From Aspidapion aeneum (Eukaryota; Arthropoda; Insecta; Coleoptera; Brentidae): DNA of 64,000 bases. How positions within the stretch are numbered: the stretch's first letter is position 1; every line of letters begins with the position of its first letter. Location of the stretch: NCBI GenBank assembly GCA_963576565.1, contig OY755044.1:96114752-96178751 (forward strand). Reading direction: 5' to 3'. Below, piece by piece: positions 1 through 64,000 of the stretch. The notes under the pieces are model-generated. The model searched no databases. It was not told the DNA's origin and saw only the letters and a program-made list of their open reading frames with translations. The translations under genes and the position numbers were made by a program.

Positions 1-600
1 GGTAGAGGCCTTATAGAATAAGCATCCTGTGAGGAAGTGACATAAATGTACATTTGTAAGAGGCTTAAATTATTTTTCAAGGAATACGAATTTGGCACAA
101 TATGTTTAAGTTTTTCATGGAGTTGGAGTTGAAAGATTTGATTACTGCCTCTTAGCGGGAAGCTACAGAAACAAACATAAATTCCGTCCAAGCTGTGTTA
201 ATTTCTAAAATAAATCTGACTGCCATCCCCAATGGGACACCCCGTATATTATTAATTTTATGTATCACAAAAAGACCTGCTGCTGTTTTAGTTTAACTCG
301 TATTTTGGTAGATGACGCTTCTTGCAGTGTACATGTTGGTAGTGTTTGCATATTATTAGTGAAACGACAAACACGCGAATTTGAATTTCCCGCGCTGTGA
401 TAAATATAGGGGACCGGCCAATGATGTAGGCAATATGGCCGTCCACAGCTGAGAAATGAGATAGCAGCCTGAGAGGGACGTCACATGGGACGACCTCTCG
501 CTTCGTAGCCATCTTAGGAAACATTGTATTTTTTGTAAGCCCGTTTTATCCATGAATATTTGCGCATTCATAATTAATAACTTGGGTTAATAACAAAAAC
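1..600. other. Intronic sequence, no gene seen
   Basis: Intron of PRKDC upstream of exon A. Around 285-345 there is a diverged fragment resembling part of the hammerhead repeat (TATTTTGGTAGATGACGC), and 225-250 has a GGGACACCCCGTATA end typical of small insect transposons. I see no coding signal; the open frames here lack any family resemblance. Confidence 0.4.
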
Positions 601-960
601 AGGTGAAAGGTTTTAGGCTTTAAGCTTCGCTGACAGACACGACGCTGACGTCTTAAGGGTGGACTAGACGCAATCAGCCTTAATCTGACCTAAAAGACAA
701 TGTGTGTTGTAGGTCACTTGATGGATTCTCTCTTTCAATGGATATTTTCATATATCGATGATATAACAGTTTTAGTCGCCTGCTGCTGTTTTAGTTCCTT
801 TCGTATTTTGGTAGATGGGTGTCACATTGACGAAGCAGTGTTCTACGGAGTCCTATAAGGAAGAAACAGTTAACTGTTAACAGTTGTTAGGTGTTTATTA
901 GATCTTGGATCACCGCGAGGTTAAGGTTTCGTGCTACCTACGGAAAAATATATATATTTA
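601..960 (+). repeat. Decayed hammerhead-repeat copy (+)
   Basis: Diverged copy of the hammerhead-bearing repeat in + orientation. Recognisable landmarks are the GTAGATGG block, the ribozyme region at 836-883 and the GATCTTGGA block. The ribozyme core is ruined (CTACGGA in place of CTGAGGA, and stem II broken), so it should be inactive. It sits next to a fresher inverted copy that begins at 974. Confidence 0.6.
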
Positions 961-973
961 TCGGTTTCATAAC

Positions 974-1610
974 ATCAAACAAGTTTCATGGCTAATCGGG
1001 CAAAAAGGAGTTTTTTGTTTCCCTTATATTTTTCCGTGGGTAGCTTGAAAGCTTAACCTCACGGGGGTCCAAGATCTAATGGACACCTAATAAGTGTTGA
1101 CAGTTAACCGTTTCGTCCTTATGGGACTCCTCAGAACACTGCTGGTCAAGTGACAAATCTTGCGAAGTTAATCAGACAGTTTTGTCTCTAATTAAACGTA
1201 ATTAGTGAGCGAACTATAGCAAGAGGCGCCATCTACCGAGATACGAGAGAAACAAAAAACCGAAAGCAGCGAAACACTGCTATACAATGTCGATCAATGA
1301 AAAGATCGAATGCAAATTAAAGAAAACAACTATAGTCCGTGACCTACGACAGCTCTTTGTCTTTTCAGGCCGGATCAACGCATTTTGCATTTTTACCCGT
1401 CATCAAGACAGTGAACGTCAATCAACGGAATTTTTAAGCCAAACAATACTAACAAACGTGAAATTTCATACCCGTGAATTTAAAAATCAAACAAGTTTCA
1501 TGGCTAATCGGGCAAAAAGGAATATAAGGGAAACAAAAAACTCCTTTTTGCCCGATTAGCCATGAAACTTGTTTGATTTTTAAATTCACGGGTATGAAAT
1601 TTCACGTTTG
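974..1610 (-). mobile_element. Hammerhead retroelement with partly inverted end
   Basis: Insertion flanked by a 13-bp target duplication (TCGGTTTCATAAC at 961-973 and 1611-1623) inside the 3' tail of a LINE. From 974 to about 1523 it is a full minus-oriented unit plus the start of a second. It then switches strand, and 1528-1610 repeats the unit end in plus orientation, giving a local palindrome. There is no protein-coding capacity. Long target duplications and partial inversion are typical of Penelope-like insertions; transposition via RNA is inferred. Confidence 0.75.
1093..1140 (-). ncRNA. Type I hammerhead ribozyme
   Basis: Read on the minus strand, AGTGTT forms stem I with AACACT at the other end. 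The core CTGAGGA fits CUGANGA. Stem II is GTCC with GGAC around a CATAA loop. GAA follows, then stem III ACGG with CTGT around a TTAA tetraloop, and C17 is the cleavage nucleotide. All invariant core positions are present. Self-cleavage is predicted between C17 and AACACT. It is antisense to PRKDC. Confidence 0.9.
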
Positions 1611-1620
1611 TCGGTTTCAT

Positions 1621-2303
1621 AACGTTCTACGTCTTCCGATATCCAATCTCCACTCGTTTCTGTTTGCCCATAATTTATCATCTAAGCCTCTTATTCTTAT
1701 TTCACTGTCTATTCCTTCTCTCCAGCTTCTCCTCGGCCTTCCTCGTTTTCTTCGGCCAGTTGGTTTCCATTGTAATATTTGGTTAGGTAGTCTTCCATCA
1801 TCCATTCTTTGTACATGTCCGCACCACACCAGTTGTTTTGTTCTTATATCATCCACTAAAGTACGTTCACCCACTGTCATAATTTCTCTTGTTCTTTGAT
1901 TTGTAACTCTTTCTCTTTTTGATTTCCCTGCTGCTCTTCTCCAATAGTCCATCTCCGTAGCGGAAAGCATTTTTTCTGTTCTATCCTTGATTGGCCATAC
2001 TTCTGAGCCGTATGTAATAATACTTTTTACAATGGTGTTATATATAAGCTTTTTGTTATGTTTTGATATACTTTGGTCCCAAATCATTCCATTTAATAAA
2101 GTTATTGCTTTTTTTCCTTGTACGTTTCTATCTTTTATAGCTTTGTCTAGTGTTCCGTCAGCTGTAATTTTTAGACCTAAGTATTTATACTCATCACAGG
2201 ACTGAATTCGCTGCCCGGTATTTAAGATTAGATCCTGTTTCGTTCCACCAATACACATATGCTCTGTCTTATTGATATTAACCTCTAGTCCCCACTTATT
2301 GAA
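1621..2303 (-). pseudogene. LINE reverse transcriptase 3' end (RTE-like)
   Basis: C-terminal part of a non-LTR retrotransposon reverse transcriptase. Visible are CIGGTKQDLIL, YKYLGLKI, the YGSEVW block and the C-terminal GHVQRMDDGRLPNQIL followed by a basic RRKRGRPRRSW stretch. It is open for about 213 codons but truncated at its 5' side near 2304, so it lacks the endonuclease and the YXDD active site. Its 3' tail once ended in (TA)n; the remains at 948-960 were separated by the hammerhead insertion at 974-1610. The same family recurs at 43, 51 and 55 kb. Confidence 0.85.
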
Positions 2304-2377
2304 AAAAATGAGCGAGACAAAAAGGCTTTATTTTTAGTTACGAAAACTTGTTGGATTTAGACATTTTTGTTTTTTAG

Positions 2378-2656
2378 GTCGAATATGTTAACGACTATGC
2401 AATATTTCTCAATGTTACAGATTTTTACAATGAAGTGTTTAACAATATTGAACCGAGCAAGTTTAAGTATTGTATTTGCAAAATGATCAATCATTTTATC
2501 ACTAAGTGCATAAACTATCCTTTTGTCAGTGGTTTCTACAAGCTGGTAGCTGTGGCTTTAAGAATTTCTAATAGTCTTACACTGTTTGGTAATGAAAATG
2601 TGTTAGTTAGCCAAGATGTAAAAAATTGCTTTGAAGCGATATCGACATTTATATTG
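2378..2656 (+). CDS. PRKDC: DNA-PKcs (PRKDC) exon A of the window
   Basis: First of 11 consecutive coding exons of DNA-dependent protein kinase catalytic subunit, the giant nuclear PI3K-like kinase that binds Ku at DNA double-strand breaks and drives non-homologous end joining. The exon follows a T-rich tract and AG (2376-2377) and ends before a GTAAGT donor at 2657. It encodes 93 codons in phase 0-0. The segment YPFVSGFYKL is nearly identical to YPHVSGFYKL of the vertebrate protein, in its N-terminal HEAT repeats. The 11 exons join in phase into 1,518 codons without a stop. Upstream exons, including the start codon, lie outside the window. DNA-PKcs is absent from Drosophila but known from other arthropods, so its presence here is not odd. 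I am confident of family and splice sites; transcript evidence would confirm them. Confidence 0.9.
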
Positions 2657-2937
2657 GTAAGTTTTTATCAATTTCAAGTATTATTTTTTAATTTTAAGTT
2701 CGATATAAAATCGTGGCGCGAAAAATACCCATCAAATGAAGATGTATACGCGTCACGATTTTATATCGAACTTAAAATTGATGGGTATCTTTCATAGTCG
2801 CGCCACGATTTATTATCGAACTTAACTTAAGAATATATACTATGCAATTAACGCTATTGTTAAATCTAGACTGCAGTAAACAGAAATCTGCCAAGTTAGT
2901 TTTTACTTTTTAGTGAAAATTTCTAATAAAATCGATA

Positions 2938-3430
2938 TACAGGGTGTTCGGCACATGAACCGTCAAAATTTTTTTGGGATATTGTTGGGCTCATTTGCTA
3001 CCTTTTCAACCTTGGAACTTGGGTCCTAAGAGTCACGGCTAAAGAGATATGAATTTTTAATTTTTTTCTTAAATTACCCAAAATCCCACCTTTAAACTCC
3101 CGTAAGCTTTTTATTAATGTCTGGAAAAGCACCATATTTTTTTTATAATTCTGTAATCTTATGCTACTTCAACTAATTAATAGATTTGTTAAAATTTATG
3201 TACCAAAGGGACATACGAAGTTTTTTATTGAAGAACATTAGTGATTTTGTGAAAGAAAATCAATTTCAAAATTAAAAATCAAAAAAAGTATCGACAATAG
3301 AGAACTTCATTTTCTTTTAAAAACTTCTTTAGTTGATTACCTTTCTAACGGTAAGCTACACAATGATAAAAAAGAACATTTTTGCTTTAAAATACGGATA
3401 TTCCGTCAGAAGGGCGAGACTCGTTCGGAA
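2938..3430. repeat. Probable small transposon remnant
   Basis: Starts with TACAGGGTGTTCGGCAC, the kind of terminus found on many short insect DNA elements, and is followed by AT-rich sequence without coding potential. I could not identify the other end. It lies in the intron between exons A and B. Confidence 0.3.
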
Positions 3431-3572
3431 TTGGTAAGAAAAACAATTTGATGTTTATGACTGTTTTCAGTTTTGGTATGTTTGTTTACGTCGATTTTTT
3501 TTAATTCGGGCATGAATTTAAGTGAATTTTATCAAACTTATTAAAATAACGCAGCCCACGAAAAAGACAACA

Positions 3573-4474
3573 ATGCCGCGAACGTGTAGTGTTGTTGGTT
3601 GTCGATCCAACTATAAAACTGAAACCGAATATGTGTCAACTTTTAATTTGCCAGTGGATAAACAAATGCATAAAATTTGATTGCGAAAAATTCCTAATGA
3701 TTTAAGTATCTTAAAACGTCCACAAGTTTGCATCAAACATTTTCCTAACGAGTAGGTTATTTGGTTTGATAAGTGTGTTGTAAATGGAGAGTGTTAAAAA
3801 TTGTTAAAGGAAAGAAATGAGTGTTAAAAATGTAATACCTAAGTAGACAACCTGTATCTACTGTTCGAGTAGCTGATGTCGAGAGGCAACAACTGGAAAC
3901 TGCAATACAAGAAAGTCTTGAAACACTTTGAGCTCATAAGAAATCAAAAGTTTTATCAAATATTGAGGACATTTCAAAATGTTATTGTTCTAATACTAAA
4001 ATAAACAAAAATTGGATTTTTACCCAAGAACGTGACATAGTCTGCCTGTGCCTGATGACATTTTTGAACAACAATTCATCACTGTTAGCATCTCTAGTTG
4101 TTGAGGGAAATCTGTCATTTTTTGTAAATGTTAACAATGTGTCCATACCAAAAAACAAACTTCCAAAAAAAGTTGGAGTTTTATTTTTGGACAGCACCGA
4201 TACACTTGAAGAGCTAATGCAGTTTATTGAAATGAAAGTTGCAAATGGGAAAGAATTGGTAAAAGATAAGATTGATCAAGTAATAGACATCCTTAGTAAC
4301 ACTTTCGATAGTGAGAGTGAAAAATGTGTTCAATTGTCATTTCTTATTGAACAATTAGGTCTCTTAAAAAGGTCACCTGAGAATCGAAGATATTGTGGAT
4401 ACACTTTAATGTTGACTTCATCTTTGTTTATCCAGTCATCCAGTGCATACATGTCAAAAAGCATAATCGTTTAG
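3573..4474 (+). pseudogene. THAP-domain (P-like) transposase remnant
   Basis: At 3573 an ATG opens MPRTCSVVGCRSNY, then FNLP and further on QVCIKHF: the C2CH pattern of a THAP zinc finger (C-x4-C, later C-x2-H). Stops interrupt it at about 3679 and 3753. A second open stretch, 4055-4474, ends in FLIEQLGLLKRSPENRRY and SSAYMSKS, like the middle of insect THAP/P-family transposases (FLIEQLGLL then SSAYR). The catalytic core is not recognisable. It is a dead DNA transposon, or a gene fragment captured by one. The family call is good at superfamily level only. Confidence 0.65.
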
Positions 4475-5021
4475 TGTCTGCTAATAAATCTTTGAATAAG
4501 AACACCGACAAAGATGATGACACTCAAAGAAAAATTTAAAAACTTAAAGTTTAGGTTTGTGATGTCCAATTTTAAAAGACTTGTATAGATTTGAAGTAAC
4601 TAATGATATTATGTACCTAATATACCTGAATATATTAGAGTGCAAATTTTATATAATTTTTTATTTTATAGATTCAGTTTTCTTATCTATAATAAACACA
4701 TACATCAGCAAAATATATTTTTTTAATTTTTGCCTATATGAGAACAACATTTTTTTGTCAATTTATTTAAATTGTGTAAAAACAGATAATATATTAAGCA
4801 ATACAATAAGAATCCTGGAACTCCTAAGATCACGTGACCGCCGACTTGCTTATAACGCGCCATGGCCGGTCTTTATCGTTGGCTGCGTTATTTTATTAAT
4901 CTATTCTTTTGTCCGTTATCGATCTGTCAAAAAAAATTTGGCAAATTTATTATACTATTAATGCAGTTGAATTTATGAATAGTTTGATCCTACTTTATAC
5001 TTTATGTATTAATTTTTTTAG

Positions 5022-5160
5022 GAAATTATTCAAAAAATGAAGCAGTTTAAAGACGAACTATTAATATCTTGCCTTTATGTGTTACTTGAGGTGCCAGTTG
5101 TTTTTATTACCCCCATTATTATGGATTGTGTTTCGGTTTTTCTTAACATATTTGAACTTG
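5022..5160 (+). CDS. PRKDC: PRKDC exon B
   Basis: The acceptor is TTTTTTTAG just before 5022 and the donor is GTAAGA at 5161. It enters in phase 0 and leaves in phase 1. The translation has KMKQFKDELLISC, which matches KMKQYKDELLASC of vertebrate DNA-PKcs directly downstream of the exon A match, so order and spacing agree. This is an all-helical HEAT-repeat part of the N-terminal solenoid, with no catalytic residues. No start codon is expected because it is internal. Confidence 0.88.
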
Positions 5161-5348
5161 GTAAGAATTTATGTTGACATTATTTTAGTTTTACTTTAGT
5201 TTTTATTTCTAACAGTCAGTCATTTTACACTTTCGTTTTGAGGTACTGAGGATGTTTTTTTAATTTTTTAATATGTAGCTTAATTTACAGAATGCTGCCC
5301 AGGCCAATCTCACTCGTCTTTGTTTTCCTTTTTAGTTTAATTTGTCTC

Positions 5349-5424
<76 letters not shown>

Positions 5425-6840
5425 GGCATCTTAACCTATTTTGTTTATATGGGTGATTCTATGAAAATTGAGTAATATGATGTCTCTATGCAAAAAAAAT
5501 GTGTTTTCCGGCAGACCTTTGCCCCATAAAAAATAATTTTAACTTTATCTTAATTTCATTCTTCATCATAAAACATTTCATATTAAGGTTTGTCAAAAAA
5601 TGTTGAAAACATGTCTCACGTAGAGAAGTGACAGTTACGTCAATATGTTAGTTTTTATTTTCGAAGAAGTTATGGTTAGAGAAAACTTGTGAAAATGTTC
5701 AAAAATGGTAAAAGAATAAGTTTGACAGTCGATAGATTTTGACACGTTTGACAAGGGACAGTTACGTCAAAATGCTGGTTTTCCAAAGATCTTTCAAACA
5801 AGATATCACCCATTAGGCTTTTTGTTTATGACAACAAACTTGATAATTTTGACACAAACTGAAAAACAACGGTTTGGCAGTCAATAGCTTTTGACAGATT
5901 TGACATACACAACTTTGATTTATGTCAAAATGTTAGTTTTTCAAAGACCTTTACAACGAGATATTATTCGAAAGACATTTTAATTTATAAATTTGAGGTT
6001 GATCACCCGTATGCCGCTTTTTAGTGTAGGAGCGGCACACCCGCCATTTCATAAAATAAAATAAAATCTCTTGAGGTTATCGATCACTGCCAAATATAGT
6101 TTAGTTATCTGTTATAGTTCACACGATATTTCGGTAAACTCGGACTTTTGGGACACCCTGTATATTACAATAAACGGTCTCGGCATTCGGTATTCGAGCT
6201 AGGTTAAAGGAAGAACCTCTTAAACCTTTTTTTGTTACCAGTTGATAGCGTTGCGTTACGTTACAGTTTCGATAATATTTTCAGTTATCTCAGGTTAGTT
6301 AAAACGAAATACGTTATAACATAAATACATGTTCAAAGAATCAAAAAATGAAGCCCTCATAGCTGGCTTTGGAAACAATGGCTAATTTAAATTCGCGGAC
6401 GCGAATTTTCAAGTGCGCAGGCATGTGTTGTTTCATGTAGGCCCACAGCTGCCATGTGGATGGAGGCCATCTTTGTTGCTTATTTACGTTTTGCGGTGTT
6501 TTGCGTTTGTCGTGTAATATTATGTTTTTTCCTGTAAAAATGTAAAAAATAATTCATCTAAAACGTGTGCGGTTTTTAAAAAAGTGTCCTGGAGAAGTAA
6601 GGAAGTGCCATGCTATAGGTAACTACGTGTATTTTACTTCATAATTTGTTAATACAGTTAAGAGTGGTTTATAAATGCTATGGTGTCCACAATAAATCTG
6701 CACAATTAGTTTTAGAAAAACTACAATTTTAATCCACAATTTGATTCATTTTCACCCAATGAACTAGTTTTTAGAAAAAAATAATTCACATAACCCTAAA
6801 CTTTTGACAATTGTCAAATAATGTAGTGACGTATCGGAGT
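5161..6840. other. Intron with (AT)n and diverged tandem repeats
   Basis: Holds an (AT)n run at about 5350-5420. From about 5580 to 5960 a stretch repeats the phrases GACAGTTACGTCAA and GTTAGTTTT with TTTGACA several times, an old tandem duplication. A CACCCTGTATA terminus lies at 6150-6165. No coding similarity is seen. Confidence 0.5.
5348..5420. repeat. (AT)n microsatellite
   Basis: Uninterrupted AT dinucleotide run of about 70 bp between GGT and TTTGGGCATC. Confidence 0.95.
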
Positions 6841-6842
6841 AT

Positions 6843-7770
6843 GGGCGAGTTCGTAAAGGCATCGATGAGCTCATCGATGACAACAATCAAGTTTTTAAAT
6901 TAATCAGTGCAATTCGTTGAAATCCATCGGGTTCGTAAATTATCTGATGAATTTCACCAAGGCACCAATTGATGGCTTCAATGCTCACCGACCCTGAGAG
7001 TCGTGTTTTTTGTGTTTTTTTTTCGGCTGTGTAATTTTATATCTTTTTTGTTGTTTTTTTTGTTAACTGCTCCACAGTGTGGTAAACAAAGTTTCGATGG
7101 TCATCTTACAAGATATAAATAGTGACTCAAGATTCGGATGATGAAGATCTGGCGTTAATTTCAATTTTTTTATTTATATACGAGTTAAAATTTTTATAAA
7201 ATCATTTACATTTTACAAACTTATTATTAATTTATTCTAAAGAGCAGAAAAACTTAATCTCGAGAGCCCTTTACCATTATTGTTTTATGCTAAGTTTATA
7301 TGCTAATTTGACTTTTTAAAATAAATGAGTTTTAGTTGTTTTAAATTAGAGTAAATTTTTCAAGTAAAATTTCTCATCCTAATCCTAACCTAATCTATAC
7401 AAAGGCACAAAAGCCTACCTTAACAAAAGCTAAAAAAAAACTTTATAACATTAAAACACTTATAAAATATGAAAAAACAAATCCTATTTTTTATTTTGTT
7501 TTTAAAATTTTGATATCATCAGACCGTGGCATGCCAGGATTGAGGGTTACGTTGAAAATGTTGTTTCCATGTATTAATGCAGAGAATCTTTTAGAAAATA
7601 AATCAAAATCGAAAAAAGCGAGGTTCAGATATCTGATTTATCGCGTTCTTTTTTATTTTCTGGTGTTCATCGGACTCACCGAATGAAAAGGTCAAATGAA
7701 CGTCAAACGTCATATGTCAAAAAACCGATGTAATCGGTGAGCAAAATTAGATTACTTTACAAACTCGCCC
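6843..7770. mobile_element. Non-autonomous DNA element with GGGCGAG ends
   Basis: Terminal inverted repeats GGGCGAGTTCGTAAAG (left) and, on the other strand, GGGCGAGTTTGTAAAG (right), flanked on both sides by TAT. The 928-bp interior has no open reading frame of note and is AT-rich. The 3-bp duplication would fit a Harbinger-like element, but the superfamily is not established. Confidence 0.65.
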
Positions 7771-7946
7771 TATGTTCTAAAACCATCAAAACTAACGCCT
7801 GCGCAGTAACTAAAATCCTGTCTACCGGAAAAAGGAACATTAATAATTAAATAGGGGTCCTGGCGTCAAGTATCGCATGTAAGAATGCAGTATGCCCCAT
7901 ATTTATCCTATAACGTATTTGGTTAAAATTTTTCTTATTTTTTTAG

Positions 7947-8087
7947 CTAGAAGCTATATTGCCTTGGCAAATAAGGCTTTAACAACGCTAGAGAGGTGGC
8001 AAAAAGACATTCCGCATGATGTTTATGAAAATTTTATTATTCACGTTGTGCCTAGCCTAGATAACTATTTAAGGAGCAAATCATTGG
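7947..8087 (+). CDS. PRKDC: PRKDC exon C
   Basis: The acceptor TTTTTTAG ends at 7946 and the donor GTATGT starts at 8088. Phase is 1 in and 1 out. The peptide contains ALANKALTTLERW and VPSLDNYLRS, matching the vertebrate stretch with PLAEVGLNALEEW and LPCLDGYLKT. It joins without a gap to the next exon: the residues after LDNYLRSKSLG align with the poorly conserved Lys-rich linker that follows LDGYLKT in vertebrates, so no exon appears to be missing although the next intron is almost 5 kb. Confidence 0.88.
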
Positions 8088-8494
8088 GTATGTACACAAG
8101 TTTACATTTTCAAAGCTATTAAAGTAGTAGTAAGTAGCCTTTGCGTCCTACAGTAGTAGTAGTCTGTCCCTTAACCTACTATCTGCGCTTCCATTTTGTT
8201 ATGAGTAGTTTATGTACACCGGCCTTATTGTGGCATCGGAGGTATTGCCAATCAGCTGGTTCAGATAACCTTAAAAAGTCAGTCAACATCTGATGGCTAG
8301 AAAAGTAAAAACAGGCTTTTGAAGTTGTACATTTTTGGTTAAAATACACAGTTAAACTTCAGTAAATTGTTGTTTTACTAATTCTGAACCCATCCAAAAC
8401 ACATTTGATGTCCAGCTACCACATTAGGCCTTCCTGTTCCCTTTACAAAGTTATTTAAGCAGGTGTAGCTCTTCCTCGCTCAGAGTTGGTGCTC

Positions 8495-9170
8495 TACAAG
8501 ACGCTAGCGCTACCAAGTCCACTTCCAATCCCTGGCTTCGCATGCGTAGATCTACCAATATTATTTACCTCATGTATTAGAATCGATGTACAGGGTGATT
8601 TTTACTTGAATGATTCTAACCACATGAAAATAGAAAGTTTCAAAAACCTAACCTAACGAAACCTAATCAGATCTAACCGAACCGAACCAAAGCAAACTAA
8701 ACCAATATTTAAAAAAAAAAAACTTTCCTGACTTCCTACCTGGGATGCTAGAGGATGTGAATCCGAACCGGACCGTACCGAACCGAACCTATCCAAACCT
8801 AACCCTACCCAACTAAACCTAATTAGCAGTACGTGTTGTAGTTTAGTTTGGTTAGGTTAGGTTCGGTTCAGTTTAGTTAGGTTCGGTTTGGTTCGGTTCG
8901 GATTCACATCCTCTAGGATCCCGGGCAGGAAGTCAGGAAAGTTTTTTTTGACAAAAATTATTGGTTCAGTTTCCTTCGGTTCGGTTAGATTTGATTAGGT
9001 TTTGTTAGGTTAGGTTTTTGAAACTTTCTATTTTCATGTGGTTAGAATCATTCAAGTGAAAATCACCCTGTATGCATCTATTCTAAGACATGAGGTAAAT
9101 AATATTGGTAGATCTGCGCTTGCGAAGCCAGGGATTGAAAGTGGACTTGGTAGCGCTAGCGTCTTGTTGG
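8495..9170. repeat. Palindromic foldback element with telomere-like repeats
   Basis: Two near-perfect arms of about 330 bp centred near 8830. Inner termini TACAGGGTGATTTTTACTTG (8589) and their complement (ending 9072) look like transposon ends, but the palindrome continues outward to AAGACGCTAGCGCTACC and its complement. Near the centre the arms consist of degenerate CCTAAC/GTTAGG-like units mixed with AACCGAACC. No coding capacity. Confidence 0.8.
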
Positions 9171-9590
9171 TGCTCTGAGTTGCCTTGCGTAGGCCTCACA
9201 TTCTGACATGAAATGTCTTGATGTCTTTTTTTTTCAGGTAGGTTCATTCTTGACAGCAGTTAGGATCATTCTCGACAGCAGGTCTTTTCGTGGTCGTCTC
9301 AGCAACCATCTTAGTCTGGTCGCCTTTAGTCGGTCTATGAATTCTCTGGTCTGTCTGAAACCCATTTCTGTTTCCCAGAAGTTTGACAGTGCGTCCTGGG
9401 TCCATTTTTAGTTTTTGTTTGATGTATTTCGTATTTTATATTTTGGTAATGTCTCTACTATTTGTCCAATCTCTTACTGCAGTTTTTTAAGGCTACTGCT
9501 TATCTATTATTATATTTTTTTATTTGGTATTTGTGACTGAAAATTAATAGCAAGTAACACTCTGTTCTCAACTTTTGGCGTCGGCAAAAA
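9171..9590. other. Intronic sequence, nothing identified
   Basis: A TTTTTTTTCAG followed by an open stretch at 9238-9411 looked like a possible exon, but its translation has no relation to DNA-PKcs and vertebrate alignment leaves no gap to fill. No repeat family was recognised. Confidence 0.35.
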
Positions 9591-9763
9591 GTGAATATAT
9601 AAACTAATAGATATAGAAAAATAATTAAATAGCTAAGCTAGCTTCGACGACTGCGCCACCTGCATTAGGAACGACGGAAGGTTGGCCGCCATGTCTTCAC
9701 AGAAGTACAAGCGGTCACCCCTAGAGGTCGTTATGGTAAACAAGCATATTGGGTTACTAGATT

Positions 9764-11188
9764 CAAGGTCAACACAAAAATAGAGGCCACGACCCTGAAA
9801 AAATCAGCTGTTCTCCCGGGGCTGAATTTTACATTGGGTCTTATGGGAGGTCAGAGGTTTTTTTATGGTATTTTCAAAATGGCACTACAGATTTCCGCAA
9901 AATTTCAGTGAAATATTCTCAGACACCATCCCGATATTCCACCAAAGGTTTGTAAGGAAGCAACATGATTAAAAGGTTAAAATCTTCAAGATTTAGCATT
10001 CCTTAATTTGAATTCAAATTACCCGCCATGTACCACATGCCAACTGTTATATTGTCGGGTACGATTTTATTTTAAATCGAACCCTTGAACGAGGGTACCG
10101 TAATAGATCTCTTATGTGAATAAAATAAATATGAAACAGTTTTAAAAACGTTACAAACTTTAATGAATACAAAATAAAACTCTGTTGTAATTTACAAATT
10201 GTTACGAGACTTTTCTTATGACCTATAAAACGAACAAGACCCAAAATATTAAAATAAAACTTTAACTTACCAAAATAACAAACTGCAAAATATTCTTTAA
10301 ATATAAAAATCTTATGTTTCTTTACTGACAATTAATTTTAGAGGTTTTAGTTAAGTTCAACAAAACTTAGAATGTAACTACCGACTTGTCTTCTCAAAGT
10401 TTGGGTTTTTATAAAGGGTAGGTTGGACCTAAATAATCCATTATCCCCTCTTTAAAGAGCTTGGAGGAACCACGTCAGTGGCGTTGCTGATAATCCTAAA
10501 ATTTACTTTACATTCTAGCTAATGAGCTAAACAAGATAAGCTAAACAAAAACAGAGATAAAATACATTTTATAGACAACATTTTTTTATCTCACAGTATT
10601 TCCATGTCCAATCACTTTGAAGGGAAAACCCTCTCGCTACTTGCTGTATCCCCACGCTCAACCATTACGACTCCCACTCTAGACTTTTCAATAGTTTTTC
10701 TCGCCATAACCATCTACTGTGTGGTAGGTGGCAACCAAATGTTTTCTATTTTGGAGGGAGGCGGAACCACTTTCTTATCTCAACAGAACCATAATTGTGT
10801 TTTTCGCTTTTCCAAGATGGTTTCGTACAGTGGCACAGTCAGGGGTTATTTGCATTCCTGACAATATTTGACATGTATTTGACTTTGTCATCTGTGATTG
10901 TCACATTCGCTTCTGCTTTAAACTTATTTTTTGTGTGAGCTAATGAAGCGGCTATGAAACATTAAGGATTACTATACATTTTAAAAAAATTGTTCTGCCA
11001 GAATAAAGTAAAAACAATCTCAAAAATGGCTTTATTTAAAAAAAAACAAATGTTCATGAACCGTCATTCCAACTTCAATATTTTAAAGACAATCAGCTGT
11101 GTCGTAACGTGACCATCAAAAAAAAATCAGCCCCGGATGTGACGTCAACAAAGTGGAGGATCGTGGCCCGTTCGTTTTGATAGCCCTG
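9764..11188. mobile_element. 7-bp-TSD MITE interrupted by a solo LTR
   Basis: Element with ends CAAGG...CCCTG and a 7-bp target duplication CTAGATT (9757-9763 and 11189-11195). Its own sequence is about 610 bp, as in the copies at 35.9, 41.4 and 53.7 kb; the rest is an LTR inserted at 10053-10863. It carries paired GGCCACGACC/GGGCCACGATCC subterminal blocks. It has no coding capacity. CA termini and 7-bp duplications would suit the P superfamily, an inference. Confidence 0.8.
10053..10863. mobile_element. Solo LTR (Gypsy-like), ATAT target site
   Basis: 811-bp segment beginning TGTCGGGTACG and ending ATTCCTGACA, flanked by ATAT (10049-10052 and 10864-10867). The uninterrupted MITE copies carry a single ATAT at the same place, so the pre-insertion site is known. 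A related copy lies at 60304-61070. TG...CA ends with a 4-bp ATAT duplication fit the Gypsy/17.6/297 type of insect LTR elements. There is no internal region, so it is a solo LTR. Confidence 0.8.
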
Positions 11189-11435
11189 CTAGATTACGAA
11201 AACAGCGTCGTCAGGCTTCAGAACGCAGTGACCTTACAAGCGTAGTATCGAACCAAAACTAGAGGTCGCCGTGGAAAATAAGCAGCGACGCTGTGTCAAA
11301 TATCTTTAATTAAAATCAGTGGATCCATATGATGTTTTACCAAGAGTTTAGTTCAGTGCCGCTGCTTTTCAACTCGTGCCTGTCAAAGTTGGCCTTGCTC
11401 AATCTGTGAAAAAATGGCAGATTTCAATTTCTACT

Positions 11436-12828
11436 AGTGTGGAAAATCTTTTTCGCACAGAAATGTAAAAACATTGTAAATTGCATTATTGCTGGTATAC
11501 TAGCTGCATCAGTGGCTTTAATATACTTGGTTGCTATGGACGACAATTGCTTATTTATTCTCAAAGTCTTCGTTTCTTCTAGATTTGCCCTTTTTTTATC
11601 AAAAGCGTAACAAAAAATAAAAATGAGCTTGACAGTGATAGAAAATGATCTCGAAAATATGGAAAAGATTCCAGAAGACATCTTAACCGCAGCTGAAGGG
11701 GTCAAGGCGGATTTGCTAAAGTCGAAGAAAAAGTATGAGAAAGAGTTCGAGCACACAGGAGTGCTGGAGCATCGAAAAAGTAATAGAAATTTTGAAAACG
11801 AAGAGATTTTTTGGCATACAAGCTCTCGACAACATGCTGAACCCACTTTATTCCATGCTGAAAACCATGCCTCAAGAAAAGAAAATCGGTCGGGTATAGA
11901 CCAAAAAATTCAAAAATTCTTAGTGCAGATCAAGTTGAAGACTTTTTAAATACAGCACCGGATCATACTTATCTTCTAGTGAAAGTAGCCACGATTATTG
12001 GAATAGCCGGCGCATGTAGAAGGAAAGAGTTGACAAATCTAACAGTCGAAAATGTAAACAATGTTTGATTTTGATCAAAATATCAGACAATAAAACGCAC
12101 AGTAACAGAAGTTTTGCAATCACTGACGAGAAAAACTTAAAAATTATCCAAAAGTACGTTTTGCTTTAAGACTAACAGATACTACACACAAAAGATTTTT
12201 TGTTAATTATCAAAATAAACGATGCACTACTCAGTGTGTGGGAATTATTAAATTTGGAAAAATGCCCTCTGACGTCGCAGCTTTCTTGAGACTGCCAAAT
12301 CCTGAGCGATATACTGGACATTGCTATAGAAGATCTTCTGCGACTATGCTTGCAGATGCTGGTGTAGACATCACAAATCTCAGACGTCATGAGGGATGGC
12401 GTTCAGCCAAAGTTGCTGAGTGGTACGTGGAAGAATCCATTGAATAAAATCTTCAAATGGTATATCAGTTAACGTTGCCTCTGGCGATTTTGTCCTAACT
12501 TCCCCACAGCAAGAATCAAACGTGACTTCTCAATCTCTAGCTTCGGAAAAACAACAACAGATCCTGCCGATGCCATCAGAAAGCCAAATGGCATCTGCCG
12601 TTAATTTCAGTGCAAATAATTGTACATTTACTAATTACAATATTATTAAAATTTTAATTTTCAAGTAAATAAATTACTAGTATTAATTAATTAATTTCCT
12701 CACACTTGTAGAAAAACAATTGGTCCGAACGCTTGCGGAAAATCTTTTTCCACACTCGACTGCTTTGACCGAACTCCTGCGTCGTTCGGTTCGGCTGTCT
12801 CGTGCGGAAAAAGTGGATTTTCCACACT
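11436..12828 (+). pseudogene. Crypton-like tyrosine recombinase remnant
   Basis: Broken gene for a tyrosine-recombinase protein of the Crypton/DUF3504 type common in insects. The N-terminal piece from 11623 has DILTAAEGVKADLLKSKKKY, then a frameshift. A second piece near 11940-12060 carries ACRRKEL with the first catalytic Arg, followed by stops. The last piece (12238-12447) has GHCYRRSSATML (HxxR motif), RRHEGWRS and the nucleophile region EWYVEES. A tail after a frameshift ends in CTFTNYNI. Flanking GTGTGGAAAATC...CGCAC blocks at 11436 and 12803 are inverted relative to each other and may mark the element. It is inactive here. Confidence 0.75.
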
Positions 12829-12982
12829 TGATAGGAAAATAGCTATTTCTATTTCTATGTACAAACCTGATCCGAATACTTGAAAGTGCCATTATTAAAA
12901 AACATTTTTTATACTCAATTCACCAATTATTTAAATAAATTTATAGACACTACTTACTTTCTCACAATTTGTTTTTATTTAG
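12450..12982. other. Crypton tail and intron end
   Basis: 12450-12668 encodes, out of frame with the last recombinase piece, a Gln/Ser-rich tail belonging to the recombinase remnant. 12700-12830 has a palindromic GTGCGGAAAAAGTGGATTTT block. The rest is the AT-rich branch-point region of exon D. Confidence 0.5.
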
Positions 12983-13354
12983 GTGGTATGATGCAAACAG
13001 CTGTTGTAGGAAAGAAGCGGAAAACAGCAAGAATTCTTAAAAAACGAACTGTCCTGGTAGAACTTGAGCCAGAGCTGATAAAATTCCAAAAGCGTATAAT
13101 GCAATTCGTAGGCAACCAAAATAGCAGAGTTTGTAGCGCTTTTGTGTCGCCCGATTACGATTTTGAAGCCAACATTTTAAGTGATAATTTACACCTTAAA
13201 ATACCTCTGATCTACGACGATTACACTTTGGACATGTATTTGGATCCATTTTTACTAAGAATCATTGAATTAGCACAATATTCAAGCGATAGAAAAACAA
13301 GAATTACATCTTGCGAGATACTTCAGGCTACAGTTATGATATTTTTGGGACAAA
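12983..13354 (+). CDS. PRKDC: PRKDC exon D
   Basis: The acceptor TTTATTTAG ends at 12982 and the donor GTAAGT starts at 13355. Phase is 1 in and 1 out. The first third is basic and weakly conserved (KKRKTARILKKR). The C-terminal part, ending in SDRKTRITSCEIL and then MIFLG, matches vertebrate SDRQTKVAACELL and MFMLG. The acceptor's polypyrimidine tract is host-like, but the intron upstream carries a Crypton-like element ending about 150-300 bp before the exon. Confidence 0.9.
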
Positions 13355-13387
13355 GTAAGTACCGAAAGAGTCCGAGAACCGACTAAA

Positions 13388-13705
13388 AATTGGCGGTGTT
13401 GTCAAATTCATTTGAACATTATATAGCAAAACGGTTATATTTGGGTTCAACTAATGAAGGTTTGAAATGGTTTTTATTGTATAGGATAGTGCTGTCACTA
13501 CACGTTTTGATACTACACTTTTAAGGAGCGCTCTGAAGTTTTGTAAATAGTATTAGTAACCGCCTGTGTTTTTTTCATTGGCTTAAAAAATGTGTTTGAA
13601 GGTAAATGGCAACAATGTTCCCTAAATTGAATGCTTTGTTTAGTCAGTCCGCAGCTAGAAAGATTTCTTCTGGGCCGTCGCACTCTGTTAGGAATAACTC
13701 ATGAT
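13388..13705. repeat. Tandem duplication, first host copy
   Basis: Unique-looking intron sequence repeated almost exactly at 14822-15137 (TTGGCGGTGTTGTCAAATTC, GAACATTATATAGC and TTAGGAATAACTCATGAT landmarks). The offset is about 1,430 bp. The duplicated unit also includes the following hammerhead copy. Confidence 0.85.
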
Positions 13706-14200
13706 CAAACAAGTTTCATGGCTAATCGGTCAAAAAGGAGTTTTTTGTTTCCCTTATATTTTTCCGTGGGTAGCTTGAAAGCTTAACCTCACGGGGGTCC
13801 AAGATCTAATGGACACCTAATAAGTGTTGACAGTTAACCGTTTCGTCCTTATGGGACTCCTCAGAACACTGCTGGTCAAGTGACAAATCTTGCGAAGTTA
13901 ATCAGACGGTTTTGTCTCTAATTAAATGTAATTAGTGAGCGAACTATAGCAAGAGGCGCCATCTACCGAGATACGAGAGAAACAAAAAACCAAAAGCAGG
14001 GAAAAACACTGCTATACAATATCGATCAATGAAAAGATCGAATGCAAATAAAAGAAAACAACTATAGTCCGTGACCTACGACAGCTCTTTGTCTTTTCAG
14101 GCCGGATCAACGCATTTTGCATTTTTACCCGTCATCAAGACAACAACAACACAGTGAGCGTCAATCAACGGAATTTTTAAGCCAAATAATACTAACAAAC
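13706..14200 (-). mobile_element. Hammerhead retroelement copy (-)
   Basis: Minus-oriented unit starting CAAACAAGTTTCATGG, preceded by ATAACTCATGAT (13694-13705). It is cut at 14200, where the TCTG-array repeat begins, so its second target duplication is missing here; the complete insertion is the duplicate at 15138-16080. It contains an intact ribozyme. Confidence 0.8.
13823..13870 (-). ncRNA. Type I hammerhead ribozyme
   Basis: Same 48-nt sequence and fold as the copy at 1093-1140: 6-bp stem I, CTGAGGA core, 4-bp stem II, GAA, 4-bp stem III with TTAA loop, C17. All core residues are intact. Antisense to PRKDC, intron D-E. Confidence 0.9.
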
Positions 14201-14822
14201 TCCAGACTAAATTACCTTTTGTTTGATACCACACAAGCCATGTTTTGACTTAAAACTCAAATTTTTAAAATCTACCCCCACCCTTAAAAAAAGCAAAAAC
14301 TAAAATGTTATTTGCTAAACTCCGGACTCAATTACCTTTCGTTTGATATCACACACGCCATATTTTCACTTAAACTCTAATTTTTGAAATATACCCCCAC
14401 CCTTTTTTTAAAATAAATTAAAATGTATTTTGTTTAACTCCAGACTCAATTACCTTTCGTTTGATATCACACACGCCATATTTTCACATAAACTCTAATT
14501 TTTGAAATCTACCCCCACCCTTTTATTTGGTTTTTGTTCGGTGGATTTTGTTCATTTTTAAATGGGACCATCTCGACCCAAGACCCAGCCTAGGTACCAA
14601 ATTTCATTAAAATCGGCCAAGCGGTTTTTGAGTTATGCGCGTTGGTCGTTACAGACATACAGACAGACATACAGACAGACAGACGGCGCAACAAAAAAGT
14701 TTCAAAATCATCTGAAACGCAAAGATATATAAAAATTTTTGAAATCGGAGCAACTTTTTTTTCTCGAAAAAAGTAGGATCACCATAGCTCACACTACTAC
14801 AGTATAGTATATGTGTGAGCTA
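14201..14822 (-). repeat. Hairpin-ended TCTG-array repeat, copy 1 (-)
   Basis: Repeat family with these parts in plus order: TAGCTCACAC hairpin, TTTTTCGAGAAAAAA, GTTGCGCCG, (TCTG)n array, CGACCAACGCGCATAACTC block, then internal subrepeats ending GGTAATTGAGTC, and a second hairpin near GGCAGAGTATT. This copy is minus-oriented and truncated at the subrepeats. It has no real gene; the long Gln-Thr-Asp-Arg frames come from the TCTG array. Confidence 0.85.
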
Positions 14823-15137
14823 ATTGGCGGTGTTGTCAAATTCATTTGAAAATTATATAGCAAAACGGTTATATTTGGGTTCAACTAATGAAGGTTTGAA
14901 ATGGTTTTTATTGTATAGGATAGTGCTGTCACTACACGTTTTGATACTACACTTTTAAGGAGCGCTCTGAAGTTTTGTAAATAGTATTAGTAAACGCCTG
15001 TGTTTTTTTCAGTGGCTTAAAAAATGTGTTTGAAGGTAAATGGCAACAATGTTCCCAAAATTGAATGCTTTGTTTAGTCAGTCCGCAGCTAGAAGATTCT
15101 TCTGGGCTGTCGCACTCTGTTAGGAATAACTCATGAT
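14822..15137. repeat. Tandem duplication, second host copy
   Basis: Second copy of 13388-13705, ending in the 12-bp ATAACTCATGAT that is the left target duplication of the next element. Confidence 0.85.
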
Positions 15138-15254
15138 CAAACAAGTTTCATGGCTAATCGGGCAAAAAGGAGTTTTTTGTTTCCCTTATATTTTTCCGTG
15201 GGTAGCTTAAAAGCTTAACCTCACGGGGGTCCAAGATCTAATGGACACCTAATA

Positions 15255-15302
15255 AGTGTTGACAGTTAACCGTTTCGTCCTTATGGGACTCCTCAGAACA
15301 CT
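15255..15302 (-). ncRNA. Type I hammerhead ribozyme
   Basis: Identical in core and stems to the copy at 1093-1140. Left partner of the inverted dimer; antisense to PRKDC. Confidence 0.9.
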
Positions 15303-15881
15303 GCTGGTCAAGTGACAAATCTTGCGAAGTTAATCAGACGGTTTTGTCTCTAATTAAATGTAATTAGTGAGCGAACTATATCAAGAGGCGCCATCTACCG
15401 AGATACGAGAGAAACAAAAAACCAAAAGCAGGGAAAAACACTGCTATACAATATCGATCAATGAAAAGATCGAATGCAAATAAAAGAAAACAACTATAGT
15501 CCGTGACCTACGACAGCTCTTTGTCTTTTCAGGCCGGATCAACGCATTTTGCATTTTTACCCGTCATCAAGACAGTGAGCGTCAATCAACGGAATTTTTA
15601 CGCCAAATAATACTAACAAACGGGTAAAAATGCAAAATGCGTTGATCCGGCCTGAAAAGACAAAGAGCTGTCGTAGGTCACGGACTATAGTTGTTTTCTT
15701 TTATTTGCATTCGATCTTTTCATTGATCGATATTGTATAGCAGTGTTTTTCCCTGCTTTTGGTTTTTTGTTTCTCTCGTATCTCGGTAGATGGCGCCTCT
15801 TGCTATAGTTCGCTCACTAATTACATTTAATTAGAGACAAAACCGTCTGATTAACTTCGCAAGATTTGTCATTTGACCAGC

Positions 15882-15929
15882 AGTGTTCTGAGGAGTCCCA
15901 TAAGGACGAAACGGTTAACTGTCAACACT
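15882..15929 (+). ncRNA. Type I hammerhead ribozyme, sense to PRKDC
   Basis: Plus-strand copy with intact core: AGTGTT stem I, CTGAGGA, GTCC/GGAC stem II with CATAA loop, GAA, ACGG/CTGT stem III with TTAA loop, C17, AACACT. It would be present in PRKDC pre-mRNA, in the intron between exons D and E. Pairing with the neighbouring inverted copy may hide it. Confidence 0.9.
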
Positions 15930-16092
15930 TATTAGGTGTCCATTAGATCTTGGACCCCCTTGAAGTTAAGCTTTCAAGCTACCCACGGAAAAATATAAGG
16001 GAAACAAAAAACTCCTTTTTGCCCGATTAGCCATGAAACTTGTTTGATTTTTAAATTCACGGGTACGAAATTTCACGTTTATAACTCATGAT

Positions 16093-16510
16093 TTTCGCAA
16101 AGGCAAATGTTTGGCATCTGGGCAAAATAAAGCTATGTACGAAAACTCATCAGTTATAAAATAGGCCATCGTACTGTAGACTAAAATTAAATAAATATAT
16201 AAATCTCCAATGGGACGTGCCCCCGGGTGCCGGATTTGAAGTTATTTTCGTGGACCGAAATTTAATTATACATTAACCGTGTGAGCTTAGGTGCCCATAA
16301 ATTGGCAGAGTATTTTGCTTTATGTGCACTTTATATAGGCACTTTAGATTTCCCAAGGTACTATTAGAAAAATCCCCGTATCTCCGAAACTAGTCATTGG
16401 ATCGATCAAAATCTACAAAATGCGAAAATATGGTTAAAATCTACAAAAATAATTATTCATCCATCCGTTTTCCCTAATCTCAAAAATACTTATAATAGAG
16501 TAAAACAATA
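16093..16510. other. Intronic sequence with a TCTG-repeat end fragment
   Basis: Mostly unassigned. 16265-16325 is a plus-oriented end of the hairpin-ended family (GTGTGAGCTTAGG, then GGCAGAGTATTTT) facing the minus copy that starts at 16511. Confidence 0.5.
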
Positions 16511-17222
16511 AAAATACTCTGCCAATCTATGGGCACCTAAGCTCACACTAGGTACTATAGTTATAGTGTGAGCTAATATAATCAAAAACTGAAATATATT
16601 TTATTCAACTCCAGACTCAATTACCTTTCGTTTAATACCACACAAGCCATGTTTTGACTTAAACTCAAATTTTTGAAATCTACCCCCACCCTTAAAAAAA
16701 ACAAAAAACTAAAATGTATTTTGTTAAACTCCGGACTCAATTACCTTTCGTTTGATATCACACACGCCATATTTTCACTTAAACTCTAATTTTTAAAATA
16801 TACCCCCACCCTTTTTTTTAAATAAATTAAAATGTATTTTGTTTAACTCCAGACTCAATTACCTTTCGTTTGATATCACACACGTCATATTTTCACATAA
16901 ACTCTAATTTTTGAAATCTACCCCCACCCTTTTATTTGGTTTGTGTTCGGTGGATTTTGTTCATTTTTAAATGGGACCATCTCGACCCAAGACCCAGCGT
17001 AGGTACCAAATTTCATTAAAATCGGCCAAGCGGTTTTTGAGTTATGCGCGTTGGTCGTTACAGACAGACATACAGACAGACGGCGCAACAAAAAAGTTTC
17101 AAAATCATCTGAAACGTAAAGATATATAAAATTTTTTGTAATCGGAGCAACTTTTTTTTTCTTGAAAAAATTAGGATCACCATAGCTCACACTACTATAG
17201 TATAGTATATGTGTGAGCTAAT
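16511..17222 (-). repeat. Hairpin-ended TCTG-array repeat, copy 2 (-)
   Basis: Near-complete minus-oriented copy: AATACTCTGCC end at 16514, three internal GGTAATTGAGT-type subrepeats, the CGCGCATAACTC block, a short CAGA array and the terminal hairpin GTGAGCTAT ... ATGTGTGAGCTA. Confidence 0.85.
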
Positions 17223-17330
17223 ACTATAGTATAGTATATGTGTGAGCTAAAATAAGAAACATATGATTTATAAATCTCGTATATCAGTAAATCATCTCTT
17301 TATCACAGGAAACTTAACAAAGTACGATTT

Positions 17331-17470
17331 TTAGCTCACACATATACTATACTATAGTAGTGTGAGCTATGGTGATCCTAATTTTTTCGAGAAAAAAAAA
17401 GTTGCTCCGATTTCAAAAATTTTTATATATCTTTGCGTTTCAGATGATTTTGAAACTTTTTTGTTGCGCC

Positions 17471-17520
<50 letters not shown>

Positions 17521-18120
17521 ATGTCTGTCTGTCTGTCTGTCTGTGTGTCTGTATGTCTGTCTGTAACGACCAACGCGCATAACTCAAAAACCGCTAGGCC
17601 GATTTTAATGAAATTTGGTATCTAGGCTGGGTCTTGGGTCGAGATGGTCCCATTTAAAAATGAAAAAAATCCACCGAACACAAACCAAATAAAAGGGTGG
17701 GGGTAGATTTCAAAAATTAGAGTTTATGTGAAAATATGGCGTGTGTGATATTAAACGAAAGGTAATTGAGTCTGCAGTTAAACAAAATACATTTTAATTT
17801 ATTTAAAAAAAAAGGGTGGGGGTATATTTTAAAAATTAGAGTTTAAGTGAAAATATGGCGTGTGTGATATCAAACGAAAGGTAATTGAGTCCGGAGTTTA
17901 ACAAAATACATTTTAGTTTTTGTTTGTTTTGTAAGGGTGGGGGTAGATTTCAAAAATTTGAGTTTAAGTCAAAACATGGCTTGTGTGGTATCAAACAAAA
18001 GGTAATTTAGTCTGGAGTTGAATAAAATATATCTCAGTTTTTAGTTATATTAGCTCATACGTACACTATAACTATAGTACCTAGTGTGAGCTTAGGGGCC
18101 CATATATTGGCAGAGTATTT
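17331..18120 (+). repeat. Hairpin-ended TCTG-array repeat, copy 3 (+)
   Basis: Complete plus copy, from TTAGCTCACAC to GGCAGAGTATTT, with the longest TCTG array of the window (about 17469-17565). The three internal subrepeats at roughly 95-100-bp spacing are intact. It faces copy 2 in inverted orientation about 110 bp away. Confidence 0.88.
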
Positions 18121-18309
18121 AATCTTGGGAGGTTACTGTACACGATTTCATAATTATGCGTTACAGAGATCAAAGCAATGTACACACTACGACAGCGATA
18201 ACAAATGCTGATGACTGCTGGATTGACATAAATTTAACTTTTAGAGTCTCCAATATGATAATTACAGATTAAATTTACAAACCTTTTTGAAAGAGAATCT
18301 TCCGTTAGA

Positions 18310-18640
18310 ATATCCGTAGAACATTGAGCAACACTGGACCATACTGAAGACTGCAACAATGGCTGCCTCAGAAGAAACGATTGGCTACTAAAAAAGGAAG
18401 CATGAAGACTGGTTTGGTGAGAACAATGAGGAAATCCAAGACCTTATCGAAACAAGAAAAAAACACAGGACATGCAAATGCGAGCCTAAAAATACTGGAA
18501 AGAAGAAGGAATACCAACAAGCTAGAGCAGAAGTTTAATGGCTAAACAGAAGATTGAAGCACGTGTGGTGGATAGCAAAATTTCATGAAGTACAGCTACT
18601 AGCCGAATCCAACAACATCAGAGCTTTTTTTTCTAAGAAC
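18310..18640 (+). pseudogene. LINE fragment
   Basis: Broken frame reading ATMAASEETIGY, stop, KRKHEDWFGENNEEIQDLIE, the segment that precedes the reverse transcriptase in RTE-type LINEs (vertebrate craniofacial-development-protein-2-like consensus AAEE-IGY then RK..DWFDEN). At least two stops are present. It is a short dead fragment just upstream of the Penelope remnant. Confidence 0.6.
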
Positions 18641-18689
18641 CAAAGATAATTTATAGCCCCACCAAAGATGATGCAATACTACTCAAAGA

Positions 18690-19200
18690 CAGATCTTCTG
18701 TTAACTTTCGCTGGAAAGAACTATTTCCAAAACTATGGCTACGATACATGGATGACACATTTATTATATGTCCGGAAAATGATGACGAACTGCAGAATTT
18801 TCTCCATCATGTGAACGGTATTCGACCAACAATCAAACGCACAATGGAAATTTAAAAATATTCGGCCTTACCTTTTTTGGATGTTCTTGTCAAAACAGAA
18901 ACATTCAAACCACTGTAAATAGGAAACCTACACACACGGGACAGTAACTACATTTTAAGTCTAATCATTCTGTTACTACAAAACAAGGAGTTATGAGAAG
19001 TTTGTCTTCAAGAACCGTGAATTTACTACAGAAATTAACAATATTAAAAAATACTTTTAATAAGCTCAACGATCTCTAAAATTAAAAACAAACGCAATTT
19101 CTCAAAATATTAATCCGTTGTGTGGTATTAATTTTCCATATGTTTACGGGATTTCCAAAGACATAAGACGGAGAGCTAAACACTATAATATATGTCTACT
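18690..19200 (+). pseudogene. Penelope-like element reverse transcriptase remnant
   Basis: Decayed frame with PKLWLRYMDDTFIICPEN, NFLHHVNGIRPTIKRTMEI, stop, then (frameshifted) PFLDVLVKTE and RKPTHTG, VTTKQGVMRSLSSR, and from about 19118 INFPYVYGISKDIRRRAKHY. This order (YMDD active site, TMEI...LPFLDVLV, RKPTHTG..LH, LPYV.G.S..IRR) is diagnostic of Penelope-like retroelements. The GIY-YIG endonuclease expected downstream is not visible. Penelope-like elements of many animals carry hammerhead ribozymes, so this is a candidate source of the hammerhead repeats. It is inactive here. Confidence 0.8.
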
Positions 19201-19320
19201 TCTCGCCCAGTTAAAATTGGTTTGCATAGCGGACTGTAAATCGAAATTAGAATTTTATATTTTATTTTATTTTTTTAGAATTATTATGGATTATGTTTAT
19301 TTTAATTTTACAAGCATTTA

Positions 19321-20040
19321 AGTTGGCCGATAATATCAAGCTGAAAGGGTAGAAATTTCGCTAAATAAAAATATGATTACTAAAAAACCAGTTCCGCTCA
19401 AAACTTAGCACTAAAATTATGCACTAAGAAATTATTATTGTTAATATAATTTTATAAGCGAATTTCGACACTAAAAAATATAATCACTCACTGCTGTATT
19501 GTCTTCATTCCAGATCCTGGAAGGCCTTCCAGAGCGTTGACTCCATGTGTCCAGCTTCTATTCCAGTAATATTGATCACACGCGTAATCGCGTTAATTAG
19601 CAAAAGTGAAAATTTTATTGTGTAATTTGGTTTAATGTTAAATATATTTTTATTAATCATAGCCGAAAAACGTGCAAGCGGAATTCATTGTCACGTATTT
19701 CTTATCAGAAAAAATACATCGTGAGAGAGACTCGCTGAAGGCAAAAGGCTACTGTTTTTCATTATTGAATTCACAAGCGAGTTCGCGCATATATGTCCAG
19801 TTTTAACTTTTAGATGGGCGCTAAGGGAGTTTCACTGGTGTATTTTTATTTTAATTTAAAAGTAGAAAAATGGATTTAAGATTTAGGTTATAATAGGTTA
19901 TTATAATTAACCATTTAATTATGATTGATTAGAGTAACTTATAGGAAGCCCAATTATGGCCTAATTAATTCAAAAGGCCGTATTTAAAAATATAGTAAAA
20001 ACAAAAGAATGAAATAAAATTAAACAAAATAAATTATTTT
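19321..20040. other. Intronic sequence, nothing identified
   Basis: AT-rich intron D-E sequence without recognisable repeat ends or coding similarity. Confidence 0.3.
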
Positions 20041-20059
20041 TTAAATAAATAATAACCCA

Positions 20060-20610
20060 GAATGAACAATATGAAAACAGTATTCTCATTGGGAAATACG
20101 ATAATCAAATGGCAGGATCGATGTACAAATACAAGGAATATATTGGAATAGGCAGGAACAACTAGTATAGAAGGCCTTATCTTTAAGCATCAACGTCGAT
20201 GGACAGGCCACGTTATTCGCATGCCCGAGTCACGTCTTCCAAAGCAGATATTTTATGGACAACTAAAGGAGAGAAGAAGCTATCAGGGAAGACAACAGAA
20301 TAGATACAAGGACATTCTCAATAGGAAAATAATAAAATCCCAGTTAGACACCAAAAAGTTCGAGACGGTGGCAAATGATAGAGCTGCCTGGCGTTGCCTG
20401 GTTCATGAAGGAATAAAGATTTGAACAGGGGCGATCCAGGGTAGAGGTGCAAAAGAGACACCGCAGAAAGGAACGAGAAAATCGAGAGAGGAACAGTCAA
20501 GCTATCGCAGGAAACTGGGTGTGCCAGCCCTGCGGAAGAATGTGTGCATCCAGAATTGGCTGATATAGCCATCAAAGAACGCACAACAGAGCACAATGAT
20601 GAATAGATGA
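20060..20610 (+). pseudogene. LINE C-terminal remnant
   Basis: The translation gives IKWQDRCTNTRNILE, a stop, SIEGLIFKHQRRWTGHVIRM and PESRLPKQIFYGQL. In another frame it continues with WVCQPCGRMCASRIGLISHQ. This is the C-terminal end of a non-LTR retrotransposon polyprotein, with its terminal C2H2-like CxxC...H motif. Stops and frameshifts show it is dead. It ends about 200 bp upstream of exon E. Confidence 0.75.
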
Positions 20611-20813
20611 TAATCATACTCGATACTGAGTGATATAATATTAAAATTTTGTAAAACTGCACGATCGATCAAAAAATTTAGATTTTTGCCCGGTCTATAA
20701 GGGGTAAAAACAGAGCCAGATAATTTTTATGTTGTTGATTTTTTCTTTGATTTTTTAAGATAGGATTAAAAGAATCTGGTTGCACTCGTTTCAATTTTTT
20801 TAAATTATTTTAG

Positions 20814-21016
20814 CCAAACAAATGCCCGCGTCATCTCTTCAAAACGTGGACGAAATGTTTAAAGTCGTTTGCTTATGTTTGCTTCAACTATCCTGTGATA
20901 TTGATCAACTAGTATGTCAAATATTTGAGCCAGTATTTATGCAACTCATCCATTGGTGTGTTTCCCCCACTAGAATTGGGAACTCCCATTATGGAATATT
21001 AGTTGAAGTTCTTACG
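20814..21016 (+). CDS. PRKDC: PRKDC exon E
   Basis: The acceptor TTATTTTAG ends at 20813 and the donor GTAAGA starts at 21017. It enters in phase 1 and leaves in phase 0. The peptide begins TKQMP, like vertebrate ATQMP, and contains CDIDQLV and IFEPVFMQLIHW, almost identical to CDVDQVT and LYEPLVMQLIHW. The flanking introns (7.5 and 6.4 kb) are packed with hammerhead-repeat, Copia, Penelope and hairpin-ended repeats. Confidence 0.92.
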
Positions 21017-21404
21017 GTAAGAATAGTTTTTCAGATTATAGTAGATCACATTTTTCTCAATAATTTGTGTTATAACCAACAATTTCGTAGGAGCTTTTTT
21101 CAAGGATGGTATAGCGTGGAGTACATTTGGTGCGTGCTAATGGGCTAGGAAGATTTATATTGGATCTATTTATTTTAGTTATAACTTTGCTACAAAAAAA
21201 TATTGGTAAATTGCTTATGTAATATTATTTTTGAGACAACTTTTTACAACTTTTTTTTGTTGGCCTATGGTATTGTTTATGGTAAACAGCTGATAACTGT
21301 CAAAAAGTTATCTCAAAAATTCTGATATGGAGTATATTACGACAAATACATAATGATAGGAAATAGGAAAAACCTAACCTAAAATATTTTAAAATCAAAC
21401 AAAG
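21017..21404. repeat. Fragment of dispersed repeat shared with 26.5 and 56.8 kb
   Basis: 21030-21130 contains CACATTTTTCTCAATAAT and GTTATAACCA, shared with 26460-26570 (inverted) and 56760-57060. The rest is unassigned. Confidence 0.5.
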
Positions 21405-21582
21405 TAGATTATTTATCAAACGTGAAATTTACTACTACTACTACTAAATTTTACGTTTGTTAGTATTATTTGGCTTAAAAATTCCGACGATTGACGTGAT
21501 AAGGTCTGTGGATCTTAGACTGCTTAAAAGATTGAGCACAGGAAAATATCAGAAAATCGTTTATAATTTAGCAACTAAAAAT

Positions 21583-22799
21583 TCAATACTTTTTACAATT
21601 CAAAGTCTTATTTACTAGTGTTCTATTGAGTCTTTCGGCTTTTCCATTCTTCTGAGGTGTGTACGGCATAGTATACTCTAATTTTATACCTTTTTCTCTG
21701 CATGCATTTTTAAATGCCTTAGAAGTAAATTCTCCTCCATTATCCATTCTAATCGCTTTGATGTTTATCTCATTTGTTCTTTCCGTTTCTACGACATAAT
21801 CTCTTAGGTTTTGCTCCGCTTCATCTTTGCTTTTTAATAACTTAACAACAGTAAAATGTGAATAATCATCCAAAATTGTTTGGAAATATCTTTTTCCATC
21901 GGTTGTTGCTGGTGCTATCGGTCCACATATGTCGGTGTGAATCAATTCTCCAATTTTAGTAGTTTCTCTTTGCGATTTTTGAAATGGTTGTCTCGTAGCT
22001 TTTCCTTCATTGCAAGTTGAGCAGATACCTTTAGGTACTGGTAAATTTAACTGTCTTAGTGAATCTGAACGTACATGTCCTAAGCGTCTGTGCCATAAAT
22101 CATCAACTGTTAAGTTACAACTTTCTTCCTTGTCTTTATCTTTTAAGATATTTTCGACCACTAAAATGTATAAACCATTTTGATTTTTGCATGTTAATGT
22201 AAACTTGTTATTCTGTATAGTTGTCCTTTCTTTTTCTAATATTAACTTAAAACCTTTTGATGTTAATTTTGAAGCCGACATTAAGTTATGTTTCATATTT
22301 GGAACAATTAATGCTTCTATAGATACTCGCTGGCCTTGGCATAATGCTTTTAAGCATCCTATTTTGTTTGATTTTAAAGTTTCTCCGTTTGCAATGTGGA
22401 TTATTACTGGTTTTTCTAGTTCTCTAATATTTATCATATGTTTCGTTAGTTCTTCTTTTACAAACTGATTGCTTGCTCCAGAATCGAGTACGAATGAGAT
22501 TTTTCCATCTTCTCTTTCTAAACATACATTTGCAGCATACATTTGTGTTTCTTCTTCTTTACTTTCTTCAACGCTATTTGCTACTTGTTTTTGATTACCT
22601 TGTCTATATCTATATTGGCAATTTCCTCTGCCTCTTGAGTTTCTTCTATATCTGTAGCTACTGCCTCTACCTCTGACATTATTAGGACAATTTGATTGCC
22701 AATGCAAATTACTGCCACATTTAAAACAACCTGTAGAAGTTTTGAAACTACTGGAATCTATTTCTTGTTTATCTTTTCCAAAAAGTTTTAACTCTTCGT
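21583..22799 (-). pseudogene. Copia gag-pol fragment
   Basis: Open frame with, in order: a CCHC zinc knuckle (CFKCGSNLHWQSNC, just before the first Met of the long frame), an Arg/Gly/Tyr-rich stretch, aspartic protease (FVLDSGASNQFV), GAG-pre-integrase (LWHRRLGHV, then CSTCNEGKATR) and integrase core (HTDICGPI, LDDYSHFT, MDNGGEFTS, TPQKNGKAERLNR). It ends shortly after the integrase Glu because the element is deleted. Normal Copia polyproteins continue into reverse transcriptase and RNase H. A gag piece (22788-22991) lies upstream in another frame. Confidence 0.85.
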
Positions 22800-23034
22800 C
22801 AATAGCCTAGATTTAACAAAATCTAGTTTCACTCTTTCTATGGTCTCTAGTGCTGTCACCACAGAATCAGACTTTTCAGGTAAAGAAAGCATCAAATGGC
22901 ATATTTTATCACTCTCATCCAACGTTGTGCCATGTTCTTTTAAATCTCTGACAATTGTGTCGAACTTCTGGTGGGTTACCATCAATGGCATCTATGCAGC
23001 CTTCTTTATTGCATATTGTTTTGACTCTGAATAG
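22788..23034 (-). pseudogene. Copia gag fragment
   Basis: Short frame with HQKFDTIVRDLKEHG and DKICHLMLSLPEKSDSVVTA, typical of the Copia gag (UBN2-like) domain. It is separated from the zinc-knuckle frame by a stop or frameshift near 22800 and has lost its start. Confidence 0.65.
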
Positions 23035-23659
23035 CCAGTTGTTAAAGTTGCTTGCCTCTAGTATAGGTATAGCTAATGAACTGCTCATCCTAATGATTCT
23101 ATTTCTACAGCTTACGTTACTTTTATATTAAAAACTATTTTGCAATTGTGCTCTTTTCCTATACTTGCTTCTGATCTAATTTTGGTGTAACGAGCCCATA
23201 ACCTGATAAGATCTGTGGATCTTAGACTGCTTAAAAGATTGAGCACAGGAAAATATCAGAAAATCGTTTATAATTTAGCAACTAAAATTCAATACTTTTT
23301 ACAATTCAAAGTCTTATTGAAGTTAACATACTTGACAAATTGCCAAAACAAATATTCATTTATGTGACACCTTAATATGACGCTCACGTGTCTTGATGGC
23401 GGGTAAAAACGCAATAAGCGTTGATCTGGCTCGAAAGGCAGAAGAGCTGTCGTAGGTCACGGACTAGTTTGTTTCTCTTTATTTGTAATCGATGTTTTCA
23501 TTGATCGATATGTATAGCAGTTTATTTTCTCCTGCTCTTATTCTGGTTTCTCTCGTATCTCGGTAGATGGCGCTTCTTGCGATAGTTTTCTCTCTATTTA
23601 CATAGGATTAGAGACAAAACCGTCTAATTAAGTTCACAAAAGTGTCACATTGTCCAAGC

Positions 23660-23719
23660 AGTGTTCTGAGGAGTCCCATGAGGACGAAACAGTCCCATAA
23701 GGACAAAACAGTCAACACT
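23660..23719 (+). ncRNA. Expanded hammerhead ribozyme variant, sense to PRKDC
   Basis: AGTGTT and AACACT still pair as stem I, and the core CTGAGGA, stem II GTCC/GGAC (loop CATGA) and GAA are intact. Stem III is changed by an internal duplication of a stem-II-like block (GTCCCATAAGGAC), giving 60 nt in place of 48. Stem III would be only AC/GU plus an extra hairpin. Activity is uncertain. Confidence 0.7.
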
Positions 23720-23848
23720 TATTAGGTGTCCATTAGATCTTGGACCCCCGTGAAGTTAAGCTTTCAAGCTACCCACGGAAAAATATAAGAGAAACAAAAA
23801 CTCCTTTTTACCCGATTAGCTACGAAACTAGTATGATAGATTATTTAT

Positions 23849-24120
23849 ATTTCTTTTGAATAAAATATTGTGCTTTTAAAAAATAAATGTTATTGTTTAA
23901 CCCAACTGTTTTAGGAAACAAGTACTTTTAAAACTGTTTTATTTGATTTGTTTAATACATATTTCAAACAAATAAAAACCTAATCTCGACCTTACATATG
24001 TCCAACATATTACTGATGCGAGAGAGAGGAGAAAGACAGACCATTTTGTTCATATTTTCCACTGTCGAACACTGTCAAATGGCATTTTGTAGGAGAGGCC
24101 GTGAAAATTTTTGAAACTTA
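23849..24120. other. Intronic sequence, nothing identified
   Basis: AT-rich intron E-F sequence between the hammerhead insertion and the next TCTG-array repeat. No coding similarity. Confidence 0.3.
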
Positions 24121-24260
24121 TTAGCTCACACATATACTATACTATAGTAGTGTGAGCTATGGTGATCCTAATTTTTTCGAGAAAAAAAAAGTTGCTCCGA
24201 TTTCAAAATTTTTTATATATCTTTGCGTTTCAGATGATTTTGAAACTTTTTTGTTGCGCC

Positions 24261-24294
<34 letters not shown>

Positions 24295-24880
24295 ATGTCT
24301 GTCTGTGTGTCTGTATGTCTGTCTGTAACGACCAACGCGCATAACTCAAAAACCGCTTGGCCGATTTTAATGAAATTTGGTACCTAGACTGGGTCTTGGG
24401 TCGAGATGGTCCCATTTAAAAATGAACAAAATCCACGGAATATAAACCAAATAAAAGGGTGGGGGTAGATTTCAAAAATTACAGTTTATGTGAAAATATG
24501 GCGTGTGTGATATTAAACGAAAGGTAATTGAGTCTGCAGTTAAACAAAATACATTTTAATTTATTTAAAAAAAAAGGGTGGGGGTATATTTTAAAAATTA
24601 GAGTTTAAGTGAAAATATGGCGTGTGTGATATCAAACGAAAGGTAATTGAGTCCGGACTTACAAAATACATTTTAGTTTTTGTTTTTTTTGTAAGGGTGG
24701 GGGTAGATTTCAAAAATTTGAGTTTAAGTCAAAACATGGCTTGTGTGGTATCAAACAAAAGGTAATTTAGTCTGGAGTTGAATAAAATATATTTCAGTTT
24801 TTAGTTATATTAGCTCACACGTACACTATAACTATAGTACCTAGTGTGAGCTTAGGGGCCCATATATTGGCAGAGTATTT
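24121..24880 (+). repeat. Hairpin-ended TCTG-array repeat, copy 4 (+)
   Basis: Complete copy from TTAGCTCACAC to GGCAGAGTATTT, with a TCTG array at about 24260-24325 and the three subrepeats. Confidence 0.88.
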
Positions 24881-25742
24881 TTTTAGTCAGCAAACATCGA
24901 TAGAATTGTTCACTAATCAACTCTAAGCATAATTTGTTAAATTAATAGGGCGGGGTTTACCGATGGGCTTAGGCGTATAATGCAAAATAAGATATGACTA
25001 AGAGGAACTTATTTTCATAGTAATAAAACTAGTTAAGGGTATACTTAAGTTAGCAAAAAAAAGTATTCTAGCTAATCTCTAAGGATGGCAAGTATTTCTG
25101 ACAAGTGAAAAACAATATGAAATGAATGCCCTTATTTTCTTAGTTCTAAAAGCTTATGAGATGAGAGGTTGTATTATAACAAAAGCTTAAATTGCGATCT
25201 GGCTGTTATTTAAAAGCCCCAAAGCCTTGCCAGAGTTATCTGATGCCCATCAATTTGACACATTCGATTATGTTAATGTTTCTTAGACCCACGTACAAAT
25301 GAGAAAGAGTGATTATTTGGCTTATTTTAAGACTAAAAGTTCCCATGCGCAAAGGTTCACAAAAACTTCGTTGCCGATTAACAAACTTTTGAAATTAATT
25401 ATTTTTTTTTAATTTTCGTTAATGGCTCTCGTAATTTTTAAAATATTTAGCTCATCAGGCATGCCAATGAATAATTGGAATCTAAAAGAAAATATTTTTT
25501 CAGCGGAAATGCTTCTTTTTCACCTTCCGCTGAACCTGATGCGTCATTGATAGATTCTGAGATACAGAATAAATTCCTTGTTTTATCGAGAAACTTTTTG
25601 GTCGCTTGAAGTTTTTGGTATCTGTGACCGTTACAAAATATTAATTTACTATTGTTTAGATTAGATCTTGGAGCTTTTCTGGCGAAGCTTTCATGATTGT
25701 AAATAACAGCCAGCATACTACCATGTGAAAATTTTTTAAAAC
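24881..25742. other. Intronic sequence, nothing identified
   Basis: No repeat family or coding similarity recognised. An 89-codon minus frame at 25447-25716 has no family features. Confidence 0.3.
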
Positions 25743-25756
25743 TAAGTAAATAAGTT

Positions 25757-26118
25757 AAACAAGTTTCATGGCTAATCGGGCAAAAAGGAGTTTTTTGTTT
25801 CCCTTATATTTTTCCGTGGGTAGCTTGAAAGCTTAACCTCACGGGGGTCCAAGATCTAATGGACACCTAATAAGTGTTGACAGTTAACCGTTTCGTCCTT
25901 ATGGGACTCCTCAGAACACTGCTGGTCAAGTGACAAATCTTGCGAAGTTAATCAGACGGTTTTGTCTCTAATTAAATGTAATTAGTGAGCGAACTATAGC
26001 AAGAGGCGCCATCTACCGGGATACGAGAGAAACAAAAAACCAAAAGCAGGGAAAAACACTGCTATACAATATCGATCAATGAAAAGATCGAATGCAAATA
26101 AAGGAAATTTCACGTTTG
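25757..26118 (-). mobile_element. Short hammerhead retroelement copy (-)
   Basis: Flanked by a 14-bp target duplication TAAGTAAATAAGTT (25743-25756 and 26119-26132). It begins AAACAAGTTTCATGG and ends TTTCACGTTTG, with an internal deletion after GATCGAATGCAAATAAA. It is the cleanest insertion of the family and shows that the unit moves as a discrete element. Confidence 0.85.
25873..25920 (-). ncRNA. Type I hammerhead ribozyme
   Basis: Same 48-nt fold with intact core and stems as at 1093-1140; antisense to PRKDC, intron E-F. Confidence 0.9.
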
Positions 26119-26132
26119 TAAGTAAATAAGTT

Positions 26133-26571
26133 TCTGTTTTTCCAATTTTAAAGGCGCCGCTAGTGCATTTTCCAAATTTGTAAATCAGCCAGAATTATTT
26201 TTAGTTATAGTGTTCTATAACATCAGTTTATAGGTTCAGTTTCAAGACTAAGGAAATAAGGGCACAAATGAGCCCAATTTTTGGATCCGAATATTTTTAG
26301 CCACGGATATTTTCCACCACTTAAGATGAGCCAGAGTACTTTTCTTATAATATTTATGAACTCTTCTTCTTAGTGCAAAAGATTTAGAACTAGGAAAAGA
26401 AATCGACTGATATGATTTACTATCATCACTACCTTCCTAGCTAGCCTATTATCACACTTCAAGTGAAGCCATGATAATATATTAGCCTTGAAAACAATTT
26501 TTTGTAAATATCTCAGAAACTAAAGCTCCCACTAAGTTTTTGGTTTTAACAAGAATTATTGAGCAAAATAT
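26133..26571. repeat. Dispersed repeat, inverted relative to 56.6-57.1 kb
   Basis: From about 26440, sequences such as AAATATCTCAGAAACTAA and GGTTTTAACAAGAATTATTGAG are minus-strand relatives of 56760-57060. The repeat continues after the LTR as 26999-27230 (CGGTTCAGCGGCTTAGGAGC). The first 300 bp are unassigned. Confidence 0.55.
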
Positions 26572-26994
26572 TGTCATGTATGTAATTTGGACATGCTATC
26601 CGGAACTTGGTTGGTTGACCTGATGTAAAAGTATTAGGACGTCAACCTAGGAAGTATGTGGTGCAAACCATTTATGTTTAAGATTAAGACACGTTTGTAA
26701 TCACATGCTTCTATAAAACCAATCAAGAACGGATAGTCGGGGTTCAGTTCAGTGAGTACGCTAAGTAACTAAGTTCTCAACAGTTAAGTTTAGAAGCAGT
26801 AAAGAGATTCTGGTCGAGAGCTGAACCCGACCTACACGTGAATAATATTTGTATCAGAAAACTGGGCCAGACAGTAGTGATTAGTGTGTAAGTATCTTTG
26901 TACTTAGTATTAAATAAATCCTTAAACTATCTCACGATCCTCTTTATTTGTGCGCAACAAGGACACAAATAGTCACGACAGCCCCCTCGTGACA
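26572..26994 (+). mobile_element. Solo LTR with ATAT target site
   Basis: 423 bp, TGTCATGTATG...CCTCGTGACA, flanked by ATAT (26568-26571 and 26995-26998). It has a TCAGTTCAGTGAG initiator-like sequence, and AATAAA about 80 bp before the end, supporting plus orientation. The related repeat at 56.7 kb lacks it and shows the empty site. Gypsy-type by its ends and target. Confidence 0.75.
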
Positions 26995-26998
26995 ATAT

Positions 26999-27450
26999 AT
27001 TCTACTATATTCCGAAAACAGTGTATTGATAGGATATTACATTAAAAAGTTAGCATTTTTTAAAGTTTTTAATTGTCAAAAAACAGTAGCATTAATGGAT
27101 TTTGACCAAAATCTAATCAGCTCGTAAGAGTGTCGAACACTATTTTACCTGAAAATTTTATGAAAATCGGTTCAGCGGCTTAGGAGCTATCGTGTTACGG
27201 ACAGAAATAATGCTAGGATAGGTCAAAATACATCCAAATAACACATTTTTGGCGTTATCTCAAAAAAAAAATTCGTCGAATATAATACCTTCTCTAGCCA
27301 TTACTACGCGGGCTGGAAAGGTAAAAATTGATTATTATCATTAAAAGAACATATTTATTCATACATACAGACTAAGAAAATAAATTTCAAAAAATATACA
27401 CGGCCTCCCCTACTAATTTGTTTGTTATAATTAGTGGTTTTGTTTTTTAG
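26999..27450. repeat. Dispersed repeat, remainder, and intron end
   Basis: 27090-27210 reads GATTTTGACCAAAATCTAATC ... CGGTTCAGCGGCTTAGGAGC ... CGTGTTACGGACAGAAATA, the inverted counterpart of 56115-56160 and 56610-56720. The last 150 bp are the normal 3' end of the intron before exon F. Confidence 0.55.
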
Positions 27451-29390
27451 GAAGGAATCACCCATCCAACCAACACGAGTCTGAAAGACTTTTCTGGAAA
27501 ATGTTTTAGCGAGCTAGTAAAGTGGAATATAAAACAATCAAACGAAGACTTATTTGCCACTGTTCCTAACAGTGTTAAGCTGCTATGTAGTACTATTCGA
27601 TATTTTAGTACTCATCCAGATATTAACAAAAAAATGGGCGCAGCTTTAATTTTTAATAATATTTATCGTGATGTGCGAGAAGAAAGAGCAATTTTAGTCA
27701 ATTTTACTTTGGAAATGCTGTATTCTTTTTTAACGAGTTTAGCGTTGTTGGAAATCGATTCAGAAGAAAATAGAAACGTTGCCGTACACATTAACAAAGC
27801 TGTTAGCCATCTAAAGCGAATAATTCTTGAAAAGCACAAAATTTTTCTCAAAAATAACTCAGAACATAAAATAGCTCCAGATTTAGAATCCAACGATCTT
27901 AATGGTATTTCAAAATGGTTATTGTTGCAGTGCGGAAGTGCGAGCAAATTTTGTCGAGATACTGCAATGGACATGTTTGTGCATATTGCTCCTCTGAATG
28001 GTTTAAACATTCGCAATTTTGTGGCGCAAAATTACAACAACGTTTGTTCAATATTTGAGTCGAATTTATCGAAATCTTTCAATTTGCGTGATTCTATTGA
28101 CACAATTGATAATTTAGCTGTGTTAAAATGGATGCAGTCTTTAATATGTTTAATTGATGGTTGTGTATTTATAATTCAGAATAATTTGTCAGAGGTTACA
28201 TTTGATGAGCACTGCCTTTTACTACGAGGTCTCCAACAATTTTTTACGATTCTGCAGAATAATTCTTTAGATGATGTAATAAAAAACATAAATCCAAATT
28301 TGCCAAATCCTACTGTGACCATTCTAGACAAAAAACAATTTGTGTCAATAAAAGGTTCTTGCTTTTTAGCAATTCTAAAACTGGCTAAAGTTGTGGCTAC
28401 GAATATGTCGACGGCAAAAAGTGAAATGTTTTGGAGCTACGAAATGCTAGACTTAATAAAATATGCAATTTTTGATCCCTCCTCTATTGGAATTCAGAAT
28501 AACTTGGAACATAAAGATAAGGACTTATTAATATTGCTAGTAAACTCTTTGACGCAAAAATTGCCTCAAAGTATTATTTTAAAGCTTGTAGGTATTTTAC
28601 AAGAGCACGTAGCTTTAAATTTTGAACTCGATATTAATATCAAAAAAGTAAGTCTAAAACAGAGACAAATTTTAAAAGGACTTATGCTTTTAAAATCTAG
28701 TCCAATAAACAATCTATTTAATGTTGAACAATATTCAAAAGGTCTTATTAATGCATTGATGCAAAACTTTTATACATACTTAGAAGGTGATCAAATATAT
28801 CTATCAAATATATCTGACAGTACAAGTGAATATTGTAATTTGGTTTTAGAGTTTTCTTTAACCAACAAAGAAGAATTTAAGTTATTTATTTCGCATGTTT
28901 TTAAGCGGTATACCGTACATGCTAAAGATACTGAATTTGATAATATAACGTTTTTTGGTGCCTTCTTATTTATGAAATTTGGAGATACCCTTATGAAAGC
29001 GATTCTTGAAAATCCTGATTTGTTCTTCGAGTTACCATTAGATAACATGGATGTTGTAACCAAACTGACGTTATTAATTTTAAAACAAATTGGAAGAACT
29101 AATATAAACATTAACTGCTATGATAGATTTGTAAAAGTCCTTATTTCAAAATGGTCAATTTTCGAAGACTACTTTAATGCCAATAGCATAGAAGACGGCT
29201 TTGAGTATGTTAAAGAACTTGTAAAAGTAATGAAAAAGAAACAGAATGAATGGACGGTACTTCATGATTGGATTGTGAATTTGATTCTTGATTGTACTCC
29301 TAGCCAAGGAAATTTTGAGAGAGTCCATATGTATTCAAATGCACTGCATACTTTGGTGGAAATTGTAGGAGTTGATTCGTTACACTTAGA
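27451..29390 (+). CDS. PRKDC: PRKDC exon F, the long central exon
   Basis: This is the largest exon, 1,940 bp, from TTTTTTAG at 27450 to GTAAGT at 29391, with phase 0 in and 2 out. It encodes about 646 residues of HEAT-repeat solenoid. Near its N-terminus, after LKDFSGKCFSELVKWNIKQ (vertebrate LRDFCGRCIREFLKWSIKQ), it has KMGAALIFNNIYRDVREE, matching vertebrate RLGASLAFNNIYREFREE, the best conserved block of the window. ISKWLLLQCG also has a vertebrate counterpart (LVKWLLAHCG). The rest is rich in Leu, Ile, Asn and Lys and diverged, as is usual for this region. It is uninterrupted and shows no inserted repeat, which argues for purifying selection on a working gene. Confidence 0.93.
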
Positions 29391-30137
29391 GTAAGTTTCG
29401 GAAATATTTTATTAGTCCGTCGGTGGTGCACATAAGGACAGAATAACAAAAATCTAAAATTTGATTTTATGTGATAATATGATCAAAAATGCTTATGAGG
29501 AGTACATCTAATACTAAGGTTAAGTATTTTAATTTAAAAAAAATGCATATTTGCTGTATTTAAAATTAGCTAAATCTTTTCCTTAACATTATTAAACATC
29601 AATATCTACGGTATCTGCATCTTTTTCATTATTCATATCATCATCATCATCCTTATCTTAACCATTTTCATTACCTTTATTATCTCCACCATAGAAGCCT
29701 TTATACTTAACACCACTCTTTTTAATTATTTTTTTCGTTTCTTCGCATCCAGTTAAATCTATCGCCATAGTGTTAATCCTTCAGGTTTTCCTAGAGTAAC
29801 ATTGTCGAAATTTCTTATACTCTTTATGGCCCATCTCAATTACATCTCCTGACAGTAGCCTACTGGCAAACGTAGCGATTTTATTATATCAGTTCCCTGC
29901 AGCAATAGTTATGAACGCTAGCACTCGTTTTATACCATCTATAAAGGAAAATTGCTGTTTCAAAACCATACCTTTAAAATTTTTCCTCGTTGATGTAGTG
30001 CCCACAAGAAGTGATGGAATCCTTTATCGATACCGGTTATTTTGAAAACAAATTCAGGTTTTTAAAAAATTTGCGTGCTCCACCTTGTTTAGGTTGATCG
30101 AAAACGAGACCTATTTCATCATAAAACTGAGTTGTTA
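29391..30137. other. Intron with weak antisense coding-like stretch
   Basis: On the minus strand, broken frames read FYDEIGLVFDQPKQGGARKFFK and, from about 29768, MAIDLTGCEETKKIIKKSG with a later Asp-rich tract. They hold several stops and frameshifts. I do not recognise the family. It may be a decayed mobile-element gene. Confidence 0.3.
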
Positions 30138-30762
30138 TTAGCTCACACATATACTATACTATAGTAGTGTGAGCTATGGTGATCCTAATTTTTTCGAGAA
30201 AAAAAAAGTTGCTCCGATTTCAAAAAATTTTATATATCTTTGCGTTTCAGATGATTTTGAAACTTTTTTGTTGCGCCGTCTGTCTGTCTGTCTGTCTGTA
30301 TGTCTGTCTGTCTGTATGTCTGTCTGTAACGACCAACGCGCATAACTCAAAAACCGCTTGGCCGATTTTAATGAAATTTGGTACCTAGACTGGGTGTTGG
30401 GTCGAGATGGTCCCATTTAAAAATGAATAAAATGCACCGAACACAAACCAAATAAAAGGGTGGGGGTAGATTTTAAAAATTAGAGTTTAAGTGAAAATAT
30501 GCCGTGTGTGATATCAAACGAAAGGTAATTGAGTCCGGAGTTTAACAAAATACATTTTAGTTTTTGTTTTTTTTAAGGGTGGGGGTAGATTTTAAAAATT
30601 TGAGTTTAAGTCAAAACATGGCTTGTGTGGTATCAAACAAAAGGTAATTTAGTCCGGAGTTGAATAAAATATATTTCAGTTTTTAGTTATATTGGCTCAC
30701 ACGTACACTATAACTATAGTACCTAGTGTGAGCTTAGGGGCCCATATCTTGGCAGAGTATTT
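30138..30762 (+). repeat. Hairpin-ended TCTG-array repeat, copy 5 (+)
   Basis: Plus copy with both hairpin ends. It has only two of the three internal subrepeats, which explains its shorter length. TCTG array at about 30278-30330. Confidence 0.88.
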
Positions 30763-32636
30763 TACTTTTACTAAAGCTTTTGGATAGTCATTCACTTCTT
30801 GCTTGCCGCTGCTGTAGTTCTTGATACATATCGACTCATAAATTAGAAAGTCCGCCATTTTGGATCGGCCATTTTAATGTTTTAAGGAACTAAAAATTAG
30901 ATTGAATGACCTTAATCAGTGCAAGTTTTTGAATTTGAGGCAAATTGGTTTACAAATAAACATGTCCGCCATTTTAAATCCGACATGTTTATTTCTTAAT
31001 AAAAAAATTTCAAACTTATATGGTCACCGAAACTCGATACATATATCAAGTGTCAAGTCTCTAGCTCATCAGAAAGTATCTGAAATAGCTGTCGCAAGAT
31101 TTGAAACAGAAATGGGTATGGAAACACGCATACAGAATCAAGTAAAATAAAACCATTTAAAAAAAGAGGGGACGTAAATTATACTTTTTTAAAATAGCTA
31201 TAAGATATGTTAACTAGGTAGCAAAGAAATATCGGTGTACTCGGCGGAACTTTTTTTATAATTCTAGCTAACTTAAAAATTTTAATATTTTTTTAATCAA
31301 AAATACTTTTTCATAAAACTTTGTATTATAGGAAGTCTACAAATAAGTGGTGTGTTAACAATTATTGCAAAATAAAGTACCTACGTGCTCCCTTAATATC
31401 CATGCTGACACCGTCTAAATTTGACGTCTGACAAATAACGAATAAAAGTTTTTCTGTCACAGTTTTAAAAACACCTAATTTAATAAGCAGGGTGTAAGCA
31501 AAGCCAACTTTGCGCTTATGCTAATATATATGTGGGTTTAAATAATAAAATTCTTATGTTGCCTTGCGGCCGTATCTATAGGTAACATTTTAAAGACATG
31601 TGTGATTAGTTTAAACTAAATTTGTTTTACTATTATTGGCGCCCTAATGTAGTTATTTGTCCTTATGTGCAGCGGAGGTTAACCCAAAAATAAGTTTTTT
31701 GTTAAACGAATTTAATATCTCTAAGACTCCTAGTTTTGACATGACAAGCTGTCATCCTTGAGCGTTTTGAGACATTCAAGATGGCGGCCGGTACGGGAAT
31801 AAAAAATTGTAAAAAAATAGTTTTTAAAACATAAAACCAACAGTGGGAGTAATCAATTACTATTGGAATCTTATTAAACATAGCAAAAGCTCCGACCCTC
31901 ATCCCTTTAGAAACGTAGTCAAAATGGCGCCGCCATCTTGGATTTTTGACTATTTTTTTCCTTTATTAGCCTTTTAAAAGTATTTATTTTTTGGGAAAAT
32001 CTGTAGAAAAGAAATTGAAAGCACATTACGAAACCTATCAAACGAGATACCTACAAACTACTTAAGTACCACCCTTGCAAAGATATATAAACAAAATCCT
32101 TCGCCAAAAAATATTTAAAATTTTTTAAAAAAAGTGAAGGTTTACAAGAATGCTTGTTACAATTTCACCTGCATATATGGGGTGACCTTGTGACAAAAGA
32201 AACGTAGCATAAATGCCCAAATACGGCGTCTACCCGATCGAGATTGTTGCAAAAATAAACTTTAGTTCAGAATAATTTAAAAAAAACTAAATTCCTTAAG
32301 CACTTCTGTCACACAGTTTTCTTTATAAATAAAATTAAATATTTATTTCTTTAAAAGAAAACATTATAAGTTAATCTTTTTGTAATGTCGCATGTGACCA
32401 ATTTCTATATGGGCGAGTCCCTGGCGGCCTTCTTTAGTATCGTGGCATCGCTACAAACACCAAAATATTGTCACAAATTCATCCCGCATTTTGTTTAAAT
32501 TTTATTATGTGCTTCACGAGCTTTGTTCGTCAGTGAATAAACAAAACTATAGCGAACACCACCCACAGCTTATATATTGGCTACATAAAATCGTTTCTGT
32601 TGGGTAAAATGAAGTATACGGAAAACGTAAAATATT
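30763..32636. other. Long intronic stretch, nothing identified
   Basis: About 1.9 kb without recognised repeat ends, RNA gene or protein similarity. It contains several CATTTT/GGCGGC phrases (for example 31780-31935) but no clear repeat unit. Confidence 0.3.
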
Positions 32637-33230
32637 GTCACGAGGGAGTTTTAACGTGACGTAACACAGTTTAAGTTAGGTTTTATGGTTTTATTTAACA
32701 ATACTGATAATTACTACTTACATTAAATACATCTTGCTAACAAAATGCGTATCCTCCAGCTACGCTCGACTTCTGACTAGTACTTGTCTTCACTGTTAAC
32801 TTGTACGTCTGGGACGTTACGTTCTCAGCTTACAACTTACTGCTAAACTCTTTTGTAGATGCTTTTATTAAAAACCATTAATAGGTTATCGAGATGTGTT
32901 TTGTTTCCTGTATAAACATCATCGATGACCGGTCAATCGCTTATGGTTTTTATTCCGTATACAGTTTATTACACGTTTTAATACAAATTAAACTATATAC
33001 AGAAGTTCATTTCCTTAGAATGTTTAGGGTTAATGTGCACTTGCTTATAAACGTGCCATTTAGTTAATGGGACATTATTTTCTATCCTGACGTTTGTCGA
33101 CTTATCCAACGTTGACTGTGTTCTAGACGGAACCGGGGGCTTCTTTGGAGTCCATGATCATGTGTTTCGTGGTGATAGCTTAATACACTTTTAAATTGTA
33201 ACCGACTAAATGACGAGAAGACAGTCTTGT
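32637..33230. other. Possible LTR-like segment
   Basis: Begins TGTCACGAGGGAG after AATAT, just like the end of the LTR at 26994 read on the other strand, and may end at TTGTCACA near 33229. No target duplication is seen and no internal region, so I only suggest a truncated LTR. Confidence 0.25.
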
Positions 33231-33279
33231 CACATAGTGACCACATTCTACGGTACATTTATTTATTTTTGCATTTTAG

Positions 33280-33839
33280 CGATGCATTAGACAAAATTTT
33301 TGGAGTCCTTCATTCTGCAATATTACTCAAACCAGAAAACATAATTCTAATTGATAAACTACTAGCGCTGTTGCCGATGGTCAGATCGACTAAAATATGG
33401 AAATTTATAATTGAATTTTACTGCATTACACCCGTAAATACCGATTTGACAAATTCTATTAAAATTTTTATGAACAACAATAATGAGAATCATAAAGAAA
33501 TTATCAAAGAAGTTTTATATATATGTTTGGATAAGAAGAAAACATTTGAAGAAAAGAAAAAACTTTCTGAAAATATAGTAAAGCATGTATTTATCTACTG
33601 TGAACAAAAGACGATTGAAAGATTTTGGGAGGAAAATATTGAATCTATAATAAATAAAATCGATAACGACTCGGATCTCGGGCTTGTTCTGGTTTACTTT
33701 GAGGTGTTGGAATCAATGTTTTTACGACTGGATCTAAGTCCACAACATATTGAAAATATAGCTGCTCATAATTCGAATCTAATATGTGTTAAGCAAGCTT
33801 TTGAAGTTCTTTTGAACGCCCTAAAAAGGCCTTTAAGAG
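33280..33839 (+). CDS. PRKDC: PRKDC exon G
   Basis: The acceptor TTGCATTTTAG ends at 33279 and the donor GTAAGT starts at 33840. Phase is 2 in and 1 out. It is helical and rich in Lys and Glu. VYFEVLESMFLRL aligns with vertebrate YYKILDVMYSRL, and the end, KQAFEVLLNALKRPLRG, runs on smoothly into exon H (vertebrate KTLIKLCYDAFTENMAG then ENQ). That alignment removes my first suspicion that an exon was missing between G and H. Confidence 0.88.
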
Positions 33840-34023
33840 GTAAGTTTAGTCCTAACAAAACGTTAATAAATAATTCTGAGAAAAGATCGTATGATATAGC
33901 ATTATCTTTAATTATTTGGTTTCCTTTTTGTCCTGCGCCTGACAGGTAGCTTCACAGAGTGGCTAACACGCAAGTGTAACAAAAGTTTGCACACCTCCCA
34001 TTTCCCGTACGATTTTTGTTTTT

Positions 34024-34770
34024 TTAACTTACACATATACTATACTATAGTAGTGTGAGCTTTGGTGATCCTATTTTTTTCGAGAAAAAAAAAGTTGCTC
34101 CGATTTCAAAATTTTTTATATATCTTTGCGTTTCAGATGATTTTGAAACTTTTTTGTTGCGCCGTCTGTCTGTCTGTCTGTATGTATGTATGTCTGTCTG
34201 TCTGTCTGTATGTCTGTAACGACCAACGCGCATAACTCAAAAACCGCTTGGCCGATTTTAATGAAATTTGGTACCTAGGCTGGGTTTTGGGCCGAGATGG
34301 TCCCATTTAAAAATGAACAAAATCCACCGAGCAGAAACCAAATAAAAGGGTGGGGGTTGATTTCAAAAATTAGAGTTTATGGAAAAATATGGCGTGTGTC
34401 ACATCAAACGAAAGGTAATTGAGTCTGGAGTTCAACAAAATACATTTTAATTTATTAAAAAAAAAAGTGTGGGGGTATATTTCAAAAATTAGAGTTTAAG
34501 TGAAAAAATGGCGTGTGTAATATCAAACGAAAGGTAATTGAGTCCGAAGTTTAACGAAATACATTTTAGTTTTTGTTTTTTTTAAGGGTGGGGGTAGATT
34601 TCAAAAATTTGAGTTTAAGTCAAAACATGGCTTGTGTGGTATCAAACAAAAGGTAATTTAGTCCGGAGTTGAATAAAATATATTTTAGTTTTTATTTATA
34701 TTAGCTCACACGTACACTATAACTATAGTACCTAGTGTGAGCTTAGGGGCCCATATATTGACAGAGTATT
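34024..34770 (+). repeat. Hairpin-ended TCTG-array repeat, copy 6 (+)
   Basis: Complete plus copy with a degraded 5' hairpin (AACTTACACATATAC) and a short TCTG/TATG array; three subrepeats present. Confidence 0.87.
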
Positions 34771-34889
34771 AATTTTGCTAGCCTAAAATGACAGTCATTT
34801 AAAGCCAAAAAAGGGATTTCTTATTATTTTAAATTAATCTTTAGTTTCCGAGATATGATTTTTTTTAAATAAAATTAAACTTTTCTTAT

Positions 34890-35830
34890 GTTTTGTTTGA
34901 CGTTCAAAATCACTGAACGCAATCAAGGTCGTGCGAAGACAATTTTTCATAAATTCAATTTTTTATGGGCAAACCTGAGTTTCACCTTCTTTAGGTCATC
35001 TGATATCAACTCTAGGTAAGTGCAAAACATGTTTTGTTAAAGCCTAAACACTTATGTTGAGACGGTTTTTTTTTTGTAAAAATGCTAGGGATTTTGCAAA
35101 GTCCATGGATTTAAATGAATTTTTTCACTTTAATACAGATGATTTTGCTGCTCCTCAATCGTGAAGGAGAGGATATGTCATGCGCGCCATCTAATTTAGG
35201 TTCTGATATTTTAGAAACGAAAGTTTCAGAAGTTGAAAAAAAGTGAATGAATGCGTTGAAACCATAAATGTTTGGTTGTGCTTGGCATCTCGATCATTTT
35301 GAGGTATCTCAAAATGCCAAATTTTATAGGTTATATCAGTATGGATCACTGTTTAACAAAATTGAAAAAAATTAACCGATATTTACGTGTGATACCTCAA
35401 AATGCTCGAGGCACCAAGCACAACCCAAACATTACCTTAATGGTTTTAATGCATGCTTAATTCACTTATTTTAACTCTTAAAACTTTTATTTTGAGGTAT
35501 TACAACTTAAATCAGATGACGAACGTGGCATAAACTCTGCTCCGCGATTTTTACCGAGGCAGCACTAAAATCATCTCTAGTGGAGTGAGAAAATTCGCTT
35601 GAATCATGGACTTTGTTAACAACTGGCATTTTTACAAAAAATCATAACGCCGACGTTTCAATAAAAATGAAAAAAAACCGTCTCGGCATAAATGAATCAA
35701 TGAAACGTGTTTTGGTGTTTTGCACTTACCTAGAGTTGATATCAGTTGCCTACAGAAGGTGAAATTCAGGTTTGCTCATATAAAGGAGAGTTCATGAAAA
35801 ATTATCTTTGCACGCCCCTGATGGTGCTCA
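34890..35830. repeat. Foldback element, ~950 bp
   Basis: Imperfect palindrome centred near 35355. GCAAACCTGAGTTTCACCTTC with CTAGGTAAGTGCAAAAC on the left answers GTTTTGCACTTACCTAG and GGTGAAATTCAGGTTTGC on the right. The core TTTGGTTGTGCTTGGCATC ... GGCACCAAGCACAACC is a tighter hairpin. No gene. Confidence 0.75.
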
Positions 35831-35914
35831 GTGGTTATCTAGGGCACAATGACATACAAGGTTTCAAAAAGCTAGCATGTGTCTCTTAGCTAATTTGGTG
35901 GCTATAGGTTAAAC

Positions 35915-36524
35915 CAAGGCCAACACAAAAATAGAGGCCACGACCCTGAAAAAATCAGCTGTTCTCCCGGGGCTGAATTTTACATTGGGTCTTATGGGAG
36001 GTCAGACGTTTTTTTATGATTTTTTCAAAATGGCACTACAGATTTCCGCAAAATTTCAGTGAAATATTCTCAGACACCATCCCGATATTCCACCAAAGGT
36101 TTGTAAGGAAGCAACATGATTAAAAGGTTAAAATCTTCAAGATTTAGCATTCCTTATTTTGAATTCAAATTACCCGCCATGTACCACATGCCAACTGTTA
36201 TATTTGACATGTATTTGACTTTGTCATCTGTGATTGTCACATTCGCTTCTGCTTTAAACTTATTTTTTGTGTGAGCTAATGAAGCGGCTATGAAAAATTA
36301 AGGATTACTATACATTTAAAAAAAATTGTTCTGCCAGAATAAAGTAAAAACAATCTCAAAAATGGCTTTATTTAAAAAAAATCAAATGTTCATGAACCGT
36401 CATTCCAACTTCAATATTTTAAAGACAATCAGCTGTGTCGTAACCTGACCATCAAAAAAAAATCAGCCCCGGATGAGACGTCAACAAAGTGGAGGATCGT
36501 GGCCCGTCCGTTCTGATAGCCCTG
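35915..36524. mobile_element. 7-bp-TSD MITE, intact copy
   Basis: 610 bp, CAAGGCC...GCCCTG, with 7-bp duplication GTTAAAC (35908-35914 and 36525-36531). It shows the uninterrupted form of the element at 9764-11188. No coding capacity. Confidence 0.85.
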
Positions 36525-36884
36525 GTTAAACCAGGTAGAAACGCCAAACAAAAAAATAAAAAGTACAAATTTAAAGGAATAATAATAATATAATATATTG
36601 AAAACTAAAAAGAAATTTAAAAAAATTAGAAATCTCATTTTGTAGCTTAGCTGACTGTTATTTTAAGCTAATAAAATTTTTTGGAAAAAAATCGTACGGG
36701 AAATGGTAGCTGTGCAAAACTTTCGAATTTTTTTTACACTTGTATTTTATCCACTCTGTGAAGCTACCTGTCAGGCGCAGGACGACAAAGAAAGTAAACT
36801 TCAAAAGAGGATGAATGAAGCTATATCACACAACTTTTTTTGGAACTAACTTTTAGGCAAATCAAAAAGAATGAAAAAATAGGT

Positions 36885-37022
36885 GAAACCTATTTTTTAT
36901 ACTACGAGTGAAACGACAGCGAACCAAGAAAAGTAAGCCCATGGCGGGACGAAAACGTCCACCGGTCTATATGAACGTAGTTTCCTTGGTTCGCTGTCGT
37001 TTCACTCGTATTATAAAAAATA
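36885..37022. repeat. Small perfect-arm palindrome
   Basis: CGAGTGAAACGACAGCGAACC and its complement flank a ~65-bp centre containing GACGAAAACGTCC. It lies directly before the hammerhead array. Confidence 0.75.
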
Positions 37023-37145
37023 AGTCAAACAAGTTTCGTGGCTAATCGGGCAAAAAGGGAGTTTTTTTTGTTTCCCTTATATTTTTCCGTGGGTAGCCTG
37101 AAAGCTTAACCTCACGGGGGTCCAAGATCTAATGGACACCTAATA

Positions 37146-37193
37146 AGTGTTGACAGTTAACCGTTTCGTCCTTATGGGACTCCTCAGAACACT
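37146..37193 (-). ncRNA. Type I hammerhead ribozyme, array unit 1
   Basis: Intact 48-nt ribozyme, identical in core and stems to the copy at 1093-1140. Confidence 0.9.
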
Positions 37194-37665
37194 GCTGGTC
37201 AATGTGACAAATCTTGCTAAGTTAATCAGACGGTTTTGTCTCTAATTAAATGTAATTAGTGAGCGAACTATAGCAAGAGGCGGCATCTACCGAGATACGA
37301 GAGAAACAAAAAACTAAAAACAGCCGAAAACACTGCTATACAATATCGATCAATGAAAAGATCGAATGCAAATAAAATAAAACAACTATAGTCCGTGACC
37401 TACGACAGCTCTTTGTCTTTCAGGCCGGATTAACACAGATTGCATTTTTACCCGTCTTCAAGACAGTGAGCGTCAATCAACGGAATTTTTAAGCCAAATA
37501 ATACTAACAAACGTGGAATTTCGTACCCGTGAATTTAAAAATCAAACAAGTTTCGTGGCTAATCGGGCAAAAATGGGGGTGTTTTTTTTGTTTCCCTTAT
37601 ATTTTTCCGTGGGTAGCCTGAAAGCTTAACCTCACGGGGGTCCAAGATCTAATGGACACCTAATA

Positions 37666-37713
37666 AGTGTTGACCGATAACCGTTTCGTCCTTATGGGAC
37701 TCCTCAGAACACT
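37666..37713 (-). ncRNA. Hammerhead ribozyme, array unit 2, weakened stem III
   Basis: Core, stem I and stem II are intact. Stem III reads ACGG and CGGT around TTAT, so one of its four pairs is lost (G-G). It is probably slower or inactive compared with unit 1. Confidence 0.8.
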
Positions 37714-38357
37714 GCTGGTCAATGTGACAAATGTTGCTAAGTTAATCAGACGGTTTTGTCTCTAATTAAATGTAATTAGTGAGCGAACTATAGCAAGAGG
37801 CGCCATCTACCGAGATACGAGAGAAACAAAAAACTAAAAGCAGCCGAAAACACTGCTATACAATATCGATCAATGAAAAGATCGAATGCAAATAAAAGAA
37901 AACAACTATAGTCCGTGACCTACGACAGCTCTTTGTCTTTCAGGCCGGATCAACACAGATTGCATTTTTACCCGTCTTCAAGACAGTGAGCGTCAATCAA
38001 CGGAATTTTTAAGCCAAATAATACTAACAAACGTGGAATTTCGTACCCGTGAATTTAAAAATCAAACAAGTTTCGTGGCTAATCGGGCAAAAAGGGAGTT
38101 TTTTTGCTTCCCTTATATTTTTCCGTGGGTAGCCTGAAAGCTTAACCTCACGGGGGTCCAAGATTTAATGGACACCTAATAAGTTTCACCAATTTGTTCA
38201 TTCTGTGTGATTTACCTTGTATCTTGTAGTCAGTTTGTTCTACTTTGTGTCAGGCAAGCCACGCTGACGAAGGAAATGCCTTTTTCCGAAACACCGGTGT
38301 CCGTGGTTGACTATTATACCCCTATGAAGTTGCCTTTTATACCTTGTTAACTTTTAG

Positions 38358-38724
38358 GCGACAAAGAGCAGGTGCGACAATACAAATGCAGCGCATACAA
38401 AGCTTTGGTGTCTCTTGTTAGTAACTCGTGGACATCTCCAAGTGACTACGAAAAACTCTTTATACCGGAATTGGAAATTGGTGATACCTTGTGGAACTCT
38501 TTAATAGACACCAACAAATCTTATACATTTCCTATGGAATTCGATTCGTTTCCCAAACAGAGAAAAAAATTAATTACGATCCGCAGCAAGTTGGCATACC
38601 AAAGTTCTATGGGAGCTTTCGAAACATTTAAATATATCGAGTCTCAAAGATTGTTTACCAGTTCTTTGAGCGAGGATGTGGCCAAGTTTGATTTTACCAA
38701 TTCCGTTTTACGAACTCACCCTGG
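38358..38724 (+). CDS. PRKDC: PRKDC exon H (start of NUC194 region)
   Basis: The acceptor TTTTAG ends at 38357 and the donor GTAAGT starts at 38725. Phase is 1 in and 2 out. The peptide holds VRQYKCSAYKALVSLV (vertebrate RRLYHCAAYNCAISVI), YTFPMEFDSFPKQRKKL (vertebrate YNFPVEVEVPMERKKKY) and SEDVAKFDFTNSV (vertebrate SEEMSQFDFSTGV). The clear conservation fits the NUC194 domain that starts about here in the family (domain limits from family knowledge). A hammerhead-repeat array ends only about 170 bp upstream. Confidence 0.93.
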
Positions 38725-38899
38725 GTAAGTAATCCATTATCTTAAATCAACAGGCGAGCCTACAGATTGTGTTTCAAAGGTATGATTATATAAATAACCC
38801 AAGTAAAATTATTACCACTCAAGGTTTTATTAATTTGGTTCCAAGGTTATTTAGAGGGTGCTGTTATGGCTTTTAGGATCAATTTGGCTAGAAAAAGGT

Positions 38900-39440
38900 A
38901 ATTTATATTGCCAATTACCTAAAGAGGTGTTATACAACCAAAAAGTGTTATTCTGTTCCTTTTAGATACTTTTGGTTTTATTGATTTCTGATTTATAAAG
39001 ATGGTCTTATAAAACCCTTTTACCTAAAGTTTTTAAAAAGAAATAAATATAAACTTTGGTCTTTTAGTTTTTTTCATTACTACAAAAGTGTTTTATAATA
39101 GAGCTAAAAGGTACCGTATATCCTTTTGTTTTTGTAGTTACCAGTAGTTTAATAGTAAATATGATTATATAGGCGGCCATATAGAACCTAGTTTCCTTAA
39201 GGTTTTTAAGAGTGGCAAATATAAACTTTAGACTTTTGGTTTTTGCCATTACTTTTAGGCATTTTAAACAGGTTTTAAAAGGAAGGCTTAAAGGTAAATT
39301 TAATTTTTTTGTATTTATGGTTACCCATAGCTGCATCTTAAATATTATTTAAATAGGCGGTCATATAAAACTTTGTTTCCTTAAGGGTTCTAACAGAAGT
39401 AAATAAATACTTTCGTATTTTAGTTTTTACAAGGACTAGT
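38900..39440. repeat. Old tandem repeat, ~185-bp period
   Basis: Phrases such as ATAGGCGG(C/T)CATATA followed by GTTTCCTTAAGG recur at 39171 and 39355, and related TTATAAAACC...CTTTTAGTTTTT phrases occur upstream. Strongly diverged. No coding. Confidence 0.55.
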
Positions 39441-40247
39441 ACAGATTGGTACCTACCTATTGCAAGATTGATTATTTATTATCCTCCTGGGTAGGGCACC
39501 CAAGCCTAGATAAGGCCTGTTTAAACGGCCAATATAAGAGGTTTCCCTCCAACCTGCAGGCACAACGGATATCATTGCACTGGCCCTCCTGATTGTGTGC
39601 AAATTGCACGATAAAAAACATTTAAATTTAACACAACACTTTAAAAAACAAATACAAAACATTTAAGTGAGGTTATGTTCACTATGTTTACCTTCTCTTT
39701 TTTATTGGTTTCATAAGCGCACTAAAAAATCCTTGTTGCGATAGAGTAACAAATAAAACCAAGTGACCACTATAAAACAATAATGGCGTATATAGAATTA
39801 TTTTAAAAATATTGTAAACAGAAAATATTTATCTAGTCGTTTTAGCAGTGTTTTTTAACAATAATTTTACTTTAATTTTGATTTATGTAAACCAAACAGA
39901 CTTTTTTAATGGTGAATAGTGTAAATTATTTTTTTTTATTTTAAATATTTGTTATTCAGTTATTAAAAAACTATTAAAAAGCATTTGTGAGCTGGCGCGC
40001 TTGTTTTGAGAGCTTTTCAGATACGATTTTATCAGAAAAATAAGTCTGGCAGGCAATTTGATGATCCACAAAACGACAAACTCCTCATATATAGGTATAT
40101 TTTTATGTGATACAATAATTTTTGGACTCTGACATTTTTGCCAATTTTATGACCTAAATTTTTTTATATAGCCATTGTGAATCTAAAATATCGCTAAAGC
40201 TTTTATAGGAAAAATTCTTTACTCTAAAGGTATTATGGTATTCAACA
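39441..40247. other. Intronic sequence, nothing identified
   Basis: Contains a moderately GC-rich island at 39478-39600 (CCTCCTGGGTAGGGCACCC, CCCTCCAACCTGCAGG) that may be a SINE-like repeat, otherwise AT-rich. No family recognised. Confidence 0.3.
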
Positions 40248-41422
40248 GAATTGCCAGGATACCAAATTACCAAATCTGGTTTTATAACAGGATAGAGGAC
40301 GTTTCTGAGTTGCTTTTAGAACCTAGCATAATAGCTTTAGGCTCTAAAAGGTTCTATACTGGTGGAACCGCTAGAGGGCGAAGCTAGCGTTTATTTCTTA
40401 TGGTTTTATAATGAGTTTAATACATAGGTTGCCACCACCAATTGGGGAGTCCCATTTAGGAGGTCTAAGGGGTATATAAGAGTAATGGGAACGTGCTAGC
40501 GACCAAACATTGAAACTAATGGTTTTAAGGAAAGGCGCTGGCAACCTTTTAGCTTCTGCTATAAATAAATAAATGTTACTTGGGAACTGGTTAGCAGAAG
40601 CACCGACCCAGGGTGTTCACATGCTCGAGCGTTTGATTCCTCTTGTTTTAAGGGGTTGCATGCAGTGGCGGCTGGTGACGTTATACATTGGGGGGGGAGA
40701 GTGGGGGGGGCAGAAATTTAAATTGCATGAAAAATGAGATAAAAAAAAACCGAAACAATACAACGACGGCGACAGAGAATTGAATTCACTGGTTGCATGT
40801 TCTTCAATGCAACCCATTCAAAGAAAGAGGAAGAGCTGCCGAGCATTTCGGGGCGTCAAATCAAACGGTCGAGCCTGTGAAATATGGTATGGTTAAAAAT
40901 CAGATATAAGATCACGTAGATAGTAGAAGTTTGATGATCGCACCACTTTAAAAAAATTGCTCCGACAAATCTTAAACTTTTCAAGCAATAGATAGGTTGG
41001 TTCGGTTCGTGACTTCATCGCCATGGTAAGCATTACTCCGTAGGGATGGCCGGAACAGGTCTGACCTGTTCCGATTTTTATTATGACCTGTTCCGAAACA
41101 TCTGCTCCTGCTCCAAACTGTTCCGGACTTTTCAAGGGAAATAAATTGCAACTGTTCCGCATTTTATGAAAGGAACAATTTGTTCCTGCACTGCAGGAAC
41201 AGATGTGCTGCATGAAATCTAACTATGCGTGTGCTCTGTTATTGGTGTTACAAGGTATATAAATGAGGTACAGGGTGTTAACCGCTATATCTGGTTGTCG
41301 CTTATAACAATTTTATTTTTTTAAATAGAAAAAGAAATGCAATTTTTACAAAACGCTTCACTTTTTGCTGTTTTCCTTATTTCACGTAAATTTTATTGAA
41401 TTAAAGGTTTTTTATATTCAAT

Positions 41423-42030
41423 CAAGGCCAACACAAAAATAGAGGCCACGACCCTGAAAAAATCAGCTGTTGTCCCGGGGCTGAATTTTACATTGGGTCT
41501 TATGGGAGGTCAGATGTTTTTTCATGATATTTTCAAAATGGCACTACAGATTTCCGCAAAATTTCAGTGAAATATGCTCAGACACCATCCCGATATTCCA
41601 CCAAAGGTTTGTAAGGAAGCAACATGATTAAAAGGTTAAAATCTTCAAGATTTAGCATTCCTTATTTTGAATTCAAATTACCCGCCATGTACGACATGCC
41701 AACTGTTATATTTGACATGTATTTGACTTTGTCATATGTGATTGTCACATTCGCTTCTGCTTTAAACTTAATTTTTGTGAGCTTATGAAGCGGCTATGAA
41801 AAATTAGGGCTAACTATACATTTAAAAAAATTGTTCTGCCAGAATAAAGTAAAAACAATCTCAAAAACGGCTTTATTTTAAAAAAAATCAAATATCCATG
41901 AACCGTCATTCCAACTTCAATATTTTAAAAACAATCAGCTGTGTCGTAACGTGACCATCAAAAAAAAATCAGCCCCGGATGTGACGTCAACAAAGTGGAG
42001 GATCGTGGCCCGTCCATTTTGATAGCCCTG
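41423..42030. mobile_element. 7-bp-TSD MITE, left-arm copy
   Basis: 608 bp with 7-bp duplication ATTCAAT (41416-41422 and 42031-42037). Same family as 35915-36524. Confidence 0.85.
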
Positions 42031-43137
42031 ATTCAATTTCAAATATTTTTATTGTTTCCTACTTCCTTGCTTTGAACGAAAGAAAACCCGGCAAGAAACG
42101 CCACTGTTAAAGATAATCTGCCGTACGTCACACCGCACCCCGCCAACCCTAGCACCATGCGTGTTGTCTGTCTATCAGTAATTTCTACGAGTTGCCCCAG
42201 TGCGCACTAAGTGTATCTCTGTCCTTTTTCAAAACAATAATTTAGAGAAGGACGAAGGTACACCCAGTGTGTGTCTCATAAAGGTTACGTAGCGAGCCTG
42301 AGAAAGATGCAGCTAGCTGAAGTGAAGACTCGGTACAGGCGTAAAAGCAGGGAGCAAGTTGTTTCTGTTATGTTCTGGCTCTCTCAAAGTTTCCTTGTCA
42401 CTTCTCCTCCGGCGGAACAACTTGTTCCGGATATTCATACCTGTTCCGACTTGCTCCGGGCACAGACCTGTTTCGAAAAGAACAGGTTCTGCTCCGGAGT
42501 GCCATCCCTATTACTCAGGGATGAATGACTGTATGAATGTGCGTTAGTGGCGGTTAACACCCTTAAAGGATCTAACCTGGGATTACTCTGAGATAAAAAA
42601 AGGAGTAAACAGGTTTTTTTCTGCACATTCCCATGGTTCGTTTGCTACTTCGCGATACACGTTTGAGCCAAAATAAACCTAGCATTTTTTCTATCACGTT
42701 ATACTTTTGAAAAAAACCTTAAAGCTCACGTTTTTTCGTATATTTGATAGCTTCCTGACCCTCCTGTAGAAAGGTTAAAATTTTCACATAGACAAGCGAA
42801 AAAGTTATCTTCATTTATTACACAACCCCACAAGAAAAAAAAATCAGGATCCGTAAGACAGACCCTGATAATCCCATGTATTTTTCGATACTGAATCTGA
42901 ATTCGAGGTCAAAAAACGTCCATAGACATCTGGAATTTTCCCCAGTCCAACTCATATAAAATCAATGAACAAAGGAGGTTTGACAGACCATCTTTCCGAT
43001 TTTAATGATTTTTTAAAATTTGCCCATTTGACTTAAACATCTGCTAAACATCTATTCAGATATCTCAAGAACGGTGTATGTAGAATAAACACTGTGTGAT
43101 GATTGGTAAACAAAAAATTACACAAGGATAATTTAAT

Positions 43138-44196
43138 TTGCAGAAGGCATATGATAGTATACCACTAAATCTACTTTGGAAAGCGTTGGAAAAGACAAAC
43201 ATAAGCGTACAACTAATTAAGGCCATCAAAGAGTTATACCGCAATAGTAAGGCAAAAGTTAAAATAAAAGCAAAACTAACCAAAGGCTTTCAAGTAAATA
43301 AAGGTCTTAAACAAGGTTGCTGTATCTCGCCTACGCTCTTCAAGATATATTTGGAACAGGTCCTTAAAGTCTGGAAGAGAAAATGCCAAAACATGGGAAT
43401 TCCGTTGGATGAAACCACCTTGTATACTTTATGTTTCGCCGATGATCAGATAGTGGTGGCTCAGGATTATGACGACCTCGAATATATGACACGAAAACTA
43501 ATAGAAGAGTACAATAAGTGGGGACTAGAGGTTAATATCAATAAGACAGAGTATATGTGTATTGGTGGAACGAAACAGGATCTAATCTTAAATACTGGGA
43601 AGCGAATTCAGTCCTGTGATGAGTATAAATACTTGGGTCTAAAAATTATAGCTGACGGAACACTAGACAAAGCTATAAAAGATAGAAACGTACAAGGAAG
43701 AAAAGCAATAACTTTATTAAATGGAATAATTTGGGACCAGAGTATATCAAAACATAACAAAAAGCTTATATATAACACCATTGTTAAAAGTATTATTACA
43801 TACGGCTCAGAAGTATGGCCAATCAAAGATAGAACAGAAAAAATGCTTTCCGCTACGGAGATGGACTATTGGAGAAGAGCAGCAGGGAGATCAAAAAGAG
43901 AAAGAGTTACCAATCAAAGAATAAGAGAAATTATGACAGTGGGTGAACGTACTCTAGTGGATGATATAAGAACAAAATAACTGGTATGGTACGGACATGT
44001 ACAAAGAATGGATTATGGAAGACTACCTAAACAAATATTACAATGGAAACCAACTGGCCGAAGAAAACGAGGAAGGCCGAGGAGAAGCTGGAGAGAAGGA
44101 ATAGATAGTGAAATAAGAATAAGAGGCCTAGATGATGAATTATGGGCAAACAGAAACGAGTGGAGATTGGGTATCGGAAGACGTACAACGTTGTGA
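43138..44196 (+). pseudogene. LINE reverse transcriptase (RTE-like), left arm
   Basis: Starts abruptly at QKAYDSIPLNLLW inside the reverse-transcriptase palm and continues through KGLKQGCCISPTLF, the FADDQIVVA active site and CIGGTKQ to the basic RRKRGRPRRSW tail. A TAA at 43978 splits the frame (RTK, stop, LVWYGHVQRMDYGRLPKQ). The endonuclease and N-terminal half are absent (5' truncated). A (TA)n tail follows at 44205-44294. Confidence 0.88.
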
Positions 44197-44201
44197 AACC
44201 G

Positions 44202-44204
<3 letters not shown>

Positions 44205-44246
<42 letters not shown>

Positions 44247-44273
44247 TAACGTACAACGTTGTGAAACCGATAA

Positions 44274-44294
<21 letters not shown>
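44205..44294. repeat. (TA)n LINE tails
   Basis: Two TA runs separated by a second copy of the LINE end (ACGTACAACGTTGTGAAACC). The BEL/Pao element is inserted in the second run. Confidence 0.9.
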
Positions 44295-44304
<10 letters not shown>

Positions 44305-44777
44305 TTGAGGGTTGAGAGCTGCGGGACTGTAAGCGCACTGGTTGTTTTATAAAATCTGGGTGCAAAAATCCTTAAAAGGACGATGTAAAAATATTAATTT
44401 TTCCGAGCCACACAAAGACAATATAGAGGATTGGCACTCACCTTTTCAGCTGTTTCCGTCGTCCAGAGGAGCTCCTCTCGCTGGCCCAGTCGTTGCAGGC
44501 GATCTACACTAGAATCACTTGTTTGTGTAATGGTTTAGTTTTATTTTCTAAGAATGTTATTGGATTTTTTGGTTAATAGAATTTATCACCATGCTGCGTG
44601 GTGATCTCGACAGAATACGACAGACGAATCTTTTTTGGTTACGCCTTTTTGCGCAGATTCATTTTTCGTAGATGGCGCTGGCGTTTTGCTTGTGCCAATC
44701 AAATTGAAATTGTGTGGGTTTTCCGAATACGGGAATTTGGCGCAAAATTTGAATTTAAAATTAAAGTTGCACGAACA
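44295..44777 (-). repeat. BEL/Pao 3' LTR
   Basis: 483 bp, apparently identical to 50988-51470. It is the 3' LTR with respect to the minus-strand polyprotein. Confidence 0.92.
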
Positions 44778-44991
44778 TTTTCCGCCCACTTAAAACGAAG
44801 TTTTACATTGAGATTAATTGAATAAACAAATGGCTATATATAAAAAAAATATAAGTTAATTCAAAACCTTAAAGGGTAGGTTATTAAAATCCGTTTTAGG
44901 TTTATAGATCAAAAAGAAAAAAAATGAGGAAAAAAAAATATATATATATTCTAGATAACGACACACGAAACAAAAGAAGTTGCTTGGGAGT

Positions 44992-47900
44992 TTAGTGCGC
45001 ATCTAAAGGTAGTGGGCACAACTTGACCACGGGACGAGTGAAAAGTCCGTGTTGTGTTTTAACAGTAGCAACTCGAATGTGATTATCCCGACCAGGATGT
45101 ACAGATACTATTCTACCCAGCAACCAGTGTAATGGCGGCCTAGTTTCATCCTTAATTAATACAAGCGTATCTAGCTTGATTTCAACCGAAGGGTCCGACC
45201 ACTTAGAACGCTGTTGTAAAGTATTTAAGTACTCGAGTTTCCAACGCTTCCAGAAATCGGCATGAATTCGTTGGATAAGTTGCCAACGCTTAAGGGTATT
45301 AACTTTAAGGGTAGAAAGGTCAGGATCAGGACACGAATTAAGGGGTTCCATTGTGAGGAAATGACCCGGAGTCAAAGACGTAAGATCGTTTGGGTCAGAG
45401 CTTTGCTCACAAAGGGGTCGAGAATTGAGTAATGCCTCTATTTGGGCGAGGAGAGTATAGAGCTCTTCGAAGGTTAGTATCTGGTCACCGATGACCCGAT
45501 ACAAATGTGTTTTTATAGATTTGACTCCTGCTTCTGCTAGACCATTTAGGTGGGGGGCTCCCGGACTATTAAGACACCATTTGATTTTTAAGCTCTCAGA
45601 AGCTAATTTCGAAAGATTATGGAGCTCCTTAATAGCCCCAACAAAGTTTGAGCCTCTATCACTTGTGATTTGGACACAAGTGCCACGTCTAGCGACAAAG
45701 CGTCGTAACGCAGCGATGCACGCCTCTGTGGTTAAATCCGAAACAAGCTCGATATGGATTGCCTTGACAGAAGTATCGACAAAGACTGCGATATATGATT
45801 TACCAACTTGTGCTCCACGACGTCTCTGACCTACAAAGGTTTTGATTGGGCCTGCATAGTCTAAGCAAACGTGTGAAAAACATTTTAATTGTGACGTTCT
45901 AAAAGAAGGTAAATCCGACATGTACGGAGTATACGGTTTTGGTTTTAAGCGAAAGCAGGGAATACATTTCAATAAAACCCTCTGAATAGCTCGACGTGAT
46001 GACATAATCCAAAACTTTTGACGAATTAAGTATTGGACTGTGTTTATTCCGGGATGTAAATTTTCGTTATGAGTTTGAATAATGATCAGTTGGGTTAATC
46101 TATGAGATTTCGGCAATAATAGGGGATGTTTTGCCTCAAAGGAGAGTTGAGAATGCCGTAAGCGTCCGCCCACTCTAAGGAAACCCAATTCGTCCAAAAA
46201 GGGCGCGAGTTTGCGAAACGGCTTAGGTAATAGCTGAGTATTTTGAATTTTTTGAATGATATCCGAAAAACACTCTTCTTGGACCCTTTTAACTAAAACA
46301 AGTAGAGCCTTGTGTAGTTCAAAAGCGGAAAAAACGCCGGATAAAGGGTCAACTGAGGGTTTTCGATTGTGAATAAGTCTTAGAAAATGACAAATGATTT
46401 TTTGAATGGTATTTAAATTGGATATTTTATCGATTAATCTATCAAAAAAGTTTTGATTTTGAATTTCTGCCGTCAGCACCACTGAATTTTCCGGTTTTTC
46501 TTCTTTGAGAACCTCGTCCGGAACTCCCAAAGAACGTTCATTTATAAACCTTTGAATTTGCCACTCCGTAGTGGGCAAGGTAATCCATGGAGGGCCGTGA
46601 AACCAAAGAGGGTGATTTATTAAGTTATTGGGCGACAACCCTCTGCTAGCGCAGTCGGCAGGGTTCTCGAGTGAAGTAATGTGATACCATGGGACTTCGG
46701 GGATTGTTTCTTGAATACGACTTACGCGGTTTGCCACAAAGGTCTTCCACTTGTGAGGTGAAGATGTGACCCAATGAAGCGTGACATGTGAGTCCGAGAA
46801 CGCAAGAATTTCATCGATTACGAGTAATGATGAATAGGTGCGAATAACTAGTTCGAGTAAATCAGCTAATAGAGTAGCTCCAAGTAGTTCCAAACGTGGG
46901 ATTGAAATAGTGTGTAAGGGAGCAACCCTTGACTTGCCCATGACTAGAGCAGTTTTGATAATTTTATTTGGTAATTCGACGCGAACGTATACGCAAGAAG
47001 CGTATCCTAGCTCGGATGCATCGCAGAAACCTAGCAATTGACATCGTTGAATATTATTCGAAAAAATATGTCTAGGTATACAAAGATTCGAAAGAGTGGT
47101 TAATTGATTATTGAATTGATTCCAAAGAGTTTTGATTGGATCGGGGGGTATTTCATCCCAATCAGTTTTGCATAACCAAAGTTTTTGCATAATCACTTTG
47201 GCTAAAAATGAAACAGGCGATAAGAAACCTATAGGATCCCAAATTTTAGCGATAGCTGATAAAATATTCCTTTTGGTGCAAGGTTTTTCACAAGGGGTAC
47301 AAGAATAGGTAAAAGTATCTGTAGAAGGGTGCCACTGAAGGCCCAACACCTTAATCGATGTTGAAGAATCGTCTTCAAAGGTAACAGGGATCTGACAATC
47401 AGCGGGCGACAAATGTGAAAGAAGTTTCGGATTATTTGATGCCCATTTCCTTAATTCAAATTTTCCCAATTTAAGCAACGATATTAGATTCTTTTGAAGC
47501 GATAAAGCACCTTCTAGAGAGTTAGCTCCACAGCAAATATCGTCCATGAAAATGTTATTCAAAAGGACCTGGGATGCTTCAGGATAATTCTTAGCCTCCA
47601 GGATGGCTAGTTCTCTAAGAGTTCTAATAGCTAAATAGGGACTTGAACTAACACCAAACGTCACTGTATTAAGCCTGTATTCCTGCAGGGGTTCATTGGG
47701 ATCAAATCGCCAAAGTAGCCTTTGGTAGTCCCGATGAATTGGATTGATTTGAATTTGTAAAAAGTGCTGTTTTATATCAGTCAAAAATACGATAGAATAA
47801 AATCTGAATTTTAATAGAATTTCGGAAATATCGGCCTGTAATTTTGGTCCTATTAAAAGAGTTTCGTTCATGCTTAGGCCTTTCGAACCCTTAATCGAGG

Positions 47901-50418
47901 GGTTAAAAACCACCCGGAGTTTAGTCGTTGATTTGTCAAGGCGAAGGACTCCGTGATGTGGTAAATAAGAACATAACTGAGGTCTAGGTTCGGATCTTGG
48001 AATTAAAGACATGTGCCCGTTTTTGAGATATTCTCTCATAAAATCCGAGTACATACTATAGAAATTTGAATTTTTTATTAAGCGAGATTCGAGAGACAAA
48101 AATTGACGATAGGCCACTGAATATGTGTCCCCTAGGTCAGGAGGGTCAATGTGACGAAAAGGCAAATTTACAGTAAATCGGCCCGAAATATCTCTAGTGG
48201 TAGTTTTTTGGAAAATCTCTTCACATCTTTTTTCTTCGGGTGAGAGAAACGTTTTTGACTTAATTGATTCTAGTTCCCAAAATCTGCGAATATTAAAGTC
48301 GAGAGACTGCTCACAGGAAGTAAAGTAAGAATTGACTTGAGGTGAAATATTTATGCTTTGAGTTTGGCCCATCAAGACCCACCCAAAAACTGTCTCAAAA
48401 GCGGAGGGTAGGCCGTGAGGTCCTGGAATTCGTCCTGATTGGACGATTTCTGTGTAAAGTTGTGCACCTAAGAGTAAGTCAATTGGACCAGGGTTGTAAA
48501 ATTGATTATCTGCAAGCTTTAGATTTGAAATATGACTCCAATTGGATGAATCTACCTGTACTGAGGGCATATTCGAACAGAGTTTCGGTAAAACGAAGAC
48601 TTGAATAGAAAAGGTAGGCTCTTGTTGGCCTAGGGCTCGAATAGTGCAAGTAGAAATGCCGTTAGTGGCCGATGAAGATTGATTTAGTCCCAGAACAGGG
48701 ATCGAAATTTTGTTTCTTGGCAAGCCTAACCTGTTAAGACAAGCTTCGCTTATCAGGTTAGCTTGGCTACCGCTGTCCAGAAGTGCTCGGACAGGTTGGT
48801 AGTTACCCCGACTATCCAGTACCTCTAATTTTATAGTCGCTAGAAGCACTGTCGTCCGGGGCGTCAAGGTGGATAACGAAGAGTATTGATTTGTAGATGT
48901 ATTTGGATTCGAATTGATTTGAATTGAATTTGAACTGGGTTGAACAAAACTAGGGTTCTGTTGGCTAAGACTTGAATTTGAATTCTGGTACGATAAGTTT
49001 GTGCCTGTGCTAGGCACGGCCACTTGATTTGAATTAAAACTTTGATTTAAGTTCGAATTTTGATTTGAATTTTGGCTTGAATTAACAAAGGATTGACTTG
49101 AATTCTGACGGATTGAATCTGTCGTTTGCGATAGATGAATAAGACTATGGTGCCTATGTCGACATACCCTGCAGTTGTAGGTACTACTGCAGTCGATTAC
49201 TTGATGATTTGAACGTAAACAGTTGATACATAACGATTGTTGTTTTACATAAGTAAAACGATCTGAAGGAGATTTGGAAATAAAAACACCACACTGCGAG
49301 AGTGGATGAAAAGAATTATTGCATAATTTGCACTTATAGGGTTGTTGGTTTTGTCGAAATTGAATATTGGATTGTTTATTTGCTACTTGTGAGTGCGTAT
49401 GCGCTAAAAAATTTGATGGAGGGCTTGATTTGTACTGATTATTTGAATAAGAATTATATTTTTGGTTACTAGAATTCGAATAATTTGGTTTTTGCTGTTT
49501 TGAAGTCGAAGGTTGCATTTGCGTATTTTGGGGAGATAGCTGTACTGTTTCAAGAGCACGGCATTGGTTAATAAGAAACTGAATTAGATTTTGATATGTT
49601 GGAATCTCGGTAGTACTATACTTTAATTCGAAAGCGGTTCTAGTGGTTTGATCGATTTTTGATAATAAAATTGAAAATAAACAAAAACACCACGACGTTA
49701 CTGGAAATTCAAGATTTTCGAGCGCCGCAACATTCTCGGAAAAGGTATCTACCAAGACTCTAAGATCCTTTGCTGACTGGTTTCCCTTTAAAGAATTTGC
49801 ATAGTAGATTGAGTTCCAGTAGGTACTGGCTAAAAGTCTTTTATTTTGATAGCGATCTGTTAATACCTTCCAGGCGATTGCGTAATTGCTTGCCGTTAAT
49901 TTTATAGAACTTAAAATATTAAGTGGTTCGCCCTCAAGGAAGGTTAGCAAATGTTGAAATTTCCTTATATCGGAATAATTCGAGTTTTCGTGAACCAAAC
50001 AAGAATAAACATCGTAAAAGGTTGGCCACTTTTTTACGTTTCCATTAAAGCAAGGTACCTTTAAAGGGCCCAGATCATCGCTACGTGAATAGTGTGAAGT
50101 TGCGGGGGTGAAATTTGAATGAACTGAATCGGAACATAAACTCGAAAAAAGAACTTTAGCTTGGTGGTAGAATAGATCCGTATCTTTCCTAATTTTGTCT
50201 TGTACTTCGAACTCATCATTGTCGTCGTCTTTCAAGAGACCTATGATGTCATTATGAATGTTTTTAAATTGTTCATAGTGATCATCTAACGATTCGTAAA
50301 ACGCCTTAAAAATTGGCAAGGAAGAACTATCTGATTTAGCTTTTGTTCCCAAGTTATACGTTTCCGTAATACGAGATATTGAAACTTTGCGTTGATTCTC
50401 AAGCTTTTTTAACGACAT
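44992..50418 (-). CDS. BEL/Pao Gag-Pol polyprotein, 1,808 aa
   Basis: A single open frame. Approximate order: DUF1759 gag-like region (residues 60-270), a Gln/Asn/Ser-rich linker with Cys/His zinc-binding motifs (CKLC..., CINCLRSNHQVIDC) around 350-430, aspartic protease with LLDSGSQANLI near 545, and reverse transcriptase with FLTDIKQHFLQI and FMDDICCG near 958. RNase H (GFCDASELGYASC) follows, then integrase with an H2C2 finger region (HPGINTVQYL) and the Asp-Asp-Glu triad in LDYAGP, SDRGSNF and LAEAGVKS. It closes with the DUF5641 domain (GRIVSVHPGRDNHIR). No envelope frame is present. All key catalytic motifs look intact and the length is normal for the family, so the element may still be competent. 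The start is the first Met after the leader. Confidence 0.93.
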   Translation of the reverse strand: MSLKKLENQRKVSISRITETYNLGTKAKSDSSSLPIFKAFYESLDDHYEQFKNIHNDIIGLLKDDDNDEFEVQDKIRKDTDLFYHQAKVLFSSLCSDSVHSNFTPATSHYSRSDDLGPLKVPCFNGNVKKWPTFYDVYSCLVHENSNYSDIRKFQHLLTFLEGEPLNILSSIKLTASNYAIAWKVLTDRYQNKRLLASTYWNSIYYANSLKGNQSAKDLRVLVDTFSENVAALENLEFPVTSWCFCLFSILLSKIDQTTRTAFELKYSTTEIPTYQNLIQFLINQCRALETVQLSPQNTQMQPSTSKQQKPNYSNSSNQKYNSYSNNQYKSSPPSNFLAHTHSQVANKQSNIQFRQNQQPYKCKLCNNSFHPLSQCGVFISKSPSDRFTYVKQQSLCINCLRSNHQVIDCSSTYNCRVCRHRHHSLIHLSQTTDSIRQNSSQSFVNSSQNSNQNSNLNQSFNSNQVAVPSTGTNLSYQNSNSSLSQQNPSFVQPSSNSIQINSNPNTSTNQYSSLSTLTPRTTVLLATIKLEVLDSRGNYQPVRALLDSGSQANLISEACLNRLGLPRNKISIPVLGLNQSSSATNGISTCTIRALGQQEPTFSIQVFVLPKLCSNMPSVQVDSSNWSHISNLKLADNQFYNPGPIDLLLGAQLYTEIVQSGRIPGPHGLPSAFETVFGWVLMGQTQSINISPQVNSYFTSCEQSLDFNIRRFWELESIKSKTFLSPEEKRCEEIFQKTTTRDISGRFTVNLPFRHIDPPDLGDTYSVAYRQFLSLESRLIKNSNFYSMYSDFMREYLKNGHMSLIPRSEPRPQLCSYLPHHGVLRLDKSTTKLRVVFNPSIKGSKGLSMNETLLIGPKLQADISEILLKFRFYSIVFLTDIKQHFLQIQINPIHRDYQRLLWRFDPNEPLQEYRLNTVTFGVSSSPYLAIRTLRELAILEAKNYPEASQVLLNNIFMDDICCGANSLEGALSLQKNLISLLKLGKFELRKWASNNPKLLSHLSPADCQIPVTFEDDSSTSIKVLGLQWHPSTDTFTYSCTPCEKPCTKRNILSAIAKIWDPIGFLSPVSFLAKVIMQKLWLCKTDWDEIPPDPIKTLWNQFNNQLTTLSNLCIPRHIFSNNIQRCQLLGFCDASELGYASCVYVRVELPNKIIKTALVMGKSRVAPLHTISIPRLELLGATLLADLLELVIRTYSSLLVIDEILAFSDSHVTLHWVTSSPHKWKTFVANRVSRIQETIPEVPWYHITSLENPADCASRGLSPNNLINHPLWFHGPPWITLPTTEWQIQRFINERSLGVPDEVLKEEKPENSVVLTAEIQNQNFFDRLIDKISNLNTIQKIICHFLRLIHNRKPSVDPLSGVFSAFELHKALLVLVKRVQEECFSDIIQKIQNTQLLPKPFRKLAPFLDELGFLRVGGRLRHSQLSFEAKHPLLLPKSHRLTQLIIIQTHNENLHPGINTVQYLIRQKFWIMSSRRAIQRVLLKCIPCFRLKPKPYTPYMSDLPSFRTSQLKCFSHVCLDYAGPIKTFVGQRRRGAQVGKSYIAVFVDTSVKAIHIELVSDLTTEACIAALRRFVARRGTCVQITSDRGSNFVGAIKELHNLSKLASESLKIKWCLNSPGAPHLNGLAEAGVKSIKTHLYRVIGDQILTFEELYTLLAQIEALLNSRPLCEQSSDPNDLTSLTPGHFLTMEPLNSCPDPDLSTLKVNTLKRWQLIQRIHADFWKRWKLEYLNTLQQRSKWSDPSVEIKLDTLVLIKDETRPPLHWLLGRIVSVHPGRDNHIRVATVKTQHGLFTRPVVKLCPLPLDAH

Positions 50419-50987
50419 ATTGTTAATTTAAAAAATTAAAAATATTTAAAAGGAATAAAACTAACACTTGACCCCTATTGACTTTAATCAGTCCAAAAGA
50501 GTCCGACAGCATATATTTTATTATCGATTTCTCGAATAAATGCAAAAACTTATCAACAGCTGTTCCTAGGTCGCGATCTTTCTCCCAAAATAAATGCACA
50601 GAAAACAAATTGTACCTACTACCGTTTACTTATAATTTACAGGTAAATACTAATTCTACCAGATGTGTTTGTTTACCTGTTAAATAAGAATAAAGCATTC
50701 AACTCACAAGCACTTTTGTTGTTTTGAATAACTATAACATATTATTTAAACAAATAACTATTATTTAAACAAATTTCGATTTTTGAATCAAAACAAACGA
50801 CGTACGAAGTGCCAATTTCGGCTGCAATGAAATGTGGGTGGAGCCACCGTTAAGCCACGCAAGGGGGGACGGAACCTCCTTTCTAAACCGCACACGGCAA
50901 CAAATGAACCAAAATGGCGAGGCGAAAAAATCTAATATTTCTAGCAAACAAATTTTAAAAAACTATCTGGGTCGTGGGACCAGAAAA

Positions 50988-51466
50988 TGTTGTTGTTTTG
51001 AGGGTTGAGAGCTGCGGGACTGTAAGCGCACTGGTTGTTTTATAAAATCTGGGTGCAAAAATCCTTAAAAGGACGATGTAAAAATATTAATTTTTCCGAG
51101 CCACACAAAGACAATATAGAGGATTGGCACTCACCTTTTCAGCTGTTTCCGTCGTCCAGAGGAGCTCCTCTCGCTGGCCCAGTCGTTGCAGGCGATCTAC
51201 ACTAGAATCACTTGTTTGTGTAATGGTTTAGTTTTATTTTCTAAGAATGTTATTGGATTTTTTGGTTAATAGAATTTATCACCATGCTGCGTGGTGATCT
51301 CGACAGAATACGACAGACGAATCTTTTTTGGTTACGCCTTTTTGCGCAGATTCATTTTTCGTAGATGGCGCTGGCGTTTTGCTTGTGCCAATCAAATTGA
51401 AATTGTGTGGGTTTTCCGAATACGGGAATTTGGCGCAAAATTTGAATTTAAAATTAAAGTTGCACG

Positions 51467-51470
<4 letters not shown>
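50988..51470 (-). repeat. BEL/Pao 5' LTR
   Basis: 483 bp, TG...CA, apparently identical to the partner at 44295-44777. It carries the promoter for the minus-strand polyprotein by position. Confidence 0.92.
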
Positions 51471-51502
<32 letters not shown>

Positions 51503-51507
51503 CGGTT

Positions 51508-52566
51508 TCACAACGTTGTACGTCTTCCGATACCCAATCTCCACTCGTTTCTGTTTGCCCATAATTCATCATCTAGGCCTCTTATTCTTATTTCACTATC
51601 TATTCCTTCTCTCCAGCTTCTCCTCGGCCTTCCTCGTTTTCTTCGGCCAGTTGGTTTCCATTGTAATATTTGTTTAGGTAGTCTTCCATAATCCATTCTT
51701 TGTACATGTCCGTACCATACCAGTTATTTTGTTCTTATATCATCCACTAGAGTACGTTCACCCACTGTCATAATTTCTCTTATTCTTTGATTGGTAACTC
51801 TTTCTCTTTTTGATCTCCCTGCTGCTCTTCTCCAATAGTCCATCTCCGTAGCGGAAAGCATTTTTTCTGTTCTATCTTTGATTGGCCATACTTCTGAGCC
51901 GTATGTAATAATACTTTTAACAATGGTGTTATATATAAGCTTTTTGTTATGTTTTGATATACTCTGGTCCCAAATTATTCCATTTAATAAAGTTATTGCT
52001 TTTCTTCCTTGTACGTTTCTATCTTTTATAGCTTTGTCTAGTGTTCCGTCAGCTATAATTTTTAGACCCAAGTATTTATACTCATCACAGGACTGAATTC
52101 GCTTCCCAGTATTTAAGATTAGATCCTGTTTCGTTCCACCAATACACATATACTCTGTCTTATTGATATTAACCTCTAGTCCCCACTTATTGTACTCTTC
52201 TATTAGTTTTCGTGTCATATATTCGAGGTCGTCATAATCCTGAGCCACCACTATCTGATCATCGGCGAAACATAAAGTATACAAGGTGGTTTCATCCAAC
52301 GGAATTCCCATGTTTTGGCATTTTCTCTTCCAGACTTTAAGGACCTGTTCCAAATATATCTTGAAGAGCGTAGGCGAGATACAGCAACCTTGTTTAAGAC
52401 CTTTATTTACTTGAAAGCCTTTGGTTAGTTTTGCTTTTATTTTAACTTTTGCCTTACTATTGCGGTATAACTCTTTGATGGCCTTAATTAGTTGTACGCT
52501 TATGTTTTTCTTTTCCAACGCTTTCCAAAGTAGATTTAGTGGTATACTATCATATGCCTTCTGCAA
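51508..52566 (-). pseudogene. LINE reverse transcriptase (RTE-like), right arm
   Basis: Inverse copy of 43138-44196, with the same 5' truncation (QKAYDSIP) and the same stop after RTK. Sharing both defects shows the arms were duplicated after the LINE had already been damaged. The protein differs at about one position in 280 in the main open part. Confidence 0.88.
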
Positions 52567-53719
52567 ATTAAATTATCCTTGTGTAATTTTTTGTTTACCA
52601 ATCATCACACAGTGTTTATTCTACATACACCGTTCTTGAGATATCTGAATAGATGTTTAGCAGATGTTTAAGTCAAATGGGCAAATTTTAAAAAATCATT
52701 AAAATCGGAAAGATGGTCTGTCAAACCTCCTTTGTTCATTGATTTTATATGAGTTGGACTGGGGAAAATTCCAGATGTCTATGGACGTTTTTTGACCTCG
52801 AATTCAGATTCAGTATCGAAAAATACATGGGATTATCAGGGTCTGTCTTACGGATCCTGATTTTTTTTTCTTGTGGGGTTGTGTAATAAATGAAGATAAC
52901 TTTTTCGCTTGTCTATGTGAAAATTTTAACCTTTCTACAGGAGGGTCAGGGAGCTATCAAATATCAAAACGTGATCTTTAAGGTTTTTTTTCAAAAGAAT
53001 AACGAGGTAGGAAAAATGCTAGGTTTATTTTGCTCAAACGTGTATCGCGAAGTAGCAAACGGACCATGGGAATGTGTAGAACTTCACATTGGCTAAATAT
53101 CTATGCAACATATTTCTTGAGGTATCTACAATTAAAAAAACCTGTTTACTCCTTTTTTTATCTCAGAGTAATCCCTAGATCCTTTAAGGGTGTTAACCGC
53201 CACTAACGCACATTCATACAGTCATTCATCCCTGAGTAATAGGGATGGCACTCCGGAGCAGTACCTGTTCTTTTCGGAACAGGTCTGTGCCCGGAGCAAG
53301 TCGGAACAGGTATGAATTTCCGGAACAAGTTGTTCCGCCGGAGCAGAAGTGACAAGGAAACTTCGAGAGAGCCAGAACATAACAGAAACAACTTGCTCCC
53401 TGCTTTTACGCCTGTACCGAGTCTTCACTTCAGCTAGCTGCATCTTTCTCAGGCTCGCTACGTAACCTTTATGAGACACACACTGGGTGTACCTTCGTCC
53501 TTTTCTAAATTATTGTTTTGAAAAACGACAGAGATACACTTAGTGCGCACTGGGGCAACTCGTAGAAATTGCTGATAGACAGACAACACGCATGGTGCTA
53601 GGGTTGGCGGGGTGCGGTGTGACGTACGGCAGATTATCTTTAACAGTGGCGTTTCTTGCCGGGTTTTCTTTCGTTCAAAGCAAGGAAGTAGGAAACAATA
53701 AAAATATTTGAAATTGAAT

Positions 53720-54329
53720 CAGGGCTATCAAAATGGACGGGCCACGATCCTCCACTTTGTTGACGTCACATCCGGGGCTGATTTTTTTTTGATGGTCACG
53801 TTACGACACAGCTGATTGTCTTTAAAATATTGAAGTTGGAATGACGGTTCATGGATATTTGATTTTTTTTTAAAATAAAGCCGTTTTTGAGATTGTTTTT
53901 ACTTTATTCTGGCAGAACAATTTTTTTTAAATGTATAGTTAGCCCTAATTTTTCATAGCCGCTTCATAAGCTCACAAAAATTAAGTTTAAAGCAGAAGCG
54001 AATGTGACAATCACATATGACAAAGTCAAATACATGTCAAATATAACAGTTGGCATGTCGTACATGGCGGGTAATTTGAATTCAAAATAAGGAATGCTAA
54101 ATCTTGAAGATTTTAACCTTTTAATCATGTTGCTTCCTTACAAACCTTTGGTGGAATATCGGGATGGTGTCTGAGCATATTTCACTGAAATTTTGCGGAA
54201 ATCTGTAGTGCCATTTTGAAAATATCATGAAAAAACATCTGACCTCCCATAAGACCCAATGTAAAATTCAGCCCCGGGACAACAGCTGATTTTTTCAGGG
54301 TCGTGGCCTCTATTTTTGTGTTGGCCTTG
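53720..54329. mobile_element. 7-bp-TSD MITE, right-arm copy
   Basis: Inverse counterpart of 41423-42030 with its duplication ATTGAAT (53713-53719 and 54330-54336). Confidence 0.85.
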
Positions 54330-55473
54330 ATTGAATATAAAAAACCTTTAATTCAATAAAATTTACGTGAAATAAGGAAAACAGCAAAAAGTGAAGCGTT
54401 TTGTAAAAATTGCATTTCTTTTTCTATTTAAAAAAATAAAATTGTTATAAGCGACAACCAGATATAGCGGTTAACACCCTGTACCTCATTTATATACCTT
54501 GTAACACCAATAACAGAGCACACGCATAGTTAGATTTCATGCAGCACATCTGTTCCTGCAGTGCAGGAACAAATTGTTCCTTTCATAAAATGCGGAACAG
54601 TTGCAATTTATTTCCCTTGAAAAGTCCGGAACAGTTTGGAGCAGGAGCAGATGTTTCGGAACAGGTCATAATAAAAATCGGAACAGGTCAGACCTGTTCC
54701 GGCCATCCCTACTGAGTAATGCTTACCATGGCGATGAAGTCACGAACCGAACCAGCCTATCTGTTGCTTGAAAAGTTTAAGATTTGTCGGAGCAATTTTT
54801 TTAAAGTGGTGCGATCATCAAACTTCTACTATCTACGTGATCTTATATCTGATTTTTAACCATACCATATTTCACAGGCTCGACCGTTTGATTTGACGCC
54901 CCGAAATGCTCGGCAGCTCTTCCTCTTTCTTTGAATGGGTTGCATTGAAGAACATGCAACCAGTGAATTCAATTCTCTGTCGCCGTCGTTGTGTTGTTTC
55001 GGTTTTTTTATCTCACCCCACCCCCCCCCCCCCCCAATGTATAACGTCACCAGCCGCCACTGCATGCAACCCCTTAAAACAAGAGGAATCAAACGCTCGA
55101 GCATGTGAACACCCTGGGTCGGTGCTTCTGCTAACCAGTTCCCAAGTAACATTTATTTATTTATAGCAGAAGCTAAAAGGTTGCCAGCGCCTTTCCTTAA
55201 AACCATTAGTTTCAATGTTTGGTCGCTAGCACGTTCCCATTACTCTTATATACCCCTTAGACCTCCTAAATGGGACTCCCCAATTGGTGGTGGCAACCTA
55301 TGTATTAAACTCATTATAAAACCATAAGAAATAAACGCTAGCTTCGCCCTCTAGCGGTTCCACCAGTATAGAACCTTTTAGAGCCTAAAGCTATTATGCC
55401 AGGTTCTAAAAGCAACTCAGAAACGTCCTCTATCCTGTTATAAAACCAGATTTGGTAATTTGGTATCCTGGCA

Positions 55474-55674
55474 ATTCTGAATGGATTATGGAAGACTACC
55501 TAAACAAATATTACAATGGAAACCAACTGGCCGAAGAAAACGAGGAAGGCCGAGGAGAAGCTGGAGAGAAGGAATAGATAGTGAAATAAGAATAAGAGGC
55601 CTAGATGATGAATTATGGGCAAACAGAAACGAGTGGAGATTGGGTATCGGAAGACGTACAACGTTGTGAAACCG

Positions 55675-55718
<44 letters not shown>
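55474..55718 (+). pseudogene. LINE 3' end with (TA)n tail next to exon I
   Basis: Carries only the last ~62 codons of the LINE (MDYGRLPKQILQW, RRKRGRPRRSW, IGRRTTL), then GTGAAACCGATAAA and a TA run to about 55716. The exon I acceptor is only about 25 bp further. Confidence 0.88.
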
Positions 55719-55721
<3 letters not shown>

Positions 55722-55743
55722 AATTAATAATATTATTTTTTAG

Positions 55744-55934
55744 AACTGACAAAACTGAACTAACCAGTAGTAGCATTGTTCAAAGCCAAGTAGATTTGGA
55801 TAACACAGAGGTAAATGACCACGAATGTATGGCAACAGTTTGTGGCTTAATCCAGCACCTTTTCGATTCGGAAATTTATCAGTTACCTAGTGAGGACAAT
55901 CAAGATATGATAGAAGTACCAATTTGGATGGAAG
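55744..55934 (+). CDS. PRKDC: PRKDC exon I
   Basis: The acceptor ATTTTTTAG ends at 55743 and the donor GTAATA starts at 55935. Phase is 2 in and 1 out. VNDHECMATVCGLIQHL matches vertebrate LNRHECMAPLTALVKHM, and PIWMEG matches the PSWMKF segment. The intron before it is 17 kb and holds the BEL/Pao element and the giant inverted repeat. A LINE (TA)n tail ends about 25 bp before the acceptor, so branch point and pyrimidine tract sit in or next to repeat-derived sequence. Confidence 0.9.
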
Positions 55935-57753
55935 GTAATAATAGGCCGTTATCACACTACCTGAAGTAAACATTTTAAAGGAAAAGACCCCAAAATAATT
56001 TTAATTTATGTGAATCTGCGTGTGTATGTGTCTGTGTGTGTGGGTTTATCTGTGTGTTAGTTTATCCGTGTATGAGTTTGTGTGTGTTTGTGTGCGTTCG
56101 CCACTGTAACGAGCTGATTAGATTTTGGTCAAAATCCATTAATGCTAGTTACAGTTTTTTGACAGGTAAAAAATTGATAAAATGCTAATTTCTTAACTTA
56201 GCATCGCATCAACATCAAAGAATTACAGACTCAGCAAGGCCAACTTTAAAAAGCACGATTTGAGGTGTCGGCATTGAATTACACTCGTGGTCCTGCCTAT
56301 TTTTCAGGACGACCTCTAGGAGTTGTGGATTATACTACGCTGTAAGGTCACTGCGGTCTGAAGCCCGGCGACGCAGTTTTTGGTGATCCAGTAATCATCT
56401 TGTATTCTTAGCCACCTTAACGACGTCTGGGGTAACCACTTATACTTAAAATGTGTGTACAAATGGCGGCAAACGTTTCGTCGCCCCTATCGAAGGTTTG
56501 CGCAGTAGTCGAAGCGCTATCTCAATATTTTTACGTTCCTAATCCGCGCATCAATGGCTAGAAAAAATCTTAGCAATATCGTCGTGATGCCTGTCTGTGT
56601 GTGTTCGTGTATTTCTGTCCGTAACACGATAGCTCCTAAACCGCTGAACCAATTTTCATAACATTTTTAGGTAAAATAGTGTTCGGCACTGATTATATTT
56701 TGGTCAAAATTCAGTAATGATAATAACGAAGCATCGCATCAATATGCGGTTTTCGGAATATAGTAGATTGCACTTTCCTCAATAATTTGTGTTATAACCA
56801 AAAACTTCGTGGGCGCGTTAGTTTCCGAGATATTTACAAAAATCTGGTTTCAAGGCGGATATATCATGGCTTCACTTGAAGTGTGCTAATAGGCTTGGTA
56901 GGAAGGTATCAGATCCGTCATGGATCCATTTATTCTATATCTAGGATCAATATGCCGTTATATAGTCGAACACATTTTTCTCAATAATTTATGTTATAAC
57001 CAAAAACTTCGGAGTTTTCGTTTCTAAGATATTTACAAAAAACTGTTTTCAAGCTAATATATAGTTCAAATTATACCCATTTGTAATGACGTCAATTTTG
57101 TTTATCTTTGTTTAGTATATTATAAACAGCGGTGACAATAAACTTTTTATACAAGTAGTGTCTATGCTTTAAATAGGTAGGTAATTGGTTATGTGAAGTA
57201 TTGGCCACTGTCAATCAAAAAAACATTGATTGACAAAAATATCTACGCCATACGTTTTTTTCTCACCTGGTGACGTCATTACAAATGCGTATAATTTAGA
57301 CTATAGCGTGGAGTTCACTTGGATTGTGCTAATGGGCTAGGAAGGTATCAGATTCGTCATGTATCCATTTGTTTAATATACGTCAATTAAAATTTTGATA
57401 TTGTCGCACTTTTTTTTTTGGAATAAGGGCCCAAGCCAAGAAAAAATTGAAAATATATATTTTTTAACATTTTCAATTTTTTTTTTTTGAAAAGTAGTGT
57501 ATATTAAAAACTAGACAATTGTTTTCTTTTGCCCTTTGACAGAAAAAAAGTTGTATATGAGTGGAACCTTTTTCAGGAGTCCTACCAAAATATTTATGCG
57601 TCAGAAAAAAACTCTTCAAAAAACTCAGCTCACGTGTTTTCGTTTTTTTTTCCAAAAATTCAAATAGTAACCCACTGAAGGCAGCGTTCCATGTAAAATC
57701 GCCTCTCTGTATATCATTAGAATTATTTATTTTTAATATAATATTTTTTTTAG
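55935..57753. repeat. Intron I-J: GT-rich array and dispersed repeats
   Basis: 56010-56100 is an impure (TG)n stretch. 56080-56170 and 56570-56720 carry the CCGCTGAACCAATTTTCATAAC and AACACGATAGCTCCTAAA blocks also seen inverted at 27.1 kb. 56270-56560 matches, in inverse orientation, the sequence around 9640-9763 and 11189-11290. 56770-57060 has two or three copies of the TTATAACCAAAAACTTCG motif. No gene is seen. Confidence 0.6.
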
Positions 57754-57935
57754 GAATCAGAAAACTACTGTTAGATAAAAGGATCCACAGAAATGTGAAA
57801 ATATTTTGGATTAAGGTTATTGACAACACAATCCATATTTTCCGATTTTTTGCTAGAATTTTTTTGGAGCCTTTAATAAGGTTTATATTGGACAAAAATG
57901 CTGGAACGGAAATGAACTATTTTATATCTGATGTG
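57754..57935 (+). CDS. PRKDC: PRKDC exon J
   Basis: The acceptor TTTTTTTTAG ends at 57753 and the donor GTAGGT starts at 57936. It enters in phase 1 and leaves in phase 0. The peptide HRNVKIFWIKVIDNTIHIFR and IFLEPLIRFI follow vertebrate [20 protein letters not shown] and HWLSPLLQLA. It ends at YFISDV, matching YMVVEI, where exon K continues. Order, phase and similarity all agree. Confidence 0.88.
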
Positions 57936-58029
57936 GTAGGTTTAATCTTCTGGTATATTGTTTAGTAAGAAACGGTGAATTCAATTCAACATTTTTGCAT
58001 TGCATTCCTATACTACTACTATGTCGGTT

Positions 58030-58438
58030 TAGAACGTTTTTCTACGTTGTCCGACGCCTCTTCTCCATCTCCTTCGATCCTCGTTTTTTTGACTCATTGA
58101 TCTTTGATTTGACTATTGCCATTCCAGTTTAGGACGCCCTCTTTTTCTGCGCCCTATTGGTTGCCATTCTAAGACCTGCTGTGGTAATCTTTCATCGTTC
58201 ATCCGTTGTACATGGCTGTACCATATCAGTTGTCTTTTAGTGATGTCATCCGTTATGCTTCCCTCAATTCCCATTATTTCTTTTATGATCTCATTTCTTA
58301 TATGATCTATTCTAGATATTCTCATTGGTCTTCTTATTGCATCCATTTCGACACTTTCAATTTTTGCTTTGTATTTTTCTGTTACGCGACAAGTATCTAT
58401 TCCATACAACAGCGTGCTTTTCACCATTGTTTCATATA
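58030..58438 (-). pseudogene. LINE C-terminal part, split by Tc1
   Basis: Frame 58113-58451 reads YETMVKSTLLYGIDTCRVTEK, RPMRISRIDH, QLIWYSHVQRMNDERLPQQVLEW and RRKRGRPKLEW, a relative of the RTE-like LINE above. Its N-terminal continuation lies at 59529-59900 beyond a Tc1 insertion. Confidence 0.8.
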
Positions 58439-59526
58439 CAGTAGCGGACAAAAGTTTGAAAACTTTTTCTAAATTTCTTTATCCTTACGTTGATTTCCTA
58501 TTCTTTGTTATTAAAGATTGTTCTTTTTTACTTGAAGTTTGCCTATAGTCTTAGGAATCTAAAACTGTAATTTGTCTTTGTTTTGGTACTACAGGCTAGC
58601 ATTAAAATACCTACATATTATTTTATGACTAAATATAATACGACAAAAGTATGGAAACATATTTTTTTAATTGCAAAATTAAACAATAACTCTACAAAAA
58701 GATTTTAAGAATACTATCTCGCTAATATTTGGTACCATAGCCTTTAGCCTCCAACACTGCCTGACATCTATTGTTCATTGAATACACCAATTTTTTACAG
58801 ACATCTGACGGTATATTTTGCCAAATATTTTTTATGCTATCAAACAAATCATTCTTATTTTTGAACCATGTTGTTGCAAGTTGTCTTTTAACATGCTCCC
58901 AGAGATGTTCAATAGGGTTTAAGTCCGGGGATTGTGAATTTTCGGCACCTTCTTCTACTATTTGTTTGAAAATATGTGTAGCTGGCAATCGAGGATTATC
59001 ATGGGACAAACGTTTAATGTAACGATCTAACACCCGATTGGTTTTTCTCGGTCTTCCGCGCCTGGGCCGCGTCGCAGTTGATCCATATTCTTCATATTTC
59101 CTGATAATTTTCGAAACCGTCCCTTTGTAGAGTTTTAATCTTTGTAGAAATATCAACATTTCTGACACCACTTTTGAATAGGTCAATAACTTTGTCTCTT
59201 AAATCTTTTGAAAATTGTTTCACTTTAGCCATTTTCACAGATGTTAGTTATTTACCGCACGCAATATCAATATGAAGCAGAGTGAAAAATAAATGAAATA
59301 CAGATATGTTTCCATACTTTTGTCGTTTAAAAATATTCGGTAATAGATAAAAAAAAATGTTTTTATGTAGAAAGAATTCGAATATTGATAAGATAAACAT
59401 TGCATTAGTACGGGAGCCAAAGGTAAACTATAATATGAGTATTCGTTCCTCCAAAAATTTTATTTAGGTATGAGAAAGAATTGATAATAATTTGAATATA
59501 TGTTTCCAAACTTTTGTCCGCTACTG
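58439..59526 (-). mobile_element. Internally deleted Tc1-like element
   Basis: Inverted ends CAGTAGCGGACAAAAGTTTG at 58439 and its near-perfect complement ending at 59526, with TA duplicated at both sides. It is 1,088 bp, shorter than a full Tc1 element. It lies inside a LINE remnant, whose halves it separates. Confidence 0.9.
58722..59233 (-). pseudogene. Tc1-like transposase, deleted
   Basis: The N-terminal start MAKVKQFSKDLRDKVIDLF lies near 59233, with a frameshift within the first 40 codons. The DNA-binding part continues with TVSKIIRKYEEYGS and RPRRGRPRKTNR (AT-hook-like), then DNPRLPATHIFKQI. A deletion joins this directly to the C-terminus SQSPDLNPIEHLWEHVKRQL ending in GYGTKY. The first and second catalytic Asp are gone; only the NPIEHLW third-acid region remains. 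It cannot be active. Confidence 0.85.
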
Positions 59527-59528
59527 TA

Positions 59529-59900
59529 TGTTAAATTTTACAATATTTTTTATCTCTCTGCGCCATAAAATACTGTTAAGACATCCAATAACCTTGTTTG
59601 CTTTTACTATTCTTTTTGCCAGTTCACTACAGTCTGTTCCTGTCTTATCAAATGTGACACCCAAGTATACATACTCATTGCATGGAGATATTGTTTGTCC
59701 ATTGTATAGTTCTAACTCACTTGATTCGTTTCCAATACATAAGTACTGTGTCCACGTTCACTGTTAACGCCCACTTTTGGTATTCTTCCGTTAATTTTCT
59801 CATCATGTACTCCATGTCTTCTTTATCATTAGCTACAATTACTTGGTCGTCAGTAAACTGTAGTGTGTTTATGGTATGGTTTTGTATTCCCATGCCTCAC
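59529..59900 (-). pseudogene. LINE fragment, second half
   Basis: Frameshifted reverse-transcriptase text (YMMRKLTEEYQKWALTVNVD, YVYLGVTFD-like) continuing the LINE at 58030-58438 after removal of the Tc1 element. Confidence 0.65.
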
Positions 59901-60303
59901 TACTATCTGCTACCTAAAAAGCATGTCTTTGTGTTTGTCTGAATCAGCATCGAACTGCGCATGTCAATAGGGTGTCGCTGGCCGAAACCTATTAATGTAT
60001 TCTTTGGTTTTAAAAAGTCAAGTTCTGCCGTCTAAAATGAAATGGCTGTGGCAATACTGTAAAACAGAACAATTGATAAATGTGTGCCAATTTTTGGCCA
60101 TGGTTAAATTTTAATTGTACTAACCTTGCGTTTGATGTGTTCAAGGCAAACATTATTCTGGAAATATCCCTTAAAAGTTAGTATACATTTTTTTATCTCA
60201 CATCCTGGAAGGAATATTTTAACAGCAGTCAGTTTGATATCAGGTCTTTAAAATTGCACTGTTTACACAACAATTAAGCTACTAATGGACCTCCATTTTA
60301 TAT

Positions 60304-61070
60304 TGTCGGGTACGATTTTGTTTTAAATCGAGCCCTTAAACGAGGGTACCGTAGTAGATTTCTTGTGTGTATAAAATAAATATAAAACAGTTTTAATAAC
60401 GTTACATACTTTAATGAATACAAAATAAAACTCTATTGCAATTTAAAAATTGTTACAAGACTTTTCTTATGACCTATAAAACAAAAAAGACCTAGAATCA
60501 TTAACGTAATACGTTAATGCCTAGAATTGAAATAAAACCTTTAACTTACCAAAATAACAAACTGCAAAATATTCTTCAAATAGAAAAAATGTTTCTTTAC
60601 TGACACTTAATTTAGAGGTTTTAGTTTAAGTTTAACAAAACTTGGAATGTGACTACCGACTTGTCTCCTCAGAGTTTGGGCTTTTATTAAAGGTAGGTTG
60701 GACCTAAGTATTTCATTTTCCCATCTTTGAAAAGCTTGGAGCTAGCCAATGAGCTAAACAAGAAAACCTAAACAAAAAACTAGAGATAAAATGACATTTT
60801 ATAGACAAAACTTTTTCATCTCACAGTTTTTCGATAGCCACGTTAAATGGAAAACTCTCTATTTACTTAAGGTTTCCTCTCTCTTAACCATTACAACTCC
60901 CACTCTTAACTTTTCAGTAGTTTTTCTGGCATCAACCACCTGCTGTGTAGTAGGCGGAACCTGACGTTTACCATTGTGGAGGGAGGGGGAACCACTTTCT
61001 TATCTCTGCAAAACCATGTCAAAAGCTTGTGTCGTACAGTGGCACAGTCGAGGATAATGCATTCCTGACA
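60304..61070. mobile_element. Solo LTR, second copy, ATAT target site
   Basis: 767 bp, TGTCGGGTACG...ATTCCTGACA, flanked by ATAT (60300-60303 and 61071-61074). Same family as 10053-10863 but diverged by substitutions and small deletions. Confidence 0.8.
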
Positions 61071-61264
61071 ATATATGTGCCTCCGATCTTGAACAGAGGA
61101 GGTTTGGCAACAACGCGATATCCCATTAAGCAAATTGATTTCTACTTAAATATCCTAATTTGCGCCTTGTGACCAGGCTTTGAAACTGGCCACATTAGGC
61201 CCGCGCTCTAGCAAACCAATATGTTCTTTGCAAAATTTTCTGGTAACTGATCTTTAAGAAATTT

Positions 61265-62100
61265 TACTATCGCTTTGTACGGGAGGAATGGTTAATAAAC
61301 AGGACCAATTTTTCACACAACGATAGCTTCTGGTATACCGACGGATCCAAAATGCCATCAGGCGTTGTTAGTATCCAAAAAAAGGTCGAGATTCAACATA
61401 GTCTCGGCCAATTGGCTACTATATTTCAGGCTGAACTCGTAGCCATTGAACTGTGTGCCCGGTGGATTACTGACCACGAATGGACCAACAGGACCATAAA
61501 AATTAGCCTTAAAAGCGCTTGATTCCTAAACTCGCTGAATGCGCTTGGTAGCGCTAATAAGTTGTCACACGAGATAAATGAGGCCGTAGACCAGGCAGCG
61601 AGGGAAGCGACATCTGCCGAATTTTTCGGCCCCGAACCAGCCCTGGGGATATCATACAATGCTGCTAAATTAACCATATTGAGATGGATGGAGAACAGCT
61701 TCCAACAATATTGGATGAATATACCAAACCTGGCTCACTCTAAAGAGTTCATTAAAGGACCTTGTCAGATGAGAGCCAGGAATATCATTGGACTTACCAG
61801 ACAGGAGATCCGTATAGTGACTGGACATTTTAAGGGTCACTGTCGACTAAGAGGACCAATGCACAGAATGGGAATAACAGAAGAGACAGAATGTAGACTC
61901 TGTATGAAGGATGACGAAACAGTTAGACATATACTGTGCGAATGTATGCACGTTTACGTCAAAACACTTTCGGTAATCCTCAGATTAATTCAGAAGATCT
62001 GAACAGTGTCTCAGCCAAACTGATAGCTAACCTTTTTGGTGGTGAGAAACCACTCAAAAGTGAGCCACAATAGACCCACTAGTGGTCGCAGTGGAAGAGC
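61265..62100 (+). pseudogene. LINE RNase H domain and C-terminus
   Basis: FWYTDGSKMPSGV near 61330, then FQAELVAIELCARW, stop, LSHEINEAVDQAAREA, and RQEIRIVTGHFKGHC with ECRLCMKDDETVRHILCEC. This is the RNase H domain and Cys/His-rich end found in jockey/I-type non-LTR elements. A stop near 61520 and a frameshift at the end show decay. The upstream reverse transcriptase is not recognisable. Confidence 0.8.
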
Positions 62101-62751
62101 TGCAAGGCCCACTCACATATGAATCATCATCATCGCTTTGTACCTGTGTTATAGAAAGCTTTGTATTTCATAAACTGCAGATTACGAAAACGTGGTTCCA
62201 GAAAATATCTAGGTAATTTTACACATATTAAAGAGAAATAGACTGTAAGCAATATACGCTTGTTTGCCCGCAGTTAGAAAAAGGATAACTGCAATGGACT
62301 GTATATATTTTAATTAATGAAAGCGCGAACAAACATAAATATAATTGATATGAAATTACGAAATAATTAAAAGGTCCATAGGTTAATTGTGGGTACCACA
62401 CAACGGAAATCAGATACAAAGCACTCACCAGTTTGCAGCCAATTTCTCCACTTCCAAGGGGCCCCTGTCTGTTTGGATCTAATGATGTCGCCACGTAGCT
62501 GAAGGGCTGAAGTTTCTAGTTCTATGCTTCAGTACACCAAAATCGAGCACTTTCAAATGTAGAAATTTGAAATAGTTGGAGAAAATAAATTAACACGCCA
62601 TTTCTCGAGGCGGTCGAAAAAGGATCTCTGATTCTTGGTGCGCATGTTCAAAATGCGCGAAAATGCACTCTGTCCGTCATTCAATTGTGTGGTTTTAAAA
62701 TTTACAAACACCGCGAAATTTAGCGGGAGCTAACATACGCTTGTTTTTTAG
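62101..62751. other. Intronic sequence before exon K
   Basis: No repeat family or protein similarity recognised. 62590-62700 is slightly GC-richer (CTCGAGGCGGTCG). Confidence 0.3.
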
Positions 62752-62931
62752 ATTGTGATAATATCTTCTTGGTCAACAATGGTTAACACACTCAATGAAG
62801 TTGAAGTACCTTTAATATCCCAACTTTTAAAATTTCTTGTAGAAAATGTGAACAATGAAAGAGATCCGATTTTTAAATACCATTTGGAATTAATTAAAAT
62901 AATCGTTGAAAATTGGAAAATGTATTTAAAG
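62752..62931 (+). CDS. PRKDC: PRKDC exon K, last in the window
   Basis: The acceptor TTTTTTAG ends at 62751 and the donor GTAATA starts at 62932. It is 60 codons, phase 0-0. IVIISSW matches vertebrate VATILSW, and KYHLELIKIIVENWKMYLK matches RHNLEIIKTLVECWKDCLS of the NUC194 region. The rest of the gene (phosphorylation clusters, FAT, kinase and FATC domains) must lie downstream of the window. Confidence 0.9.
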
Positions 62932-64000
62932 GTAATATCTTATTTTATTTAAATATCGCTATTTTATAAAAGATGATGGATTAATATTTTAATCCGAATT
63001 CTAAATTTTGAAATCTAACCTTCAGCTTATGTCTGGTGGATTTTATTCGTTTTTAAATGGGACCATCTCGAACCAAAACCCAACCTAGGTACCAAATTTC
63101 ATTAAAATCGGGCAAGTAGTTTTTGAGTTATGCGCATTGGTCGTTACAGACGACACGATCACCAAAGCTCACTGTACAGCGTGTCCCATTTTCGATGGGA
63201 TTAAATGGGAAACTCGGTTATTATTAAAGATATCGATTTTCTGATTACACCTTACCGTGCTCTTTTTTGGAGCCCTTAAAAATGGTGCAATCAGATTTTT
63301 GCTATACCCCGTGGTTTCGCTAATACAGGGAGTTTTTGAAAAAAGTGCATTTTAACTAATTCCTTGTATCTCGCTTATTTTGCAAGATATTTTTAATCTG
63401 TAAAAATCTTTCTATGGCAACTTTTTTAGAGCAAAATAATGACGTTGTCAATTTTTTAAAATATTGTTTAGTTTTTGAGATATGGTATTTATCATAAAAA
63501 ACTAAATACGGACCTGGATTTTTTTTATTACTACTTTGATTAGTTTCATGCTATTATTACCTTAAAATGATAAAACTTTAATATTTTTTTGATTTAAGGT
63601 TAAAAAAAACTATTTAATATTTAAAAAAAAAATTATAGTCCGAACCTGGAAATTTCCAACGTAATTATAAATCAAAAATTGCAAGACACACTATTTGAAC
63701 GATTTTTAGTTTATCTGTTTTGAAATGATAATTAAAAGAATTATAAATAAAGTTAAAAATGTTAAAAAGTTACAAAAATAATATCATACTAATTATTTGA
63801 TAACCGAACAGCAGGTCGTGAAATTTACAAAACAAAAGCGTGGAATTGACATTGTCATTTTACTTGTCATTTTTGTGAATGGCAACAAAATCCCAATATT
63901 TAAATGACAGAAATATTTTTATGCAAAATGCGTTAAGAAAAATTACTCAAAAATGCCAACAATGTCTTAGATAATGGTAATCAGAAAAATTAGTTATTTT
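62932..64000. other. Intron after exon K
   Basis: 63035-63175 is a decayed minus-oriented piece of the TCTG-array family (GGGACCATCTCGAACC, GTTTTTGAGTTATGCGC) without its array. The remainder is AT-rich with no feature I can name. Confidence 0.5.

Follow-up and report, generated by a model that had tools for sequence, protein, structure and literature searches.

Hammerhead motif and host repeat

The window analysed here, a stretch of 64,000 nt of Aspidapion aeneum DNA, contains a repeat with hammerhead ribozyme motifs whose family the initial annotation left open, and it raises the question of what this repeat is and which machinery copies it. By its anatomy, as read from the sequence, the repeat belongs to the metazoan non-LTR retrozymes, and the ends of its insertions themselves point to the machinery of Penelope-like elements (PLEs) as the helper.

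The 27-nt core was found seven times exactly and once with two mismatches in the window, and in none of 100 shuffles. All six exact 48-nt copies of the initial annotation were recovered at their coordinates, and each of them scores 24.7 bits (E = 0.13, n = 6) against the full Rfam type I model. The proposed covariance-model check succeeded for the match to the model but not for the gathering score of 34, which no match in the window reached; as the motifs score below it, Rfam alone is insufficient to call these hammerheads. The 48-nt sequence contains CUGANGA, GAA and H17 with three stems, open at stem I, and every invariant core residue claimed for it is present. By sequence the motif is a type I hammerhead, and it is predicted to cleave itself after C17. 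The best predicted fold of a single 48-mer is not the hammerhead (probability 0.085), and the predicted co-fold of two 48-mers is an exact double hammerhead with -29.4 kcal/mol.

The hammerhead lies in a unit of about 515 nt, which is arranged in tandem at some loci, and many loci hold at most one unit between two arms. The longest ATG frame in the concatenated unit is 23 aa, in agreement with the claim that the host repeat has no coding capacity. The genome-wide count, suggested earlier as a check, gave 6648 + 6822 = 13,470 cores with up to two mismatches in the 1.29-Gb genome and none for the reversed pattern, and the scan of viral and prokaryote contig collections for the exact core pattern gave no matches. 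Target site duplications, empty-site paralogues in the window and the 13,470 genomic cores show that the repeat is mobile, as had been assumed.

Several features by which retrozymes are recognised were found in the repeat: a unit that lacks coding capacity and holds one type I hammerhead, tandem copies from dimers upwards, a GC content below 45-50% and, where duplications are present, target duplications longer than 4 bp. The metazoan non-LTR retrozymes described by Cervera and de la Pena (2020, PMC7229834) likewise consist of GC-poor, non-coding units in tandem, with a type I hammerhead and target duplications of more than 4 bp, and they co-occur with PLEs. According to that description they are without LTR, PBS and PPT, and no long direct terminal repeats of the unit were seen in the fetched loci and border comparisons. 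The unit of about 515 nt compares with 150-450 bp for the animal repeats in the same source, whose discussion mentions circles of up to more than 1000 nt.

Insertion ends in the genome and in the window

Insertion ends were analysed in 80 fetched loci (L numbers) and the window. At duplication-trimmed borders, the outward ends are located mostly at two positions of the unit (u), A (u123-129) and B (u155-162), about 35 nt apart. Among the 39 two-ended insertions with opposed arms, 38 combine A with B, one (L075) combines A with A and none combines B with B; with the removal of L052, which represents two insertions, one A and one B end are present in 37 of 38. A further 49 ends were unpaired, and the ends of L053 and of fragments from L012, from L039 and from the window, four copies in all, lie outside A and B, at u196-209. 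The end sequence is ...GTTTG, with the target duplication at that point or a few nucleotides beyond. Exact border repeats of at least 11 nt were found for 35 of 74 elements, compared with 10 of 715 shuffled flank pairs, and the target duplications are 10-17 nt long (mode 12 nt) and 85% AT. Arm lengths and inner joints vary among insertions, and one-armed copies exist.

In the window, insertion E1 (974..1610) consists of an A-ended arm on the minus strand at the left border, head to head with a short B-ended arm on the plus strand at the right border. It contains an exact motif (1093..1140, minus strand), is flanked by a 13-nt target site duplication (961..973 and 1611-1623) and has empty-site paralogues in the window. 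Insertion E3/E4 (15138..16080) has two long head-to-head arms with A at the left and B at the right border, a 12-nt target duplication (15126-15137 and 16081-16092) and an exact motif in each arm (arm A: 15255..15302, minus strand; arm B: 15882..15929, plus strand). Copy E2 (13704..14200, minus strand; exact motif at 13823..13870, minus strand) is a segmental duplicate of the left arm of E3/E4, and the duplicated segments, 13387-14199 and about 14821-15620, are 97% identical. Since the motifs at 15255 and 15882 are on arms of one insertion and that at 13823 is a segmental duplicate, the six exact copies represent four insertions and one duplication. Insertion E6 (25757..26118) comprises an A-ended arm with an exact motif (25873..25920, minus strand) and a B arm represented by about 15 nt, recognised by eye, between the copies of a 14-nt target duplication (25743-25756 and 26119-26132).

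The tandem array E7 (37026..38184, minus strand) is composed of two full units and a 3' part with an A end, the 3' border being set by eye. Its 5' end is at most about 10 nt from the hammerhead cut site, and the sequence ACTTATT, present at both borders, overlaps the unit. E7 carries an exact motif (37146..37193, minus strand) and one with a weakened stem III (37666..37713, minus strand). The latter and the motif at 23660 had been described as weakened or rearranged, and both are indeed altered, the former by a broken stem III pair and the latter (23660-23719) by an internal duplication; it lies in E5 (23372..23837, plus strand), an older diverged copy with an A end. An old copy at 641..952 (plus strand, 69-88% identity) carries the hammerhead reported as dead, which is broken as stated but begins at 837 rather than 836 (837-884). 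A fragment of the unit (u142-196; 21442..21496, plus strand) is immediately preceded by a short, inverted piece from the B side, and the fragment's outer end falls outside A and B. Insertions E1 and E3/E4 also gave matches to miRNA families, at 1454-1609 and 15526-15658; these matches lie on the inverted arms and were taken as hairpin artefacts. A further hairpin is present in the window at 8715-8950.

Comparison with Penelope-like elements

PLEs were considered a strong helper candidate for animal retrozymes in 2020, since both have hammerheads and tandem copies and the two occur together (PMC7229834), and a 2020 review describes animal retrozyme repeats as being without a conserved motif that reveals a helper retrotransposon (PMC7761336). 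No account of retrozyme insertion ends was found in the literature surveyed by titles and abstract openings, and no description of two preferred ends with an A + B rule was found in the available part of PMC7229834. What is new here is how the copies are built, as read from their insertion ends.

A purified PLE enzyme uses two internal sites next to each other to begin reverse transcription, cuts and extends both target strands, and is associated with AT-rich targets and a 30-40 bp tail (Frangieh 2024, PMC11167929). In the PLE anatomy outlined in PMC3846280, the pLTRs are inverted, one of them carries a 31-bp tail and the target duplications are short. The repeat likewise has two adjacent starts with an optional tail of 30-40 bp (about 35 nt between A and B, 38 nt in the local PLE family) and, on its 5' side, an inverted copy arranged head to head and accompanied by a target duplication (38 pairs). 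As described in the same two sources, tandem copies and a type I hammerhead are also common to the repeat and Penelope/Poseidon-type PLEs.

The genome contains 91 GIY-YIG matches and one PLE family with both reverse transcriptase (RT) and GIY-YIG. Both two-ended copies seen of this family (L093 and L100) have one short end and one that is 38 nt longer, with target duplications of 13 and 12 nt, respectively. Hammerheads of PLE loci were assigned by motif and by eye, and Rfam reported none on six such loci. The window itself holds a fragment of a Penelope-like reverse transcriptase (18739..19058, plus strand), which matches L096 at 49% identity over 51 aa and at 38% over 55 aa. Unlike Penelope/Poseidon-type PLEs, the repeat has no frame with RT and GIY-YIG and, as its longest frame is so short, it is not a PLE but is only handled like one. 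At A and B its sequence is unlike that of the local PLE family, and the distance from the cut site to the first end is 124 nt, compared with 59 nt in L093-type PLEs. As a point against a PLE helper, none of the 12 PLE loci searched resembled the A/B region of the unit (best BLAST E value 0.033). Because the insertions bear the two-end signature of PLEs, a PLE reverse transcriptase/endonuclease likely acts in trans, and the repeat is quite probably a non-autonomous hammerhead retrozyme that is copied and inserted by such an enzyme.

Template, alternative explanations and proposed mechanism

Among the 20 A-anchored loci, the alignment spans the ribozyme cut junction in 17 (two of these, L083 and L087, have a deletion at the junction); L070 reaches about 7 nt beyond the junction by eye, its alignment starting at u2, and L072 and L079 stop short of it. 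None of the 20 starts exactly at the junction, and only E7 and L063 have a 5' end that lies about 10 nt or less from it. The alignments that cross the junction imply a template that was either circular or an uncut multimer, and self-cleaved linear monomers are ruled out as the main template. In L038, 10 variants are common to seven units across two arms, which is what one circular unit would give. The units of L057 are unlike one another and those of L062 alternate, a pattern more in keeping with multimeric templates than with monomer circles.

The PLE machinery might also copy uncut multimeric read-through RNA, the hammerhead being inert and incidental to the spread, which we consider rather unlikely. 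The loci that cross the junction and the unlike units of L057 and L062 agree with such a course, as does the PLE assay, in which hammerhead mutants left insertion unchanged (PMC11167929). Conservation of the ribozyme above background, the test set in the initial annotation, was also weak and not significant: in 18 copies from loci selected independently of the ribozyme, substitutions amount to 5.1% in the motif and 7.4% elsewhere, with 91 of 293 sequence windows equally low, and the values do not differ when deletions are counted as well (9.95% and 10.1%). However, the variants shared by the units of both arms in L038 argue for a ribozyme role, as do the 139 motifs examined (134 of full length), with an intact core in 126 and core and all stems in 109, although these loci were mostly picked for an exact core. 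Moreover, a perfect palindromic stem III is retained in several older copies, and stem I of L080 shows a paired change.

Mobilisation by a LINE-type enzyme, e.g., of the RTE/jockey-like elements of the window, with inverted arms produced by L1-style twin priming, is improbable. LINE-like RT frames are present in the window (43132-43980, RVT_1), and L1 twin priming too is described as yielding inverted 5' pieces and target duplications (PMC2837659), but the outer starts of the repeat are two preferred internal sites, and an A-rich or simple-repeat 3' tail, the hallmark of LINEs and SINEs, is absent at the trimmed ends. The pairing of one A with one B end, and the same end rule in the GIY-YIG PLEs of this genome, also speak against it. 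A MITE-like DNA transposon or satellite DNA with a chance hammerhead is highly implausible: the inverted arms do resemble terminal inverted repeats and tandem units exist, but the duplications are 10-17 nt long, the arms and inner joints are variable, some copies are one-armed and the fetched copies are dispersed insertions, mostly of few units.

For a retrozyme served by PLE machinery, tandem units would be transcribed, and the hammerhead, probably dimeric via its palindromic stem III, would cleave the transcripts into units, which would be ligated into circles. A Penelope-like enzyme would cleave both target strands, one cDNA would be primed at A from one strand and another at B from the other, and both would proceed upstream on RNA unbroken at the ribozyme junction, sometimes over several units, until their far ends become joined. 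More tentatively, a two-headed Penelope-type complex may act on circular ribozyme RNA, starting the A cDNA from one target strand and the B cDNA from the other, each of them able to make several rounds of the same circle, and the obligate two-site, two-strand rule may be an integration mechanism common to animal retrozymes and their PLE helpers; if so, every full insertion would consist of two arms head to head, one ending at A and the other at B. The one-A-one-B pairing constrains how PLEs insert, and the abundance of cores in one long-contig genome makes the helper question countable.

Plant LTR retrozymes are also described as non-autonomous, with a hammerhead and proposed circular RNA intermediates, and they differ in their type III hammerhead, LTRs, 4-bp duplications and Gypsy helper (PMC4918200; PMC7229834). 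The pDo500 repeat of Dolichopoda cave crickets, unlike the repeat here, is described as satellite DNA, with no insertion ends described in the available part of PMC2837043. According to the same source, its unit is near 500 bp and a double-hammerhead model applies to it, and its 49-nt hammerhead, with a stem III mostly of G-U wobble pairs, is similar by description to that of the repeat.

The hammerhead motif and its repeat unit

The core proposed in the initial annotation (CTGAGGA, stem II, GAA, stem III and C17) was confirmed in the window by seven exact 27-mers and one with two mismatches, while 100 shuffles of the window contained no match to the 27-mer. Each of the six complete 48-nt motifs reported there was found at its position, but their origin was traced to four insertions and one segmental duplication, not to six insertions. 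The full Rfam type I model also matches each of the six, although at 24.7 bits, below the curated 34.

A 515-nt consensus (u1-u515, numbered from the cut site) was built from 34 full units and has a GC content of 0.40. Its longest ATG frame is 23 aa, in agreement with the supposed lack of coding capacity. Some loci carry units in tandem, with as many as five complete or almost complete ones in a single arm (units in one orientation). At 36888-37025 of the window, an inverted repeat distinct from the unit (55 nt, 87%) adjoins the 3' end of the tandem array E7 (37026-38184).

The genome-wide count was carried out on the assembly containing the window (1,286,157,303 bases, 149 contigs) and gave 13,470 core occurrences at up to two mismatches, with none for the backward-read control pattern. 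The 25-mer just upstream of end A (see below) occurs 14,925 times, with a control of 0. The first sample consisted of 60 clusters representing the 100 listed exact core places, all of them on contig 1, in its first 11.4 Mb; these 60 loci contain 100 exact cores and are young copies by selection. The second consisted of 20 more places among the A-proximal 25-mer matches listed, outside the loci already covered and without selection for the ribozyme.

The fetched loci and the window yielded 139 motifs, 95 of them exact; the core is intact in 126 of 134 full-length motifs and the core with all stems in 109 of 134, most loci having been chosen for an exact core. Stem III is the perfect palindrome ACAGTTAACTGT in several older copies, and L080 carries a paired change in stem I. 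Conservation of the motif above background did not reach significance. For the lone 48-mer, the predicted hammerhead is marginal (-8.5 against -9.1 kcal/mol for the best fold, probability 0.085), and two co-folded 48-mers are predicted to form exactly the double hammerhead (-29.4). Newt and PLE (Penelope-like element) hammerheads are reportedly a precedent for action as dimers.

Outward ends and target sites

Borders were trimmed by the target duplications before the ends were mapped. Most outward ends lie at two places, A (u123-129) and B (u155-162), both reading ...GTTTG to within a few bases. The outlying trimmed ends of L009 (167), L065 (171), L012 (134 and 208) and L033 (101) were judged to arise from the automatic duplication call overlapping AT-rich or element sequence. 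Arms stand head to head in insertions that have two outward ends. Scripted pairing gave 39 pairs, namely 38 A+B, one A+A and no B+B. L052 was removed as two insertions: a 13-nt target duplication belongs to the B-ended copy itself, and the A-ended copy next to it is an unconnected old fragment. This leaves A+B in 37 of 38 pairs; the window copy E6 (25757-26118), with a B arm of only ~15 nt seen by eye, was left out of these. The A+A insertion, L075, is an older copy. The B class of L086, at u142, depends only on the script threshold; by eye, 16 nt of the B tail are lost and a 12-nt target duplication has one mismatch. Were both ends drawn independently, the chance of at least 37 unlike pairs in 38 would be arithmetically ~1.4e-10 or less. 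The script classed the 49 unpaired ends as 30 A and 19 B; L062 (u144) and E7 (u148), both B by script, stop at A by eye. Outward ends at u196-209 before unrelated flanks were found in L053 (1128-1335, uncounted by the pairing script), L012 (2332-2447), L039 (60-145) and the window (21442-21496). These are counted against the two-site rule and perhaps represent a rarer third start site. The inner joints of several arms within L009-L068 (e.g., L011, L016, L018, L033 and L046) lie near u94 (range u86-102) beside an A-rich/T-rich run, a possible reverse-transcription stop.

Exact border repeats of at least 11 nt were found in 35 of 74 elements, compared with 10 of 715 shuffled flank pairs; one of the 35, the 16-nt repeat of L033, is an artefact located inside the element. 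A set of 27 two-armed insertions bordered by such repeats, counting E6 but neither L012 nor the first L065 insertion, has duplications of 12 nt in 14 cases and of 10-17 nt overall, with 85% AT versus 65% in the window. The joined flanks of copy E1 (974-1610) have uninterrupted counterparts with 95% identity at three further sites in the window. RTE/jockey-like ends with TA-rich 3' tails lie at 44013-44393, 51273-51677 and 55586-55686, and three such ends serve as E1 empty-site paralogues.

The template for reverse transcription

A self-cut linear monomer was rejected as the main template; primed at A, it could yield only ~124 nt. The alignment crosses the ribozyme cut junction in 17 of the 20 A-anchored loci, and by eye in L070 too, while none of the 20 starts exactly at the junction; taken with the short product of a cut monomer, this means that the template was continuous there, either a circle or an uncut multimer. 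The array of L038, in which 10 variants are common to all seven units of both arms, favours a circular template. Dimeric or multimeric templates would better fit L062 and L057. Among the four tandem units of L062 (1352-3413), units 1 and 3 are 99.8% alike, as are 2 and 4, and the other comparisons give 98.6-99%, an alternation expected if a dimeric template were copied two times; the four units of L057 are unlike.

Relation to Penelope-like elements

In the work of Frangieh et al. 2024 (PMC11167929), both DNA strands are cut and extended by a purified PLE enzyme that prefers AT-rich sites. The enzyme initiates reverse transcription at two neighbouring internal positions, and the 30-40 bp stretch between them is the genomic 'tail'. 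The start sites did not differ between the two strands in that assay, so strict A+B pairing is apparently not among the results reported there. Rotifer PLEs are described as having inverted pLTRs, an optional 31-bp tail on one pLTR and target duplications of 8-10 bp (PMC3846280).

The search for GIY-YIG in this genome gave 91 matches, with 150 of 633 candidates scored. One PLE family has a frame with RT and GIY-YIG, and a minimal type I hammerhead motif followed by two ends, one short and the other 38 nt longer. Two of its three examined copies, L093 and L100, have one short and one long end, with target duplications of 13 and 12 nt, respectively; the third, L094, has only the long end in the stretch examined. 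The repeat thus agrees with the PLEs of this genome in end rule and duplication length, based on the two two-ended copies, whereas the sequences do not agree. Other PLE copies (L090, L091 and L092) carry different hammerhead-like motifs, CTGAAGAAGGTCTTTAGACCGAAAC, with one base different in L091, and in L096 such a motif lies within an open frame, as in the anole PLE.

In the features tested, the repeat conforms to a metazoan retrozyme, with predicted hammerhead self-cleavage, a putative circular RNA and a putative helper; it is not itself a PLE, as it has no ORF. The structural evidence within the insertions is new and suggests handling by PLE-type machinery. The one-A-one-B rule, which is nearly strict, is also new.

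Elsewhere in the window, a BEL/Pao-type retrotransposon with an 1811-aa open frame (Peptidase_A17, DUF5641 and DUF1759) occupies 44992-50427, and the open frame at 27451-29394, which matches DNA-PKcs CC1/2 (PF20502, E 6.1e-40), is a host gene exon.
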